Below are positions 1-64,000 of a stretch of DNA of 64,000 nt, piece by piece. Position numbers and translations under genes: made by a program. The notes below the pieces were generated by a model. It saw only the letters and a program-made list of their open reading frames with translations. It made no database searches and was not told the origin of the DNA. Source of the stretch: Candidatus Obscuribacterales bacterium (lineage in GTDB: Bacteria > Cyanobacteriota > Vampirovibrionia > Obscuribacterales > Obscuribacteraceae); contig JAIETZ010000002.1 in the NCBI GenBank assembly GCA_019744775.1, positions 1-64,000 of the forward strand. The letters run 5' to 3'. Position 1 is the first letter of the stretch. Each line of letters opens with the position of its first letter.

Positions 1-57
1 TCTGGTTGCTCTCTTTCCTTCTATCCTCGCGTCCGAGGAATAGCCCGATTTTCATTC

Positions 58-86
58 AACGTCAAGCCCCTATTTGACTTGACGTT
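58..86. terminator. 9-bp inverted repeat, possible upstream terminator
   Basis: The arms AACGTCAAG (58-66) and CTTGACGTT (78-86) are perfectly complementary around an 11-nt loop. A short AT-rich stretch follows, but there is no real T-run. The element could end transcription entering from beyond the window's left edge or act as a protein-binding palindrome. No gene is visible in 1-157. Confidence 0.35.
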
Positions 87-157
87 ATTTATTACCGTAC
101 AAGATGACAATTGGAATTCAGTGGGAATAACACGCAGCCTCGTCTCGAGATCCGCGC

Positions 158-179
158 TCAATGGGAATCTTCCCATTGA
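158..179. promoter_or_regulatory. Perfect 22-nt palindrome, candidate operator
   Basis: Arms TCAATGGGAA (158-167) and TTCCCATTGA (170-179) form a perfect 10-bp inverted repeat with a 2-nt centre. A partial echo, GTGGGAAT, lies upstream near 121. The right arm overlaps a good -35 hexamer (176-181), the usual place for a repressor site. The regulator is unknown. The palindrome overlaps a possible upstream in-frame ATG at 161, which argues against that start for the downstream gene. Confidence 0.5.
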
Positions 180-205
180 CGCTACCCCCCTCTCTAGAAT
201 TTAAT
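176..205 (+). promoter_or_regulatory. Candidate sigma-70-type promoter of the Gly-rich gene
   Basis: TTGACG (176-181) lies 18 nt upstream of TTTAAT (200-205); each hexamer matches five of six consensus bases. Transcription would begin near 212 and leave a leader of about 70 nt before the ATG at 284. The -35 sits inside the palindrome at 158-179. Confidence 0.4.
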
Positions 206-283
206 GGCACCCATGACCCGAGAAAGCCTAGATATAAGTACGTCAACGCTCTCAACACAGTTCAGTACCTAAGGGAAAGAAAA

Positions 284-1381
284 ATGGGTAGACAATCAGA
301 AATAAGCAACGAGACAACAACAAAAACTCTGGATAGCTCTGCGTTAAGCGCAATCGGCAATTCACCGGATTTGGTGACAAGTCTTAAAGCCAAGACAGGT
401 GCTGAACAAATTATTGCCGATGGCATGATAAACGATCGCCGCGATGACCGTAGCCGTAACAACTCAGGCTACGTCAATCGCCCAAGAACAAACCTGGATG
501 ATGTAAGAGACTTGCAAACGCAACAACAGCAAATGCAATGCGCTCCCAACCAGCCAACCGACAATCCGGCACCAGCTCCTGCGCCAACGCCTGTAGCTGA
601 TGCAAATTGCCCACACGAGTGCAAAGAAGTACGCACTCCTAATGGTGACTATCAAGTTCTCAATCAACCACTTGTTCCAGGACAAGTAATGAGAAGTCCG
701 GACAACTGGCAATATGCAGGCGATCAAACTAACGCCAAAATCATGAGCGACACGCTCAACTATTCACAAACAAACACTGAAGACTCCCGTGGCAAGATGT
801 TGCAAAACAGTCGCTACGAAGCTGAAACTCGCCAATACGAACTAAACAGTGAACATGCTCGTGTAGAAGACTCCAAGGACAGAGGCGCCAACAGATTCGC
901 AACTAAAGTTGGTGCTGTCGGCAACTTCGTACAACAAGTGGGCAATGGTGCCTATCCAGTATTGATGGGTACTTCATCCATCGTCTACTCCTCCAATATG
1001 AGAGGCGGAAGAGGCGGTTACGGGTACGGTGGCGGCTATGGTTATGGTGGCGGATACGGCGGTGGTTACTGTGGTGGCTACGGCGGACCAATGCTCGGCA
1101 TAGGTGGCATGGGTATGGGCATGGGCTTTGGCGGATACGGCGGTGGCTATGGCTACGGCTATCCAGCTAGAGGCTTCTATGGTGCACCGATGGTTCCGTA
1201 CGGCAACACATACATCAACGCCGGCATGAACTTCCCACCACAAGGAAGCTTCAACACACCGATGGGTCGAATGGATGCTCCGCAAGCTACCGGCACTGCT
1301 CCTTACAGAAAGTGCGATCAGATTTGTGATCCGAAGCAACCACAGCAACCCGAATACAGCTATCCAAATAGAAAGCGCTAG
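284..1381 (+). CDS. Gly/Tyr-rich protein of unknown function
   Basis: I do not recognise a family. The frame is open from 161, but the ATG at 284 is preferred: AAGGGA lies 8 nt upstream, and 161-283 contains a palindrome and promoter-like sequence. The 365-residue product has no signal peptide. Its N-terminal 200 residues are hydrophilic and rich in Asn, Gln, Arg and Pro, with a Pro/Ala run (APAPAPTPV) and a few Cys. A Gly/Tyr segment follows (roughly residues 240-300) built of GGYGYGGG-like units, then a Pro/Asn/Met-rich tail. The GGY segment resembles disordered, self-associating or structural proteins. It ends 3 bp from the convergent ABC ATPase gene. Most antisense frames over the GGY stretch are shadows. 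A structural or granule role is speculation. Confidence 0.75.
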   Translation: MGRQSEISNETTTKTLDSSALSAIGNSPDLVTSLKAKTGAEQIIADGMINDRRDDRSRNNSGYVNRPRTNLDDVRDLQTQQQQMQCAPNQPTDNPAPAPAPTPVADANCPHECKEVRTPNGDYQVLNQPLVPGQVMRSPDNWQYAGDQTNAKIMSDTLNYSQTNTEDSRGKMLQNSRYEAETRQYELNSEHARVEDSKDRGANRFATKVGAVGNFVQQVGNGAYPVLMGTSSIVYSSNMRGGRGGYGYGGGYGYGGGYGGGYCGGYGGPMLGIGGMGMGMGFGGYGGGYGYGYPARGFYGAPMVPYGNTYINAGMNFPPQGSFNTPMGRMDAPQATGTAPYRKCDQICDPKQPQQPEYSYPNRKR

Positions 1382-1384
1382 GAT

Positions 1385-2170
1385 TTAAAGACTAGTTACG
1401 TATACATCAGAACTTGTATCAGCATCTGCTATACGTCGCACATCGACTTGAAACACTTGCTTCAACAAAGCAGGTTGCAACACTTCATGCGCACTTGCCG
1501 ACGCCGCTACACGACTGGGTTGTTGTCCTGATTTTTCCAATAACAAAACTGAATCTGCCAGCTTGGCAATGACGTTCAAGTCGTGCAAAACAACAATAAT
1601 TCCCAAGCCCTGCTTGCGAAGACTGTCTAGAAGTTCAGCTAATTCCAGCTGATGTCGAAAGTCCAAGTGCGAGATTGGCTCGTCAAGCAACATGAATTGA
1701 CTGCGCTGGGCAAGAGCGGTGGCAATGAGGGCCCGCTGTCGTTCACCACCGGATAAATTACTCAAATACTTAGTCCGCAATTCTGCCGTTGCCGTTTTTT
1801 CAAGTGCCTCATTAACCGCATCCTTATCTTCCGATGAGGCACTCCACGACCACCATTGTTGGTGAGGATTGCGACCGAGAGCCACCAGTTCTTGAACAGT
1901 TAGGTCCTGTTCAAATTGCTGAGATTGCGGGACGTAAGACACATGTCCGGCAAATTCACGAGCGGACATCGACCAAATATCTTTGCCGGAAATTTTTACT
2001 TCACCAGACACAGGCTTAATTAGACGCGCCAATGATTTTAGTAGAGTCGACTTACCGGCACCGTTTGGTCCGGCTATGGCAAGAATGGTACCGCCTAAGA
2101 CATTCAGTTGAATATTTTCCGCGACCGGTTTGTCGAATCCTACTGCGAGATCTTTTGCTGTTAAATTCAT
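1385..2170 (-). CDS. ABC transporter ATP-binding protein, FecE/BtuD type
   Basis: This is the cytoplasmic ATPase of a type II (BtuCD-like) importer for siderophores, haem or cobalamin; the substrate cannot be told from sequence. The 261-residue protein has Walker A GPNGAGKST (34-42), Q-loop Gln82, signature LSGGERQRA (139-147), Walker B LLDEP (161-165), D-loop SHLD and switch His196, all intact. The frame is open up to 2326. The ATG at 2170 is chosen because it carries AAGGAG about 8 nt upstream and overlaps the permease stop as ATGA, the classic translational-coupling arrangement. The C-terminal 50 residues form the usual small regulatory extension. No substrate-binding protein gene is adjacent. 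Confidence 0.93.
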   Translation of the reverse strand: MNLTAKDLAVGFDKPVAENIQLNVLGGTILAIAGPNGAGKSTLLKSLARLIKPVSGEVKISGKDIWSMSAREFAGHVSYVPQSQQFEQDLTVQELVALGRNPHQQWWSWSASSEDKDAVNEALEKTATAELRTKYLSNLSGGERQRALIATALAQRSQFMLLDEPISHLDFRHQLELAELLDSLRKQGLGIIVVLHDLNVIAKLADSVLLLEKSGQQPSRVAASASAHEVLQPALLKQVFQVDVRRIADADTSSDVYVTSL

Positions 2171-3189
2171 AGCCCTTCTCCTTTTTGTCTGGAGACAAGC
2201 CAGAGGAAAAACGGACCACCCACCAAGGCAAGCAATGTTCCTAGAGGCAATTCTTGTCCTTGCCCCAAAGTACGCGCTGCCAAGTCGCTGAACAAAACAA
2301 GCACTGCACCAATTAAGGCCGTGCAAATAATTTGCACACGCTCATCACGACCAAGCGAGCGACCAATCTGCGGAGCAATGAGACCAACAAAGCCAACGAG
2401 CCCACTAATTGCCACCGAAGCGCCGCAAGCAAGAACAGCAGCACCTAATAAAACCCACTGCACAACGACAACATTTACTCCCAATGACTGGGCCGACTGA
2501 GCACCCAGGGATAAAAGCCTCATCGACTTACTCATAACCAGTGCAATTATCAAACCAACAAAAATGTAAGTTCCTGCAATTGCCAATTCAGACCAGGTCC
2601 GCCCACTGATACCACCAGCTAACCAGAAGAATATTCCCTGCGACTGAGCGGCAGATGCAGCACCCACCATTATTAGTGTAATAAAGCTTCCGCAAATTGC
2701 CGACAGCGCTACGCCTGCCAGAAGTAGTCTCGTCACCGACAAGCCGGCAGGATTCTTTGCCATCATTGCCACCACAAGACTTGTTATCGCGCCGCCGGTA
2801 AACGCTATAAAAGGAATAAGCGCAAAATCCACTCCGGCAATCATCGCAATGGCGGCTGCCAATCCTGCACCGCTGGAAATACCAGTCAAATACGGATCAG
2901 CCAAAACATTTCTAGTAAGCGCTTGCAACACAAATCCTGATGTCGACAGACCAACTCCGACAACAGCTGCTATAAGAAGTCTAGGCACACGAATTTGCCA
3001 AAGCATGTCATGGAGATCCGAGTTAGTTATCTGCAAACTATGCCAAGCTTCGGCTGGTCCAATACAAACATCGCCCACGCACAAATTGAGCATAAGCGCC
3101 AACACAAGAATCGACAGCAGGATAACTATGCGAATCATCGGCAATATTGTACGAGCAGTCAGCGCATGACAACTTTGTTTCTTTGACAA
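2167..3189 (-). CDS. FecCD/BtuC-family ABC transporter permease
   Basis: This inner-membrane permease pairs with the ATPase that overlaps its stop codon by 4 bp. The product of about 340 residues shows roughly ten hydrophobic segments and the family's conserved blocks, including RVPRLLIAAVVG near the N-terminus, the TRNVLADPYLTGISSGAGL region after the second helix, GLVGFVGLIAPQIGR, and DLAAR with a following ELPLG-type loop. The start is uncertain. The longest frame uses a TTG at 3189 without a clear ribosome-binding site. An ATG at 3138 would give 323 residues, still normal for the family, and has TACAAT just upstream (3146-3151), which would make the message nearly leaderless. It is divergent from the YHYH gene. 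Confidence 0.92.
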   Translation of the reverse strand: MSKKQSCHALTARTILPMIRIVILLSILVLALMLNLCVGDVCIGPAEAWHSLQITNSDLHDMLWQIRVPRLLIAAVVGVGLSTSGFVLQALTRNVLADPYLTGISSGAGLAAAIAMIAGVDFALIPFIAFTGGAITSLVVAMMAKNPAGLSVTRLLLAGVALSAICGSFITLIMVGAASAAQSQGIFFWLAGGISGRTWSELAIAGTYIFVGLIIALVMSKSMRLLSLGAQSAQSLGVNVVVVQWVLLGAAVLACGASVAISGLVGFVGLIAPQIGRSLGRDERVQIICTALIGAVLVLFSDLAARTLGQGQELPLGTLLALVGGPFFLWLVSRQKGEGL

Positions 3190-3229
3190 AAAGTGTTGAG
3201 AATTACAAATGCGATAAGATTAGGCACTA

Positions 3230-4108
3230 ATGAAAAGATATTCAATACCAGCAATTGCGTTGTTACTGACGGCGAATCTATCGGCTAGCGCTCACTACGA
3301 AGAGCACTCTTCCAAACACGTCAATCACAAAGCAAAAAGCTCCAAAGAATTAGGTCCATTGCCAACACAATTCGATCCATGGGATCTTCTGAAAAAGGCT
3401 CTCTCACCGGCTTACGCGGCATCCAATGAAGTAAGCATCGTTATCGAAGGCGATTACCGAATAATCAAATCGAATGGTCTGCCCGATCACGAAACAGGAG
3501 CCTTTCCTAATCGCGGCAACCCCAATACTATTCGCGAGCAACATTACACGTTTAGAATGCCTGCTGAACCGATAGCAACTGGTAAGACAACTTGGCTGGG
3601 CATGTATCCATTCGGTGTGGCGATAAACGGAATCCCGTTTGATCCGGGTGCTGCCGAATGGTGGGATAACGATCCATATTCCGGCTGGCAATATGAAGCT
3701 ATGGCATTAGGACCACGCCTCGGTATTGATCAAAACAACGCACACGTTCAACCAAATGGCGCCTATCACTATCATGGTCCGCCCACTGGTCTTATCGATG
3801 AGTTGTCGCATGCACCAAAACCAACTTTGCTCGGCTACGCAGCAGATGGTTTTCCAATTTACGGACCCTTCGGTCATAGCAATCCCAATGATGCAAGTTC
3901 CGGCATGACTAAGCTTCATTCGAGCTATAGGGTAAAGCAAGGTCTTCGTCCTAACGGCCCTGGTGGCGACTACGACGGTCTATTCACGCAAGACTACGAA
4001 TACAAAAAGGGACTTGGTCAGTTAGACGAATGCAACGGGCGTTTTGGTGTCACCGAAGAGTTTCCTAAAGGTACTTACTATTATGTGATCACCGATAGTT
4101 TCCCTTAA
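3230..4108 (+). CDS. Secreted YHYH-domain protein, interrupted before its C-terminus
   Basis: The 292-residue product has a signal peptide (residues 1-21, cleavage near SASA) and a YHYH domain (named for its Tyr-His-Tyr-His motif, here at 179-182) with PNGAYHYHGPP, GYAADGFPIYGP and the terminal GTYYYVITDSFP block. The domain's function is unknown; it occurs in secreted bacterial proteins. In known members the chain continues past DSFP or DSWP with an aromatic residue and an IPRxFxGTP-type segment. Here a TAA (4106-4108) takes the aromatic position, and the same frame then reads IPRGFKGTPDPSF. This is therefore a nonsense mutation, a sequencing error or readthrough. The ribosome-binding site is weak. 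Confidence 0.85.
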   Translation: MKRYSIPAIALLLTANLSASAHYEEHSSKHVNHKAKSSKELGPLPTQFDPWDLLKKALSPAYAASNEVSIVIEGDYRIIKSNGLPDHETGAFPNRGNPNTIREQHYTFRMPAEPIATGKTTWLGMYPFGVAINGIPFDPGAAEWWDNDPYSGWQYEAMALGPRLGIDQNNAHVQPNGAYHYHGPPTGLIDELSHAPKPTLLGYAADGFPIYGPFGHSNPNDASSGMTKLHSSYRVKQGLRPNGPGGDYDGLFTQDYEYKKGLGQLDECNGRFGVTEEFPKGTYYYVITDSFP

Positions 4109-4282
4109 ATCCCTCGCGGATTTAAAGGCACACCGGATCCAAGCTTTCCACGTCGAGGTGGCTCACGTTTAGGTCCTCCGCCTCCCGGCAGACGCCCTAT
4201 GGGTCCACCAGGATTCGGCCCACCGGGCGGTCCCGGCTTTGGTCCACCAGCTGGATTTGGTCCACCACCGGATGAGCACTAA
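4109..4282 (+). pseudogene. In-frame continuation of the YHYH protein after an internal TAA
   Basis: Fifty-seven sense codons follow the TAA in the same frame and end at TAA 4280-4282. They encode IPRGFKGTPDPSFPRRGGS and then a Pro/Gly tail of GPPGFGPPG-like repeats ending DEH. The first ten residues match what normally follows the DSFP block of YHYH domains, so the segment looks like real coding sequence. The extended frame would stop directly against the stop of the giant gene (CTA at 4283-4285). A full-length product would be 350 residues if the stop were a sense codon. Confidence 0.7.
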
Positions 4283-7200
4283 CTATTGACCTGTTGCCGA
4301 GTAAGCTCCATGGCGAGCAGTTACTTGCGTCAGCACAGCGGCCATCTTGACCAGCTTCTCAGCCATTGCATGATCATCTGCGTCAGCTGCCTTCAAGAGT
4401 TCGCCGAGGATGGTGTTGTTTTGCATTAGTGAAACCAGTGAGAACTCAGTGTGCATGAGACTCATATCCTTATTCAAGTCATAACGCTGGATCTTGCGGC
4501 GTCCAAGTGGATCAGCCTTAAGCGCGACATTGATCGACTCATCCGGAGCACCGATGATGAATTCTTCGCCGGAGCTCAATGTCATCAGCTTGCTGCCGGC
4601 ATAAAGCTTGACTGAGTGCGCCGAGTTATCGTACAAGCAACGAACTTTTACGATGTTGTTTTCATTGCTTACAAGCGCGATTGTTCCAGGTGCAACTGAT
4701 ACAAGCGAATCACCTGCACGAACAAGAGTTGCACGGCTGGCAGCAACCAGGGCTTCACCACCCTTGAGGTTAACTACACCTGGTTTTTCCATTACCAACT
4801 TGGTGCCTCTTGTCTCTTTGATCATTGCAGTGTCAGTTGCCAGACTACGCAAGGCTGAACCAATTACAGCACTGGAGCCGGTCGTGTAGGCAATCGGCAC
4901 AATTGATGAAGTTTCAGTTGCCTTCGAAGCCGGAGCCGATGAAATCTTACCGCCAACTGGGGCAGCTGGAGCGCCATTGCCAATCTTAGCCGGCGCATCT
5001 TGCTTAGGTGAACGGCTCATCTTCGGAGGAACAGCGTCACTACCGATTTCTTGCTTCAACTTGTCGATTGTCTTTCTCATTGTGATTGAGAAGCAACCCA
5101 TGTTGCAATTGATGAGCATATCACGACCAATCATGGCTTTTCTTTCGAACTTGCTCTTCTTAACTTGCAAGCCGACAATCTTACCTGCATCGAGTGGTTC
5201 ACGATCAACACCGTCAACCGGTATCAATTCTTCTTCGGAGAGATCGGCATCAGCAACGATCAGTTCTTCACCGGCGGCAGCTTTGAGTTCTTTGGTTTCG
5301 CCATTCACTAGCATCGATATCTTCGTCTCGCCACCAAGCAAGTTGGCAACGCGGACTACACCAGGACGGTCTTGTTCAACGATAGTTGTACCGTCACCTG
5401 GAATTGAGATGTTGCCTTGCGATGTTTCAACAGTCAATCCGGCTTGACCGGCAGAAGCAACCATCTTGCCGGACTTCAATATAACGGTGTGGTTGACCGA
5501 TGGAGCAAAGGTTGTACCACCGGAGCCGATTATAACTGTGCCGTCATCGCCGGCAAACGAGAATGGTTGGCAGTAACCGGAAGCAACAACCCAGCCATTT
5601 TCATCAGTTGTTGATTCGCCGCCCGGGAGAGCCATCACCGTACAAACTGTTTGTTGTACAGTCGAAGTTAGGTTAGCCTTAGTATTGTTGCTTGACGTCG
5701 TATCAGTAACGACCATAGCCGTTTGATTAACGAGTGTCGGTGAGACTTCCGGCTCGATGAATACAACGCCACCGACATCAGCTACAACTGGTGCAGCGCC
5801 ACCTGGTGCAGGCGGGGCTGGCGGTACAACTGGAACAAGCAATGGACCAAATACACCAACGAATACATTGTTCAAAATCATCGGACCAGGTGGGTCAATG
5901 GCAATTACACCGCCGTTGGTCTGGAAGGTGCTTATTCCATTTACTGTAATGCTGCCCTTAACGCCGGAATCAAATACCATTGCGCCGCCACCGGTAAAGT
6001 CAAATATTGTTCCTGGCGCAAAGTTGACGGTACCAATTACCGTCGGTGTGTTAGTACCGGCAACACGCGATAGTTGCAAGTTGTTCAAGTAAGCATCAAA
6101 GCCACCAGCCGGTGCCGGACCTGACCAGATTGCAATGCCACCACCCTGGAACACATTTACATCTTGATTATCAATTACAACTGTGCCGCCGCCGCTGACA
6201 TATCTGGCGACTGAACCAACTATAGCCCCAGATGGCATATTAAGTACACCATCGGTGGCGTTCAATATTACATTGGCGCCTTGAGCAAAGAGTTCGGTAT
6301 TGGCGCCAAGAGTCACGTCCTGCGCACTGTTGATATTTATGTCTTGACCGACGCTCACCAGGTAAATAGTATTTGCGGCATCGAATGTGATATTGGTACC
6401 GGCATTTACCGAAGTTACATTGATAGAGCCGAAATTCATCTCATTTGTTTGATATGCGTTTATATCGGTGCTTATGAGGTCAAAACCTGCATTAACCGAT
6501 CCAGCTTGCATATTGGTTGTTCCAGCAGCGCCTAGAGAAACGCCTGTTTGACCAGTCACGGTGATGTCCGTTGCAGCGGTGACTGTTCCGGAATTCAGCT
6601 GAACATTACCACCGGATGCAATTAGATTTACAGCGCCTTGTGAAGCTTGCATCGTCGCTGCACCCAAAGTAGTCACAACATTCCCTGTTCCAGTTGCTGT
6701 CAGGTTGACATTGCCTGCCGATAAGTTATCGACGGCGGTTAACGTCGTAGCTCCTGTTGAAGCCAAGTCAAATGTGCTGGTAGCACCCGCGGTTGAAGCC
6801 CCAAGGTTTACATTGTTGGTACCGCTGGCGGTACTGATGTACACATTACCACCGGTATTGGCGGTCAAAGTATCTCCGACAGTCATTGCTACTCTTGAGC
6901 TGGTACCCGATCCAATATCACCTGTGCCGGACGTGAGATTTGCATCAGTTGCTGTTATTAATGCCGTGCCTGTCGTACTAATTGCACCGGCGCCATTAGC
7001 TGTCAGGTTGACGGTACCTCCAGTCAATCCGACTGTCCCATTTATATTGATACCGCCACCGGCAGCTGTAGCCAGATCAAAGGTATTGGCTATTCCGGAA
7101 GAAGAATCACCGAGATCAACACCGCCTGTTGTACCTACAAATACGTTGCCGACAGCCACTGCGGTTAATAACGTCGTATCGGCGCTGATACGTGAAGTGG

Positions 7201-10200
7201 TGCCTGTACCGATACTGCCACCGGCGCTCAAGTCAATGTTAGCGCCTGATAGAGTTCCACCACTCAGACCATTGCTGATATCACCGCCCGCCAAGACCGT
7301 CATCGTGCCTGTAGTTGTCGCACCAGCATTAACTGTAACGGCGCCATTTGCATCAAGGCTGACACCTGACGAACCATTCAATGCGCCATTAAGAACAATG
7401 TTGTTGGCGGTTGTTGCCAATTTGATCGTGTCTGCTGTTATAGTGCCGGCACCGGAAGTCGTAATAGTATCCGAAGCGATAACATCCAAAGTCTTATCGA
7501 CAGTCACCGAGGTGGAGGACAAGCCCAATGCACCTGTCTGATTGATGAATGCATTACCGTTGGCTGCGCCGGCGTCATTGGCTGTCAGCGACAAAGTGCC
7601 GGCAGCAGTATTCACTCTTTGACCACTCGTACCTATATTACCGGCTGTGGCCGTCAAGTCGACACTATCACCAGTCAACAGCCCTGCGCCGGAAATACTC
7701 GTTGCAGACAAGAGCGTTACAGCACCACCGGCAGCATTGGCAGTGATTCCGCCACTTAAGGTAATGCCGTTACTGGTAGCATTCAACGATACGCTACCGG
7801 CAGTGACAGTTCCTGTATTCGATACCGTTATTGCGTCACTGGCAACCAAATCGAATGTCTTGTTCACATCAACATTGGCGCCGTTCAGGGTGAGCGCACC
7901 TGTCTGATTTATGAAGGCATTACCCAAACCGGCACCGGCTGCCGAGGCAGTTACATCCATTGTTGTTGTGACGGTGTTAATGCGAGCGCCGGTTCCACCG
8001 CCGATATTACCTCCAGTGGATGTGAGAACTAAGCTATTGCCTGTTACAATGCCACTGCCGAGGATATCGGTGCCGGCACCCAGAGTTACGGTACCTGTAA
8101 GTCCTGATGAATTAACATTGCCGTTGAGAGCAATTCCGCCGTTAGTACTATTGGCAGTAAAGTTGTTGGTGACGGATGAAGTAAACAAGTTGAGCGAGCT
8201 ATTTGCGCCCAATATGGCATCAACACCCTGGAATACTCTGATACGTCCGGTCATATTGTCGGCAAAGGCAGATACAGAACCAGCAGCGGCATTGCCGAAG
8301 TCGATTGTACCTGTAGTGCTGGTTGCAATATCACCAACAAGATTGAGGGAGTTATTGATGTTGACGCTGCCTGTCGTGCTGTTGAATGTGATTGTTGTCG
8401 GTCCGGCACCGGTGCCGACTGCCAGGATTGAACCGGTATTGGTGAGATTGAGATCAGCGGCAACTTGTGTTCTGAAAGTAATCTGTCCACCCGAACCTGC
8501 AACACCGCCGAAACCATCATTTGTTTGGATAGTAAAGGCATTGCTTATGGTGCCGGAGGAAGCTTCAATGTCGATTACTCCACCTGCAGTTGTGCCAATT
8601 GCACCAGTGCCAGGCAATGCCGACAGATTGCCACCGACTGTCAATCCAGCAATAGCAGATGAGCTCACCAAATTGATAAAGCCGCCATCACCTGTTCCTG
8701 CTCCATTGACTGTGATGTCACCAGCACCAACAAATGTCAGTGAATTACCCTCAATCTCGACGTTGCCGCCTTTGCCATTTCCGCCGGCCAGAGCTGAAAT
8801 ATTGGAGGTGCTGACTGTAACATCACCATCGGCAAATATTTGAACCGTACCACCCAATCCGGATGTACCGGCATTGGCCGACAAATTACCGGTAATAGAA
8901 GAATTACCTGCTGTCGGGAAGCCAGTTTGCAGGCTGGCATCAGAAGTGATGAGGATAATGCCACCGTCACCGGTACCGGCGCCGTTGACTGTCAATCCAC
9001 CACCTACAGTAACGAGACTACCTGTTAGGTAAACTTCGCCACCCTTGCCGTTAGCAGCTTGAACGGATACATCAATGTTGTTTTGGTTGATGGCCACACC
9101 ACCGGCTTGGTTATTGAGAACAATGATACCGCCATTGCCCGTACCACCCAAACTACCACCACGAGCTGTCAGCACTCCAACAATCGTGTTGGCACCAGGA
9201 GTGGCATTATCAACGGTCAGTACGTTACTTGTATTTGTATTGATTGTGATTGTGCCGCCGTGTCTGGCAGCGGAAACATCGAAAGCAGTAGCCACCGCAG
9301 ACAGACCGGCAGCAGAGCTAACGGTAATTGTTCCGCCGTCACCGATACTGCCGACAGCCATACCGCTGGCTGCCTGCAATGTAGCATTAACGAAGTTGGT
9401 GCCTGTGGCTGCACCGATTACCATTTGAGTCAAAGGATCAGAAGAAATGAGGCTTATGTTACCTCCATTTCCAGTTCCGGCACCACTCATATTGATTATG
9501 CCGCCGGTGGCGTTATCCACTTGCAGCCTGGTGCCGCTCAAGGTGAGGTTGGCGCCATTAGCACTTATGCCTGATGTGATATCAATAGCAGTTCCAAAGT
9601 TCGGAATAACAACTGCGCCTTGTCTGTTTGTGATACTTACAGTTCCGCCGCTGACGCCGGCAATTGAGATTGTACCGTCAATATAATTAGTACCGGTGGC
9701 AGAACCAACAACTAAGTTGGTTGTTGAACTAGATACGAATTCAATTTTGCCGCCCACGCCTGTCAAAACGTCTGTTGCATTAGCTTGCATGTTGTCGGCA
9801 TTCAACTGTATTGTGCCGCTGCTGGAGATGGTTATTGTGCCGCCGTTTGGACCATTGGCATTAATCGACCAGTTGTCGATGTTTACATCGCCTGGTGAGC
9901 TAATCAATACATTACCGCCGAAGTCCGCCGAATTTGAACTACCGGATGATGCATCGATGCTCAATGCACCTGTGGTGTCGACATTACCTTGTTGCAATCT
10001 GATCTGTACGGTTCCCCCTGTCGTAGCATTACTCAATGCGCGGATACTACCGGCCATAACAAGACCATTACCTTGTCCCAATCCAACATTGAGTGAAACG
10101 AAGCCGGCTACTGCAGATGTACTGCTGGCTTCAATACATACGCCGCCATTGTTTGTAGTGAAGGCAATATTGCCGACTGGGGCAACTATAATTACATCGC

Positions 10201-13200
10201 CGGCTTGAGCTGTTTGACCCGTAAAGATTTCGCTATTGAAATTGGCACCTAGACCACTTATGGCTAGAACATTGCCGCCTAAGCGACCTGCACGTGTGCT
10301 TATCGTTACACCGCTATTTGCACCATTGACACTCAGCACAGCCGTCGGTGCAATCAACAATGCCGAACCGGCGGTAGTAGTACTGGTGGCAGTATCACCA
10401 CCAAGTTCAATATAGGTTCCGACAGTCAGGCTTCCTTGAGAAGCCAAAAGTGTTAGATCACCGCCGTTGCCGGCTACACCAGCTTGGGCAACTACGTTTG
10501 TTCCTACATTAATAGCGTATCTCGATGCCAGACTGATGCTGGAAGCATTGTTGGATACTTGCTGTCCGGACAGACTGTTGACGGAGATTCCGCTGAGTAC
10601 TGCAGCAATTGGTGCATTAAAATGTCCATCACCACCTGTATTTATGGTTAAGGAATTGCTTGGCAGGCTAATGCTGGCAAAGCCACCTGGAACAAGAGAA
10701 TTGCTCACGGCTGTCGGTGTAATGGTCAATGTGGTATTACCGGAGAGCGTTGTCGTCGTTGCAACATTTACGTTCGGGAAGATACCAATATTGGATGCCG
10801 GATGTGTTTCAGTTGTGTATGTTGTTGTTCCAACAACAATGTCATCTGCTCCATAGAGAACAATATTGCCCGATGTTGTACCTGCATTAGATACAGCCGG
10901 CATGCCGTTCGCACAACCTGAACAAATTGATATAGCGCCCTCTGCCGACATAAAGACACTGCCACCAGCTGCTCCGGAAGCAGGAGTGAAGCTGTTGTTG
11001 CTTGTGGTAACAGTACTTGTAACCGTAATCGCTCCTGTTGAGGAAATACCAACCGAGCCACCGACATTAGCACTGCCACTTGCTTGTGAATTGATGCTAT
11101 TGATTGTTACCGAACCGGCCGATGGCATTTCACCGACTCTAGCAGAATCATCGATGTTAACGACAGTTACCTTACCCCCCACTGTTCCGGAAGTAACTAT
11201 GTTGTTTATGGAAATAGACATCGGCGAAACGTTGCCGTTATTTCCGGCAGAGACAATATTTACCGAACCACCGACGCCGGATGTTGAAGATGTGTTGATA
11301 TTCAACAAGGCAGCACCATTTCCTGAAACGTAGGTTCCGGCATTGACGACGACATTGCCACCTGCGGATGCGCCGGAGGCATTGAGCCCAATTATGCCCT
11401 GAGTATCAGCAGTCGTACGTCCAATTGTTATTGAGCCGTCACGGTTGCTCAATATAACTTGTGCGCCCCTGGCGCTACTGTAACCAACTGCATTGATATT
11501 ACCTACGGAAAGTGTTCCGCCAGTTGCGGCAAGAACAACATTGCCGGCGGCATTTTGAGTTCCGGTACCGTACGCAGCGATATCATTAGCAATGTTTAGA
11601 CCACCTCCGAATGCCACTGCCACTAAGCCTCCACCGCTTGAAGTACCTGATGAGATATCCAATCCGGCAGTAGTATTAGTGTTGCTAACCGTGCCTGTTA
11701 TAGCTATTGATTCACCGTTCAAAGTGATATTGCCGGCGAAGTTGCCTGTGGAACTTGTATCAACGCTATAAGCGCTAACCGAACCATACGGGTTCACTAT
11801 TGAAACTTGTCCAGCGGCAGCTCCTGTCAAACCAGCAGCCGATACACGATTGACTGAAATGTTTATGCCTGTATCGAAACCGGTAATCGAAATTACGCCG
11901 CCGTGGTTCGGTTGGTTTTGCGTAAAGCCACTGCCGGTAGAAATTACATCTTGAACAGTCAATGCCGACTCATTTACCGACAGAGAAATGTTGCCGCCGC
12001 TAGCGCCACTGGCAACGATTGAACCGTTGGATACAGTGATTGTCGTACCGGAAATCACCACCTCACCGCCATTAGATGCAGTAGATGAAACATCAATGGC
12101 TGAGCCGTTAGTATTGCCTGTTGTGCCCGTTATGCTTATTCCCTCACCATCTAAGAATACGTTACCGCCAACAGCACCATAAGCGTAAGCACTTATGCTG
12201 GACAACGTCATTGATGAGAACGGGCTCGCCAAATCGACCGTGCCGCCAACGGCAATTCCTGTACTGTTGGCGATGATATTGCCGATTGTTATTGCGGTTG
12301 CTCCTGTACCCCAAGCAAGACCAACCAAGGTGCCACCTGTAGTGTTGGTGCCGCCACCGGCCATATTTATGCCGGCAGTGTTGACTATATTTCCCAGCAA
12401 CGTGACATTGCCGCTGGCTGTGCTGGCAGCTTGCGTAGAGTTGGTTGTTATAGTTCCAGCAACGGACAATGTACCTCCCGATACTAGAAGTACATCGGAA
12501 GCATTGCCGGTAGCTGCTGAATTTGAAACATTGCCTGAAATGGTCATGTTACCGGCTGATACTAGACTTATCAGATTGTCACCGCCGCCGGCGACGTTAT
12601 TGGCAGAGACAGTGCCACCAACTAATAATGGAGCCAAGAATGACGCGGAAGGCATATCTACAGTCAGGTTACCAATTCCAAATGAAGTGAAGGTGGAAAG
12701 CGATCCAGCCGGCACCACAAATGTCGTACTTGTCGTAGTGTCGGTAATTGTTGGTGCTGAGGTTGTCGAAACTGTGTACACGTAATTATTGCTGGAATGC
12801 GCATTTACGTATGCTTCTGTCAACAAACTCGAGGTACCGCTGTTGATATTAGCAAACTGATAAACGCCTGAGCCAGGCACGCCGGTAATGTTACCGGCAC
12901 TGACGATAATAGCCGTACCAACTGAACCACCGGCCCCGCCATTTACGTTAGGTGAGAAGGTTAGACTGCTGCTAGCACCACGAGATACGAAGATGTTGCC
13001 TCCACTTGCACCGGCACCGGAGGCCGATACATTGGCTGATACAGGAACTGTGCCTGCGGCAATTAGAGAAACATTGCCGCCTGCTGTAACGCCTGATGCA
13101 TTGGTCGTGGTGCCGTTAATGTTGGCGTTGGTGCCATAAGCATTGAACAGAATACTTCCACCGGCACCCTGAGAAGAAGAGGCATTAGCGGTTGTATAGG

Positions 13201-16200
13201 TAACTCCAGTTTTGGCCAATCCCAGGATTGTGCCGCCCTGGAGTGTACCTGATGCAGTAAGCGTTGCAAGAGATGCCGTAGCCTGACTGGACAACAGAGC
13301 AATCGTGCCGCCGGAGGTTGTTCCAGTTGCTGAAGCACTTACTGCCGACACACCATTAGCAGCCGACAAGATAATGTTGCCACCTCCGCCTGCTGTACCA
13401 TTGGCGTTAAACACGCCGGCTCCGTTGTTTGAGCCGGAAACAAAAGAGCCACCGGAGACCAAGGCAATTGTGCCACCTTCTTGTCCATTAGCAGTGTAAA
13501 TCCAGTTTGTAGCAATATTGCCGCCAACAGAAAGAGCGATACTGCCGGCGTTGTTATTGGTCGAATTCGCAATCAGTTGTAAGTAATCGGAGTTAGGTGT
13601 AGCTGTGCCGAAATAACCAAGAGGACCATTGAGAATGTTGATTGAAATATCACCGGCATTACCCGAGGTGGATGACGTATTGATTGAAGCTTCCGTGCCG
13701 AATCCTGTTAGCGCGGAGTGAACACCGGCAAATCCATTACCGGATCCAGGCAAGTTGGATTGATTAATGTTTATTGAGACGTTGCCACCATTACCGGCTC
13801 CGCCGCGAGCATCCATAAATTTCCATGTACTGGAAGCACCACTGCCGCCACTACCATTGAGGTTCAAATTACCAAGTCCGGTAATGTTAATGTCAATATC
13901 ACCGCCGGTTACACCGGACGAGGTATCCACTTGGCTGCTCAAAGAAATGTCACCAAAAGCCGTCAGACCAACATTGCCACCATGAATATTGCCTGATGCA
14001 TCAATTATGTTGTTGCGTGAATTAGTAGTGCCGGACACTGATATGGTGCCGGTTGTTGCTACCAACTGGATGTCGCCACCGAAGGCTCCACCACGAGCTT
14101 CAATATAGCTGCCGTTTGAACCGAACGTGGATACCGTAGCAACTGAAGTGGCGGTAATTGAAACATCGCCGGCAAGTCCTGAGCTGGCATTTGCTTGGAT
14201 AGCGCCATTGGTATTAGTGAAAGTACCGGAGCCGGCATTAATAGTTATGTCTCCAGCACTAACGCCGGAACTCGAAATATTCCAGATGTACTTTTGGTTA
14301 CCGTTGCTTGTCACTGTAATGTCGCCACCATTGCCGGATGTAGAAGTAGCCAGCAATTGTAGAGTGACATTTTGCAGGTTTACGTGAGTGCTGCCCAACA
14401 ATCCATCATTAACAGCGATATTAATATTTCCTGCTTTGCCGTAGGCTGACGATGTATTGTAAGAGCCTTCATAGCATGGTGCCGTGCATGGACCGCTTGT
14501 GAATTGGTTACCGCTGACTATGCCGGCATTCAGACCGGAGTCTAGAATGCTCTTGCCGACTAGAATATTGATGTCGCCGCTTGTGCCGGTGTCACCTTGC
14601 GTGGTTATATAACGGGCACCGATGTTAGTGAGTCCGATTGAAATGTAGAAGTTGCCGTTGCTGACGCCGGCAGTGACATCGCCACCATTGAGTTGCGATG
14701 ACGTATTAATTCCTGAACCCATTATTGTGTTGCCGTAGGATGACAGATTAACATCACCGGCTTGATAGGTAGCGGAAGTGTTAAGCGCCTGGAGGCTGGA
14801 ATTGTAGAACCAGTTGAGGTTGCCTTGCGCAGCACTCATGGTTATATCACCGCCAAATAGGCCGCCCTTAGCTTCGATAACGGCACAACCGCTGCAGGAT
14901 GTTGCTGTAGTGCAGGCATAACAGTTAGTGATAGTGCCAGTTCCTGAGGTTATGGAGATGTCACCAGCTCTATCGACGGATGCATTAGCAACGTAATTGC
15001 CTGCCAGCGGCGACGTAGCAAACATGGAACCAATAATCAAATTACCTGCCGTATAAGACTCGATGAAGCCGGCACTGGTGCCGCTTGTTGTAGTCAGACG
15101 CCAGCTTTGATCGGTGCCACCAACGGAAATTGTCACATCGCCACCTACGCCTGTAACGCCCGTAGCATTTAGATTTATCCTGGCGCCTGCGATTCCGCAG
15201 CAACCAAGTCCGGTTGATGTGTTGTTACCTGTCACAACGGCGAAGCGAATAGTACCGCCCTGCCCGGAAGTCGTCGAAGCACTGACTGCTGCGACACCCT
15301 GCATTTGGAAAATGCCTTCCGACTGCTGCGACGAATTATAGACTGATTTACCGACAATTAGATTGATGTTGCCTGCTTGAGCATTGACACTATCAACATT
15401 GATAAAGTAGGCGCTTCCTGTACCACCAGGATTATTGTTGACGATGTTACCAAGACTGGCAATCAAGGTCACGTTACCAGCAACCTGATTAGAAGAAGCA
15501 TTTGTCTCACCACTCAATGTAACTCCGGTACCACCGGCGGCAACTATATTGCCTGCTTGCTGTGTTCCCGAAACGTTAAAGCTGCTTGTAGCATATGAAT
15601 TGTAGAAGATCTGTCCAAGTGGCGCTAAGAGCGACATATTACCACCGGTAGCACCGCCGTTAGCAACCATCCACATGGTGCCATTCATTGTTATGTCATT
15701 GCCCAAGGACATGAAATTGACCGAGCCACCTGATGTTGTGCCTGAAGCAATAAGGGTATTGCCCATGCTAATTCCGTTTCTGGCAACTACTGTGATTGAA
15801 TCAGCAGAGGTAGAATGCAACACGGCATAGTCTGTATTGGTTGCTGTAGACAAGGACATCAAAGGTGCAATCATTCGTGAATCACTACCTGTATCAAGGG
15901 TGACTGTCGAATTGTTGATAGATGCGTAGCCGTTAGGATTGTAATTTGTCAGTGCAGTGGTGGTGACGGTTACTGTCTTAGCTCCACTGATGGTTGCAGT
16001 CGTCGGCACACTCGTATAAGCAGCACTCATACCGGAAGCAACAGTTACATTGGCAGGCAAGAAGTTAGGTGGTGGGCTTGGATTAGCAGTCGGATTTGGG
16101 GTAATGGAGGAACCATTACCGGCTGAAACTAGAATGACTGTTCCTGAAGCAGAACCATTTGTTGCATTCCAGGCATTGATTGAACTGTAACCAATACTGG

Positions 16201-19200
16201 TCGCCGAGGATAAGAAGACAGAACCGGAACGTGCCGGAGAAGAAGCCGCTACACTTGTGTTGGTTGTATCAATAACGCCGCCCACAGTTAAAGCGCCACG
16301 AACCGCAATACCTACTGAACCGGAAAGCGCCTGGGCGCCAGTGGCGTTAGTAGAAATAGCACCAACCGTAGCAGACATGTTGCTTGTATCCATGGAGACA
16401 ATTTCAACATCGCCACCGGTTATACCTGTCGTATTGATGGTACCCAGCGCTACTGAAGCAGTGCCGTTGTTTCCACCGGCAGCCACATAAACAGAACCAG
16501 CTCTACCAGTGGAAGATGAGGCATTAAGGTTGAGTAAACCACCGGCATTGTTAGCGATGCTCTGCCCAGCGCTCATAATAATTGCCGTGCTGCCTGCAGT
16601 TCCTTGAGTAGAGATACCCTGGACACTGTCACTGGAGCCGGCCAAAATGCTTCCTGCAGCGCCAATCATGACTGCACCACTGAATGCTCCGTTAAGACCG
16701 CGAGCATCGATTGAGCCAACGGTTACAGAGCCGGTGCCGGCTTTGATTATGACCGAGCCACCGTAATTGCTATCGCCGGATCCCGAAGCAAGAATGTTAG
16801 TCGGCACAACAATGCCGGCTGCGCCACCAGCAAACAGAGCGATACCACCTGAAGAGTCACCAGCAGAAGCAGTATTAAGCGAAGCTCCGGAATTAAGAGC
16901 AATTCCGCCAGCTGTAGACGTTAAGCTGATACCGCCGCCTGTTGCATAGCCACTACCTGTCGCCTGAAGTCCTCTAGCGTAAATGTTGCCTGAGGAAGTT
17001 ATGTTGTTTGTCGCCGTCAAATTAATAACACCTGCATACTTGCCGGTGCCATAGGCATCGGCCAACATGCTTCCGGAAATATTGAGGGTGTTACCTGAAG
17101 TCATTACCATCATGCCGGCATTACCTGCTGAACTGCTCGAATCAGTGGCAACAGATGCGCCCGTTGTGAGATTAATGCTGCCGCTTGTTGTGGTCAGAGT
17201 CAAGACGCCGCCATTGGCTCCTCTGAGTCCGGCTGCAGTTAGATTGTCCAGAGTGATGTTCTGAGCGGCGGTCATGGTGACAACGCCACCTCTTGATCCA
17301 TTGCCTGTCGACGTGCCCACACCATTTGCGCGGACATTATCTATATCAATGGATCCATTGGTAGCGTTCAGAGTTATCGTTCCACCATGGGCATAGGTAG
17401 CAAGATTACCTGTACCTGGCGAAAGATTCGAATAGCCGGAAGCAAGAACATCAGTGATGTTCATTGTTGAATTGGTAAGTGTAGCGGTTATCGTACCGGC
17501 TGCAGCATTGTTCAAGCCATTAGCGTTCAGCACACCAATAGTCATGCCGGTATTTGCAGATAAACTGATCGTGCCACCAATTTTATAAGCGCCTGTTCCA
17601 TTAACATAGACGCCGCCTCTATTGGAACTGCCATCCATCATTGTTATGGCATTGCTGCTTGTCGTCATTGTCACGGTACCACCGTTTTGACCGTTGGCAT
17701 AAATGTTGCCGCCGTTGGCAGTTGTGACAAAAATACCTTGCGGGGCAGTGATGGTTACCGTTCCGCCTGTATTTCCTGCGGAAGACACATCAATTGCAGC
17801 ATTCGTATTACCTGCTAGTCCTTGTGAGGTTGAGCCCAGCATGGTTACGGTTGTAGCAGAGTTAAGCACCAGCGTACCGCCCAGTCCTGTTTGTGAAGTG
17901 AGACTTATTCCGTCAAGCACTTGCATAGCAAGGCGGGAATAAATATTTGCGGTGCCGCCGTTACCTGACAGAGCATTTCCAGTGACGCTGGAGATGGTAA
18001 CCAAGCCACCGGGGAAAGTTTGTGAGTTGGTATTGAAGGTTCCGGCATTACCCGTACCAGTTGTGCTTAGAACAACATTGCGAGCTGTGATTGCCGATCC
18101 GGCCTGGTCTGTGAAGAGGGTGATTGTGCCACCACCTGTTGCGGACTGCACAGAAAGATTACCAACATCAATCGTCATACTAGCCGTCAACGAAATTGTG
18201 CCACCAACACCGGCAGACGAGGAAGCTGCAATGGTGCTTGTCGGTTGAGCGGTAATGCTGCTTAGCAAATTCGATGGGTTGGCGGTCATATTGACAGTAC
18301 CGCCACCGGCTGTACCGGAAGCGTTTAAACTGCCGGAAGCTAAATGTATGTCGCCGGCAAACAGTGTAATCGTACCGCCTGTTCCTGACGAAGCATTTAC
18401 ATTGAGCGCTGCTCCATCAGCTATTTCCAAATTTGCCGTAACATTGGAGGTACGCAAGAGAATCGTGCCGCCGGATGTACCGGAAGCTTTAATCTGACCA
18501 TAGGTACCGGAATTGAGGGCGGCACCACCATATCCGACCGTGAAAGTGTAGTCGTCTACTGGTGATACTGGGAACAGGGAAACGGTGCCACCTGTATTAG
18601 ATACCGATGACACATCAATGGAAATTCCATTGCTACCGGAAGTCTGTCCGGTGATATTAATATTGTTGCCATATACAGTGACGCTGCCACCAACTGCACC
18701 TCCGGATACAGCTGTTGATGATGAATTAATAGCATCAACAATTACTGATCCATCGCGAGCGGAAAGAACAACATTGCCCGGTGTTCCAGGAGCTGTTGCT
18801 TGTATTGTGAAGCCGGCACCATTTAGATTTGTGCCGGCATCTAGAATTACTGTTCCAGCGGTTGCCGAAGCGGACGTTACTGACGTGACCAGGTTATTAC
18901 CGAGGGAAATGAAGCCGGCTGAGTTAGCAGCAATGATCGCTCCGGAATTGCCTGTTGCCGATGAGGTTAGAACAAGACCCAAAGGCAATCCACCATTGAC
19001 GTCGGTGTTGTTGGCAAATATGGCAGCCGCACCAGACGAACCGGTGTTGTTAACAGTGACAATCTGGGCAGGCGGTGTTGCCGCAGTGGACAGATTGAGG
19101 TTAATACCGGATGTAAATCCTGAATTGGAGGCATCAGCTAATACAACCGGGCTAGCTGGACCAGGAGCACCCGACAAGAAGCTGAAGTTACCGCCGGTGA

Positions 19201-22200
19201 TGATACCGCCGGCCGATCCCGAACCTGTGTCATTGTTGTAACTAGCAAATCCACCTTGTCCGGCAGTACCATTAACGTTGCTGTTTGTCGTCGAACGAAC
19301 AACCAGTGAACCAACTACAGCATTACCCGTTGTCGATACCGAAATACGTCCGCCATTGGCATTGTTCAAACCACCAGCATAAAGAGACGATGAGCGAATT
19401 AGTCCTGAAGCTAATAGTGCAGCAGAGCCGGCACGATGTGTTGAACCGGTTGCGTATGTATCCACTTCACCAAAGTTATTAAGAGTATTGCCTGTCCAGT
19501 TACCGATCGTCAACGTTGATGTTGAAACAGCAAGCAATGAACCGGGGTTGCCATTGCCCGAAGCGTTGGAGAGATCAATACTGGCTAGAGCGTTAGCGGT
19601 ACCGGCTGAACCAAGAACCGAAACTGCCGAGCCGAACAAAGTGGCATTACCGGAGTTGCCTGTTGAAGATACTGTCTTCAGTCCATTTGACAAGGATAAT
19701 GTGCCAAGCGCGCCAAGGTATACCGAAGAAGCATCGCCGGCAACAGGTGTCGTCGACACAGTGTTCGTAATCCCGATATTACCCGAGGCAAAGATTGGCA
19801 GAGCTGCAGATGCGCTACCACCGACATTACCATTTACAGTTGTAGCGGTGACGTTACCGCCGACCAGCAACGGAGCAACAAATCCCTTGGATGGTGTGAC
19901 AAATGTAAGAGTAGCTACTGTCAAACCACCAAACGCACCCAGAGATCCGGCTGGAAGATTATATGTATTGTTAGTGACTGCAATCGGATCAATAACATTG
20001 ATTGTCGGCAATGCTCCTGGTGTGACGGTTATTGTCACCGTATCACCGTGAGCCGGATCAATTAATGTATTGATATTAGCCGGTGTCAGCACCGACGTGA
20101 CGTTTGTGAATATTCCAATGTTGGTTCCAGCTGTAGCCGAGAACGATCCAGCTCCCATTATTACCTGATAGCCAGCAGCTCCACTTCCTGATGTGGTACT
20201 GCCGGACAAGCTGGAGGCAGATGTCGAACCTGCTGATGCGAAGATATTGCCACCTATACCGCCAGCTCCTGATGCACTGGCATTAACGGCGGAAGAAATG
20301 GTTCCGGAAGAAATGAGCGCGACATTACCACCCGCGGTAACTCCAGATGCATTTATGGCAACATTGCCGATACCCTGAAGAACGGTGCCGAATGTGTTCA
20401 GCAAGACATTGCCGCCCACACCTGCGGTTGATGCAACACTTATTCCATTGGACAACGATATTCCAACAGAGCCCGTGCCTTTAGCCATGGCAATTACCTG
20501 ACCACCACCGAGAGCGCCTGTTGCTGCAATGCTTAGTCCGCCACTTGAGCTATTCAGAGAGAGTGAACCGGCAGACGAACTCATAAGAATGTTGCCGCCA
20601 TAGCTGGATGCACCTGTACCATTGGCTTGAATGTACTGACCGAGCAAGCTGCCCTGAAGCGCAATACTTATGTTGCCGCCCGAGCCGGCTGTTCCGTTCG
20701 CTTGAATTATGCCTTGATTGTTGCTCAGGATGCCGTTCAATTCAAGGTTCATGCCACCGGCAGTTGATGACAAATTGATGTTGCCACCGTTGGCGCCATT
20801 GGCGTAGAAAGACCAGTTGGTGTTCATACCACCAGCGACTGCAACGTTGATATTACCGGCATTGTTATTGGTTGAATTGGCAATCAAATCCAACATATCG
20901 TGGAAGTTCTGGCTGGTGGCTGTCACGTTACCGGAAACAATATTGATATTAATGTTACCGGCATTACCTGAAATGGAGGATGTGTTGATTGATACTTCCG
21001 AGGTGCCACTGCGTGTGCTGGTTGTGTAAATACCAGGATTTGAGCCGCTTGTTTGATTGATGAATATGTTGACGTTACCGCCATTGCCGGATGTACCCAT
21101 AGCATTGATGTAGCGCTGATTGCCGCCAGGTGAACTACCATAAGCATTGAAGTTCAAATTACCTGTGCCGGTAATTGAGAGATTGACATTGCCTGCCGAT
21201 ACAGCAGAAGATGTGTCAATTTCTGAGGACAACAAAATTGCAGCCGGATTGGAGTTGAAGGATATGTCGTTCAATGCCAGCAAATTGACGTTGCCCGAAC
21301 GTGATGTGCCGGTTGTGTCAACCAAGGTATTTCTTGGGCTGCCTGTTGGGTTGACAGAACCAGGGGCACCGTTAATGCTTATACCACCGGAACTTGCCGT
21401 CACATCAATATTTCCGCCGAATACGCCGCCGTGAGCATCTAGGTACGCAGACGAGAATGAAGTAGCATTTACGGAAATGTCACCGGCACGCACTGCCGAA
21501 GCTGTTGTCGAAAGGTAACCGGTCGTAGTAAATCCTGCTGTGCTGTTGATCGTTATACTGCCACCATTAAGACCGTTGGCGATGAAATACGCACGACGCA
21601 AGCTGGCCGTTCCACCTAAATTAACTGAGATATTACCGCCATTGTCATTTGTGGAATTAGAGATCATTTGCACTACGTATTGACTGCCGGTGTCTCCACC
21701 AAAATAACCCCACTGACCGCTCTGAATGTTGATGCTTATATCTCCAGCCTGTCCGGATGTTGAGGAGGCATTAAAGGAACTTTCAAACGTACTACTCGGG
21801 AAACTGGTAGTCGCCGTTACTATACCGGCCCAGCCATTGCCATCTGTAATTGACTTGTAGATATCGATAGAAATATCGCCACCACTGCCGGCTACACCCA
21901 TAGCATTAATGTAGCGATAAGGAATCGCAACAGTGCCTTTTCCTTCACCGGATGCGTTCGAGAAACGCAAGCTGCCATTATTGATGTTGATATCAACATT
22001 ACCTGCATTGCGAAGGCTTGATGACGTGTTAATTCCGGTGCTTAACGTGATGTTGGACGCGGCAGACAAAGTAATATTGCCACCTTGAATTGAGCCTGTG
22101 GTGTTGATATTGTCGTTGGTAGCATTGGCAGCGTTGTTTGATCCTTGGAGCGAGATTGCACCACCTGCTGCCAGGAACTTCACCATACCTCCATACGAAC

Positions 22201-25200
22201 CGCCATTAGCTTCGATAAAGCTAGTTGTTGTAGATGGTCCAAAGTAAATATCGCCAGTTGTTGCTGTAATACTGATATCGCCTGAGTGACCATCTGCTAG
22301 AGCATTTGTCTTAATGTATTCACCGGCATTTGTAAATGTTCCATTTGATGCAGCATAGCCGTTAGCTGCAAATGCGTTGACATTTCCACCATTCGCCCCG
22401 GAAGTTTCTGTTAGTCTCAAGTTTTGATCCAAGCCACCAACTGCAGTTGTGATCGTACCGCCCGAGGTACTTGACGATGTGGCATAATAATTTGTTCTTC
22501 CACCTGCAATTCCGCAACATCCAAGACCGTGAGACACGTTATTGCCGGTAATTACAGAGAAGTTGATATTGCCGGCTGTTCCTGACGTCGTCGATGCACT
22601 GACAAAGCCCGTGCCCTGCATTTGATAGATGCCAGCAGCAGCAGGAGAAGTGACAGTAGCGATACTGCCTTCCATGACTGATTGACCAACAATGAGATTT
22701 ATTTGACCGGCTTTTCCTGTCGTACTAGCGGTGGTTATATCAAGTCCGTTGAGTCCGGCATTATGGAAGATGATGTTACCCAAGGTGGAAACCAGTGTGG
22801 CATTACCACCATTCAAGGCGGACGAGGCATCAATACCTGATACACGAACATTGGCGCCGGCAACAGCAACAAAATTACCGGACTCAACTGTACCGGAAGT
22901 GCTGATACTGGAAACAGCAGAGCCGCTGTTGACGTAGTTGATTTCACCCAACGGTGCAACGTACGATATGTTGCCGCCGTACAAGCCACCATTTGCCAAT
23001 TGTAGTATTTGACCATTTACCGTGTAATTGCTGGTTAGTGAAGTATAGCTTTGCGAACCACCGGAAGCTGTTCCTCCAGTAAGGACATTGGCCGAAAGCA
23101 GAATGCTGCTGCGAGCGACCATGGTCATAGAGTCGGCGTTTGTACTGTTTGTCTTAGTCAAGTTCGGCTGACTAACGGTACCAAGAACCAGAATTGGCGC
23201 AATCATACGCGAATCACCGCCAGTATTAAAGTTTATGGTGCCGTTAGTAATTGAGTTGAAACCGGCAGGATTGTAACCCGACATGCTTGTCGGCGACACT
23301 GTGATAGTTACTGTCGCGTTATTTAGAGTTGTAGGCGTACTGGTTAAACCAACAAAGGCGGCAGCTTGACCAGCAGCCGTGGTGACGTTAGCTGGTGCAT
23401 AAGGGTTGGCCGAACCAGTCGGTGTCGGGCTAATGGCAGACGGGCTGCTTGCAGATGTTGCCAGAATGACAGTGCCGGAACCCGAACCATTTAGAGAATT
23501 GTATGCATTGATTGACGTATAAGAAATGGTGGTGCCTGTAGTCTTCGCCGATGAGATAAAAACCGAACCGGATCTGGCAGGCGATGAGCTGGTGGCACTC
23601 ATATTTCTGGTGTCAATTGTGCCGACATTAACAGCGCCGAGAGCGGCTATGCCGACAGAGCCAGCAAGGGCAGTCGAGCCGGTTGCCTGAGTAAGAATAG
23701 ATGTAGCAACTGTAGCAAAGCCTGACGTATCTAAAGAGACAATCTGCACATCACCGCCGGATGTACCTGATGTATTGATGCTGCCCACACTTATAGACTG
23801 TGTACCATTATTACCACCGGCACCGATGTTAACGTAACCGCCTCTACCTAGCGTTGACGAGGCATCGAGATTCAGTGAACCACCGATAGTTGCAGCAATT
23901 CCCTGTCCGGCAGTAAGTACCAAAGAACCGGAGCCGGCATCACCGGCAATCGAAATTCCTTGGATGGAACCTGATGCCGAGCCGGCGCGAATACTACCAG
24001 CCGCACCAACTGTTACCGAACCGGAGAACGCACCATTCAAACCACGAGCATCAATCGATCCCAACTGTACGGAACCAGCCGCTGCCTTGATTAATACTGA
24101 GCCACCGTATTCATTGGTTCCTGAACCAGAGGCAAAAATATCGCCAGAGCTATTAATAGCCGTTCCACTGCTTCCAGCTGACATCATTACGCCGCCAGAC
24201 GAGTTGCCGGCAGAGGAAACATCAATGTCAGAACCAGCAGAGAAAGAGATTGTTCCGGCTGTTGCTTTGAGAGCCACCCTGCCGCCACCAGCATAACCGT
24301 TTGCAGTTGGAGTACCTTGCAAGCCTCTAGCGTAGATATCTCCCGTTGCAGAGAAATTGTTGGCTGCGGTAAATTGCAAGACCCCGGCGAAATTCTCCGA
24401 GCCATAGGCATCAGCCTGGACAGTACCCGAAACGATAATGTCGCGACCAGCAGTGACGTTTAACAAGCCACCTAAGCCGAAGCTAGTGGTTGAATCAGTG
24501 GAGAGATTTGCACCGCCTGTTAAATTGACATCACCGGTTGCGCCTGTTGTAGTGATAGTGGCAACACCTGCATTACCACCATTCAAGCCACGCATGTTAA
24601 TCGCTCCGGTTATCTGTACTCCGGACAACGAGGTAAGGCTCAATGTGCCACCAAGAGCTCCTGGTCCTGTGCTATTACCAACCGAGTTGGCAGTTACCGA
24701 ACCGATTGTAATCGCACCAGCCACGGCCGACACTGTGATTGAGCCGCCGTTAGATGTAGTTGAAAGCAAGCCACCACCTGAAACATTGGAATAGCCAGAT
24801 GCTGACAGATTGCTGGCATCAATACTGCCGATGGTTGATGTAAGTGACATCGAACCGCCGGAAGCTTGGCTCAAGCCATTAACATTCACTGTTCCTATCG
24901 TGGTGTTCAATCTGGACGATAGCGTGATCGTGCCGCCTCTGTTGAAGATACCCGAACCAGTTGCCGACAGACCACCACGAGCAGAAACTCCATCGTAGGT
25001 GGAAATTGTGCCGAGACTCGATGTAAATGTAATTTGACCGCCATTAGCACCGTTGGCAGCAATATTGGCACCACCCAGTGCAGTCATTTGAATTAAGGTT
25101 GGTGCTACGACTTGAACGGTACCACCTGTTCCAGTGCTCGATGAAACATTGATGGCATTACCGCCAACTCCGGAACCTGCAATCGTCACATTGGTGCCGG

Positions 25201-28200
25201 CATTCAAGCTAACCGTGCCGCCTGTACCGCTAACTGACGTTGCGCTGACAAAACCGTTGATTGTCAAATTACCACTAGCTGACGGACCGGCATTAAGTGT
25301 AATGGTGCCACCGTTACCGGAGACAGTAGCGTTAGCTGAAGCGTTTTGCACTACAACAGTCGATCCGGATTGGTCTGTGGTTAAGGTTATCGAACCGCCG
25401 CCCAGAGCGGAATCAACTGATAGGTTGGCGGTGTTAATCGATTGACTTGCAGTTAAGGTAATGGTGCCACCCTGTCCAGCCGAGGATGAAGCGGAAATAT
25501 TGCTTGCGCCCAAGCTGACAATTGAGCTGGTTAAATTCGACGGATTAGCAGTGATACTGATGGTGCCGCCATTGCCGTTTACGCCGGAAGCTCCCAGATT
25601 ACCGGCATCCAGCTGAACGCCACCGCCGAATATTGTGATGCTACCGCCCGTACCTGTCGTTGCATTGACATTCAATGATGATCCATCAGCGATTTCAACT
25701 AACGACGTAGTGTTAGTAGTCCGCAAACTAATCGAACCACCTGAAGTACCGGAAGCCTTCAATGCTCCCTTGGTGCCATTTGGTTGCGGTGTGCTGCCAT
25801 AACCTAGTACAACCGTATAGCCATTGTCAGCCGATACGGGGAAGAGTGAAATCGAACCGCCGGTGTTGGAATTGGATGATACATCAATAGATATACCGGA
25901 ACCCAATGAAGTTTCACCGGAAACATTGAAGCTATTGGCATAAATTAGAACGCTGCCCCCTACACCGCCACCGGACAAAGCTGTTGATGCGGCAGTTATG
26001 GAACCAACCTGAGCAGTTCCGCTGCGAGCCGAAAGAACTACACTTCCAGGATTGACCGGAGCTGAAGCATCAATCTTGAAACTGCCGCCGTTGATATTAA
26101 CTGCAGCATCAAGTATGACAGCACCTGCTGTAGCCGATGCTGACGAGACGGAAGTTACGAGGTTGTTGCCTAGAGTTATTGAACCGGAAGAGTTGGCTGC
26201 AACTATAGAGCCGGAGTTGCCGGTTGAGGAAGAAGTGAGAACGAGTCCTAGCGGTAAGCCGCCACTACCATCCGTATTGTTGGCAAATATGGCAACCGGT
26301 CCTGACGATCCTGTCGCGTTAGCGGTAACGATCTGACCAGGAGGCGTCGATGATGGAGCCAGGCTGATGTTGATGCCGGAAGTAAATCCGGAAGCCACTG
26401 AAGCATCAGCCAAAATTACCGGGTTAACAGGACCAGGCGCACCAGCCAAGAAGCTGAACTGTCCGCCAGTGATGATACCACCAGCCGAGCCGGTACCGGT
26501 ATCATTGTTGTAACTTACAAAACCGCCCTGTCCAGCAGTGCCATTGACGCTGCTATTTGTTGTTGAGCGAACGACCAATGAACCAACAGTGGCATTGCCT
26601 GTTGTGGCAATGGACAACTGACCACCCGATGCATTGTTCAAACCACCAGCAAAGATACTGGATGTTTGAATTGTACCGGCAGCAATGATTGAGACATTAC
26701 CTGCACGGCGTCCGGAGCCACTAGTATATGTATCAATTTGTCCCTGACCTACTAGAGTACTGCCTGACCAATTACCTATCGTTACGGTTGAGGCTGAAGA
26801 AACGAATAGCGAGCCGCCGTTGCCGGTAGAGGTCGACATATCCAAACTGGCAGCTGTGTTGATCAAGCTTCCGGCAGAACCGTTAACCAATACCGATGAA
26901 CCGATGAGTGTGATATTTCCGGCATTGCCTGTTCCGGAGCTCGTTGCGCCAGCTGTATTAATACCGCTGTTGATTACTGATGGTGTTAGTTGACCAACTT
27001 GCAATGCACCCAGACCCAGCAATGTTACATTGGCACCGGATGCGGTTGCATTGGAATTATTGATTGTATTAGCGACGGTAATATTACCTGTCGAAGCAAT
27101 ACCAACTGAACTTGTGCCATTACCAATCAACTGACCATTGATTGTAACATTGCCGCTAACAGCCAGAGGAGCCAAGAATGATTTGGTTGGCGTAACGAAA
27201 GTCAGGTTGTTCATCGTGACGCCGGCCGACAATGCCATACCGGGAGCCAGGCGAGTACCTGGCGCGGCAACGTTTTCGAAGAATGGAGATGTTGCGCCGG
27301 CACCGGTGTTGAAGACAATTTGATAATTGGCTGTTGGACTGGCATTGATAGTGGCTGCTGTCAATAAATTCACCGTTACGTTTTGGAATGAATAAATGTT
27401 GCCGGGAACGCTTGTTGTGGCGCTATTGCTACTACTACTCAATAAGACAGCATAGCCGGTCGCACCACCCGCTCCACCGGACAGCAAAAGATTGGCATTG
27501 GTAAATGGAATACTGGATGTGCTGGAAACAAAGATGTTGCCACCATTGGCACCGCTGCCGCTTGCGGCAACAGAAATATCCGAACCATTAAATATGGAGA
27601 AACTGCCGGTTGTAATTAGAGCGATGTTACCGCCACCGGTGACGCCACTAGCACTTATCACAGGAGTACCAGTGCCGTTAATTGTCAGCGAGCCACCACC
27701 GAAAGTGTTTAGATAGAATGTGCCACCTTGTCCGGCACTGGAAGAAACGTCCACACGAGTTTGCAGGTTGATAGAACCGCTAGATGTAATATACATTTGT
27801 CCACCAGCCAAAGTACCGGTTGCTGAAAGGACCTTACTATTTGGTGGTGCAGTAGCATTCACCGATAAAGTACCGGTACGCGAAGTAAGGAAGATATTTC
27901 CTCCAAACCCTTGTGTACCAGAACCATTTGCATGAACATAAGCAAGTGAAAGATTGCCTTGAGCATTGATGGAAATACTGCCGGCCGTACCATTCGATCC
28001 ATTAGCCGTGATGGCACCTTGTCCACCCGAAGTGCCGGCAGAAATTAAATTGATCAGTCCGCCACTGGACGCGATGCTAATGTTGCCACCATTAGCGCCA
28101 TTAGCCGAAAATGCCCAATTAGAGCTAATCGCGCCAGCTGTTGAAACGGAAATATTTCCAGCGTTATTATTAGTTGAGTTGGCAATAAATTGAATGTAAC

Positions 28201-31200
28201 CATTGCCACTAGCAGCCGCACCGGCAGCACTTGTCACAGAAATGCTGCCAGCATTTCCCGATACGGAAGATGTGTTAATGGATGCTTCGCTGAGTGCGGT
28301 ATATGCGCTTACAGCCGAATTGATTGCGCCATTAGCCAGTGCAATCGTTACATTGCCGCCGTTGCTTGAACCACCTTGTGTGTTGATGAAGCGCTGTGTC
28401 GAAGCACCAGAAACGGTGTAGGTGTTGAAATCCAAATTGCCTGCACCGGTAATTGCTAAATTAACGTTGCCTCCCGAAACGTTGGAAGATGTGTCAATCT
28501 CAGCTATCAGCGTCGATATCGTGTTTACTGTATTGAAGGACATATTGCCGGACGACGTCAGATTAACGGAGCCGCCTTTGGATGTCGCTGATGTGTCGAT
28601 AAGGACTCCACGCGAGTTGCCGGTATGTGTAGAACTGCTTTGAGTGGAGATTGCACCGGAGACAACTATCGTGCCGGCGGAAGCATTGAGATTGACATTG
28701 CCACCGAAAGTTCCACCGCGTGCATCTAAGTAACCTGTATTAAAGGCAGTAACATTAGCGGTGATGCTGCCTGCTCTGACCGCACTGGCATTTGCTTGCA
28801 AGAAGCCAGGGCTTGTGAATGAACTTGTAGAGGCAATACTAATATTGCCGCCGTTGGCTCCATTAGCCAAGGCGTTCATCATCGGCAAACTGATTGTACC
28901 GTTGACATTGATGGTGATATTACCTGCATTATCGCTTGTCGAATTTGAAATTAGCTGGAAGTCACTAAATACACCGCTGCCAAATTTGCCCCACTGTCCT
29001 TTATCGATAGTGATGGTAATATTGCCGGCTTGTCCCGATGTTGAGGACGTATTGAAGGATTGCTCGCGAGTGGAGCTGATAGCATTCTGCTGCGTGAAGA
29101 AGATACCGGCACGGGCATTGGCGTCGGTTTCAGTAACCGACTGGGCAATATTGATGAGGATGTCACCACCTGAGCCTGCTCCACCCATAGCATTGATGAA
29201 GCGGTTCGGACTGCCGACTGTTCCCAATCCTTCTCCAGTGCCTGTAAATATCAAATTGCCTTTTGTAATCCTGACAGTAACATCACCGGCATTGCGCAGA
29301 GTTGAAGATGTATTCAAGCCCTTACTTACTGTCACATCTCCGCCACCGGCCAGTAGGTTGATGTTGCCGCCCTGAATTGTACCTGTGCTGGAAATGTTGT
29401 CGTTATTTGAATTAAACGTGAGCGTGTCAAAGAATATGGAGCCGTTTGGTGCTAAGAAGGTGACGTTGCCGCCAAATGATCCACCGTTGGCCTCAGCGTA
29501 TGGATTTGGAGTCGAGCAGCAATTGTTTGTCAATCCAACGCCACCGGTAGCTGAAACCATTGTGATGTCACCAGCTTTGCCTACGGTAGCGTTGGTAACC
29601 AATGCGCCTCTCCAGCCGATGGAATTAATTGAATAAATATTGATGTCACCACCGACTGTACCAGTCGTCCTGGTATTTAAAAGCGGGAAGTTTAGCTGTC
29701 CGCCAATACTAACCGAAACATTACCACCAGTACCACTTGTAGAAGTTGTGAGCAGTTGATAGATGGTAGGAGGATTGCCGCCGCCACCGGAATAGCCCGA
29801 TGGTCCGGATATAACAATCTCATATATGTCGCCGCCGTTGCCGGACGTAGAGGAAGCGTTAAACGAATTTTCGTCGGTGGTATTCGCGGATTGATTGGTT
29901 GTAATAACTCCTGAATAGTTGCTGCCGGCATTGTTCCATGGGTCATTATTTCCAGGAGATGTTTGCCCCATAATTAGAGAGATGTTGCCGCCATTGCCCG
30001 TTGTGCTTATTGCACTCACATAATGTCTTTGATTGGCGGCGCTGGCTGTCCCGATAGTTCCAGCTGCCGTGAACCAAAGATTGCTGTTTGTCGTAATCAA
30101 ATTAACGTCACCGGCAGATTGAGAGTAAACACCACTGGCACCCATGGAAGAATCTACAGCGCTGGCAAATGCCAGACGTGAATAAGTGACAGCTAGAATC
30201 TGTCCACCTTGTACGCTACCACCGGTACCTAGCGTGACAGTACCACCGGCATCGCGCTGGAGATATGAGCCAAGCGGCGCAAGAGTTGTGATATTACCGC
30301 CGACGCCGGCTGTTGTTGCTCTAGCATCAAGCTTGTTATTACCGTCAAAGAAATTACCATTTAGACTGCCGGTGATACTGAAAAGCGAGATGCTACCGCC
30401 GCCACTGGCGCCACTCATGTTGATACCACTGTTGATTTGAATGTCACCGGACGCCGCAATAGTGTATGAGTCGTTAGTTGTAGACGAGTGCATACCCTTG
30501 TTATTACCGCTATTTTGAAGTTGCAGCTTATTATTGCCGCCAACCGTTGAGAAGACCAAGATTGGAGCAATTAAGAACGAGTCGGCGTTGGTATCAAACG
30601 TCAATGTAATATTGGTGTTTGTCGGTGCGTTGTATCCGTTCGGATTGTAATTGGTCGGTGCAGCAGTTGGACTTATGGTAATTGTGCTGCTTGAAATAGT
30701 TGTCGGGCTACCACTGCCGACTCCTGTAAAGGCTCCCTTCATGCCGGCGGCTGTAACAACATTTGCCGGAATATTTGCAGTTGGAGCCGGTGTAATAGAA
30801 GAAGAATTTCCGCCGGAAATTAAGATTACTTGTCCGGAGGCCGAACCGTTAGATGCATTGTAAGCAGTAATTGTTGACGTGTAATTGATAGATGTGCCGG
30901 ACGAGAGGAATACGGAACCCGATCTTGCCGGAGATGTCGTTGTACCTACGAATGTATTAGTTGTGTTAATGGCTCCGGAAACGGTCAAGGCTCCGGTTGT
31001 GGCAATACCAACCGAACCGCCCATCGTATTAGAAGCCGTTGCTTGAGTGGTTATGGAGCCCACCGAAACTGATTTCTTAGCAGCATCAATTGAAACAATC
31101 TCTACTGCACCACCTGCAATACCCGTCGTATTTATAGTTCCGACCTGGATAGATACCGTACCGTTATCTCCAGCAGATCCGATATTAACTGAGCCACCGC

Positions 31201-34200
31201 GTCCGGATACGGAAGACGTATTGATATTGAGTGTGCCTCCTGCATTAGTCAGAATTGCTCCGCCGGCACTTATGGTAACAGGACCGGCAGCATCGTTACC
31301 GGAAGTCGATATACCTCCAACAGATGTTGCAGAACCTGCAGATAGATTGTTTAAAGCAGCCAACGTGACCCAACCGCCGCGAGCTCCGGACAAACCACGA
31401 GCATCTATAGATTGAATTGTAAGCGCTCCGCCGGTTGCACCGATTAGAACAGCACCGGCTGATTGATTGTTGCCGACACCGGAAGCAATGATGTCACCGC
31501 CAAGATTTATTCCGCCCGTACCATTAGCAGCCATTACTACATGACCGGACGAGCCGCCACCGGACGATACGTTGATAGATGCACTCGGTCCAAAAGTAAT
31601 TCCGCCGGAAGCACCGGTAGAAACAAGTGCCACACGCCCACCATTGGCGTAGCCGGAACCTGTTGCTTGCATTCCACGAGCAGTTAAGCTGCCACCGGAC
31701 GTGATGGTTCCTGCCGCCGTTAGACTAATGAAACCTGCATAGCCGCCAGTTCCTATACCATCGACATTTATTGCCTGCGTGTTTACATTGCCGGCAGTTG
31801 CGGCAGCTGTTAAGGTTCCACCAAATCCTCTTATGGACGAAGTATCAGCAGACATGTCTACGAGTGCATTGAATGCGACATTGCCTACCGAAGCCGTTGG
31901 AGTAAAGGTACCGGCATTGGCACCGTTCAGTCCACGAATAGTGACAGCGCCATTAATAGTAGTATTGCCACTGCTAGTCATGGTGACAATTGCGCCCTTA
32001 GCACCAACTGTAGAAGCACCACCTACGGCATTAGCAGTGATTGTACCAATAGTTATTGAACCCGCGCTTGCCGTGAGTGTGGCCGTACCGCCATTTGATA
32101 CAGTGTTCAAATTGCCGCTGCCAACAACATTTGAATAACCAGAGAGATTCAATGCGCTGATATCAATATTTCCGGCAGACGGCGTTACGGTAATAGCACC
32201 GCCATGAGCTTCATTGAGTCCGTTGACGGTGAGAGCTCCTGCTGTAATATTGCCAGTTGATGTAAGGATAATTGTTCCGCCAATCTTGTCGTTGCCGTTG
32301 CCCGTAGCGGAGAAGGAGCTGCGTGCCGAAACACCATCGAAGGTGTTGATTGTACCGGCGGTTGTATTGAATCTGATGTAACCATTTGTGGTGCCGGATG
32401 CGTTTACACCGTTAGCAGCAATAACTCCACCACCGGTTGTGGTAACGAGGATATTGCCGGCGGCATTGACATTGATTGCACCGGCATTGCCCGTGCTGGA
32501 TGAAACATCTAAGATTGTGCCATTGCCGTTGAGACCGTTAAGAGTCACACCGGTTGCGGATGTGATGTTGATATTACCGCCGGTGCCCGAAGAGGTGGAC
32601 GCAACAGTAGCACTGCCCAGCACCACATTGCTAAATGTTGTTGATACATTAATCGTACTTGCCGCGCCGGCTCCTGTACTGGCATTAAGACTACCAAGCA
32701 AGTTGACGGAATTAGCCATTGTGCCTCTACCGAGAATTGTAATAGCAGCTGAATTACCATCGCTCGAACCATTAGGATTTACGTTGATAGTACCGGCATC
32801 AAGCTGTACCTTGCCGGCTGTAATGGACAACGTCGGCGCCAAGCTCAATGATGTCATGTCAATTTGTGAGCCGTTAGCAATTTCGACGACTGATGAACCG
32901 TTAGGTGTGAAAATCGTCAAGACGTTTGTTGTTGTAGAAGCTGTTCCAGATGTAACAATCTTGCCAAAGGTACCTGACTGCGGGGAGCCGGAATTATAGC
33001 CAACGCGGAACGGACCATTGCCTATCGGATAAATCGTAACAGCACCACCACCACCAGTAGTCGAGGAAGCGTTAATTGAATTGCCTCCTACTTGTCCGCT
33101 GATTATTACATTTTGACCGTACAACGTTACAGAGCCGCTTGCAGACGATGCGCCGGAGACATTTATAGACGTGGCTGAGACATCACCAGAGCGTGACCAG
33201 AGAAGCACATTGCCCGAAGCTGCGGTAGATACCGATGAAGCATTTAGATGTCCATTGAAAGATACAGAGCCCAAAGCATCAGCATTGATCGCTCCAGCTG
33301 TTGTTCCAGCTGTTGTCACAGAAGTATTAATACCAGTACCTACAGTCAAGGCACCAAGCGAATTAGACAGAGCAACTAAGCCGGTATTTCCTGATGTTGA
33401 CGTATTACCTATTGCATTAATGGTGAGTCCACCTGCACTTGCTCCGATGACTGTCACGGCACCTGTGTGTCCGCCTGTTCCGGAAGCGTTGTTAGTATAG
33501 ATTCCGGCAATTGTTCCAGTGCCACTGACGACATTTACGCGGATAGCTCCTGTATAAGAGGACGCCTTAGTCGAATCATCCATGATCAAAGAATTGGATA
33601 GGAACTTGAAAGAACCAGCAGTGAGGATACCGTTGGCAAAGCCTGTGCCTGTATCGTTGTTGTAACCATTTAGTCCTGCACCAACTGCACCTGCCGAAGC
33701 CGTTGTCGTTGAGCGATTAACGAGAGAACCTACAGTGTTTGTATTGTTCACAACGCTGCTACCAGATAGTCTCACCGGGCTCGATGCTACGCTTATCTGA
33801 CCGCCGTTGCCGCTGCTAAGTCCACCGGCTTTAATGGAAGCAGTCTGAATATTGCCCAAACCAAGTAGTGATACGGAGCCGGCCAATCTGCCACTACCGG
33901 ATGTGTAAGTATCAATTTCACCCATTGATGTATAAGTTGATCCACTCCAGTTACCAATTGTAATTGAGGATGTTGAACCGACGAATACCAAACCACCAAG
34001 TCCGGTCAAAGTAGATGTATCAATTGTGGAGGCTGCGTTATTAACGCTTCCATTGAAGCCCGTAACAGAAACAGATGAACCAAACAAGAAAACATTTCCG
34101 GAATTGCCCGAGCCGGATGTATAAGCACCCATTGTATTAATGCCGTTGGTAACAGAAAGTGCGCCGCCACCAACCAGCATAACTGCAGCCCCTGCAGACG

Positions 34201-37200
34201 TGGCGTTTGAGTTATTAACACTAGAGTTGACGGTCACTGCACCAAGTCCAACCAAGCCGACACCAGAAGTACCGCTGCCGACGACAGAATTAACTACGAC
34301 ATTGCCACCGACCAATAAAGGGGCAACGAATGTCTTATTAGGCATTACGACCGTTAGGTTGCCAGAGCCGATATCAAATGAACCAAAGCCACCCAGAGAA
34401 CCTGGCTGCAATGTGTACGTGTTAGAAGAAGTTGTATCTGTAATTGTCGGAGCGGCACCTGTCGAAACTGTATAAGTGTAGTTGTCACCCGATACAGCAC
34501 CTGGGAAATTACCAACAACACTGGCGAAGCGATTTTCGTTGGTTACTGCACTGCCGCTAATTGTGCCGGCGCTTACAGCAATTGCTCGTCCATTTGAAGT
34601 GCCGGTAATGGACAATGTATAAGATAAAGCGTTGGCAGAATTGCCCTGCGATAAGAATATGTTGCCGCCTGTGGAGCTACCGCCAGATGCGTTGGCTTGC
34701 AAATTCAAAGTGCCCATAATGCGACCAGTGGAAATCAAGGAAATATTTCCACCCACGGTCGAGCCGGTTGCAGTAATTGTATTTGCGGAGATGTTTTGAG
34801 CATTCGTGCCGGCCACGTTCATCACAACATTTCCACCGGCAGCGCTAGTTGAAGCTACGGTCATATTGCTTGAAATTGTGATGCCAGTCTTGGCTAAAGC
34901 AATAATTTGTCCGCCGTTGAGACTCGCACCGGTGGCAGACAAACTTTGACTGCCTGTATTGCTGGTTACGTTAATAAGTCCTGTTTTCGATACAAGCAAG
35001 ATATTACCGCCAACACCGGCAGTACCTGAACCATTTGCTTGAGCCCAAGCAAGTGATAGATCGCCTTGCGAAACAACTGCAATGCTGCCACCGGAGCCAT
35101 TGCTGCCATTAGTTTGAATAGAACCGTTAGAACCACCGAACGGAAGAGTAATCTGCCCGCCCGAATTAATCATAACGCTGCCGCCATTCAAACCATTTGC
35201 TGACAACAACCAGTTGGTAGTCAGATTACTACCGGCCGAAATTAAAATTCCGCCACCATTGCCATTCGTGGAATTAGCAGACAATGTTAACGCATTGGTT
35301 GTGCCGCTGCTTGAAGGACCGAGCGAAGAATTTGTAACTATATTGATTGAGCCTGCGTTACCGGAAGTTGAACCGACATTGATAGTGGCGCTGGTGGCAA
35401 CTATCAATCCGGATCCTGACGCCGTAGCAGCCGGAGACGATGCAATAGTGACATTGACATTACCACCGCCGCCATTTGTGCCTTGAGCATTGAGAGTGCT
35501 GGAATTTGCCAACGTGATGTTGCCTGAGCCTGTCACTGCAAGATTGATATTACCGCCGACACCGGTAGCAGAAACATCCGAGTTGCCGATTGTCATATCC
35601 GTAGCTGTGCTTACCGTGATGTTTCCACCGCGTATTGTCGCGCTGGCATCCAGCAACTGTCCTCGCGAATTCGCACCACCGCTCTGAACAAGTGAACCGG
35701 TAGTAGAAGTGACGCTTATGTTGCCGCCGAAGTTACCGCCGCGAGCTTCTATCCAGTTGATTGGGTTAGTGCCCGGTGCCGGCATAGAAGCTACAGTTAA
35801 AGAAACATCGCCACCTCTTCCACTTGTGCCGTTGGCAGAAATATAGGTAACATCAGTAGAGCTGAAGTTTGTTACGTTATTGATATTGTTCGTAAACGAG
35901 CCATAAGGTGCAGATATTGTAATATTGCCACCATTAAAACCGGCAGCATTGTAGCGCCAGTTGTTTCTTACTTGAGTTGCTCCATTATAGGTAAGACCGA
36001 TATTTCCAGATGTGTTATTGGTGGAACTGGTAATAAGCTGCAACCATGACCAGGAATTAAATGAACACGAAAAACAACCCAAGCTACCATCGCCGACGTT
36101 AATAGTGATGTTCCCACCGACCCCGTAAGTGGATGAAGTATTGAACGACAATTCAGTAGTAGAATTGACGTTGTTGCCGGACACCAAAGTAAGAATACCT
36201 GTAATACCATTACCCGTAATGTCTAAGGGTAGAGAACCCATATTAACGGTAAGATTGCCACCATTGCCATTAACAGCGAGTGCATTAATGTATCGTTTTG
36301 GATCCGCGGTTGTTCCAGCGCCACCACCGGTAGACTGAGTCGTCATGGCTGTGTTAGTGGTAAAACCAATGGCACCATTTACCGAAGTAATGGTTATATT
36401 GCCGGCATTCCCGTTAGAAGATGTATAAAGACCTTTGTTCATAACGATATCAGCACCGGCAAGTAAATTAATCGTGCCTGACTGACTTGTACCGCCGGAA
36501 TATACGTTCCAGTTGCCGCCATTAAATAGATAAAGACTGCCGTACGGAGCATCCAACCGGATATTTCCGGCTATTGTACCGCCAGTACTTTGAACGACAT
36601 TGCTATTCGAACAACCAGCACACAAGGAGAGGTTACCCGAACCGGCTATTGCCGTGATATTGGCTGATGTGCCCAATGTATTGGTCGTATCGGCAACCCA
36701 ATAGGACGAAGCAACGGTCGTTATATTGCCACCGGCATTAATATTGATATTGCCTGGCGTCAAAGCACTAGTGTCAAGGAAAATATCTGAGGCAAAATTG
36801 CTACCTGTATTGATGTAAATATTTCCAGCCGTACCACCGATTGAACCAGTCTTGATTTGCCATTGGCTTGCTGTGCTACCTAAGGTACGTCCCTGAGTAC
36901 CAGAGGCAACGTACAGTCGAACTGTTCCACCGATTGCTGATGTTGAAGATGTGTTGAAGGCATATTCAATATTGGTTTGCGGAGAAGCACCACCTGTGAT
37001 TATGGCACCTGCCAAATTTGATTCAGCAACCGACTGTCCAAAGAACATATTGATATTGCCGCCATTGCCTGATCCGCTTGTGGCGTCAATATATCTTCCT
37101 TGAGTTCCTGTTCCTCTGATATAAACGTTGCCGGTATTGACCATGAAATTGGCATTACCAGCTGTTCCTGCAGAGCTTGTAGTAAACCACTTGCCGAGAT

Positions 37201-40200
37201 CAGCATTGCCCTTAGTGACGACCGTCACATCACCTGACTTGGAAGCACCAACTGTATTAAAAGTGGAGGTGTAACCACCACCACCATTCATCAGGAGAGT
37301 ACCGTTTGGTGTGAACACTGAGGCATTGCCCGCATAAAGCCCACCGGAAGTTGTGCTAGTATCCATCAATGGAGGCTGAGTACCGCCAAAATTAGTATGA
37401 AAGCGAACATTACCGGTGAGTGAATAGACACTGAGGCTACCTGAGGTAACCGATCCGTTGCTGGAAATTTGTTGAGCAGAATTGGCGCTATTATCAATAT
37501 TTCCTTTGCTCACCAAATAAATAGATGAAGCATTTGTTGTGTTAGTGCTGGTTGCTAACGAGAATGCAGTAGTACTCAAAGAAATAACCGGAACGACAAT
37601 ATATGAATCACCGCCGGTGTTCATGCGCAAACCACCGTTTGTAATTGGGAATGCATCGGAGGTAAAACTATTGAAGCCCTTCGGATTGTAATTCGTCAAA
37701 GTAGTAGGCGTGACCGTTATTGTGTAGGCAGAGCTTTGGCTTATGGTTGTTGAAGATGGAGTATTAGTCGTGAAAGCCCCAGCCATTCCAGCAGCCGTGA
37801 CCACATTTGCCGGAACTCCGGCTACCGGCGTCGGCGTGATGGATGATGAATTACCACCCGACACAACAATGACCGAACCCGAGGCTGAACCATTGCCAGC
37901 ATTGTAAGCAGTAATTGTCGAAGCATAATTTAGTGATACCCCCGATGATAAGAAAACCGAGCCGGAGCGAGCCGGCGAAGATGTAGCTGCTCCAAATGTA
38001 TTAGTAGTGTCGATGGCACCAGTTACAGCAAGTGCTCCTAGGGTTGCAACACCGATGGAGCCACCTATGCCATTAACAGCGGATGCTTGAGAAGTGACAG
38101 AGCCAATTGAGGAACTGCCGGTATCCAATGAAACGATTTCAACTATTCCACCCGAAGTACCTGATGTGTTTACATTGCCAATTTGAAGCGAAACTCCGCT
38201 GCCGTCATTGCCGACTGCACCCAATACAACTTGTCCGCCCTTGCCGGCAGTTGATGATGCGTTAACCGCAAACGTACCAAGCAGTGCTCCATTGGCGTTG
38301 CTTGCGTTTCCTGCAGTAACTAGAATAAGACCGGCATCACCAGTTGACTGCGTGACCAATCCTGATAGTCCACGCGAGTTTGCCGAGCTGCCTATAGTTA
38401 TGTTGGTGCCACCAGTAATAAATATGTTTCCACCGGCTGCTCCGCTAGTGCCGCCGGAATCCACACCAGCCAAGCTTAGTGAGCCTGTTCCGGAACCGCT
38501 GTTGTTGCTAATGATTACAGACCCGCCGACGTTACCTGTTCCGCTACCGATTGCTTCAACACGTCCGACGGTGAGCAAGCCGGAGCCCGTCGAGTTGATT
38601 AACACACCACCTGCGCTATTCGCTGCAGCTGAGGTAATTACCTTGCCGATAGTAATGTTGGATGCGCCAGGCGACGTTGTGGTGATGACAGCAGAGCCGG
38701 ATACTCCGGTACCGGCATTGTACGTTGATATATCACCCAGGGTGAAGTTGGTTGCCAGGTTGAAATTTACTCTATTTGTAGAGTTGCTGGTTGAGCCATC
38801 AAGCAGGATGGAGCTGCCGGATAAGAAGGTAACGGTTGGGGTTAGAAGAATCGACGATAAATTGCCGCCGGTTTGTTGTCTTTCCAATGGCATTACTATA
38901 CGTATAGTCAATGTCGTGGCATTACCTGATGTTTGATCAATCCCTCTTAGCGCATTATTGACAAACATCAAATTACCCGGTGTACCGGATCCTGTATCGG
39001 AGGACCAGGTGCTCACGTTGCTGACGCTTGATGTAGAACGTGTAACTAGTGAACCAACCGTAAAACTGCTATTACCACTGTCGAGCATGATATTGCCGCC
39101 GCTAGCATTGTTGAGACCGGCTGCAATAATATTGCCTGCAACCAGAATGCCGGCAGAGGTGCTCAACGGCAATACACTGGCCAATGTCGAATCCGCACCA
39201 AGGAAAACATCACCAGCACGTGCGCCTACACCGTAACCGGATGTATTGATATTACCTACGGTCAATGTACCGGTGCCGGAATACGCGCCAACCGCACCAC
39301 CACTTGTACCGACTCCTGCAATTACCAACGAATCGGTAAATATGTTACCGGCAGTCAATACAGGTGTCGCTGCAGTGCCTGCTACAAATGGAGCAAGCAG
39401 AGTGACATTACCCGAGGCATCAGCGCCTGTGCCTCTAGCATAAATATCGCCTTGGACAACCAACGTGCCTGTCGTCGTACCGATTACTACATTGCCGCCA
39501 AACGAATCAACAAGGTTGGTAATTGCACTCGCCTTTATGGAAGCGACTCCAGTGCTTGTACCACCAGTAACCACTTTAGTCGTAGCAGAGCCGCCTACCA
39601 CATAGATGCTACCGGCGAACGCATGTTGCGGCGATCCAGGTTGTGCACTTATTACTGACCCACTACCCGTAGCAATACTTGTCTGCGCGAAGAGACGGCT
39701 TGTATCTGAACCACGTGTGACTAAGACGATAGAAGCTGCATTTCCGGAAGAGCCAACTTGACCCGTGACGTTGCCGCCGATAGACATGTCAGGCATAACA
39801 ATTGGAGCAAGTAGTCTGCTATCACCATTGGTGTCTATTGCGAGATTACCGGTGGTGAAAATGGACTGAATTCCGGAAGCTTTTTGGAAACCGCCCGGAA
39901 TCAAATTCCAAGTTGTGCTGCCATTGGTGAATGTAGGAATTGCTTGCGGCTTGATAGTGAATGTGTAATTAGCCGCTTCCGAACCAGCAGGGAAACCAGT
40001 GAATGTAGTTGTTGTTCCAGCGAATACACCAAGACCACCGAAAGTCTTGACTGTTTCCGGAGTGGCTGTTGTGTAAGTGGTTGTTCCCAAGCGGATGTCC
40101 TTGCTTGCTACAAGAACTACAGATGAATCATTTCCAACGAGAAGCGGGCTTGCATTAGTCGCACTACCAATGGCAATTGAGGTGCCGGTCGCTTGACCGC

Positions 40201-41842
40201 TGGATACGAAAATGCCACCACTTCGGTAAGCGCCATTGCCAGTTGTCTTCATTACTTCGCCACTGGAAATACTAGTGCCTATCTGTATCGTTTCCGCTCC
40301 TGAAATGGCAATGCTGCCTGCTCGTCCATTGGGATCAGTAGAGCTGGTATCAATAGTGCCAGTCGTGATTGTGCCTGTCGGACCAGTGCCGGTGATAATC
40401 ACATCGCCTGAAATAGTGCCTGTTGTCTTGATGTTTCCCACTGTAATGCCGGCAGAACCTGCGACGCCACCTGTATTGTTGGCGGAGATAATTACCTGTC
40501 CGCCTTTGCCGTTAAGTCCACTTGTTTGAATTGTGTTGTTAACCGTTGTACTGAGACCAGACAACAGCAACAAATCACCGCCATTGCCGTTGGAAAGCAA
40601 GGGGCTCGTATTAATTGAACCGTTGACGGTAATTGAACCAGCCGGAGCAGATATTGCGAGAATATTGCCTTGCGTGCTGATGCTGCCGACAATTAACGCT
40701 TGACCGGTGAAGTAAATGACTGGGTCGCCGGTGACATGCAAGTTGTTCAAATTGAAAGTGCCTTCTGCCACATTGAAAGCTGCGCTTCCGCCTGTTGCAT
40801 TTACTGCGCCTTCCATACGTTTTACATCGACAGTAATTGCGCCCTTAGGACTGTCAATCATTATTTCGTTGGCACCGTACGTGCCACCCAGTAATTTCAA
40901 GACACCAGTTGGACCGGAACCACTGACGTAATTCGGATCGGTAATATGCGCGAAGGACAGTTGATCGCGAGCAAGAATGCTGCCGAGTGCGTTGTTGATA
41001 TTCAAAGTACTTCCAACCGCATTACGTATGGACAAACTACCTTGCATCGCTTGCAAGATACCAGAGTTGTTGACGTTAGCTATGTTGGCATTGAGGTTGC
41101 CCATCATTGCAGCAATGGTGCCTTGGTTGGCCAACGTTGCTGCTTGCAAATTCATATTGGTCATGCCTTGCAAAACGCCGGTGTTGATAATTGAATTGCC
41201 GGCCGTTAAATTCAACGCGCCAGTGCTGGAAATCAAACCGGCGTTGACAATATTGTTGACGGCGTTGAGAGTCAAACTCTGCAATGTGGAATTGATGATG
41301 CCGGTTGTGTTGTTGTAGATGTTTGTAGCATTGACTGATGCCGCGGTGATAGCGGCATTGCTGGAAAAGAGATTGAAGGTACCGGAATTGACCAAATTAC
41401 CGGTCACATTCAAGCTTTGCAAAATCGCTGCGTTTTGCGATGCGCGAACGCCTTCAGGAATGACAAGATTTCCGAGCACGCCATTAGTCGCATAATTCTG
41501 AATACGAATGCCGCCGCCGATGGCTGCGCCGACATCATTCAATTGCAGGTACTGATTTCCGGTACGCAAAACTTGCTGCAGGGCAACATTCTGAGCTGGT
41601 GTCAGCATTTGTCCGGCAGACACAGTCATTACCTGACCGCCTGCCAAAATGTTGGTGGGTGCAATATTTGAAGGTGCCGCCACTGTTTGGGCTACGGATG
41701 ACAAATCCAAGTCGACCGCGGTGGCTGGGGTCGGGTCGGGAGCAGTTTGAGCCAAAACACCCAGTGGCGCGATTAATTGGATGCTGAGCACTAGGCTCAT
41801 CAACCATTTAATGTTTACTGCGCGGATACCGGGACTCTTCAA
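4283..41842 (-). CDS. Giant FHA-like beta-solenoid surface protein with C-terminal FecR-like domains (12,519 aa)
   Basis: This single uninterrupted frame of 12,519 codons starts at TTG 41842, with AAGGA 6 nt upstream. Residues 1-31 form a signal peptide ending VLA before QTAP. Residues about 60-330 resemble a filamentous-haemagglutinin/TPS N-terminal domain (QYLQLND, IRIQNYA, the NIYNNTTGIINS region, NAGLISSTGALNLTAG). About 330-11,900 are Gly/Ser/Thr/Asn beta-helix rungs of the type INTSSxxGxGGxI, arranged as megamodules of about 2,350-2,450 residues. A Pro-rich hinge near 12,000 precedes two FecR-like segments (about 12,100-12,220 and 12,340-12,440) and a helical tail. Such proteins are usually exported adhesins or biofilm factors. 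No TpsB gene, autotransporter barrel or sortase motif is visible, so the export route is unknown. Confidence 0.93.
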   Translation of the reverse strand: MKSPGIRAVNIKWLMSLVLSIQLIAPLGVLAQTAPDPTPATAVDLDLSSVAQTVAAPSNIAPTNILAGGQVMTVSAGQMLTPAQNVALQQVLRTGNQYLQLNDVGAAIGGGIRIQNYATNGVLGNLVIPEGVRASQNAAILQSLNVTGNLVNSGTFNLFSSNAAITAASVNATNIYNNTTGIINSTLQSLTLNAVNNIVNAGLISSTGALNLTAGNSIINTGVLQGMTNMNLQAATLANQGTIAAMMGNLNANIANVNNSGILQAMQGSLSIRNAVGSTLNINNALGSILARDQLSFAHITDPNYVSGSGPTGVLKLLGGTYGANEIMIDSPKGAITVDVKRMEGAVNATGGSAAFNVAEGTFNLNNLHVTGDPVIYFTGQALIVGSISTQGNILAISAPAGSITVNGSINTSPLLSNGNGGDLLLLSGLSTTVNNTIQTSGLNGKGGQVIISANNTGGVAGSAGITVGNIKTTGTISGDVIITGTGPTGTITTGTIDTSSTDPNGRAGSIAISGAETIQIGTSISSGEVMKTTGNGAYRSGGIFVSSGQATGTSIAIGSATNASPLLVGNDSSVVLVASKDIRLGTTTYTTATPETVKTFGGLGVFAGTTTTFTGFPAGSEAANYTFTIKPQAIPTFTNGSTTWNLIPGGFQKASGIQSIFTTGNLAIDTNGDSRLLAPIVMPDMSIGGNVTGQVGSSGNAASIVLVTRGSDTSRLFAQTSIATGSGSVISAQPGSPQHAFAGSIYVVGGSATTKVVTGGTSTGVASIKASAITNLVDSFGGNVVIGTTTGTLVVQGDIYARGTGADASGNVTLLAPFVAGTAATPVLTAGNIFTDSLVIAGVGTSGGAVGAYSGTGTLTVGNINTSGYGVGARAGDVFLGADSTLASVLPLSTSAGILVAGNIIAAGLNNASGGNIMLDSGNSSFTVGSLVTRSTSSVSNVSTWSSDTGSGTPGNLMFVNNALRGIDQTSGNATTLTIRIVMPLERQQTGGNLSSILLTPTVTFLSGSSILLDGSTSNSTNRVNFNLATNFTLGDISTYNAGTGVSGSAVITTTSPGASNITIGKVITSAAANSAGGVLINSTGSGLLTVGRVEAIGSGTGNVGGSVIISNNSGSGTGSLSLAGVDSGGTSGAAGGNIFITGGTNITIGSSANSRGLSGLVTQSTGDAGLILVTAGNASNANGALLGTFAVNASSTAGKGGQVVLGAVGNDGSGVSLQIGNVNTSGTSGGIVEIVSLDTGSSSIGSVTSQASAVNGIGGSIGVATLGALAVTGAIDTTNTFGAATSSPARSGSVFLSSGVSLNYASTITAYNAGNGSASGSVIVVSGGNSSSITPTPVAGVPANVVTAAGMAGAFTTNTPSSTTISQSSAYTITVTPTTLTNYNPKGFNSFTSDAFPITNGGLRMNTGGDSYIVVPVISLSTTAFSLATSTNTTNASSIYLVSKGNIDNSANSAQQISSNGSVTSGSLSVYSLTGNVRFHTNFGGTQPPLMDTSTTSGGLYAGNASVFTPNGTLLMNGGGGYTSTFNTVGASKSGDVTVVTKGNADLGKWFTTSSAGTAGNANFMVNTGNVYIRGTGTQGRYIDATSGSGNGGNINMFFGQSVAESNLAGAIITGGASPQTNIEYAFNTSSTSAIGGTVRLYVASGTQGRTLGSTASQWQIKTGSIGGTAGNIYINTGSNFASDIFLDTSALTPGNININAGGNITTVASSYWVADTTNTLGTSANITAIAGSGNLSLCAGCSNSNVVQSTGGTIAGNIRLDAPYGSLYLFNGGNWNVYSGGTSQSGTINLLAGADIVMNKGLYTSSNGNAGNITITSVNGAIGFTTNTAMTTQSTGGGAGTTADPKRYINALAVNGNGGNLTVNMGSLPLDITGNGITGILTLVSGNNVNSTTELSFNTSSTYGVGGNITINVGDGSLGCFSCSFNSWSWLQLITSSTNNTSGNIGLTYNGATQVRNNWRYNAAGFNGGNITISAPYGSFTNNINNVTNFSSTDVTYISANGTSGRGGDVSLTVASMPAPGTNPINWIEARGGNFGGNISVTSTTGSLVQSGGANSRGQLLDASATIRGGNITVSTATDMTIGNSDVSATGVGGNINLAVTGSGNITLANSSTLNAQGTNGGGGNVNVTIASSPAATASGSGLIVATSATINVGSTSGNAGSINIVTNSSLGPSSSGTTNALTLSANSTNGNGGGILISAGSNLTTNWLLSANGLNGGSVMINSGGQITLPFGGSNGSIQTNGSNGSGGSIAVVSQGDLSLAWAQANGSGTAGVGGNILLVSKTGLINVTSNTGSQSLSATGASLNGGQIIALAKTGITISSNMTVASTSAAGGNVVMNVAGTNAQNISANTITATGSTVGGNISLISTGRIMGTLNLQANASGGSSTGGNIFLSQGNSANALSYTLSITGTSNGRAIAVSAGTISGSAVTNENRFASVVGNFPGAVSGDNYTYTVSTGAAPTITDTTSSNTYTLQPGSLGGFGSFDIGSGNLTVVMPNKTFVAPLLVGGNVVVNSVVGSGTSGVGLVGLGAVTVNSSVNNSNATSAGAAVMLVGGGALSVTNGINTMGAYTSGSGNSGNVFLFGSSVSVTGFNGSVNNAASTIDTSTLTGLGGLVFVGSTSSITIGNWSGSTYTSMGEIDTYTSGSGRLAGSVSLLGLGNIQTASIKAGGLSSGNGGQISVASSPVRLSGSSVVNNTNTVGSLVNRSTTTASAGAVGAGLNGYNNDTGTGFANGILTAGSFKFLSNSLIMDDSTKASSYTGAIRVNVVSGTGTIAGIYTNNASGTGGHTGAVTVIGASAGGLTINAIGNTSTSGNTGLVALSNSLGALTVGTGINTSVTTAGTTAGAINADALGSVSFNGHLNASSVSTAASGNVLLWSRSGDVSATSINVSGASSASGSVTLYGQNVIISGQVGGNSINASSTTGGGGAVTIYPIGNGPFRVGYNSGSPQSGTFGKIVTSGTASTTTNVLTIFTPNGSSVVEIANGSQIDMTSLSLAPTLSITAGKVQLDAGTINVNPNGSSDGNSAAITILGRGTMANSVNLLGSLNASTGAGAASTINVSTTFSNVVLGSATVASTSSGTGGNINITSATGVTLNGLNGNGTILDVSSSTGNAGAINVNAAGNILVTTTGGGVIAANGVNASGTTNGYIRFNTTAGTINTFDGVSARSSFSATGNGNDKIGGTIILTSTGNITAGALTVNGLNEAHGGAITVTPSAGNIDISALNLSGYSNVVGSGNLNTVSNGGTATLTASAGSITIGTITANAVGGASTVGAKGAIVTMTSSGNTTINGAVTIRGLNGANAGTFTPTASVGNVAFNALVDMSADTSSIRGFGGTLTAAATAGNVNTQAINVDGIGTGGYAGFISLTAAGTITSGGSLTARGMQATGSGYANGGRVALVSTGASGGITFGPSASINVSSGGGSSGHVVMAANGTGGINLGGDIIASGVGNNQSAGAVLIGATGGALTIQSIDARGLSGARGGWVTLAALNNLSAGSATSVGGISTSGNDAAGPVTISAGGAILTNAGGTLNINTSSVSGRGGSVNIGSAGDNGTVSIQVGTINTTGIAGGAVEIVSIDAAKKSVSVGSITTQATASNTMGGSVGIATTGALTVSGAINTTNTFVGTTTSPARSGSVFLSSGTSINYTSTITAYNASNGSASGQVILISGGNSSSITPAPTANIPANVVTAAGMKGAFTGVGSGSPTTISSSTITISPTAAPTNYNPNGYNAPTNTNITLTFDTNADSFLIAPILVFSTVGGNNKLQLQNSGNNKGMHSSTTNDSYTIAASGDIQINSGINMSGASGGGSISLFSITGSLNGNFFDGNNKLDARATTAGVGGNITTLAPLGSYLQRDAGGTVTLGTGGSVQGGQILAVTYSRLAFASAVDSSMGASGVYSQSAGDVNLITTNSNLWFTAAGTIGTASAANQRHYVSAISTTGNGGNISLIMGQTSPGNNDPWNNAGSNYSGVITTNQSANTTDENSFNASSTSGNGGDIYEIVISGPSGYSGGGGNPPTIYQLLTTSTSGTGGNVSVSIGGQLNFPLLNTRTTGTVGGDINIYSINSIGWRGALVTNATVGKAGDITMVSATGGVGLTNNCCSTPNPYAEANGGSFGGNVTFLAPNGSIFFDTLTFNSNNDNISSTGTIQGGNINLLAGGGDVTVSKGLNTSSTLRNAGDVTVRITKGNLIFTGTGEGLGTVGSPNRFINAMGGAGSGGDILINIAQSVTETDANARAGIFFTQQNAISSTREQSFNTSSTSGQAGNITITIDKGQWGKFGSGVFSDFQLISNSTSDNAGNITINVNGTISLPMMNALANGANGGNISIASTSSFTSPGFLQANASAVRAGSITANVTAFNTGYLDARGGTFGGNVNLNASAGTIVVSGAISTQSSSTHTGNSRGVLIDTSATSKGGSVNLTSSGNMSFNTVNTISTLIAEIDTSSNVSGGNVNLAITGAGNLDFNTYTVSGASTQRFINTQGGSSNGGNVTIALANGAINSAVSAYTALSEASINTSSVSGNAGSISVTSAAGAAASGNGYIQFIANSTNNNAGNISVSTAGAISSNWAFSANGANGGNISIASSGGLINLISAGTSGGQGAITANGSNGTAGSISINAQGNLSLAYVHANGSGTQGFGGNIFLTSRTGTLSVNATAPPNSKVLSATGTLAGGQMYITSSGSINLQTRVDVSSSAGQGGTFYLNTFGGGSLTINGTGTPVISASGVTGGGNIALITTGSFSIFNGSDISVAASGSGANGGNIFVSSTSSIPFTNANLLLSGGAGGATGYAVLLSSSSNSATTSVPGNIYSFQNVTVNLLTAATINASPTANYQIVFNTGAGATSPFFENVAAPGTRLAPGMALSAGVTMNNLTFVTPTKSFLAPLAVSGNVTINGQLIGNGTSSVGIASTGNITVANTINNSNATASGANVTLLGLGALQVGQLTPSVINSGINTAGATSSGTGNAGNITLIGSSVLVNGSAGSLINTAASLDMSTSTGNGGSLFVSSASTVTIGNWSGSTLVGQGQIDTYTSGSGRRAGNVSIIAAGTIQTSSIFAGGLNNASGGQLSIATTGNATVGSLVVRSTTNSSVNGTAGQGGFVSYNNDTGTGSAGGIITGGQFSFLAGAPGPVNPVILADASVASGFTSGINISLAPSSTPPGQIVTANATGSSGPVAIFANNTDGSGGLPLGLVLTSSSTGNSGSIVAANSSGSITLGNNLVTSVSSASATAGAVILDAAVNINGGSFKIDASAPVNPGSVVLSARSGTAQVGSITAASTALSGGGVGGSVLIYANSFNVSGETSLGSGISIDVSSNSNTGGSISLFPVSADNGYTVVLGYGSTPQPNGTKGALKASGTSGGSISLRTTNTTSLVEIADGSSLNVNATTGTGGSITIFGGGVQLDAGNLGASGVNGNGGTISITANPSNLTSSIVSLGASNISASSSAGQGGTITLTASQSINTANLSVDSALGGGSITLTTDQSGSTVVVQNASANATVSGNGGTITLNAGPSASGNLTINGFVSATSVSGTGGTVSLNAGTNVTIAGSGVGGNAINVSSSTGTGGTVQVVAPTLIQMTALGGANIAANGANGGQITFTSSLGTISTYDGVSARGGLSATGSGIFNRGGTITLSSRLNTTIGTVNVNGLSQASGGSMSLTSTIGSIDASNLSASGYSNVSGGGLLSTTSNGGSITVSAVAGAITIGSVTANSVGNSTGPGALGGTLSLTSLSGVQITGAINMRGLNGGNAGVATITTTGATGDVNLTGGANLSTDSTTSFGLGGLLNVTAGRDIIVSGTVQADAYGSENFAGVLQFTAANNFSATGDIYARGLQGTPTANGYAGGGRVALKATAGTISFSAGSDIDVSSAGNSSGGVMMSAGSSGTAINSSGDIFASGSGTNEYGGSVLIKAAAGSVQLGSIDARGLNGAFSGSVTVGAAGSIRAGSASGSIQGISIAGDAGSGSLVLTAGQGIAATIGGSLNLDASSTLGRGGYVNIGAGGNNGTQSISVGSINTSGTSGGDVQIVSLDTSGFATVATSILTQATGSTALAGSVGIAALGAVNVGTIDTRNMSATSSSPARSGSVFISSAKTTGTTISYTSINAYNSLNGSGSGTVILATSASSPSAISPTPTGSANPYAPANVTTAAGQAAAFVGLTSTPTTLNNATVTITVSPTSMSGYNPAGFNSITNGTINFNTGGDSRMIAPILVLGTVSQPNLTKTNSTNADSMTMVARSSILLSANVLTGGTASGGSQSYTSLTSNYTVNGQILQLANGGLYGGNISYVAPLGEINYVNSGSAVSSISTSGTVESGNFVAVAGANVRVSGIDASSALNGGNATLVSTLGNIIFHNAGLNGLDITTASTTGKAGQINLIVGQSVMEGSIATVTSPAAAGIYQMQGTGFVSASTTSGTAGNINFSVITGNNVSHGLGCCGIAGGRTNYYATSSSTSGGTITTAVGGLDQNLRLTETSGANGGNVNAFAANGYAASNGTFTNAGEYIKTNALADGHSGDISITATTGDIYFGPSTTTSFIEANGGSYGGMVKFLAAGGAISLQGSNNAANATNDNINTTGSIQGGNITLSAASNITLSTGINTSSSLRNAGNVDININNGSLRFSNASGEGKGTVAIPYRYINAMGVAGSGGDISIDIYKSITDGNGWAGIVTATTSFPSSTFESSFNASSTSGQAGDISINIQSGQWGYFGGDTGSQYVVQMISNSTNDNGGNISVNLGGTASLRRAYFIANGLNGGSITINSTAGFTTTGYLSTTASAVRAGDISVNATSFSSAYLDAHGGVFGGNIDVTASSGGISINGAPGSVNPTGSPRNTLVDTTGTSRSGNVNLLALNDISFNSNPAAILLSSEIDTSSAVSAGNVNLSITGTGNLNFNAYGSSPGGNQRYINAMGTSGNGGNVNIFINQTSGSNPGIYTTSTRSGTSEVSINTSSISGNAGNININIVSGNVTATSQNFHDMLDLIANSTNNNAGNINVAVAGGMNTNWSFYANGANGGNINLSSTAGGMNLELNGILSNNQGIIQANGTAGSGGNISIALQGSLLGQYIQANGTGASSYGGNILMSSSAGSLSLNSSSGGLSIAATGALGGGQVIAMAKGTGSVGISLSNGISVASTAGVGGNVLLNTFGTVLQGIGNVAINASGVTAGGNVALISSGTISSAVNASASGAGGIGGNIFASAGSTSASSLSGSTTSGSGAAGYQVIMGAGSFSATAGTNIGIFTNVTSVLTPANINTLIDPAHGDTVTITVTPGALPTINVIDPIAVTNNTYNLPAGSLGAFGGLTVATLTFVTPSKGFVAPLLVGGNVTATTVNGNVGGSASAALPIFASGNIGITNTVSTTPVAGDASSVYLGALGTLSLSNGLKTVSSTGNSGNATLFGSAVSVLGSAGTANALASIDLSNASGNGNPGSLLAVSTSTLTIGNWTGNTLNNFGEVDTYATGSTHRAGSAALLASGLIRSSSLYAGGLNNANGGRISVSTTGNAVVGSLVVRSTTNSNVNGTAGQGGFASYNNDTGSGSAGGIITGGNFSFLSGAPGPASPVVLADASNSGFTSGINLNLSTAATPPAQIVTVNNTGSSGAAAIFANNTDVNGGLPLGLVLTSSATGNSGAIIAANSAGFISLGNNLVTSVTSASATAGTVILDAGTNLNGAGFTIQATAPGTPGNVVLSARDGSVIVDAINSSSTAVSGGAVGGSVTVYGNNINITGQTSGSNGISIDVSSVSNTGGTVSLFPVSPVDDYTFTVGYGGAALNSGTYGQIKASGTSGGTILLRTSNVTANLEIADGAALNVNASSGTGGTITLFAGDIHLASGSLNASGTAGGGTVNMTANPSNLLSSITAQPTSTIAASSSAGVGGTISLTASMTIDVGNLSVQSATGGGTITLFTDQAGSAITARNVVLSTTGTGNAGTFNTNSQTFPGGLVTISSVTGNALSGNGGTANIYSRLAMQVLDGISLTSQTGLGGTLVLNSATTVTMLGSTSQGLAGNTNAAIDVSSAGNTGGTVTITAPQGIFVTTANGGNIYANGQNGGTVTMTTSSNAITMMDGSSNRGGVYVNGTGAYKIGGTISLSANTGMTIGVLNANGLNNAAAGTITATLTNSTMNITDVLASGYSNLSPGTGNLATYAHGGTITLNATNGSIDIDNVRANGVGTSTGNGSRGGVVTMTAAQNITLDNLTAAGLRGANGGVLTLTTTSGSINLTTGASVATDSSSSAGNAGMMVMTSGNTLNISGSMLADAYGTGKYAGVINLTATNNITSSGNIYARGLQATGSGYATGGGISLTSTAGGIALNSGASLNTASAGDSSGGIALFAGGAAGIVVPTNILASGSGDSNYGGSVIIKAGTGSVTVGSIDARGLNGAFSGAVMIGAAGSILAGSSDSVQGISTQGTAGSTAIIMSAGQSIANNAGGLLNLNASSSTGRAGSVYVAAGGNNGTASVALGTINTTGITGGDVEIVSMDTSNMSATVGAISTNATGAQALSGSVGIAVRGALTVGGVIDTTNTSVAASSPARSGSVFLSSATSIGYSSINAWNATNGSASGTVILVSAGNGSSITPNPTANPSPPPNFLPANVTVASGMSAAYTSVPTTATISGAKTVTVTTTALTNYNPNGYASINNSTVTLDTGSDSRMIAPLMSLSTATNTDYAVLHSTSADSITVVARNGISMGNTLIASGTTSGGSVNFMSLGNDITMNGTMWMVANGGATGGNMSLLAPLGQIFYNSYATSSFNVSGTQQAGNIVAAGGTGVTLSGETNASSNQVAGNVTLIASLGNIVNNNPGGTGSAYFINVDSVNAQAGNINLIVGKSVYNSSQQSEGIFQMQGVAAVSASTTSGQGGTIRFAVVTGNNTSTGLGCCGIAGARINLNATGVTGVGGDVTISVGGTDQSWRLTTTSGTSAGFIESYTAGNLIIGSMFATSPLAGNYVANASVDRAGDISITSGTGTITNCYACTTATSCSGCAVIEAKGGLFGGDITMSAAQGNLNWFYNSSLQALNTSATYQAGDVNLSSYGNTIMGSGINTSSQLNGGDVTAGVSNGNFYISIGLTNIGARYITTQGDTGTSGDINILVGKSILDSGLNAGIVSGNQFTSGPCTAPCYEGSYNTSSAYGKAGNINIAVNDGLLGSTHVNLQNVTLQLLATSTSGNGGDITVTSNGNQKYIWNISSSGVSAGDITINAGSGTFTNTNGAIQANASSGLAGDVSITATSVATVSTFGSNGSYIEARGGAFGGDIQLVATTGTISVSGTTNSRNNIIDASGNIHGGNVGLTAFGDISLSSQVDTSSGVTGGDIDINITGLGNLNLNGSGGSGASSTWKFMDARGGAGNGGNVSININQSNLPGSGNGFAGVHSALTGFGTEASINTSSTSGNAGDISINILNGPLGYFGTATPNSDYLQLIANSTNNNAGSIALSVGGNIATNWIYTANGQEGGTIALVSGGSFVSGSNNGAGVFNANGTAGGGGNIILSAANGVSAVSASATGTTSGGTIALLSSQATASLATLTASGTLQGGTILGLAKTGVTYTTANASSSQGAGGSILFNAYGTNANINGTTTNASGVTAGGNVSLIAAGTVPVSANVSASGAGASGGNIFVSRGASSSLTFSPNVNGGAGGSVGTAIIVSAGNITGVPGSGVYQFANINSGTSSLLTEAYVNAHSSNNYVYTVSTTSAPTITDTTTSTTFVVPAGSLSTFTSFGIGNLTVDMPSASFLAPLLVGGTVSANNVAGGGDNLISLVSAGNMTISGNVSNSAATGNASDVLLVSGGTLSVAGTITTNSTQAASTASGNVTLLGNIVNTAGINMAGGGTNTTGGTLVGLAWGTGATAITIGNIIANSTGIAVGGTVDLASPFSSMTLSSISAYAYGAVGGNVFLDGEGISITGTTGNTNGSAIDVSSTASNGGEVVISGTTITVSNGSIVASGASGGNISLSVNESALTVQDVISTGSGFTQNQPNHGGVISITGFDTGINISVNRVSAAGLTGAAAGQVSIVNPYGSVSAYSVDTSSTGNFAGNITLNGESIAITGTVSNTNTTAGLDISSGTSSGGGLVAVAFGGGLNIANDIAAYGTGTQNAAGNVVLAATGGTLSVGNINAVGYSSARGAQVILSNRDGSITIGRTTADTQGIIGLNASGASAGGNVVVNAGTYVSGNGAALLNINTSSTSGVGGSVNIVSAGNNGNVSPMSISINNIVTSGTVGGKVTVVNIDDSARVGEMPSAGSVTINSINSQASGSANVGGSVGISSTGAITVTSTVTTSNNSFTPASGAAGGSVFMSAEGAISICSGCANGMPAVSNAGTTSGNIVLYGADDIVVGTTTYTTETHPASNIGIFPNVNVATTTTLSGNTTLTITPTAVSNSLVPGGFASISLPSNSLTINTGGDGHFNAPIAAVLSGISVNSLSGQQVSNNASSISLASRYAINVGTNVVAQAGVAGNGGDLTLLASQGSLTVGTYIELGGDTATSTTTAGSALLIAPTAVLSVNGANSGVTISTRAGRLGGNVLAISGLGANFNSEIFTGQTAQAGDVIIVAPVGNIAFTTNNGGVCIEASSTSAVAGFVSLNVGLGQGNGLVMAGSIRALSNATTGGTVQIRLQQGNVDTTGALSIDASSGSSNSADFGGNVLISSPGDVNIDNWSINANGPNGGTITISSSGTIQLNADNMQANATDVLTGVGGKIEFVSSSTTNLVVGSATGTNYIDGTISIAGVSGGTVSITNRQGAVVIPNFGTAIDITSGISANGANLTLSGTRLQVDNATGGIINMSGAGTGNGGNISLISSDPLTQMVIGAATGTNFVNATLQAASGMAVGSIGDGGTITVSSAAGLSAVATAFDVSAARHGGTITINTNTSNVLTVDNATPGANTIVGVLTARGGSLGGTGNGGIIVLNNQAGGVAINQNNIDVSVQAANGKGGEVYLTGSLVTVGGGLTVNGAGTGDGGIILITSDASLQTGFPTAGNSSITGNLSANAGTSGLGGTVQIFADGDVTVSTSNISALAGGNGKGGNVEIEGNSLTFVGAGDITVNGAGTGDGGFINLVSSSAIAGLTVGGNLSALPGTGAIGTTAGGVIDIEASSGTISNAFTIQTNDGFGGVAGSGGQITFRTQVAADLNLTNTGSILAVGTGAGPTTITFNSTTGSVNINNSLNLVGDIATSTTGTIDFGNAAAGSVSAFADNMTGRIRVFQGVDAILGANSSLNLFTSSVTNNFTANSTNGGIALNGNVNSSGLTGTVTLGAGTDILGSGIVTGNSLVLTSTGGNIGGGTGARINTVTTTMDVTASAAGAGLGNAFINQTGALTLNGANVDVNKTFDLVASDAITVSNTGTVTAGSVSLNATSNGITLSGGITANAAGGAVTLLSATSISGAGLLTGDSVDLTATAGNIGTSGQRVNTAAGTLSLTANDAGAANGNAFINQTGALGLSSTSVTVDKTLDVIASDTITTSGAGTITADTIKLATTANNIVLNGALNGSSGVSLDANGAVTVNAGATTTGTMTVLAGGDISNGLSGGTLSGANIDLSAGGSIGTGTTSRISADTTLLTAVAVGNVFVGTTGGVDLGDSSSGIANTFDLATAAGGGININGTVGLTGGTVNLTANGAGAISTTGTALITATDANLTSGTGDIGSGTSSRVAMTVGDTLTANTGGNVYISTASGTNNVNLGASTAGATSTFDLASTGATTLTAVDNLSAGNVNLTATGTGNVVTTLGAATMQASQGAVNLIASGGNVQLNSGTVTAATDITVTGQTGVSLGAAGTTNMQAGSVNAGFDLISTDINAYQTNEMNFGSINVTSVNAGTNITFDAANTIYLVSVGQDININSAQDVTLGANTELFAQGANVILNATDGVLNMPSGAIVGSVARYVSGGGTVVIDNQDVNVFQGGGIAIWSGPAPAGGFDAYLNNLQLSRVAGTNTPTVIGTVNFAPGTIFDFTGGGAMVFDSGVKGSITVNGISTFQTNGGVIAIDPPGPMILNNVFVGVFGPLLVPVVPPAPPAPGGAAPVVADVGGVVFIEPEVSPTLVNQTAMVVTDTTSSNNTKANLTSTVQQTVCTVMALPGGESTTDENGWVVASGYCQPFSFAGDDGTVIIGSGGTTFAPSVNHTVILKSGKMVASAGQAGLTVETSQGNISIPGDGTTIVEQDRPGVVRVANLLGGETKISMLVNGETKELKAAAGEELIVADADLSEEELIPVDGVDREPLDAGKIVGLQVKKSKFERKAMIGRDMLINCNMGCFSITMRKTIDKLKQEIGSDAVPPKMSRSPKQDAPAKIGNGAPAAPVGGKISSAPASKATETSSIVPIAYTTGSSAVIGSALRSLATDTAMIKETRGTKLVMEKPGVVNLKGGEALVAASRATLVRAGDSLVSVAPGTIALVSNENNIVKVRCLYDNSAHSVKLYAGSKLMTLSSGEEFIIGAPDESINVALKADPLGRRKIQRYDLNKDMSLMHTEFSLVSLMQNNTILGELLKAADADDHAMAEKLVKMAAVLTQVTARHGAYSATGQ
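10950..16237 (-). repeat. Megamodule 4 of the giant protein, shortened (about 5.3 kb)
   Basis: Fourth copy: marker A near 16237 and marker B near 12624, but no recognisable marker C. The region between B and a degenerate fifth A-like block (GGSVFMSAEGAIS near 10950) is about 1.9 kb shorter than in copies 2 and 3. The protein then changes to shorter, simpler beta-helix rungs up to the Pro-rich hinge. Confidence 0.65.
16237..23580 (-). repeat. Megamodule 3 of the giant protein (about 7.34 kb)
   Basis: Third copy: marker A near 23580, marker B near 19866, marker C near 19222. By eye it is closest to copy 2; both share GLGCCGIAGG, SIDARGLNGAFSG and a LADAS..SGFTSGIN block at equivalent places. 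A2-to-A3 and A3-to-A4 spacings are almost equal (7350 and 7343 bp). Confidence 0.75.
23580..30930 (-). repeat. Megamodule 2 of the giant protein (about 7.35 kb)
   Basis: Second copy in the same order: marker A near 30930, marker B near 27168, marker C (YNNDTGTGSAGG) near 26505. Between A and B come the same subsegments, including ARTPF-free linker rungs, an EANGGSFGGN block with a Cys-Cys pair, and INTSS rungs. It is diverged from copy 1 throughout, so these are old duplications and not an assembly artefact of identical repeats. Confidence 0.75.
30930..37975 (-). repeat. Megamodule 1 of the giant protein (about 7.05 kb)
   Basis: Bounded by successive copies of marker A, SSPARSGSVFLSSG, followed by a YNxxNGSASG stretch and a GGDSxxxxPI block. 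Marker A lies near residue 1289 here and near 3637 at the next copy. Inside are marker B (a VAPLLVGGNV-type block near 34315) and marker C (YNNDTGTG near 33650). Boundaries are approximate because the copies were aligned by eye at protein level. Confidence 0.75.
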
Positions 41843-41879
41843 GGTTTATCCTTACTGGCTCACTGCCGTCACTTATTGA

Positions 41880-42005
41880 CTACCGCCCAAAACGCACAAA
41901 TGCTGGGCTTTTCGTCCATTTCGGACCCTAGCCCTGCTTCTGACTCACACGGTTCCGCAACCGCTTGAACCTGCCTACGGATTTCTTACCCTAAAAGGCA
42001 GGCGT
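41880..42005 (-). promoter_or_regulatory. Structured 5' leader of the giant gene
   Basis: Read in the gene's direction, the 231-nt gap before the giant start holds four hairpins: CCTGCCT/AGGCAGG (42002-41996 with 41976-41970), CGGTT/AACCG with a GCGG loop (41963-41950), a two-part stem GGGCT/AGCCC enclosing GTCC/GGAC (41934-41905), and GCCC/GGGC (41908-41885). The last two share 41905-41908, so they are mutually exclusive. An AT-rich stretch with TATACT lies just upstream near 42020. This is a candidate regulatory leader; no known riboswitch class was identified. Confidence 0.4.
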
Positions 42006-42073
42006 TTAAACGAAATTAGTATAAATATATGCTCTGAGTTTAATGTTGCTACGCCAAAGAGTCGTAAAGCGGC

Positions 42074-44320
42074 TCAAAACTGATTGCCGTCTGGAATATT
42101 GCCAGCCAAACCCAGCACTCTTTCCTTGAATTCTCGAATGTCCCGGTCATAAGGGATATTCAAAACTGCGCCTTCAGGAGCATGAAAAACGAGACTTCCC
42201 TTCTCATAAGTAGCGGTGATAACGCCGCGATTCATTTCAGCAATGAGCACGGCACACTCTTCTGAGCCACAATATTTCGCGGCAATCATGGCTATGGTTT
42301 CGCCCTTCTTCACAGTGTGCGAAGCTTGTTGCATTGCCTGCTGAACAGCTGCCTTCTGCTCATCCTTTTTATCGCTCTCACCCTTGTTTTTATCCGAATC
42401 TTCATCTTTGGATTTGGCTGGTGTGAACTCTCGAAGTCTCACATTTAGCAACTCGTCAATTTCTGCTTCGGTCAATTTTTTTGATGGACTGTCTTGAGCT
42501 ATGTGCACAACTGGGGTTCGCTCAATTGGCGCCGTGAAAAAGCTGCGAGCAATCTTGACCGCTTCTTCAGCGCGTCCTAGCAAATCCGTCTTAATTTGCT
42601 TGAATTCGTCGAGTAAATTGACGCATCTTTCTTTCAAATCAGCATGTCTTCGATCGATGTCATCGTTGCGTTTTAAGTTGTCGAGCAACTGCATTTTTAC
42701 TGCGTGACCAAGCTCTTGCCGGACGTCGGGTTGAACTTCAGGACGCTTGCTGAGATCTTGAGCCCACGCGCTCAATTCCTTCATAGCAGCCGCTTTTGGA
42801 GCATCCAGAACATTGGAAATTGTCTCCTTCAAACCATTGAATTGTTTGCTTGTAAGCTCAGTCCAAAGATCAACGTGCTGCTTGAAGTTTGTGGCAATTT
42901 GCTTGAACTCATTTTTGTCGAACAATCCAAACGCATCGTTCATGCTTCGCTGAGTATTTTTGTCGGTTAAGACAATTTCTTGACCGCCTTTTTCCGGCAA
43001 GTGAAGCTTCACGGCATCACCCGAAATGTGGACATCAAGACGTCCAGCTGCCACTCCCTTGTCACCGCCGATGATACCAAGTCTTTCGCCTTCACGACCT
43101 TCTCCTGGACGGCGACCTGCGTCCATTCGCGACTCGGCTCCGCCACCGCCGCCCATGCGAGAACCCGCATCACCACGGACTTCTGGGACTTTTTGTCCGG
43201 CGTCCAATCGAGCATCCGGAACCTTGTGTCCGACATCAGATCGAACGTCTCCGCGAACATCGCCCCGAACATCTTTGGGATCAATTTTGTCGCCGCGACC
43301 GCCGACTCCGACTTGTTTGCTATCCAACAAAATCGCGTCAATACCCTTGTCTATCTTTTGCTCGAGTTGCTTGCCGCCTTGAGCATCCGTTGGCTTTCCA
43401 GCAGCAATTGGATCTTTCTCGATCTGGCGTGGCGAGCGGTCTTGAGCCACGTCGGCTGATTTGACTATTTGATCTGCTGCGCGTCCAGCAGGTTGTTCTT
43501 TGGCGCTATCTGATGACTTTGCTTCGCCTCTGGAAGGCACGTCTTTTGGACTTTCTTGCCTTGAGCCGCCATCGCGGGTGGTATCACTTCCTCTTACCGA
43601 TTCAGGAGCTTTGGCTCCGTCCGAAGTGCGTGCTTCGGGGGAACGTGTCACATCTGATGACTTTGGTTGCGCGTCACTGGACTTGGGATCGGCTGCGCGA
43701 ACATCCGAAGTTTTAGGACCATCCGAACTTCCTTTCGGATCTCCGCCTCGTCCAGAACCGGCATCACCTCTGGATTCCGGAGCAGTTACCGCTGGACCTT
43801 TTTCTCTTGGCGCGGCTTCCCCGTCACCACCTTTTTGCGCTCCGCCTCGACCAGTTGGATTGTCTCCGCCACCGCTTTGTCCGCCTGCAGATGTATCCTT
43901 ACCGGCTTTGCTTTCTGGTTGAGACACACCGATATGCTCAGATTGCTTGCCTGTCGACTCTGAACTTCTGGTCTTACTTTCACTTTGCTGAGTCTGTTGC
44001 TCTACCGGTCTCGATGGCTTTTCCGGCGCTTGAGTTTTGCCGGCATCGCCAGCTTTCTCGGGAGCTTGATTTGAAGCTTTGGTGTCGCCACTCGAACTAC
44101 TCTCTTTTTGTTGCGACTTCTCACTTGAGGAGCTGCTACTCGAATCTCTCTGCGCAGCCTTCTCCTGTTTGGTTTCAAAAGATGGTTTCTCAGGAATGGC
44201 GCTGGTCTCACGTACCAACTTATCATGCACCGACTTTTGTGATGGTTCCGATCCACCATCTCGTTTAAGAGCATCAAAGGACGATAATGGCTTATCTTTT
44301 CCTGTTCCGTCTTTAGACAT
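42074..44320 (-). CDS. Low-complexity protein with a C-terminal LysM domain
   Basis: The ATG at 44320 is used, with AGGTGG about 5 nt upstream; a TTG one codon earlier is less likely. The 748-residue product has no signal peptide. Residues about 1-410 are disordered and rich in Ser, Lys, Asp, Gly and Pro, with short tandem units such as DVRGDVRGDVR and DAGQKVPEVRGDAG. A folded, partly helical region follows (about 420-600, charged, coiled-coil-like around KQIKTDLLGRAEEAVKI), then a Lys/Asp/Glu linker. The C-terminal LysM domain (about 667-725) starts HTVKKGETIAMIAAKYCG and ends VLNIPYD. LysM domains bind N-acetylglucosamine in peptidoglycan. It lies 17 bp after the TPR gene and 231 bp before the giant gene, which suggests a shared envelope role. 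Confidence 0.85.
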   Translation of the reverse strand: MSKDGTGKDKPLSSFDALKRDGGSEPSQKSVHDKLVRETSAIPEKPSFETKQEKAAQRDSSSSSSSEKSQQKESSSSGDTKASNQAPEKAGDAGKTQAPEKPSRPVEQQTQQSESKTRSSESTGKQSEHIGVSQPESKAGKDTSAGGQSGGGDNPTGRGGAQKGGDGEAAPREKGPAVTAPESRGDAGSGRGGDPKGSSDGPKTSDVRAADPKSSDAQPKSSDVTRSPEARTSDGAKAPESVRGSDTTRDGGSRQESPKDVPSRGEAKSSDSAKEQPAGRAADQIVKSADVAQDRSPRQIEKDPIAAGKPTDAQGGKQLEQKIDKGIDAILLDSKQVGVGGRGDKIDPKDVRGDVRGDVRSDVGHKVPDARLDAGQKVPEVRGDAGSRMGGGGGAESRMDAGRRPGEGREGERLGIIGGDKGVAAGRLDVHISGDAVKLHLPEKGGQEIVLTDKNTQRSMNDAFGLFDKNEFKQIATNFKQHVDLWTELTSKQFNGLKETISNVLDAPKAAAMKELSAWAQDLSKRPEVQPDVRQELGHAVKMQLLDNLKRNDDIDRRHADLKERCVNLLDEFKQIKTDLLGRAEEAVKIARSFFTAPIERTPVVHIAQDSPSKKLTEAEIDELLNVRLREFTPAKSKDEDSDKNKGESDKKDEQKAAVQQAMQQASHTVKKGETIAMIAAKYCGSEECAVLIAEMNRGVITATYEKGSLVFHAPEGAVLNIPYDRDIREFKERVLGLAGNIPDGNQF

Positions 44321-44337
44321 CAACCCACCTATAACTG

Positions 44338-44859
44338 CTAGCGAGACTTCTTAGACGCATCGTCTATTTCTTTCAAACTCACCTTGATTAGAGGTACAAC
44401 ATCTTGTGGTGCGCCTGCGGAGAGAGACTTAAGCAGGGCAGCCCTAGCATCCCCGTATTTTCCAAGTTGGAACAATGGAGTAGCTAAGCCATTCCAATAC
44501 TTCCAATTGGCCGGATCCAATTGCGTTGCGCTCCTAAATGCAGATGCCGCACGTTGAATGTCGCCAGATTTGTCCCTTTTTACGAGACAAAGTCCCACGT
44601 TGAAAAAATACCTTGGATCATGCGAATAAAGCGATAATGCCTCATCATATTTTCTAATCGCTAAATCGTATTTTTGTTGGTCGGCGTACTTATTACCAAG
44701 GTCGTACGAAACATTTGCTTGGCTCCAGGTCCTTCGACTACCAATTCCAGGGAACTCTCCATTTTTATACGCATATCCGTCGAGTGAAATTACCAGACAC
44801 AGGACCAAACCAAGAATCAGCTTGGCTGAGTGAAGCTGGAAAAAGGGACGACGAGCCAT
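44338..44859 (-). CDS. Small membrane-anchored or exported TPR protein
   Basis: The start is ATG 44859, with GGAGGT 5 nt upstream, in preference to the longer frame opening at 44892. The 173-residue protein begins MARRPFFQLHSAKLILGLVLCLVISL, a signal peptide or N-terminal anchor. Residues about 47-150 contain tetratricopeptide repeats: a YDLGNKYADQQKYDLAIRKY unit, a RYFFNVGLCLVKRDKSGDIQRA unit and an YWNGLATPLFQLGKYGDARA unit. TPRs are protein-binding scaffolds, so the partner is probably an envelope protein. The 17-bp spacing to the LysM gene downstream suggests one transcript. Confidence 0.82.
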   Translation of the reverse strand: MARRPFFQLHSAKLILGLVLCLVISLDGYAYKNGEFPGIGSRRTWSQANVSYDLGNKYADQQKYDLAIRKYDEALSLYSHDPRYFFNVGLCLVKRDKSGDIQRAASAFRSATQLDPANWKYWNGLATPLFQLGKYGDARAALLKSLSAGAPQDVVPLIKVSLKEIDDASKKSR

Positions 44860-44892
44860 GGCACACCTCCGTGTCCAATTTAATATACCCAT

Positions 44893-44898
44893 ATTATA
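44893..44898 (-). promoter_or_regulatory. Perfect -10 hexamer upstream of the TPR-LysM genes
   Basis: TATAAT on the minus strand would place transcription start near 44886, about 27 nt before the ATG at 44859. No good -35 was found at 16-18 nt spacing. Confidence 0.4.
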
Positions 44899-44936
44899 GG
44901 TAGGGATTCTTTTGCGCTAATTAGACTGTAAAGGTC

Positions 44937-45569
44937 TTAGATTTCGGCGGCGAGAATGCAGTTGGGGGCGGGTTTGCCGTTTTTGTGGAGGTCGTCTAGA
45001 CGGTGGCGGACGGCTTTCAAGGTGTTTGGGAGTTCCATTTTTATGCCTTGGCGGACAATCCAAGCTGGCACTAGAAATCCGGGATCGATGTTCATCCAGT
45101 AGGCGACTTCGGTTTTGCCGTCGGCTTGTGGTGTGAGGGTCCAGCCGCCAGTTAAGCCTTTCAGGGTGCCTCCGACTTTGTGAAAGTCGATGCGTTTGCC
45201 TTGCACATAATCGGTGTCGACTACTGCAACTATATCCGGAAGAAGTTTGCCGAGTTCAATTGAGCAGCGCATTCGAGAATGATCTTTTCTGTCTTCGAGA
45301 ATGTCCACTTTGTGCATTCTTGGATAAATTCCATTCTTAAATTCATAAGGATTCGCAAGTATCGGCCAAATTTTTTCTACAGGCTCGTCAAGCAAAATTC
45401 TTCCCAACACTATTTTTTCAGTGCCTGATTCTTTTACTTCCACAACAACTTCGCCATGGCTTAAACGATCTTGTTCTGACTGCGGCAACTGTTGAACAAA
45501 TGACGCAATGTTGTCCTGCTCGGGGGCAGAGGCTTTCTTTTTTCCTGCTTCATTATTTATGTCAGGCAT
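44937..45569 (-). CDS. SRPBCC/START-like ligand-binding protein
   Basis: The 210-residue cytoplasmic protein has a polar N-terminus of about 50 residues and then an SRPBCC (polyketide-cyclase/START-like) fold. Visible hallmarks are a strand leading into LLDEPVEKIWPILANPYEFKN, the mid-domain RMRCSIELGKLLPDIVAVV, a GGWTLTPQADGKTEVAYWM strand pair, and a long C-terminal helix (VPAWIVRQGIKMELPNTLKA) that usually closes the hydrophobic pocket. The family binds lipids, hormones or polyketides; the ligand here is unknown. The ATG at 45569 has AAGAGG almost abutting it. It is divergent from the sugar transporter. Confidence 0.8.
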   Translation of the reverse strand: MPDINNEAGKKKASAPEQDNIASFVQQLPQSEQDRLSHGEVVVEVKESGTEKIVLGRILLDEPVEKIWPILANPYEFKNGIYPRMHKVDILEDRKDHSRMRCSIELGKLLPDIVAVVDTDYVQGKRIDFHKVGGTLKGLTGGWTLTPQADGKTEVAYWMNIDPGFLVPAWIVRQGIKMELPNTLKAVRHRLDDLHKNGKPAPNCILAAEI

Positions 45570-45671
45570 ACCTCTTAATTACCCGCCGGCAGCCTGAAAA
45601 TCACCAATTTGTCGTCCCTATATTGGCGTTATCTAATCTGCCGGTTCAGCCCGGCTGATATCCTTTTGCGA

Positions 45672-47027
45672 ATGAATACATCACTTTTCCTCTTAAGAAG
45701 TTCAATTGTCGGTGCCCTGGGTGGACTCTTGTTCGGCTTCGATACAGCTGTTATCGCCGGTGCGACAAATTCGCTGTCACAGACTTTCCAACTGGGCGCT
45801 GCGGCTCTTGGTTTTACGGTATCGAGCGCTCTCTGGGGTACGGTTATTAGCGCGATGTTTGCCGGCATTCCCGGTGAGAAAATTGGCGCGCGTGATGCGC
45901 TGAGAATCACAGCATTGCTCTATGTGGTTTCAGCAATTGGTTGCGCTTTTGCATTCGATTGGTGGACGCTCATTGCATTTCGTTTCATCGGCGGATTGGC
46001 TATCGGAGCTTCCTCCGTACTCGGTCCAATTTACATAGCAGAACTTGCGCCGGCAAAATGGCGTGGTCGACTGGTCGGACTATTCCAAGTCAATATAGTT
46101 GTAGGGATACTGTTGGCGTATTTCTCAAACTACATAATTGGCTTGCAACAATTTGGTTTAAATGAATGGCGCTGGCAATTGGGCGTCTCCGGTATTCTAG
46201 CTATATTCTTTTTAGCGATGCTCTTCGGTATTCCTCGCAGTCCTCGTTGGCTGGTCAGCAAGAATCACACAGCAGAAGCATTGTCCGTACTTCACTCAAC
46301 CGGTATTGAAAATCCGGAGCAAGAGCTTCAATCAATTGAGAATTCGCTCGGTATGGACAAGCTTGCAGAGAAAGAACCACTGTTCAACCGACGTTACATG
46401 AAGCCTATTTTGCTGGCGCTTTCAATTGGCATTTTCAATCAACTGTCAGGCATCAATGCCATTCTCTATTACCTCAATGATATTTTTGCTCAAGCAGGAT
46501 TCAGCAAGATGTCGTCCGACCTGCAGGCAGTGGCGATTGGACTGACAAATTTGATTTGCACACTTGCTGCAATGACAGTAATTGATCGTTTCGGTCGTAA
46601 ACCGCTTCTATTAACAGGAGCAATTGGAACAGCATTTTGCTTGTTTGGTGTTGCGGCTGTCTTCTATACCCATCAGCATCAAGCGATGTTGCTGTGGTTC
46701 CTCGTTGGATTCATTGCGTTTTTCGCCATTTCGCAAGGTGCTGTCATCTGGGTCTATCTGAGCGAAATATTTCCTACGCGCGTTAGAGCGCGAGGACAAA
46801 GTCTTGGTTGCTCGGCACACTGGATAATGAATGCCATTATCTCCGGTGTATTTCCAGTTTTGGCGAAGACGTCCGGTGCTGTTCCGTTTGCGTTTTTCGG
46901 ATTGATGATGCTCTTGCAATTCGTGGCAGTATTGTTCTTCTATCCAGAGACAAAGCAAATCTCGCTCGAGAAACTACAAGAGTCTCTTGGTTTAAGTGAA
47001 GAAAAGTCAGTAGTTGTTCATCACTAA
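45672..47027 (+). CDS. MFS sugar transporter (sugar porter family)
   Basis: The product is an inner-membrane sugar:proton symporter or facilitator. It has 451 residues from the ATG at 45672; the frame opens with a TTG at 45609, but those extra residues are not family-like. It has about 12 transmembrane segments and the sugar-porter signatures: GGLLFGFDTAVIAG in TM1, RFIGGLAIGASSVLGPIYIAE in TM4-5, PRSPRWLV before the central loop, NQLSGINAILYY in TM7, DRFGRKPLL after TM8, and PETKQISLEKL at the C-terminus. These match XylE/GalP/AraE relatives; the exact sugar is not predictable. A GCCGG/CCGGC hairpin lies just before the start. Its 3' end is 4 bp from the convergent acetyltransferase. Confidence 0.93.
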   Translation: MNTSLFLLRSSIVGALGGLLFGFDTAVIAGATNSLSQTFQLGAAALGFTVSSALWGTVISAMFAGIPGEKIGARDALRITALLYVVSAIGCAFAFDWWTLIAFRFIGGLAIGASSVLGPIYIAELAPAKWRGRLVGLFQVNIVVGILLAYFSNYIIGLQQFGLNEWRWQLGVSGILAIFFLAMLFGIPRSPRWLVSKNHTAEALSVLHSTGIENPEQELQSIENSLGMDKLAEKEPLFNRRYMKPILLALSIGIFNQLSGINAILYYLNDIFAQAGFSKMSSDLQAVAIGLTNLICTLAAMTVIDRFGRKPLLLTGAIGTAFCLFGVAAVFYTHQHQAMLLWFLVGFIAFFAISQGAVIWVYLSEIFPTRVRARGQSLGCSAHWIMNAIISGVFPVLAKTSGAVPFAFFGLMMLLQFVAVLFFYPETKQISLEKLQESLGLSEEKSVVVHH

Positions 47028-47031
47028 ACGA

Positions 47032-47556
47032 CTATAACGGCATCGAATAGCGGACAACTTTGTACGTTTCAAATTCCGGGATTGGTCGGGTCGCCTTGGT
47101 CAACTTCATGCCCTGACGCTCGTAGAATTTACGGGCAAACGCATTAGGCTCGTATACCCAGACAGTAATTTCATTAAATTTGGCACTGCGCATTTCGTCG
47201 CATGCCTTATCAAATAATTTCTTGCCTACACCTGAACCCCAATAGTCAGGCATCACATAGATGTAGTAAAGTTCTGCCGATTTCTTCTCGTCGAGATCTT
47301 CGTCTCTTGTAGCGCCGGCAGCAGCAAAGCCTGCGTCAAAACCGTTTAGCTGAGCGATCCATATTGTGCCATCGCCTTGCCCGGCTTTCTCAATATTCGA
47401 GTACCACTGCCGCTCTCTATCACTGAATGACTTCTGAGCAACGTATTCTTTCGGAAGTATGTCAGCATAGGCTTTCTGGCGCGTCACCCAGTGCACGCGG
47501 GCTACGCGCCCGGCGTCATCGACATTCTTGATTGTCTCGATTTTTATTTGGCTCAT
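47032..47556 (-). CDS. GNAT-family N-acetyltransferase
   Basis: The 174-residue cytoplasmic enzyme transfers acetyl from acetyl-CoA to an amine. It shows the GNAT fold: RVARVHWVTRQKAYADILP near the N-terminus, central strands (GTIWIAQLNGFDAGFAAAG), then strand 4 AELYYIYVMPDYWGSGVGKKLF. That last segment holds the acetyl-CoA pyrophosphate-binding loop (WGSGVG, the Q/RxxGxG/A position). The C-terminal ITVWVYEPNAFARKFYERQGM motif is typical of the family. The ATG at 47556 is preferred over an upstream in-frame TTG, though neither has a strong ribosome-binding site. The substrate is unknown. The 153-bp gap to the next gene upstream (47557-47709) shows no convincing gene. Confidence 0.9.
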   Translation of the reverse strand: MSQIKIETIKNVDDAGRVARVHWVTRQKAYADILPKEYVAQKSFSDRERQWYSNIEKAGQGDGTIWIAQLNGFDAGFAAAGATRDEDLDEKKSAELYYIYVMPDYWGSGVGKKLFDKACDEMRSAKFNEITVWVYEPNAFARKFYERQGMKLTKATRPIPEFETYKVVRYSMPL

Positions 47557-47709
47557 TACAAGATACAACTCTGGGAAACCGACAAGATATTAGCACTAAT
47601 TAGTCTTGGAAGGGAACCAATTTGCTACTTCCAGCATCTTCGCAGTGTTGGAATGTACTTAGCAGCAGGCGGACGAGAATGAAGTCAAAATCGACTTAAG
47701 ACCGTAGTC

Positions 47710-48672
47710 TTACTCGTCGTATTCTTCTTCCTCTTCCGATTCTACTTCAGGCTTCTCTGCTTTCCAGGTGCCGACTTTCTTTCTGTTTTGGCTCGTGAAT
47801 TCAGCAACGTATTTGTCGGTTTTACCGAGACGTTTGCCCTGAGCAAGTATGGCATATTTAAGAATGCCCACAAGGTATTCTTGCAGCGGCAGGCGCATTT
47901 GTCCGGCCATTTCTTCTGCAAGTTCCATCATTTTAGGACTTAAATAAAGGCTGACATTGTCTCTGTTCCGTTCAGCCTGAGTTGGACGGGAGCTACGATC
48001 GCTTCTGAAACTGCCGCGCTCTCTATCACGGCTGAATCCACCTTCACGACCTTCGCGATTCTCGCGCGGACGTCTTGGAGCATCACCTTCGGAGTCGCTC
48101 TGGAATCTATTGCGATAAGGTTTGTCACCTGAATCTTCTCTGCGGAATTTATTGGCGAACGGCTTGTCTCCCGATCTCGGGCGAAATGGTCTTGCGCCTT
48201 CACCATTTTCAGAGCGTGAGCGGTATGGTCTTCCTGTGCCGCCTTCACTACCTTCAGAGCGCGAGCGGTATCTTCCTGCACCACCCTCACCTTCCTGAGA
48301 GCGCGTGCGGAATGGCTTCCCACCACTTTCAGAGCGAGAACGAAACTTTCTTTCACCGTCACCGCCTTCGGAACGTGAGCGGAATTTTCTTTCGCCGTCT
48401 CCGCCTTCAGAACGTGAACGGAATGGCTTGCCTGAACCGCCAGAACGTGAGCGGAAGGTTTTACCTGCACCGCCTTCACCACCCTCAGAGCGCGAGCGGA
48501 ATGGCTTACCGGAGCCGCCTTCACCACCCTCAGAACGTGAACGGAAAGGCTTGCCGGAGCCGCCGGTTCTCTTGCCACCGAAGGACTTGGGACCGCGTCC
48601 ACGTCCGCCTCCTCCAAATGATTTACCTGATCCCCCACTTCTGGGCTTGTTTCCGCGCGGCTTCTTTTGCAT
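47710..48672 (-). CDS. RGG/RS-repeat disordered basic protein with an acidic tail
   Basis: The start is ATG 48672 (MQKKPRGNKPR), with AAGAG upstream; the frame is open to 48726. The 320-residue protein begins with an RGG-like basic segment (GGGGRGRGPKSFGG). About ten tandem units of FRSRSEGGEGGSGKP type follow, then an Arg/Glu/Ser-rich region. A compact helical segment comes next, DNVSLYLSPKMMELAEEMAG, leading into QEYLVGILKYAILAQGKRLG, which looks like a ribbon-helix-helix or similar small fold. The end is acidic (SEEEEEYDE). RGG and RS repeats are typical of RNA-binding, phase-separating proteins, so a nucleic-acid-binding role is likely but inferred. No known bacterial family is recognised. 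Confidence 0.82.
   Translation of the reverse strand: MQKKPRGNKPRSGGSGKSFGGGGRGRGPKSFGGKRTGGSGKPFRSRSEGGEGGSGKPFRSRSEGGEGGAGKTFRSRSGGSGKPFRSRSEGGDGERKFRSRSEGGDGERKFRSRSESGGKPFRTRSQEGEGGAGRYRSRSEGSEGGTGRPYRSRSENGEGARPFRPRSGDKPFANKFRREDSGDKPYRNRFQSDSEGDAPRRPRENREGREGGFSRDRERGSFRSDRSSRPTQAERNRDNVSLYLSPKMMELAEEMAGQMRLPLQEYLVGILKYAILAQGKRLGKTDKYVAEFTSQNRKKVGTWKAEKPEVESEEEEEYDE
48166..48558 (-). repeat. Tandem RS-repeat coding array
   Basis: About ten degenerate units of 39-48 bp encode (K/R)(P/K)FRSRSEGG with variable Gly/Glu/Asp linkers (GEGGSG, GDGER, GEGGAG). Eight carry RSRS and two carry variants (RTRSQ, RPRSG). Such arrays change length easily by slippage. The repeat is coding, not a CRISPR. 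Confidence 0.8.
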
Positions 48673-48706
48673 TGCTTTCACTCTTAATATGGTTTCCAAC
48701 TGCCGA

Positions 48707-48712
48707 ATTATA
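48707..48712 (-). promoter_or_regulatory. Perfect -10 hexamer upstream of the RS-repeat gene
   Basis: TATAAT on the minus strand predicts transcription start near 48700 and a leader of about 28 nt to the ATG at 48672. The -35 region is weak. The rest of the 163-bp divergent gap shows no other clear signal. Confidence 0.4.
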
Positions 48713-48835
48713 CTCGAAAGATACACGATGATTACCGGTTGTAGTGTTTGATTAAGCGCCTTATTGGTGCTTCTACGATAGACAATGCGCCCAATGCTTA
48801 AGAAAATTACGGCATTAGCTAGCGGGGTATAAAAG

Positions 48836-49807
48836 ATGGCTACTGAAAGTTTTTCCGATCAACTGGTATCCGCACTTCAACCGACAGGCGACCAAAAGGA
48901 AGCAGCATGCGCGGCATCCAAACGATTAAGCGAAAACGTCATGGCTGTGTCCAAAGACAACAGCGATATCAACTATCAAATGAACAACGGTAGAGTCGAA
49001 TGCTATCCACCGCCTATTACTCCGCGCTGTCGCTTCGAAGAAATTCCACCGGATTCTACTATCGTAACGAAAAGCGTCAATGACATGATTGCGCGTGAGC
49101 AATCAATGCACAATGACTTAAGCCAAATATCTCCTGTCGTTGCAGCTGATCCTAAACTAGCGAAAGAGTTGAACGAAGTTAACAATCGTCTGCAGTCTCT
49201 CGAATTGGAGACCAATAAGCTTTATGAGTTAACTTCAGCAGAAAGATATAACGAAGGCGCCATCGACAAAGAAAACAGAGTCATCGGCAAACTCACTAAA
49301 AGCCTAGAAGAAAGTCGCAAGACTCTTTCCAGAGATATGGGATGTGACGCCAATGATGCGCAACGCGACCTCGTAAAACCTGAACATGAAACTGTATCCT
49401 GCGATGTTGCGATGAAACCAAAACAAGTCTGGAAGCAGATAGGCACCTTCGATGCCTTACCGTGGCACCCAGGAATTCAGTCAGGAAGTCTTTCGGAAGA
49501 CGGCAAGATTCGTTCGCTAGTCGCAGACGGTGGCGCCCCAACATTTACCGAGGAATTGATCGGACAGGGCGAAGACCGCAAAACAGGCGAACGATATTAC
49601 ACCTATAAAATGGCTGGAGGCTTGCCTGTACAACCGATTTCCACATTGCGAGTCGAACCTCACGGCAAAGGCAGTCGCATCACATGGACAGCCGAGATGG
49701 ATTTAAGCGATCTCGATGAGCAGACAGCTCAAGCAGTGAGCGGTGGCATCAAGGGCTTCTACCAGCAGGGACTATCAGCCTTGATGGAAAAGCTCAATAA
49801 AAAATAG
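48836..49807 (+). CDS. Two-part protein: helical N-terminus plus SRPBCC domain
   Basis: The 323-residue cytoplasmic protein starts at ATG 48836, behind AGCGGGG. Residues 1-185 are polar and mainly helical, with a coiled-coil-like stretch around KLAKELNEVNNRLQSLELET and repeated Lys/Glu heptads further on. Residues about 188-323 form an SRPBCC (polyketide cyclase/dehydrase-like) domain: MKPKQVWKQIGTFDALPWHP, the GTFDALPWHPGI core typical of the family, GGAPTFTEEL, then RVEPHGKGSRITWTAEM and a C-terminal helix ending LMEKLNKK. The domain normally holds a small hydrophobic ligand. The N-terminal part matches no family I know and may serve oligomerisation. No membrane segment is present. Confidence 0.8.
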   Translation: MATESFSDQLVSALQPTGDQKEAACAASKRLSENVMAVSKDNSDINYQMNNGRVECYPPPITPRCRFEEIPPDSTIVTKSVNDMIAREQSMHNDLSQISPVVAADPKLAKELNEVNNRLQSLELETNKLYELTSAERYNEGAIDKENRVIGKLTKSLEESRKTLSRDMGCDANDAQRDLVKPEHETVSCDVAMKPKQVWKQIGTFDALPWHPGIQSGSLSEDGKIRSLVADGGAPTFTEELIGQGEDRKTGERYYTYKMAGGLPVQPISTLRVEPHGKGSRITWTAEMDLSDLDEQTAQAVSGGIKGFYQQGLSALMEKLNKK

Positions 49808-49870
49808 CCTTTACTCTTTTTCCTCATAGCTTTCACGGTGTCCTTGATATCCTTTGCTCATTAATGAAAT

Positions 49871-49920
49871 CCTCCACCTGAATTGTGCACAGAATGCACT
49901 GGGTTCAAAACCGATGGAGG
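49871..49920. terminator. Nested inverted repeat between convergent genes
   Basis: CCTCCA (49871-49876) pairs with TGGAGG (49915-49920). Inside, GTGCA (49885-49889) pairs with TGCAC (49895-49899) around CAGAA. It lies between the convergent SRPBCC and cupin genes and probably ends both transcripts, although neither side has a long T-run. Confidence 0.35.
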
Positions 49921-49929
49921 ACCGCAAAA

Positions 49930-50394
49930 CTACCAGGCGACTTCTTTGTCGGACTTAATGCCGTCTTCAAATGTATCGATATTCAGTGAGTTTTCCTTCG
50001 CCTGAATGCAAAGGAAGTAGAGATCGTCGTTGGAATTGTTACGCAGGGTTCTGCTCCCACCCGTGGAAATGCGCACTATGGAGCCTTCCTGCACATCAAA
50101 TATTTGTCCATCAATTTGCATCTGTCCTTTGCCTTTAATAAAGACATACGACTCTTCATTTTCTTTGTGCTGATGGTAGAAAGGCACGGCAGCATTAGCA
50201 GGTAGCTTGTTCATAGATATCTGCATGCCTGTCAGCCCAAGCAATTCTTTGATAAATAGTTTGCCGCGGACTTTTCTGTTAACTGCCGGCACTTCGAGCT
50301 TATAAGAGTCCAGCTCGGCTAGCGGACCCACATCAATTGCCGTAAAGTTAACCCCAGCAAGGGTTTTGACGTCTGCATCTTGTAAAACTGTCAT
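49930..50394 (-). CDS. Cupin-fold protein with an altered second metal motif
   Basis: The 154-residue cytoplasmic protein has a single cupin barrel. Motif 1 is intact: HQH with Glu81 and Gly88 (HxH-x4-E-x6-G, His74, His76, Glu81). In motif 2 (GSIVRISTGGSRTLRNN) the usual histidine is Arg115, so one of four metal ligands is missing. It may bind metal with three ligands or act as a binder. AAGGAG lies 9 nt before the ATG. It is divergent from a TetR gene, and its promoter overlaps a palindrome, so it is probably the repressor's target. It may be an enzyme or sensor for the ligand, but no substrate is evident. Confidence 0.88.
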   Translation of the reverse strand: MTVLQDADVKTLAGVNFTAIDVGPLAELDSYKLEVPAVNRKVRGKLFIKELLGLTGMQISMNKLPANAAVPFYHQHKENEESYVFIKGKGQMQIDGQIFDVQEGSIVRISTGGSRTLRNNSNDDLYFLCIQAKENSLNIDTFEDGIKSDKEVAW

Positions 50395-50414
50395 GGCTCA
50401 ATCTCCTTATTCAT

Positions 50415-50436
50415 TTCTGTACCATACAGTACAGAA
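50415..50436. promoter_or_regulatory. TetR operator palindrome
   Basis: Arms TTCTGTAC (50415-50422) and GTACAGAA (50429-50436) are a perfect 8-bp inverted repeat with a 6-nt centre. The site overlaps the -10 and start region of the cupin promoter, so binding would block it. A TetR dimer is the natural candidate because its gene starts 51 bp away. Confidence 0.65.
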
Positions 50437-50462
50437 TAGATCGCAATCTGGTAAAATGTCAA
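50433..50462 (-). promoter_or_regulatory. Cupin gene promoter
   Basis: On the minus strand TTGACA (50462-50457), a perfect -35, is 18 nt from TATTCT (50438-50433). Transcription would begin near 50426, inside the operator, leaving a leader of about 30 nt with AAGGAG. TAAAAT (50452-50457) on the plus strand may be the -10 of the tetR gene. Confidence 0.55.
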
Positions 50463-50466
50463 TTAA

Positions 50467-50474
50467 TTCTGTAC
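50467..50474. promoter_or_regulatory. Second TetR half-site
   Basis: TTCTGTAC is repeated exactly, 14 bp before the tetR ATG. Its downstream partner is degenerate (ATCGGT region). It could allow autorepression of tetR. Confidence 0.45.
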
Positions 50475-50487
50475 TGATCGGTTAAAA

Positions 50488-51072
50488 ATGAGTAAGGGTA
50501 GACCAAGACAGTTTGATACTGACAGCGCGCTGGATGAGGCAATGCTGGTTTTCTGGCGCCTGGGCTATCGCGGAACTTCACTGGATGACCTTACGGAAGC
50601 AATGGATATTAATAGGCCAAGCCTCTACGCCGCGTTCGGCGACAAAGAGAGGCTATTTCTAGCAGCGATTGATCGTTATAAAGAAAAACACTTATCCGGC
50701 CCAATGAAGAAATTGCTCGTCGCTGAGAATTTGCAAAAGGGTCTACCGACATTTTTCAATTCAATGCTGTCAGTAATAGTCAACGACGATAACCCGCCTG
50801 GATGCATGATTGCCTGCCTCCTAAGCGAAGAATGTTGTGAGTCGGAAGTGATACAGGCAAAACTTGCTGACTCGATCAAATCAGCAGATGCATTGTTCAC
50901 GCGCGTTCTTGAAAAACATGCCGACGAGTTAAGCGCCAACCTAGACCCAAGCTCAGCCGGCAGACTGATGACGACTACTCTTCACGGCATTTCCATTAGA
51001 TCTCGCTCGGGAGCAAGCAAGAAAGAATTGCAGGGCATTGCCCAGTCATATATAAAAGTAGTTTTGCGCTAG
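50488..51072 (+). CDS. TetR/AcrR-family transcriptional regulator
   Basis: The 194-residue protein carries an N-terminal helix-turn-helix (about 28-52, TSLDDLTEAMDINRPSLYAAFGDKERLF, with the RGRP-like basic start SKGRPRQFD) and a helical ligand-binding and dimerisation domain. TetR proteins bind palindromes as dimers and release them on ligand binding. The C-terminal domain has an unusual cysteine group, Cys106, Cys110, Cys116 and Cys117, which might sense redox or electrophiles; that is inference. The gene is divergent from a cupin gene with a shared 93-bp control region holding TTCTGTAC sites. No good ribosome-binding site is seen, and the message could be nearly leaderless from the -10 at 50452. 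Confidence 0.92.
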   Translation: MSKGRPRQFDTDSALDEAMLVFWRLGYRGTSLDDLTEAMDINRPSLYAAFGDKERLFLAAIDRYKEKHLSGPMKKLLVAENLQKGLPTFFNSMLSVIVNDDNPPGCMIACLLSEECCESEVIQAKLADSIKSADALFTRVLEKHADELSANLDPSSAGRLMTTTLHGISIRSRSGASKKELQGIAQSYIKVVLR

Positions 51073-51080
51073 TTGGTTGA

Positions 51081-51104
51081 TTAACTAGTCGATCAGTTAG
51101 TTAA
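51081..51104. terminator. Inverted repeat at a convergent gene end
   Basis: TTAACTA (51081-51087) and TAGTTAA (51098-51104) pair perfectly. The right arm overlaps the stop codon of the minus-strand gene. This may be a weak bidirectional terminator; the stem is AT-rich and lacks a T-run. Confidence 0.3.
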
Positions 51105-52416
51105 ACCAGACAGCAAAACCTGGGAATGAATGACCAAAGGCATTCTGCAAATTGCGCCAGGTTTCAATCTTGGTCGTCTCGCCTTTCTCCAGATATGGAG
51201 CGGCAGCTGGTCCTTGCACCCACAAGACCAAATCTAACTTTGTCGGCTCAAGAAACACCCTGCGCAAGTTGACGCCACGGCCATCGCCACCACGCCAGAA
51301 GGCTAATAGCAGTTTGCCCTTCAATACTTGATCCGATTTGTCCATCAAATCCAACCAAGCAGTGACCATTTCATTGGTCACATGCACATTTGGAATAACA
51401 CCAGTTTGCAATGGATTCGGTATCCATTCATGGTCGTCATCGGTTTCGGCCATGATGCTCGTCCACATTGCCTTGCTCTGTCCAACCATTCCTTCAAGAT
51501 GGTGCAGCGCAGAAGCCATTCTCTCAGGCTCAGCAATATCCCAGCGAATCAAATGAATGATAGCGACGAGATCAACAACATCCAGATCACTGCCGCGCAA
51601 AGCATGGATATGCTTGCCGGTATTTAGAAATGTATAGGGAGTATCAACCTTCTGAAAGAAAACATGAGCAGTGCATTCAAACATTTCTTTGGTGTTGTAA
51701 GCCAGATAAATTTGGCAGAACGACGAAAGCAAATGACAATAGCCCTGCAACCAGTGCACATCGCCACGATCAAAAGTAATCGTAAATTGCTCGGCCTTCT
51801 GCAATTGCATTTCGTAGTTGTGCGTCAAATCAGCAAAGAGCTTCCACAACACTTCATCTTGCTCACACTTGCCATTGCCATTTACATCAAAACGAATTAA
51901 ACCAAAATGCAGAGGCAGTTTCACTTTGGGATCTTTAATGCCTTCAAGCGTTGCATTGGCTTTCTCCAATTTGCCTATGAACATTTCAAATATGCTGCGG
52001 GCATTTGTATAGGCAAAAGTTTCCGGATTAGGATTACCGCCAACCGGCAAGCGAAGAAATGGCACATTCATGCCACCACCAAGATTGTCACGCATGCCGT
52101 ACTTGTAAAAGCTTTGTGTTAAATGCTCAACTGCCAACAAGAATTGCGTGACTGCCAAACCAAATCGCAATTGATCATCTTTTGGTCTGCGCTTCAATTC
52201 AGCATCGATTGCCTTTTCACCTTCAGCCAAGTTGCCGGCAAACAAATACTTTTCGACAAAACTCGGACGGACTGGTTTGCTTACGACAGTCGGTACTGGC
52301 GCATTTTTGTTGGCCGCGCCTTTCTCAGCTGACACTGCAGCTAAGGCAAACGGCAAATTGTTGGATAGCAAAAGCCCGACCAACAATAAACAACAAAAGA
52401 AACGACGAAAACTCAT
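51097..52416 (-). CDS. Secreted protein of unknown function with an EF-hand loop
   Basis: The 439-residue protein has a clear signal peptide (MSFRRFFCCLLLVGLLLSNN..., cleavage near residue 27-30) and so acts outside the cytoplasm. Residues about 52-110 look like a TPR-type helical start (NLAEGEKAIDAELKRRPKDDQLRFGLA). A single EF-hand-like loop follows, DVNGNGKCEQDE (177-188), with acidic or Asn ligands at positions 1, 3, 5 and Glu at 12, consistent with calcium binding. The rest is mixed helix with many Trp and His, and I do not recognise a family. GGAGG lies before the ATG and a TATAAT lies 50 bp upstream. It is divergent from the membrane-TPR gene. Confidence 0.8.
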   Translation of the reverse strand: MSFRRFFCCLLLVGLLLSNNLPFALAAVSAEKGAANKNAPVPTVVSKPVRPSFVEKYLFAGNLAEGEKAIDAELKRRPKDDQLRFGLAVTQFLLAVEHLTQSFYKYGMRDNLGGGMNVPFLRLPVGGNPNPETFAYTNARSIFEMFIGKLEKANATLEGIKDPKVKLPLHFGLIRFDVNGNGKCEQDEVLWKLFADLTHNYEMQLQKAEQFTITFDRGDVHWLQGYCHLLSSFCQIYLAYNTKEMFECTAHVFFQKVDTPYTFLNTGKHIHALRGSDLDVVDLVAIIHLIRWDIAEPERMASALHHLEGMVGQSKAMWTSIMAETDDDHEWIPNPLQTGVIPNVHVTNEMVTAWLDLMDKSDQVLKGKLLLAFWRGGDGRGVNLRRVFLEPTKLDLVLWVQGPAAAPYLEKGETTKIETWRNLQNAFGHSFPGFAVWFN

Positions 52417-52466
52417 AAGCCTCCCACACCGCGAATCCGGTTACTGCCCTGCTTTCAGCGCCTTAA

Positions 52467-52472
52467 ATTATA
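52467..52472 (-). promoter_or_regulatory. Perfect -10 hexamer upstream of the EF-hand gene
   Basis: TATAAT on the minus strand places transcription start near 52460 and gives a leader of about 45 nt before the ATG at 52416. The -35 is not clear. TTGACA (52480-52485, plus strand) lies beside it but has no -10 at the right distance. Confidence 0.4.
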
Positions 52473-52587
52473 AAACAACTTGACAATTGGCTCAGTCTCG
52501 CTTGCCTTAGAGAAATTGAAAGCGGCATAGGGACTGGCTGTCAGCTAATTGGGCATAAAGATATTTAGGCAAGCAATTACGTCTATA

Positions 52588-52606
52588 GCAACTACATCAT
52601 AGTTGC
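52588..52606 (+). promoter_or_regulatory. Hairpin just before the membrane-TPR gene
   Basis: GCAACTA (52588-52594) and TAGTTGC (52600-52606) form a perfect 7-bp stem with a 5-nt loop, immediately upstream of the GCGAGGCG ribosome-binding region. It could modulate translation or bind a regulator. Confidence 0.3.
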
Positions 52607-52622
52607 CTAGCGAGGCGCATCT

Positions 52623-54365
52623 TTGATTCTCTACCCCTCCTTAGCTCTACTCTTTTCATTTGCTTGGATAGCTATCATTCGCATCATTGGCTGTCCAACC
52701 AGAAGCATTCGCATTGGCAAGGTAATTGTATTTGCCAATTTAGCTCTATTGCCTGTGTTTATCGCGTCGCTGCCTTTGGACAATTCGTCTATAGTAAATG
52801 GCGCGATTTTGTGTCTAACGACAACAGCACTACAAACTGTCCTTATTAGATCATTCGCTCAAGTACCGGGGCGCAAAGCATTCATAGCATCGCTTCTTAT
52901 GAATGCCATCACCTATAGATTTTGGATTACCTGCAGTATCAACGCAATGGTATTGCACGAAGTCGTAAGAACATGCCTCACTCTGCCAACATGCATTGTT
53001 TTAAGTGCAGCAGCGGCAGATCTTTTCAAGATCAATCTCAAACCATTGCTGAGTACCTTATCTGTTGGGTTCACCGCGGCTCTCATGGCCGGCAGTTGCG
53101 GGGTGCTTATTTACTCAAGACGATTCTGGAAGATGTGCATTCTTTTTGTAGGTCTTTTGGAGCTATTGATAAAACACTACAGATCAAAAGAGGGGCTGAA
53201 AACCAACTACGCATTATTGCTTCGCGACTGCACGTTGGCTGCGCTGCCATTCTTAGTCAACTTCTGGCTGCACGAAGCATATTTCGCTGCAGAAAGTAGA
53301 CAATTACACAATTGGGTGCAGGGACTGATGACCACGTGGTTTTTGATTCTTCCCGTAATTGTCTTGGGTAAATCGCTGATTCTTCGCTACATCGTGCGCT
53401 GGGGAAGTTTTGGACGCTGCTGTACAGATGCGTTATTAATGACTCTACTTGGTCTGTCTCTAGTAGGAGTCGACCCAAGCTTTGGTGACTCCGGACTAAT
53501 AATGCGAATAGTCGGCGTACCTCATGGTGATTTCAGTGTACTGGAAAATTTGGAACGCCACACTGCCAGTCTCAATGTTTTACTTACTAATGATCTGAAA
53601 CTGATCCTTTTTCAATCTACAACTCTCGTTTGGCTACGCAAACAGAACTTCCTTTGTGCCTTCCTTGCAGCAGCAATAACAGATACATATTTCGGTATAG
53701 GCTTCGTGCTTCTTTTTTTACCTGCCGTATTTCTTCGACAAGTGCCCGGTTGGTATCAACAATCAGCCAAAGCCAATGAATCACGCGGCAAACTTTTAGA
53801 AGCATACGAACTTTTAAAGACGGCAATAAGGGCCGAATCAATTTTCCCGGGCAATTGCAATCCATGGCTTGGCAATATGTATCTTGCAATAGGCAATGTC
53901 GCACTTAGACGTGGCAATACTGCTGATGCGGAGACAAAATACAAATTCGCCTTATCCAATTACATCAATACCTATGGTTATTTTGATGACTCATTAATGC
54001 CTTCGCTTTTGGCATTGAAAAACATATCCATCCAAAGGCAAAACCACATGGCTCGCGACTGGTACGACCATTGGCTTAAAACAATAGAACGCAAAGTAAC
54101 AACAGATGCAGTGTCCGCCAAAGACAAGGCAGAAATTCTCGCACGCGCCGATAACTTATTGACGGGCGATTACAAAGTGGTGTCCACACTTCAACTCTAT
54201 GCCAAATTGTCTGTATTAATGATATTGCCAATTGCAATTCTCATCAGCATCACAGCCTGGTGGGTACCTGAATACTTCTTCCGCGTGACAAAGAACATAT
54301 CACTATTTGAAAGATGCATTGAATTCCAAAGGCCGGCGATTGGTTCGGATGAATGGTATAGATAA
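52623..54365 (+). CDS. Polytopic membrane protein with TPR region, probably frameshifted
   Basis: The 580-residue frame starts at TTG 52623, with GAGG 6-7 nt upstream. About ten hydrophobic segments occupy residues 1-370. TPR-like helices follow (about 375-490: ESRGKLLEAYELLKTAIRA, the GNMYLAIGNVALRRGNTADAE unit, DSLMPSLLALKNISI). A further transmembrane segment lies near 535-557 (VLMILPIAILISITAWWV). The frame ends GSDEWYR and a stop. The overlapping next frame reads IDKTGHV directly after that point, so WYxIDKTG of a WG repeat is split across two frames. It is most likely the first part of one membrane-TPR-WG gene of about 705 codons. No family is recognised. Confidence 0.75.
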   Translation: MILYPSLALLFSFAWIAIIRIIGCPTRSIRIGKVIVFANLALLPVFIASLPLDNSSIVNGAILCLTTTALQTVLIRSFAQVPGRKAFIASLLMNAITYRFWITCSINAMVLHEVVRTCLTLPTCIVLSAAAADLFKINLKPLLSTLSVGFTAALMAGSCGVLIYSRRFWKMCILFVGLLELLIKHYRSKEGLKTNYALLLRDCTLAALPFLVNFWLHEAYFAAESRQLHNWVQGLMTTWFLILPVIVLGKSLILRYIVRWGSFGRCCTDALLMTLLGLSLVGVDPSFGDSGLIMRIVGVPHGDFSVLENLERHTASLNVLLTNDLKLILFQSTTLVWLRKQNFLCAFLAAAITDTYFGIGFVLLFLPAVFLRQVPGWYQQSAKANESRGKLLEAYELLKTAIRAESIFPGNCNPWLGNMYLAIGNVALRRGNTADAETKYKFALSNYINTYGYFDDSLMPSLLALKNISIQRQNHMARDWYDHWLKTIERKVTTDAVSAKDKAEILARADNLLTGDYKVVSTLQLYAKLSVLMILPIAILISITAWWVPEYFFRVTKNISLFERCIEFQRPAIGSDEWYR

Positions 54366-54735
54366 GACTGGGCATGTACTTTCCCAATCCAAACCTCAAA
54401 AACTTCGCGGTCGAAATTTTCAAACACTGTTAGCATCTAGTTATTCCGATGGATTAAAACCTGTCAGAGATGAATATCCACCACATCGATTCGGATATGT
54501 GGACAAGAAAGGGCAACAAGTAATTCCCTGCAAATTCGATAATGCAATGTCCTTTTCTGAAGGATTGGCGCCGGCAAAAACCTTTGGTCTCTGGGGTTAT
54601 ATCGATAAGCAAGGCAATTTCATAATTCAGCCTCAATTCAGCGAAGCTCAACCTTTCCATTTAGGACAGGCTCTGGTTTTGCCAGGATATGGTCCCTACC
54701 AAGAAAAAGCACGCAAGTCTGGAAATGGTCCATAA
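54349..54735 (+). CDS. WG-repeat segment, C-terminal part of the split gene
   Basis: From ATG 54349 (MNGIDKTGHVL) the frame gives 128 residues; a TTG at 54307 is also possible. It overlaps the preceding frame by 17 bp and has no convincing ribosome-binding site of its own. It contains WG (beta-rich) repeats: a partial IDKTGHVL, then RFGYVDKKGQQVIPCKFDNA with MSFSEGLAPAKT, and LWGYIDKQGNFIIQPQF. WG repeats are binding modules found in surface and periplasmic proteins. TGG TAT then ATA GAT AAG would restore W-Y-I-D-K-T-G, so this is probably the C-terminus of the upstream protein separated by a 2-nt loss. Confidence 0.7.
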   Translation: MNGIDKTGHVLSQSKPQKLRGRNFQTLLASSYSDGLKPVRDEYPPHRFGYVDKKGQQVIPCKFDNAMSFSEGLAPAKTFGLWGYIDKQGNFIIQPQFSEAQPFHLGQALVLPGYGPYQEKARKSGNGP

Positions 54736-54767
54736 TTCTCGAAATTGTCCTGTATTTATATCTTTTC

Positions 54768-54796
54768 TATCCCTTTAAGGATAACCAAGGTATAAT
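54768..54796 (+). promoter_or_regulatory. brnT promoter with operator-like palindrome
   Basis: TATCC/GGATA (54768-54772, 54779-54783) sits upstream of a perfect TATAAT (54791-54796). Transcription would start near 54803, the first base of the GTG start, so the message may be leaderless. The palindrome is placed for autorepression, known for BrnTA systems. Confidence 0.45.
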
Positions 54797-54802
54797 ATAT
54801 GC

Positions 54803-55063
54803 GTGGACTTCGAATTTGATCCCGCAAAGAGTCAATCCAACAAAGAAAAGCATGGAATCGATTTTGTTGGAGCCCAGCAGATCTGGGATGATCCCGATAG
54901 ATTTGAATTACCAGCTCGAAGTGATGACGAACCAAGACATCTAATGATTGGGAAAATTGATAATAAACATTGGTCGGCATTCTTCTCATTTAGACTTCAA
55001 AAAATAAGACTCATATCCGTAAGACGATCAAGAAAAGAAGAGAAAGAACTCTATGAAAGCTAA
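54803..55063 (+). CDS. brnT: BrnT-family toxin
   Basis: The 86-residue protein matches BrnT (ribonuclease toxin of a type II toxin-antitoxin pair): DFEFDPAKSQSNKEKHGIDF at the N-terminus, DPDRFELPARSDDEPRHLMIG in the middle with the usual acidic/Arg cluster, and a terminal IRLISVRRSRKEEKELYES, where Arg/Glu residues form the conserved RxRRAxxxE-like end. BrnT cleaves RNA and is held inactive by BrnA. The start is GTG 54803, 6 nt after a TATAAT, with only AAGG at 54787-54790 as a ribosome-binding site. Its 3' end overlaps the antitoxin gene by 11 bp. Confidence 0.9.
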   Translation: MDFEFDPAKSQSNKEKHGIDFVGAQQIWDDPDRFELPARSDDEPRHLMIGKIDNKHWSAFFSFRLQKIRLISVRRSRKEEKELYES

Positions 55064-55289
55064 AGACCTCGATAAAAAATTTGATAGCGGCGAAGATATT
55101 TCTGCTTATCTGGACAAGTCAAAAGCACGACGTCCTGGACATGAGCAACAACGAGTCAACGTTGATTTTCCGGTATGGGTCGTTAATGCATTGGATTTGC
55201 AAGCTAACCGACTTGGCGTCACGCGACAATCAGTAATCAAAATGTGGATTGCCGAACGGCTCGATCAATTGCACACAGGCAACACATGA
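55053..55289 (+). CDS. brnA: BrnA-like RHH antitoxin
   Basis: The 78-residue protein overlaps brnT by 11 bp, the standard order for this system. Residues 1-30 are the toxin-binding, acidic/Lys-rich part (KAKDLDKKFDSGEDISAYLD). Residues about 33-72 form a ribbon-helix-helix DNA-binding domain: QRVNVDFPVWVVNALDLQAN as strand and first helix, then RLGVTRQSVIKMWIAERL. BrnA represses its own operon and neutralises BrnT. GAGAAAG lies upstream of the ATG. Confidence 0.87.
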   Translation: MKAKDLDKKFDSGEDISAYLDKSKARRPGHEQQRVNVDFPVWVVNALDLQANRLGVTRQSVIKMWIAERLDQLHTGNT

Positions 55290-55325
55290 TCCATGAAAAT
55301 CAAAGTTAGCTAGCCATCCTTGTCC

Positions 55326-55371
55326 TATACCCAAGGTAAGACTTGTCCAGAACCTGTCCGTCCTGGGTATA
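55326..55371. promoter_or_regulatory. Inverted repeat before the 165-residue hypothetical gene
   Basis: TATACCC (55326-55332) and GGGTATA (55365-55371) pair perfectly, and AGG/CCT just inside adds three pairs with a one-base bulge. TTGTCC or CTGTCC recurs at about 55319, 55343 and 55354 in the loop. It could end the brnTA transcript or regulate the next gene. Confidence 0.35.
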
Positions 55372-55403
55372 TCTACTTAGGCTGAACGACGGGAGAATCT
55401 TTA

Positions 55404-55901
55404 ATGTCACACGACAGGCAGAATAAGGCTGAGCAAAACTTCGACAAGGGTGACCAACAAAATACCCAACTGCAAGGGGATGGAAGTAATTTGACTTCAT
55501 TCCTGCAAAGTCTGACAAGCAAAGACTATCAGGAAGCTTTGTTGGCCCAAGCGCCACCTGAATCTCGAGCGCTCGGACCCAATGAACAAGCCTATTGCAC
55601 CGGCACCTTCAACGGACAACCTTTAATGGTGCGCTTCACGCCAGGCTATGATCCCCGCGAGCACAAGGGTGAGAAGAATACCCCAAACACTGTTTATCTT
55701 GAGCCAACTAAAGGTCAAAACCCCTACTACAATTGTCTAACTAATTGTCACTACGACAAAAACGGCAATTTAGTAGGGACTCCTGCTCATGCTTACATGG
55801 AAAATGGACGACCGTACGCCTATATTCCGCCGGGCACCCCGGAAGTAACGATGAAAAACCACTTCCCGGACGACAAGAAATCCAAATCAGCCAGCGCATA
55901 G
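55404..55901 (+). CDS. Hypothetical protein, 165 aa
   Basis: I do not recognise a family. The ATG at 55404 has GGGAG 8 nt upstream. The protein has no signal peptide or membrane segment. The first 35 residues are polar and Gln/Asn-rich (QNKAEQNFDKGDQQNTQLQG). The rest looks folded: GTFNGQPLMVRFTPGYDPR, then NTVYLEPTKGQNPYYNCLTN with two Cys in NCLTNCHYDKNGN. Aromatic/Pro segments follow (PYAYIPPGTPEVTM) before a Lys/Ser tail. NCHYDKNGNLVG resembles a beta-hairpin turn of the WG or RHS type, but there is only one. It follows the toxin-antitoxin pair and is convergent with the beta-barrel gene. Confidence 0.7.
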   Translation: MSHDRQNKAEQNFDKGDQQNTQLQGDGSNLTSFLQSLTSKDYQEALLAQAPPESRALGPNEQAYCTGTFNGQPLMVRFTPGYDPREHKGEKNTPNTVYLEPTKGQNPYYNCLTNCHYDKNGNLVGTPAHAYMENGRPYAYIPPGTPEVTMKNHFPDDKKSKSASA

Positions 55902-55915
55902 GCTCGACAAAGAAT

Positions 55916-57079
55916 CTACATAACCCCGTGCGCAGTTAACAGCGTCGGACCCGGGACGATTGGTGCTGGGATAAAAGATTGTTGTTGCTGTGTCGGCTTC
56001 CGAGGCTTGTATCTCTCTTTCAACTGCTGAATGGTGGCAGTCAAAGGCGGCTTAGACATGGAAAGGCGAAAGCCGTAATAAAGTCGAAAGTCGATGCCGG
56101 AAATTCCGGGTGTTCCCTTCGATGCAAAGTTGAATACAGGTTCTGCGCGGATAACAGAAACCAAACCGGGCAGTCGTTTACTAACTTGCCTGTCTAATTC
56201 AAAATCCAAAACTATTGAATCATTATTGACTGGTATCAACGCATTACGACCAAATGGTTCGCGGAAGTTTTGCAAAAAGGTGCCTGTAGCTGAGAAAGAC
56301 CAGCCACCTTTTTGGTAATACATTCCTGCCGTATAGAAAGGATCAAGCTCACGCATAGGTCCGCCGAGGACATTTTTAAAACGGACTTGCAATACAGCAT
56401 TCAGATAGACAATCAAATTCGGCGTCATCTGTCTTTGCAAAGTCATAGCCGGCAATAAGTCAAAGACTCCGGGCTGACCTGTCTGCCATAATTCGCGCAT
56501 TTGATATTGAGGCTGCAAGGTGTACTTACCAAAATTGATGTTGTATTGAACGCCCGGTCCTATCGAATGAGTATTTGAATTGAGCACGGAATTGCTAATA
56601 AGCGAATCACGCAGGAAAAAGTAGTTAACGAAGAATTGTAGGTTGGATGTCGGCGCCCAACCAGCGGTCAAGTTAGGGTTGATACGGTTGACGTTGTCGA
56701 AAGAATTGACTTCACTCAACATCCTCAACACTTGCAGTTGATCAGAAGGATCCATATCAGCAAATAGAGTGCCGGGAGGAACCTCCTGCTGCAAAATTGT
56801 CTTCTTCGGAGGAAATTGAAAAGGATTTGTCTCTATACGAAATGTCGACTCAGTACTCGAAGAAAAATAAAATTGAGACGGCAACTTTTGGAAAAGTCGA
56901 AGTTGCATATCATGGGCAAACGGTGTTTGAGATTCTCCACCATGACCAGGAATTGGAACAAGCTCAGTAGGCAATACAGTAGTCTGCGCTGAAGCAGCAT
57001 GTCCACAAAACAAACAGAGAAATGTTGCCACCAAAAAATTGGTAGCCGGTCTTTCAATGTTGATGGGTCGAGATAGCAA
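55916..57079 (-). CDS. Predicted outer-membrane beta-barrel protein
   Basis: The frame is open to 57124, but TTG 57079 is preferred: GAGGGG lies 4 nt upstream and TATA-rich promoter-like sequence sits just beyond. The 387-residue product then begins with a signal peptide ending HAASA before QTT. The body alternates short amphipathic strands with turns, for example LQFFVNYFFLRDSL, TLQPQYQMRELWQ, LIVYLNAVLQVRF, WSFSATGTFLQNF, SIVLDFELDRQV and IDFRLYYGFRLSM. That pattern, with few long hydrophobic runs, is what an outer-membrane barrel shows. A Lys/Gln/Pro-rich tail follows. No specific porin family is recognised and no POTRA domain is seen, so it is not an obvious TpsB. Confidence 0.75.
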   Translation of the reverse strand: MLSRPINIERPATNFLVATFLCLFCGHAASAQTTVLPTELVPIPGHGGESQTPFAHDMQLRLFQKLPSQFYFSSSTESTFRIETNPFQFPPKKTILQQEVPPGTLFADMDPSDQLQVLRMLSEVNSFDNVNRINPNLTAGWAPTSNLQFFVNYFFLRDSLISNSVLNSNTHSIGPGVQYNINFGKYTLQPQYQMRELWQTGQPGVFDLLPAMTLQRQMTPNLIVYLNAVLQVRFKNVLGGPMRELDPFYTAGMYYQKGGWSFSATGTFLQNFREPFGRNALIPVNNDSIVLDFELDRQVSKRLPGLVSVIRAEPVFNFASKGTPGISGIDFRLYYGFRLSMSKPPLTATIQQLKERYKPRKPTQQQQSFIPAPIVPGPTLLTAHGVM

Positions 57080-57168
57080 TGCGCCCCTCGTCGATATATA
57101 CCCGATATACTTTTGCGCCCACAATCATAAGAATGGTCTCATGTCGATCGGGCATTTTCAAGACCTAA

Positions 57169-58248
57169 TTACTGCACAGCAAGCAGTGCGGCCATTGATT
57201 TGAACATGCGATTCATAGTCTGTTTGTCCTGCGGACTTTCAGACGTAAGCAGCGAATCAAGTTGTGGTGCATTATCTAAAGCAGAAATTGGCGAATATGT
57301 TGCGTCAAACACATGGACACCTTGGCGTCTACCCAAGTGATGAACTTTATCGCACTGTATTTTTTCACTGGGATTGGCTTTGGCAAACTCTGATTGTTGT
57401 GCACTCAAAACCAATTGATGTCCAAATGGTACCGCTAGCGATTCTTTGTTGTTCAAAACAACAGTGACATCACCTTTATGGTTATCGCCGAGATTGTAGA
57501 TAGCAACATCATCACCAAACTGCACGATAAACACGCAAGCTAAAGGTGCCAAACGAATTTCCGCCAGACGTGTTTGCACAGAAATCTTATTCTCATAAGA
57601 GACAAGCACACTTCCTTGTCCCATGTGAATTTTATCGCCATCAATACGTGTTCTTTCCTGACTCAACTCGTCGGGAGTGTCGCCGGAATAACCCATTGAG
57701 CCACCGGATCCATCACCGGCAGCAGTTGTTGAATTGCCACCATCAGCAGACGTAGTACCACTGCTTTGTCCGGCATTGCCTGCCAATGCCGTGCCGAGTG
57801 TACTTTCAACACTCTTTGCTATGTTTTTTGCGGCTTCCTTAGAATGGATATCGGTTCTTAAATTCCTATCCTTGCCGGTTAAAAGATCATTCTTGCCGGA
57901 CTCCTGTCTGCTGGAAAAGGATGGTGCGAGTCGTTCAATTGTCAAACGCTCATTAATGCTATTTAGATATGCATGCTCGACAACTGATCTGTTATCAATG
58001 CGATTAGTCAAAGTCGAATTGAGTATATTAACAGCCTGAGCCGGGGTGCCTATTCGGCTTTCGATGCTGGTGACAGGGTGACCTATTCTATGTGAAGCCA
58101 CGCCAAAGCGACCGATGCGGTGGTGTATCGGCCGTCCGGTTATTGGATGCGTGCGAACTACTACAGGCGCAGCGTCGACCGGCACGCTAAACAACGGTAC
58201 CAATATTACTAGAAGCAAGGAAATCTTGACTGAATTTGCAGTATTCAT
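57169..58248 (-). CDS. Secreted FecR-like protein related to the giant's C-terminus
   Basis: The start is ATG 58248, giving 359 residues; an ATG 7 codons earlier (58267-58269) is possible and has AAGG directly against it. A signal peptide (SLLLVILVPLFSVPVDA) leads to a His/Arg-rich segment (HHRIGRFGVASHRIGHP), a helical part and a Gly/Ser/Thr linker. The C-terminal about 150 residues are FecR-like: GQGSVLVSYENKISVQTRLA, then LAPLACVFIVQFGDDVAIY, GDVTVVLNNKESLAVPFGHQL, and a final helical stretch (MNRMFKSMAALLAVQ). Order and spacing parallel the giant's last about 170 residues (GGEALVAASRATLVRAGDSL through LVKMAAVLTQV). FecR domains are usually periplasmic sensors or binding modules. Confidence 0.8.
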   Translation of the reverse strand: MNTANSVKISLLLVILVPLFSVPVDAAPVVVRTHPITGRPIHHRIGRFGVASHRIGHPVTSIESRIGTPAQAVNILNSTLTNRIDNRSVVEHAYLNSINERLTIERLAPSFSSRQESGKNDLLTGKDRNLRTDIHSKEAAKNIAKSVESTLGTALAGNAGQSSGTTSADGGNSTTAAGDGSGGSMGYSGDTPDELSQERTRIDGDKIHMGQGSVLVSYENKISVQTRLAEIRLAPLACVFIVQFGDDVAIYNLGDNHKGDVTVVLNNKESLAVPFGHQLVLSAQQSEFAKANPSEKIQCDKVHHLGRRQGVHVFDATYSPISALDNAPQLDSLLTSESPQDKQTMNRMFKSMAALLAVQ

Positions 58249-58271
58249 GCTTTCTATTTTCACCCCCATCC

Positions 58272-58690
58272 TTACTTTAGTCCATACATAAGCGTAGCTA
58301 ATTTACGTGGAAACTTCGTGGATATAAGCCTATTTATTAACCGTTCACAACTTGCCGGTTCCCAGAAACAAATAAAGGCGGTCAGCATCGTCCATTGAAA
58401 CAGCGGAATGTTCAGCAACGCATCCATACCCAAGTGCAATACAACGGCAGATAACAGCACCCACGGGCGGAAACCAGATAAGCGAAAACATGGAAAATTC
58501 AATGGACAGTGTCATGTAGGTAAACAACTGACAGGTCCACAAATGGTCAAAAATATACGGCAACGGCCAATGAAATATCTCTGGAATTCTGGCGGCATAG
58601 TAGACTGCCGTTCCGTTATGCCAGGTAACGCCTTGCTAAGCTCCAATAGACGATCAACGAAAAGAAGTCTACCTGCACCAGAGACGGCTA
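58272..58690 (-). pseudogene. Decayed HTTM (vitamin-K-dependent carboxylase-like) gene
   Basis: Two minus-strand frames together give a recognisable HTTM domain (horizontally transferred transmembrane domain). One reads TWHNGTAVYYAARIPE, then HLWTCQLFTYMTLSIEFSMF and SLIWF; the other continues FRPWVLLSAVVLHLGMDALL and NIPLFQWTMLTAFICFWEP. They join at about 58480 if one C is removed from TTTCCGCCC, reading WFRPW. Upstream, a TAG and a further frame change break the N-terminal part, where LVQVDFFSLIVYW survives. Only the C-terminal part of the domain remains. This accounts for most of the 500-bp stretch between the FecR-like gene and the large repeat gene; 58690-58775 shows nothing convincing. 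Confidence 0.65.
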
Positions 58691-58775
58691 TTTACAGCGC
58701 AAACAAACGCAAGAGTTGATCATGTCCTGGACTCAATATTACATAACGATTAATGTACTTACCTAAGCACTGATG

Positions 58776-61700
58776 TCAGCCTTGAGCATTTTGTTCTGCT
58801 TGAACGGAAAGATTATTTGCGTAGGCTGCAGGATTGTTGGGATCATGATCTACATCACCATTGTTAGCGAACCAGGTACTGGCATTGAGAAGCTCACTAG
58901 ATGCTTGATACCAAATGCCTTTTGGGGTGCTATAACTGGGCCATCCTGTAGGATTAGCAGCAGCCAAATTAGCAAGATTTGTAAACATCGAGTAGGCTTC
59001 GTCAAGATACCTGTCAGGCCGATTCCATTCATTCGCCTTGTCGCTGCCATTATTTTCTGCACACTGTATCAAGCTATTTGCTGCGCCTATAAAATATACT
59101 TGTGCCTCAGACCAGATGTTTTCCTTAGCATTTAGACTTGTTACGCAGTTTGCCGCAGAAGTAAAAGCTCCACTGGCTAAAGCTGCCATGTCATTCCCAC
59201 TACCATCAGAGAATTGAGGGTCAGCTTCAGCAGCACTCAAAAATTGTTTTGCCTGATTCATATAAGCAGTTACCGCCTGACCTGAGTTCTTATCCTGCAG
59301 GTCACTGCTTGCTATGGTGCCATAGACTTGCCCTGCACCATAATAAGCACTTGCGGAATCCCAACGCTGGTCAGCTTGAGCGTATAGCTGCCCGGCACTT
59401 TGGTAAGCCTTTATAGCTTCATTATTATGACCGGCGCTGCTGTAAAGTTGGGCAGTTTGTTGAACCGCTTGCGCCGCAAAACCCCAGGCACTCTCGGCAT
59501 CCTTATCGTCACTTTTACTATGCAGCGTATTTGCCACCGTTTCAAAGCTCTGAGCCATTTTACTCCAAGCAGAAATAGCCTCTGCCGTTCCGGTGTTATT
59601 GACTACAACCTGCCATGCGCTATTGGCGTATTGCAAATCTTGCTCTATTTCGCCCTTTCCGCTTGGATCTGAACCGGCAAGTTGCAAATAAATATTTGCC
59701 GCATTTGTAGCAGCAGTTATTGCATCTTGCTTGTCCCCCTTACCGACATAATTATTTGCCGCATTGTAGTAGGCCAGTGCTGCACTATGCAAATGACCAG
59801 CATTTTGATAAGCCTCGGCCGCATCCTTGTAAGTCTGCGCTGCTTCGGATGTGCCACCACTTGCAGCATATGCCGTTGCCGCACTATTGTAAGCTATCGC
59901 CGCACTATTATAGGCTGCCAGAGACTCATTGTGATGTCCTGCAATTTGATCAGCCTGCGCTATATCCATGAAGCAGCGTGCAGCGCTCCAGAACATTGGC
60001 GCGGCATCACGATTATCATTTACGGCAAGCCAATTTTTCCCTGCATTGTTAAAATCCTCGGCTGCTTTATGAAAATGATCGTTGCTTTGATATAAATTTG
60101 CCGCAAAGTTGAAAGCATTTGCCGCCTCATTATGATGACCGGCAAGGCTATAGTTTTGTCCAGCACCCTCTTCAGCTGCAGCCTGACCTAATGCATTGAC
60201 AGCAGTAGCGAAGTTCGACGCCGCACAACTATAGGCATTGGCCGCTTCGTTGTGGTGCCCGGCTGCTGCGTAGGCCGCTCCGGCATTTTCATATGCTTGC
60301 CCTATGTTATTGTACGCCTGAGCGGACGTGTCACCACCAAAAACCACATTGTCGTAATTCGACACCGCATTCTCGTAAGCAGCAGCTGCCTCATTGTGGT
60401 GTCCTGCCGCCATTAACGCAGAGCCCTGATTGTTATAGGCTTGCGCAATATTGTCCCAGGCCTCTGTTGTTTTGTGTCCCTGCCAGATTATATGGCTATA
60501 GGCCTGTGACGCATCGTAATAAGCAGAAGCTGCTTCGTTGTGATGTCCGTCTTGCATAAAAGCAGCACCGGCATCACTGTAAGCAGCACCGGCTTTATTG
60601 TAATGACCGGCTGCTTCATAGGCTGCTGCAGCCTTTTCATAAGCCTCTCCAGACTCATGGTGATGACCGGCATTTGCGTAGTCCTGTGCTGCAGTCTCAA
60701 ATGCAGCTGCCGCTTCGTTATGATGTCCAACTGCCATGTAAGCAGTCCCGGCATTTTCGTAAGCAGCCGCTGCTTCATTGTGATGGCCGGCTTGACTATA
60801 TAGCTGCGCGGCATTCTCGTAAGCAGCCGCCGCCTCGTTGTTATGACCTGACTGGCTAAACTGCTGCCCGGCGTTATCATAATTTTGCGCGGATTGATTA
60901 TAATGACCGGCTTGATTTAAGAGCTGCGCATATCCATCGTAAGCCTGTCCGAGTGCGTTATGATCGCTGGTCTGTTTAAGTTGCTGGATTGCATTCTCAT
61001 ATGCTTGCGTGGCTTCACTGGGGTGTCCTGCTTGACTGTAGTTGGAGCCTGCATCAGCGTAAGATTGACCAGCCTTGTCGTGATGATTGCCTTGCAGATA
61101 AGCACTTGCTGCCCCGGCATAAGCAGAAGCTATATCGTTATATATTGTCGGAGTAGCCGGCATCCCTCCAGGTACACCAGGTAAATTGATCATATTGCTG
61201 AAGTTCTGTGCAGAATTTTCGAAGGCTTGCGCTGCTTGATTGGGATGGCCGGCAGCAGTTAAGGCCTGCCCAGCCATCAAATATGCCTGCCCAGCATTTC
61301 CATAGTCTGCCTGCGATTGGCTGGGTAAGCCATAATCATTTCCTTGTGCCTGCTGAATAGCAGCTTGAGCTACACTCTCCCAGGTTTGCGCCGCTTCTGT
61401 TCCATATTTTTGCGCGTTGGCCGTGTCGCCGGCCTTGTTATAGGCTTCCGCTGCCTGCGTAAACGCACCTGCAGCTGCTGAACCACTTAGGTAGGTGGTG
61501 CCGGCTTCAACATAATTGGAAGCTGCATTTTCATAGTTTTCATGTGCTTTGTTTAGATGTCCAGCATTAGCATAAGCCTGCGCTGCACCATAATAGGCTG
61601 CTCCAATTCCATCAAGTGTATTGCCATCACCGGCACCCGAATTAAACACATTGCTTAAAATGCCTGCTGCGTTTTCATAAGCACTTGCAGCCTTGTTGTA

Positions 61701-63089
61701 ATGATGCGCCTCACTAAAACATTTTCCAGCATCACTATAGTACGTTGCTGCATCAAGTGGGTCTTGGTTGTTGTTTGCATTCGCACCCGCTTGCGCATAA
61801 GCTGTCGCCGCATTTTCGTAAGCTGCTTCTGCTTTGTTGTTATGTCCGGCATTGTCATAAGCCTGTGCTGCAGCAGCGTAGGCTTCAGCAATGTAAACGT
61901 GCGTGCCTGGCAGCCCACCAGAGGAATAATAGTTGTTCAAAAAGCTGGCACAATTTTCGTATGCTTGTGCAGCTTGATTGTAATGGTGCAAATTGTTGAA
62001 TATTTGCGCAGCGTCGCTGAAATAGGTGGCCGCATTGGCAGTGTAATAGTTGCCACTCTCAGCCTGACCAGCGTTATTGTAAGCTGTCGCTAGATTTTCA
62101 TAGGCTTGATCTGATTTATCACCCAGTATATTTACCACCACAGAATAGTTGTTTGCTGCATTTACATAGGCTTGACCTGCCTGATTAGGATGACCGGCAG
62201 CAGTAAAGGCGACCCCTGCATTTTCATAAGCCTGCGCCAGATTGTTATAATCCTGTACTGATGAGGCGCCGCCAACATTTATCGCCCCACTAAAGTAAAG
62301 CGCTGCACCCTCGTAGGCTTGCGCAGCTTCATTATGATGACCTGCAGCTGTGTAAGCCGCCCCGGCATTTGCGTAGGCTTGCGCTGCGTTATCGTAAGCT
62401 TGAGCCGAATTGTTATTTTCGAGATTAACCACCGCGCTGTAGTTTAGCGCTGCATTGTTGTAGGCTTCAGCAGCCTCGTTGTTGTGATGCGCATCACTAA
62501 AGTTTATTGCCGCATTGTTGTATGCACTACCTGCTTCATTGTAGTGATGAAGCCCACTCAATAATTGTCCCGCATTGTCATAGGCGGCAGCCGCCTCATT
62601 ATGATGACCACCATTAGCCTCAGCAAGTCCTAAGTTATTGTATTCGTGAGCCTCGTTTGCGGTGTCTTTAACATGAGCATAATCTGTTGCAGAGTTTTGA
62701 AAATCTTTTGCTGCAGAATCATACACTTGATGATTCTCGTAAATATTACCGGCGCTATCCCACTCGTGTGCTGCCTGATGATAGTGTCCGCCAGCTTCCT
62801 CCTTTTGTGCCGTTTGTTCATCTTGATGTGCTTGTTCCTGCCAACTCGGACCAGAGCCGTGAGCTGATTCGTGATGCGTACCAGATCCCGTTGGATCCGG
62901 CACTCCTCCATGAGGTGTCAGCGGCGGTGCTATAGGTATCTTCGTTGTCTCGCTGGTTGCATGGGCTGCCACACCGCCCAATCTTTTGAGCATTTCTTCA
63001 GGAGTTTCAGACTGTATAGATGGCAGCTCTTGATAGACAACACTTCCTTTGCGATTGTCCTTGCCCTTCTTATTATTCTTCCTTGCCAT
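58776..63089 (-). CDS. SNAP/TPR-like helical-repeat protein, 1437 aa
   Basis: The start is ATG 63089, with AAGAGAGG upstream. The first about 90 residues are basic, polar and without signal peptide (MARKNNKKGKDNRKGS). The rest consists of about 60 copies of an approximately 20-residue helical unit, consensus AGHHNEAAxAYENAAxxYxx, some separated by longer units with inserts such as NLENNNSAQ. Two units equal one 40-residue repeat, as in alpha-SNAP-type TPR proteins. Composition is extreme in Ala, Asn, Tyr and His. It should form a long superhelical scaffold for protein binding; partner and location are unknown. A related partial gene lies 54 bp upstream on the same strand, probably in the same transcript. 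Plus-strand frames here are shadows. Confidence 0.88.
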   Translation of the reverse strand: MARKNNKKGKDNRKGSVVYQELPSIQSETPEEMLKRLGGVAAHATSETTKIPIAPPLTPHGGVPDPTGSGTHHESAHGSGPSWQEQAHQDEQTAQKEEAGGHYHQAAHEWDSAGNIYENHQVYDSAAKDFQNSATDYAHVKDTANEAHEYNNLGLAEANGGHHNEAAAAYDNAGQLLSGLHHYNEAGSAYNNAAINFSDAHHNNEAAEAYNNAALNYSAVVNLENNNSAQAYDNAAQAYANAGAAYTAAGHHNEAAQAYEGAALYFSGAINVGGASSVQDYNNLAQAYENAGVAFTAAGHPNQAGQAYVNAANNYSVVVNILGDKSDQAYENLATAYNNAGQAESGNYYTANAATYFSDAAQIFNNLHHYNQAAQAYENCASFLNNYYSSGGLPGTHVYIAEAYAAAAQAYDNAGHNNKAEAAYENAATAYAQAGANANNNQDPLDAATYYSDAGKCFSEAHHYNKAASAYENAAGILSNVFNSGAGDGNTLDGIGAAYYGAAQAYANAGHLNKAHENYENAASNYVEAGTTYLSGSAAAGAFTQAAEAYNKAGDTANAQKYGTEAAQTWESVAQAAIQQAQGNDYGLPSQSQADYGNAGQAYLMAGQALTAAGHPNQAAQAFENSAQNFSNMINLPGVPGGMPATPTIYNDIASAYAGAASAYLQGNHHDKAGQSYADAGSNYSQAGHPSEATQAYENAIQQLKQTSDHNALGQAYDGYAQLLNQAGHYNQSAQNYDNAGQQFSQSGHNNEAAAAYENAAQLYSQAGHHNEAAAAYENAGTAYMAVGHHNEAAAAFETAAQDYANAGHHHESGEAYEKAAAAYEAAGHYNKAGAAYSDAGAAFMQDGHHNEAASAYYDASQAYSHIIWQGHKTTEAWDNIAQAYNNQGSALMAAGHHNEAAAAYENAVSNYDNVVFGGDTSAQAYNNIGQAYENAGAAYAAAGHHNEAANAYSCAASNFATAVNALGQAAAEEGAGQNYSLAGHHNEAANAFNFAANLYQSNDHFHKAAEDFNNAGKNWLAVNDNRDAAPMFWSAARCFMDIAQADQIAGHHNESLAAYNSAAIAYNSAATAYAASGGTSEAAQTYKDAAEAYQNAGHLHSAALAYYNAANNYVGKGDKQDAITAATNAANIYLQLAGSDPSGKGEIEQDLQYANSAWQVVVNNTGTAEAISAWSKMAQSFETVANTLHSKSDDKDAESAWGFAAQAVQQTAQLYSSAGHNNEAIKAYQSAGQLYAQADQRWDSASAYYGAGQVYGTIASSDLQDKNSGQAVTAYMNQAKQFLSAAEADPQFSDGSGNDMAALASGAFTSAANCVTSLNAKENIWSEAQVYFIGAANSLIQCAENNGSDKANEWNRPDRYLDEAYSMFTNLANLAAANPTGWPSYSTPKGIWYQASSELLNASTWFANNGDVDHDPNNPAAYANNLSVQAEQNAQG
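60490..60870 (-). repeat. Most regular block of 20-residue repeats
   Basis: Consecutive units of 60 bp encode GHNNEAAAAYENAAQLYSQA, GHHNEAAAAYENAGTAYMAV, GHHNEAAAAFETAAQDYANA, GHHHESGEAYEKAAAAYEAA, GHYNKAGAAYSDAGAAFMQD and GHHNEAASAYYDASQAYSH. The DNA copies are diverged, so the array is old, but the GHHNEA turn is strongly kept. Confidence 0.8.
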
Positions 63090-63143
63090 AAAATCTTGCC
63101 TCTCTTAAAATCCCTTTTCGTGTTATGTCATCTCGTATCGTCA

Positions 63144-64000
63144 CTAAGTGGGCGGACACTGAGAAGCCAATTGCTTGGCTAATTTCTCCCGCTCAGTATC
63201 AGGTGGCGTTGTGCCGGCAAAGTAGCCAGCAGCGTCAGCAAGTTGAGACTTTGCCTCAGCCCAAGTGGAAGAAGCGGCACTTCCGCTTTCTAGTCCGGCT
63301 GCGGACTTGAAAGCATTGTAGGCGTCTTGCAAATCTTTTTGACCATTTTGAGAGTTACTTTGATCTTGATCTTTGGCCGCTTCTATAAAGTTACTACCGG
63401 CATTCTGCCAAGCCTTCGTTGCAGAGTCAGGTTCGTTAGCCTTGCCGTAATATGTTGCCGCATTTTCGTACGCTTGCGCGGCATCCTTGTAGACATGATT
63501 AGTATTGAAATCAGAACCGACGTGGTCATAACATTCTCCTGCGTCTCTAAATGCCCTTAGAGTCTCACTGCTATGATCCGGCATTTTCACAAAAGACTGC
63601 CCTAAACCAGCATATGCTTCAGCTCGATCTTGCCATTGTTGAGCGGTAGGATCGGCGTCAATTTTGAAAGCTTTCAGGTAATCATTTACCGAATGAGCAA
63701 ACTGCTCCCCTACCTTCGACAAAGGCTCACCTAAGCTTTGCATCGCTAGACCTAAACCATAGTGTGCTTGAGCTAAACCCATTAAAAGCTGACTTGAACT
63801 TTCCTCCGCACCGGAGACAGAATAAAATTCCTGTATAGCGTTATTGAAAGCTGTAACCGCCTCATGATGATGACCTAAACTTTGATAAGCCTGCCCTTGA
63901 CCTGCATACGCAAGTCCCATTTCTGCATTCTCCTGATTTGTCGGCTGGAGCACGTTATTGAAATTTGACATTGCGTTGTTAAAGGCCGTCAAAGCATCGT
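63144..64000 (-). CDS. SNAP/TPR-like repeat protein, N-terminus beyond the window
   Basis: The frame stays open at the right edge (DALTAF before the first candidate TTG at 63992), so this is the C-terminal part of a larger gene. At least 285 residues are visible. Helical repeats include YAGQGQAYQSLGHHHEAVTA, YGLGLAMQSLGEPLSKVG, AYAGLGQSFVKMPDHSSET and YKDAAQAYENAATYYGKA. They are less regular than in the downstream gene but share GHHHEA and AAQAYENAA. It ends SQCPPT 54 bp before the next gene. The two probably arose by duplication and are co-transcribed. Confidence 0.82.
   Translation of the reverse strand, partial: DALTAFNNAMSNFNNVLQPTNQENAEMGLAYAGQGQAYQSLGHHHEAVTAFNNAIQEFYSVSGAEESSSQLLMGLAQAHYGLGLAMQSLGEPLSKVGEQFAHSVNDYLKAFKIDADPTAQQWQDRAEAYAGLGQSFVKMPDHSSETLRAFRDAGECYDHVGSDFNTNHVYKDAAQAYENAATYYGKANEPDSATKAWQNAGSNFIEAAKDQDQSNSQNGQKDLQDAYNAFKSAAGLESGSAASSTWAEAKSQLADAAGYFAGTTPPDTEREKLAKQLASQCPPT

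Follow-up and report, generated by a model that had tools for sequence, protein, structure and literature searches.

A predicted giant exoprotein with a FecR-like C-terminal module and its paralogues in an Obscuribacterales genome

Introduction

Can a reading frame of more than twelve thousand codons from an uncultured bacterium be a genuine gene, and what would its product do? The question is raised by the start of contig 2 in a 4.1-Mb, 13-contig assembly of an uncultured non-photosynthetic cyanobacterial relative of the order Obscuribacterales, of which we analysed the first 64,000 nucleotides (hereafter the window). An initial annotation made from the letters alone described an FHA-like fibre with a signal peptide and a FecR-like C-terminus, possibly a periplasmic sensing or anchoring end. 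Giant proteins of Omnitrophota and Chlorobium fall in a comparable size class and have a presumed surface role. Giant repetitive bacterial surface proteins are already known, and in Apilactobacillus kunkeei several related ones, Giant1-5, together take up ~6% of the genome (PMC12863079). Huge proteins have also been surveyed more widely, with as many as 31, mostly non-homologous, in one bacterial genome; neither Melainabacteria nor FecR is mentioned there (PMC11573180).

Here, we describe the gene, its repeats and its conserved ends, place it in a family of giants, and weigh what the encoded protein is likely to be.

Gene structure and composition

The uninterrupted 12,519-codon gene is confirmed, and it lies on the minus strand (Table 1), which had been left unstated. 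The frame cannot be put down to chance, because the alternative reading frames examined at these positions carry 488 to 708 stops each, with the plus strand full of stops; at 3.9% stops per codon, the chance of 12,520 stop-free codons is ~10^-216. The proposed signal peptide and ribosome-binding site are likewise borne out, with a Sec-type signal following the TTG start and AAGGA ~7 bases 5' of it. The exact start codon is not certain, since homology to the orthologue in a genome of the same genus (G002) starts at residue 10.

Table 1. Giant gene, encoded domains and upstream neighbour, in positions of the window
Feature	Position	Strand	Details
Giant gene	4283..41842	minus	12,519 codons; TTG start at 41842, stop at 4283, no internal stop
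Sec-type signal peptide	41747..41842	minus	residues ~1-32, ...VLAQ; hydrophobic peak at residues 11-34
Family N-terminal domain	40082..41752	minus	cap region with helix, then long beta-helix; residues 31-587 modelled
Super-repeat unit 1	31523..38632	minus	residues ~1071-3440
Super-repeat unit 2	24281..31522	minus	residues ~3441-5854; 52.8% to second G023 unit
Super-repeat unit 3	16934..24280	minus	residues ~5855-8303; 54.7% to third G023 unit
Super-repeat unit 4, truncated	12353..16933	minus	residues ~8304-9830
Gly/Ser/Thr/Ala/Asn-rich body part, mostly non-duplicated	6083..12352	minus	residues ~9831-11920
First FecR-like beta-domain with short helix	5087..5578	minus	residues ~12089-12252; AlphaFold2
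Second FecR-like beta-domain	4400..4876	minus	residues ~12323-12481; AlphaFold2 and alignment of own paralogues
Helical tail ending HG-x-Y	4286..4447	minus	family-wide with small variations (two alignments; helices in AlphaFold2 model)
Neighbour, 749-aa Ser/Arg-rich protein	42074..44323	minus	sub-threshold LysM match; directly upstream of giant, co-directional

The protein consists of 16% Gly, 13% Ser, 12% Thr, 11% Ala and 10% Asn, contains just 24 cysteines, and has a more charged composition confined to about its last 500 residues. No searched piece of it gave an above-cut-off match in Pfam or NCBIfam, residues 1-3000 hit no family in the whole of Pfam (hmmscan, E up to 0.1), and NCBIfam and PDB sequence searches with the N-terminus, body and C-terminus returned nothing useful. 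GGA1 and an adenoviral fibre, which a C-terminal profile brought up from the PDB at E about 1, were judged chance matches.

Super-repeats of the body

Self-comparison revealed that the body is built from super-repeats of ~2,440 residues, three full and one truncated, that are ~30-76% identical to each other depending on the stretch. Beyond them, residues ~9831-11920 contain only a short repeat (10081-10336), after which comes a Pro-rich linker, PPAPPAP. The super-repeats are old and diverged, because hardly any tandem repetition is left at the DNA level, where just one 21-base repeat was found inside the gene. A rung period was sought in the body by autocorrelation of single residue classes, and no global lag exceeded 0.04. 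Cysteines stand in close pairs (CxxC or CC) at residues 1741/1744, 4108/4109, 6442/6443 and 8881/8882, roughly the same place in each unit.

A genome of a different genus (G023) has a counterpart, a frame that aligns co-linearly with residues 26-7919 (8,187 alignment columns, 49% identity) up to the point where its contig ends. A 4,787-codon frame on another G023 contig carries the C-terminal part, with unit-like sequence at its start, and is probably the remainder of the same gene. Units 2 and 3 are closer to their G023 counterparts (Table 1) than to any unit of their own gene (46-47%), and this unit-for-unit match across genera indicates that the duplications are older than the genus split and that their order has been kept since. 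In a further genome (G013), frames of 15,075 and 15,561 codons each comprise three comparable units and a shorter fourth.

Selection and gene order

Against the same-genus orthologue, the N-terminal 629 codons are 83% identical with a dN/dS of 0.05 and the C-terminal 576 codons 77% identical with a dN/dS of 0.09 (NG86, dS saturated in both), a comparison of the ends only, as both G002 contigs stop inside the giant and its middle is unassembled. By these codon comparisons, both ends are under strong purifying selection, which bears out the earlier view that the gene is intact and maintained. Third codon positions are the most variable in every body unit compared, between units as well as between genomes. 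In a tree of the C-terminus, the window giant groups with the G002 and G023 copies (99/97).

Gene order is shared at both ends. The LysM-like neighbour, a possible envelope partner, also lies upstream of the G002 orthologue, where its C-terminal part is 84% identical, and the FecCD permease and ABC ATPase genes downstream of the giant flank the G002 copy too. Elsewhere in the window, on the minus strand, a 338-aa frame (47710-48726) contains 33-45-base tandem repeats at 48321-48564, and a 1,437-aa protein (58776-63089) contains 60-base tandem repeats at 60703-60872.

N- and C-terminal domains

AlphaFold2 modelled the N-terminal 557 residues as a long beta-helix with a capping helix (pLDDT 82, pTM 0.81, from a shallow alignment of nine sequences). 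A Foldseek search of this model against the PDB gave no significant match, all E values being above 1, and VacA, EtpA, HxuA and HMW1 are among the neighbours at E 1-10. These neighbours suggest a beta-helix of the TpsA or autotransporter type. Extrapolating from the model and from the composition, we expect that the body is a solenoid or beta-helix as well.

For the last 450 residues, AlphaFold2 predicted two beta-domains with helices after each (mean pLDDT 77, shallow alignment of 22 sequences); ten-residue blocks of the beta-domains mostly reach 82-97 pLDDT, and a disordered linker at model positions 200-259 joins the two. Searched whole with Foldseek, this model matched the periplasmic domain of PupR (6ovk_R, E 2.6e-4, probability 1.00, 122 columns), the sole PDB match below E 0.001. 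Comparison by hhalign also shows homology between the two domains (96.4%, E 1.2e-9). By sequence, the Pfam FecR match is weak, appearing in 3 of the 22 members with a best E of 0.0042, and FecR homologues sought among plasmids for profile comparison gave no match. The first subdomain of PupR, CJM, is a twisted beta-solenoid-like fold of ~129 residues (PMC7186176), a size that fits the 122-column alignment; the match would then cover CJM and not STN, and we infer that CJM is what Pfam calls FecR. The two FecR-like segments and helical tail read from the letters have therefore survived structure prediction, supported by the AlphaFold model, the PupR match and hhalign, and weakly by sequence.

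Because the 22 sequences were collected by the tail pattern KMAA, conservation of the tail in that alignment is biased; an alignment of 16 paralogues from the same genome is free of this bias. The module also occurs alone. Two secreted proteins with signal peptides, one of 229 aa in the same genome (contig 3 ~366124-366813; L132 1625-2314 minus) and one of 311 aa in a relative (L093 9620-10552), comprise a single FecR-like domain and the helical tail.

Paralogues and distribution

A homology search with the last 599 residues, as the initial annotation had suggested, recovered paralogues in the same genome (23 matches, against 21 with the first 600 residues, the window giant included in the 21). 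Twenty giant frames of 1,728-25,007 codons, 10 of them over 5,000 codons, add up to 377,778 bases or 9.2% of the assembly, a minimum given that two frames run off contig ends. The gene is very large, as first claimed, but no lone oddity: among the 20 paralogous frames it ranks second in size. At the top (contig 2 174643-249666; L041-L044) stands a single open frame of 25,007 codons and 75 kb, twice the length of the window giant, with a signal peptide, the same C-terminal module, and body sequence shared with the window giant in 93 of its own 250 hundred-residue windows. Four others, of 5780, 7414, 3947 and 10865 codons, stand head to tail over 85 kb of contig 6 (20890-105525; L045-L049).

All giants of this genome that are not cut by contig ends have a signal-peptide-like start, the shared N-terminal domain and a recognisable C-terminal module. 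Between these common ends, the bodies differ greatly in sequence and range from 1.7 to 25 thousand codons. Inspection of the genes around the paralogues yielded no conserved neighbour and no consistent candidate for an export partner. Beside three shorter giants lie secreted proteins of 362-422 aa without a Pfam match (contig 5 157070-158338 and 159453-160691; contig 1 228430-229521), which are possible partners.

Beyond this genome, a C-terminal query matched in 34 of 60 sampled relatives, all of the same family or order; samples from other families of the class had no match. When 386 genomes from the phylum were searched with a profile, with few candidates scored per genome, the only match was the genome studied here. 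Scanning 84,980 species genomes with one short peptide pattern, which could miss distant relatives, turned up 22 loci, and the titles of nearly all of them read Candidatus Obscuribacterales or Melainabacteria; the scan of relatives used a five-row alignment, and the 16-paralogue alignment gave no conserved stretch. Two loci titled Chloroflexi (L076 and L085; SBAT01000216.1 and SBAT01000417.1) belong to a bin that is placed in the genus of the window genome, and the title of that bin is probably wrong. The number of giants is likely underestimated, because such genes break in fragmented assemblies, as in G002.

Export and function

We consider it reasonably probable (about 0.6) that the product is a giant beta-helical exoprotein, exported by Sec, that forms an outward filament and whose C-terminal module attaches to the envelope or to some shared component of export or assembly. 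The signal peptide would direct Sec export, and the N-terminal cap would start a beta-helix rod that most likely runs through the four super-repeat units and the non-repeated stretch. After the rod, the Pro-rich linker would lead into the conserved pair of FecR-like beta-domains and the helical tail. Most likely the rod protrudes as a long filament, about 200 nm on a rough calculation (some 11,000 residues, with ~22 residues and 0.48 nm to a rung), binding other cells, particles or matrix. The module most likely attaches the giant either at the envelope or to a partner in export or assembly that all members use, which is the simplest reading of its presence in every family member. Relatives of this bacterium are diderm (PMC4040986). 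Passage through the outer membrane, display at the surface, a role in adhesion and C-terminal anchoring are predictions of this model. Delivery of a toxin is unlikely, because the C-terminus is the conserved part of the protein. We put forward more tentatively, at somewhat worse than even odds, that these proteins form a previously unnamed Obscuribacterales giant exoprotein family, of up to 25,007 codons and with about 20 members in each genome, that has its own N-terminal cap, its own export route, and a new sorting or anchoring module made of the FecR fold and the HGxY tail.

The protein might instead be a periplasmic or S-layer-like structural scaffold rather than an outward filament, which we judge unlikely. 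About 20 paralogues on 9% of the genome could fit an abundant structural role, the upstream neighbour has a weak LysM match, and our search of the genome found no outer-membrane export partner: ShlB (PF03865), the dedicated TpsB, had no match at E up to 1, the one Omp85, with POTRA_2, is probably BamA, and two secretins have no demonstrated tie to the giants. However, 12.5-25 thousand residues go far beyond what the periplasm needs, the composition resembles that of large exoproteins, and the great differences between paralogue bodies better fit variable binding than a lattice.

Somewhat less likely still is a two-partner secretion exoprotein, a true TpsA relative of FHA and HMW with an unusual C-terminus. 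The Gly/Ser/Thr/Ala/Asn-rich composition, Sec signal and predicted N-terminal beta-helix would suit such a protein, and TpsA secretion domains are among the weak Foldseek neighbours of the N-terminus, yet all of these lie above E 1, hmmscan of the whole protein in pieces found neither a TPS domain (PF05860) nor haemagglutinin repeats, and the genome encodes no ShlB beside its single Omp85. A separate PF05860 search of the genome, also empty, carries little weight, as its controls were silent too. The FHA-like label holds for composition and predicted beta-helix fold and fails for the TPS domain and a dedicated TpsB partner.

The PupR match, the sole significant structural one, and the FecR-like fold raise the prospect of a surface sensor whose rod binds a ligand while the C-terminus signals across the envelope, as in cell-surface signalling. 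We regard this as very unlikely, because the giant lacks what makes FecR a regulator. No membrane helix is conserved ahead of the FecR-like part (a hydrophobic stretch close to residue 11,990 has no counterpart in the paralogues), helices rather than an STN fold follow it, and inspection by eye of the genes next to the giants turned up no sigma factor. The genome, moreover, also encodes a FecR protein of 599 aa that is secreted, which suggests a use of the fold outside anti-sigma factors in this bacterium. Of the periplasmic sensing or anchoring end proposed initially, sensing is thus disfavoured for want of an anti-sigma domain, membrane helix and STN, and anchoring is possible and is the role we prefer.

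Giants do break assemblies, with contig ends falling inside two paralogues of this genome and in both G002 contigs, but an assembly artefact or decaying gene is hardly conceivable here, given a co-linear copy in an independent genome whose units match one to one, synteny with G002 at both ends and the low dN/dS.

Comparison with known systems

The window giant shows the general features of giant surface proteins, being over 5,000 residues long, repetitive and intact, with a signal peptide and a predicted surface location. It resembles FHA, HMW1 and EtpA in having a Sec signal, an N-terminus predicted to cap a beta-helix, and a repetitive body rich in Gly, Ser, Thr and Asn. Unlike them, it has no TPS-domain match and no TpsB partner, ends in a conserved FecR-like module, and is several times longer. 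We rejected an autotransporter (type Va), the last 450 residues being two beta-domains and helices with no barrel family in Pfam, and a CdiA-like or polymorphic toxin, the C-terminus being conserved in 16 paralogues and 22 aligned sequences with no Pfam toxin family.

With the CJM subdomain of PupR/FecR regulators (PDB 6OVK, PMC7186176), the module shares an all-beta FecR/CJM-like fold in an extracytoplasmic position. PupR itself combines an anti-sigma domain in the cytoplasm with a single membrane helix and an STN subdomain (PMC7186176), whereas in the giant the fold is duplicated, sits at the C-terminus of a secreted protein with helices in the place of STN, and comes with neither an anti-sigma domain nor a membrane helix.

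The A. kunkeei giants are likewise a family under purifying selection, with an N-terminal beta-solenoid (Giant1-4) and a C-terminal domain of their own (PMC12863079). In contrast to those five consecutive genes of a Gram-positive bacterium, which encode 3,000-8,000 residues with an alpha-helical rod and an SH3b-like end (PMC12863079), the Obscuribacterales giants belong to a diderm lineage, have Gly/Ser/Thr-rich bodies, and are encoded by 20 mostly scattered genes of up to 25,007 codons. The surveyed huge proteins (PMC11573180) share the size class and the presumed surface role, whereas here a single family has common ends.

We found nothing relevant on giants or adhesins in Obscuribacterales or Melainabacteria in the literature searched, which leaves aside preprints and most subscription papers. 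Within it, giants with a FecR-like C-terminus, a family of them restricted to one order, and a genome load of 9.2% appear undescribed.

Implications

With one homologous family taking up 9% of a 4.1-Mb genome, both the growth of such proteins and the role of their common ends become testable. So does the question of how a diderm bacterium exports a protein of 12,500-25,000 residues without a recognised dedicated partner. The family also offers a lead into the surface biology of a non-photosynthetic cyanobacterial order that is known almost only from metagenomes.
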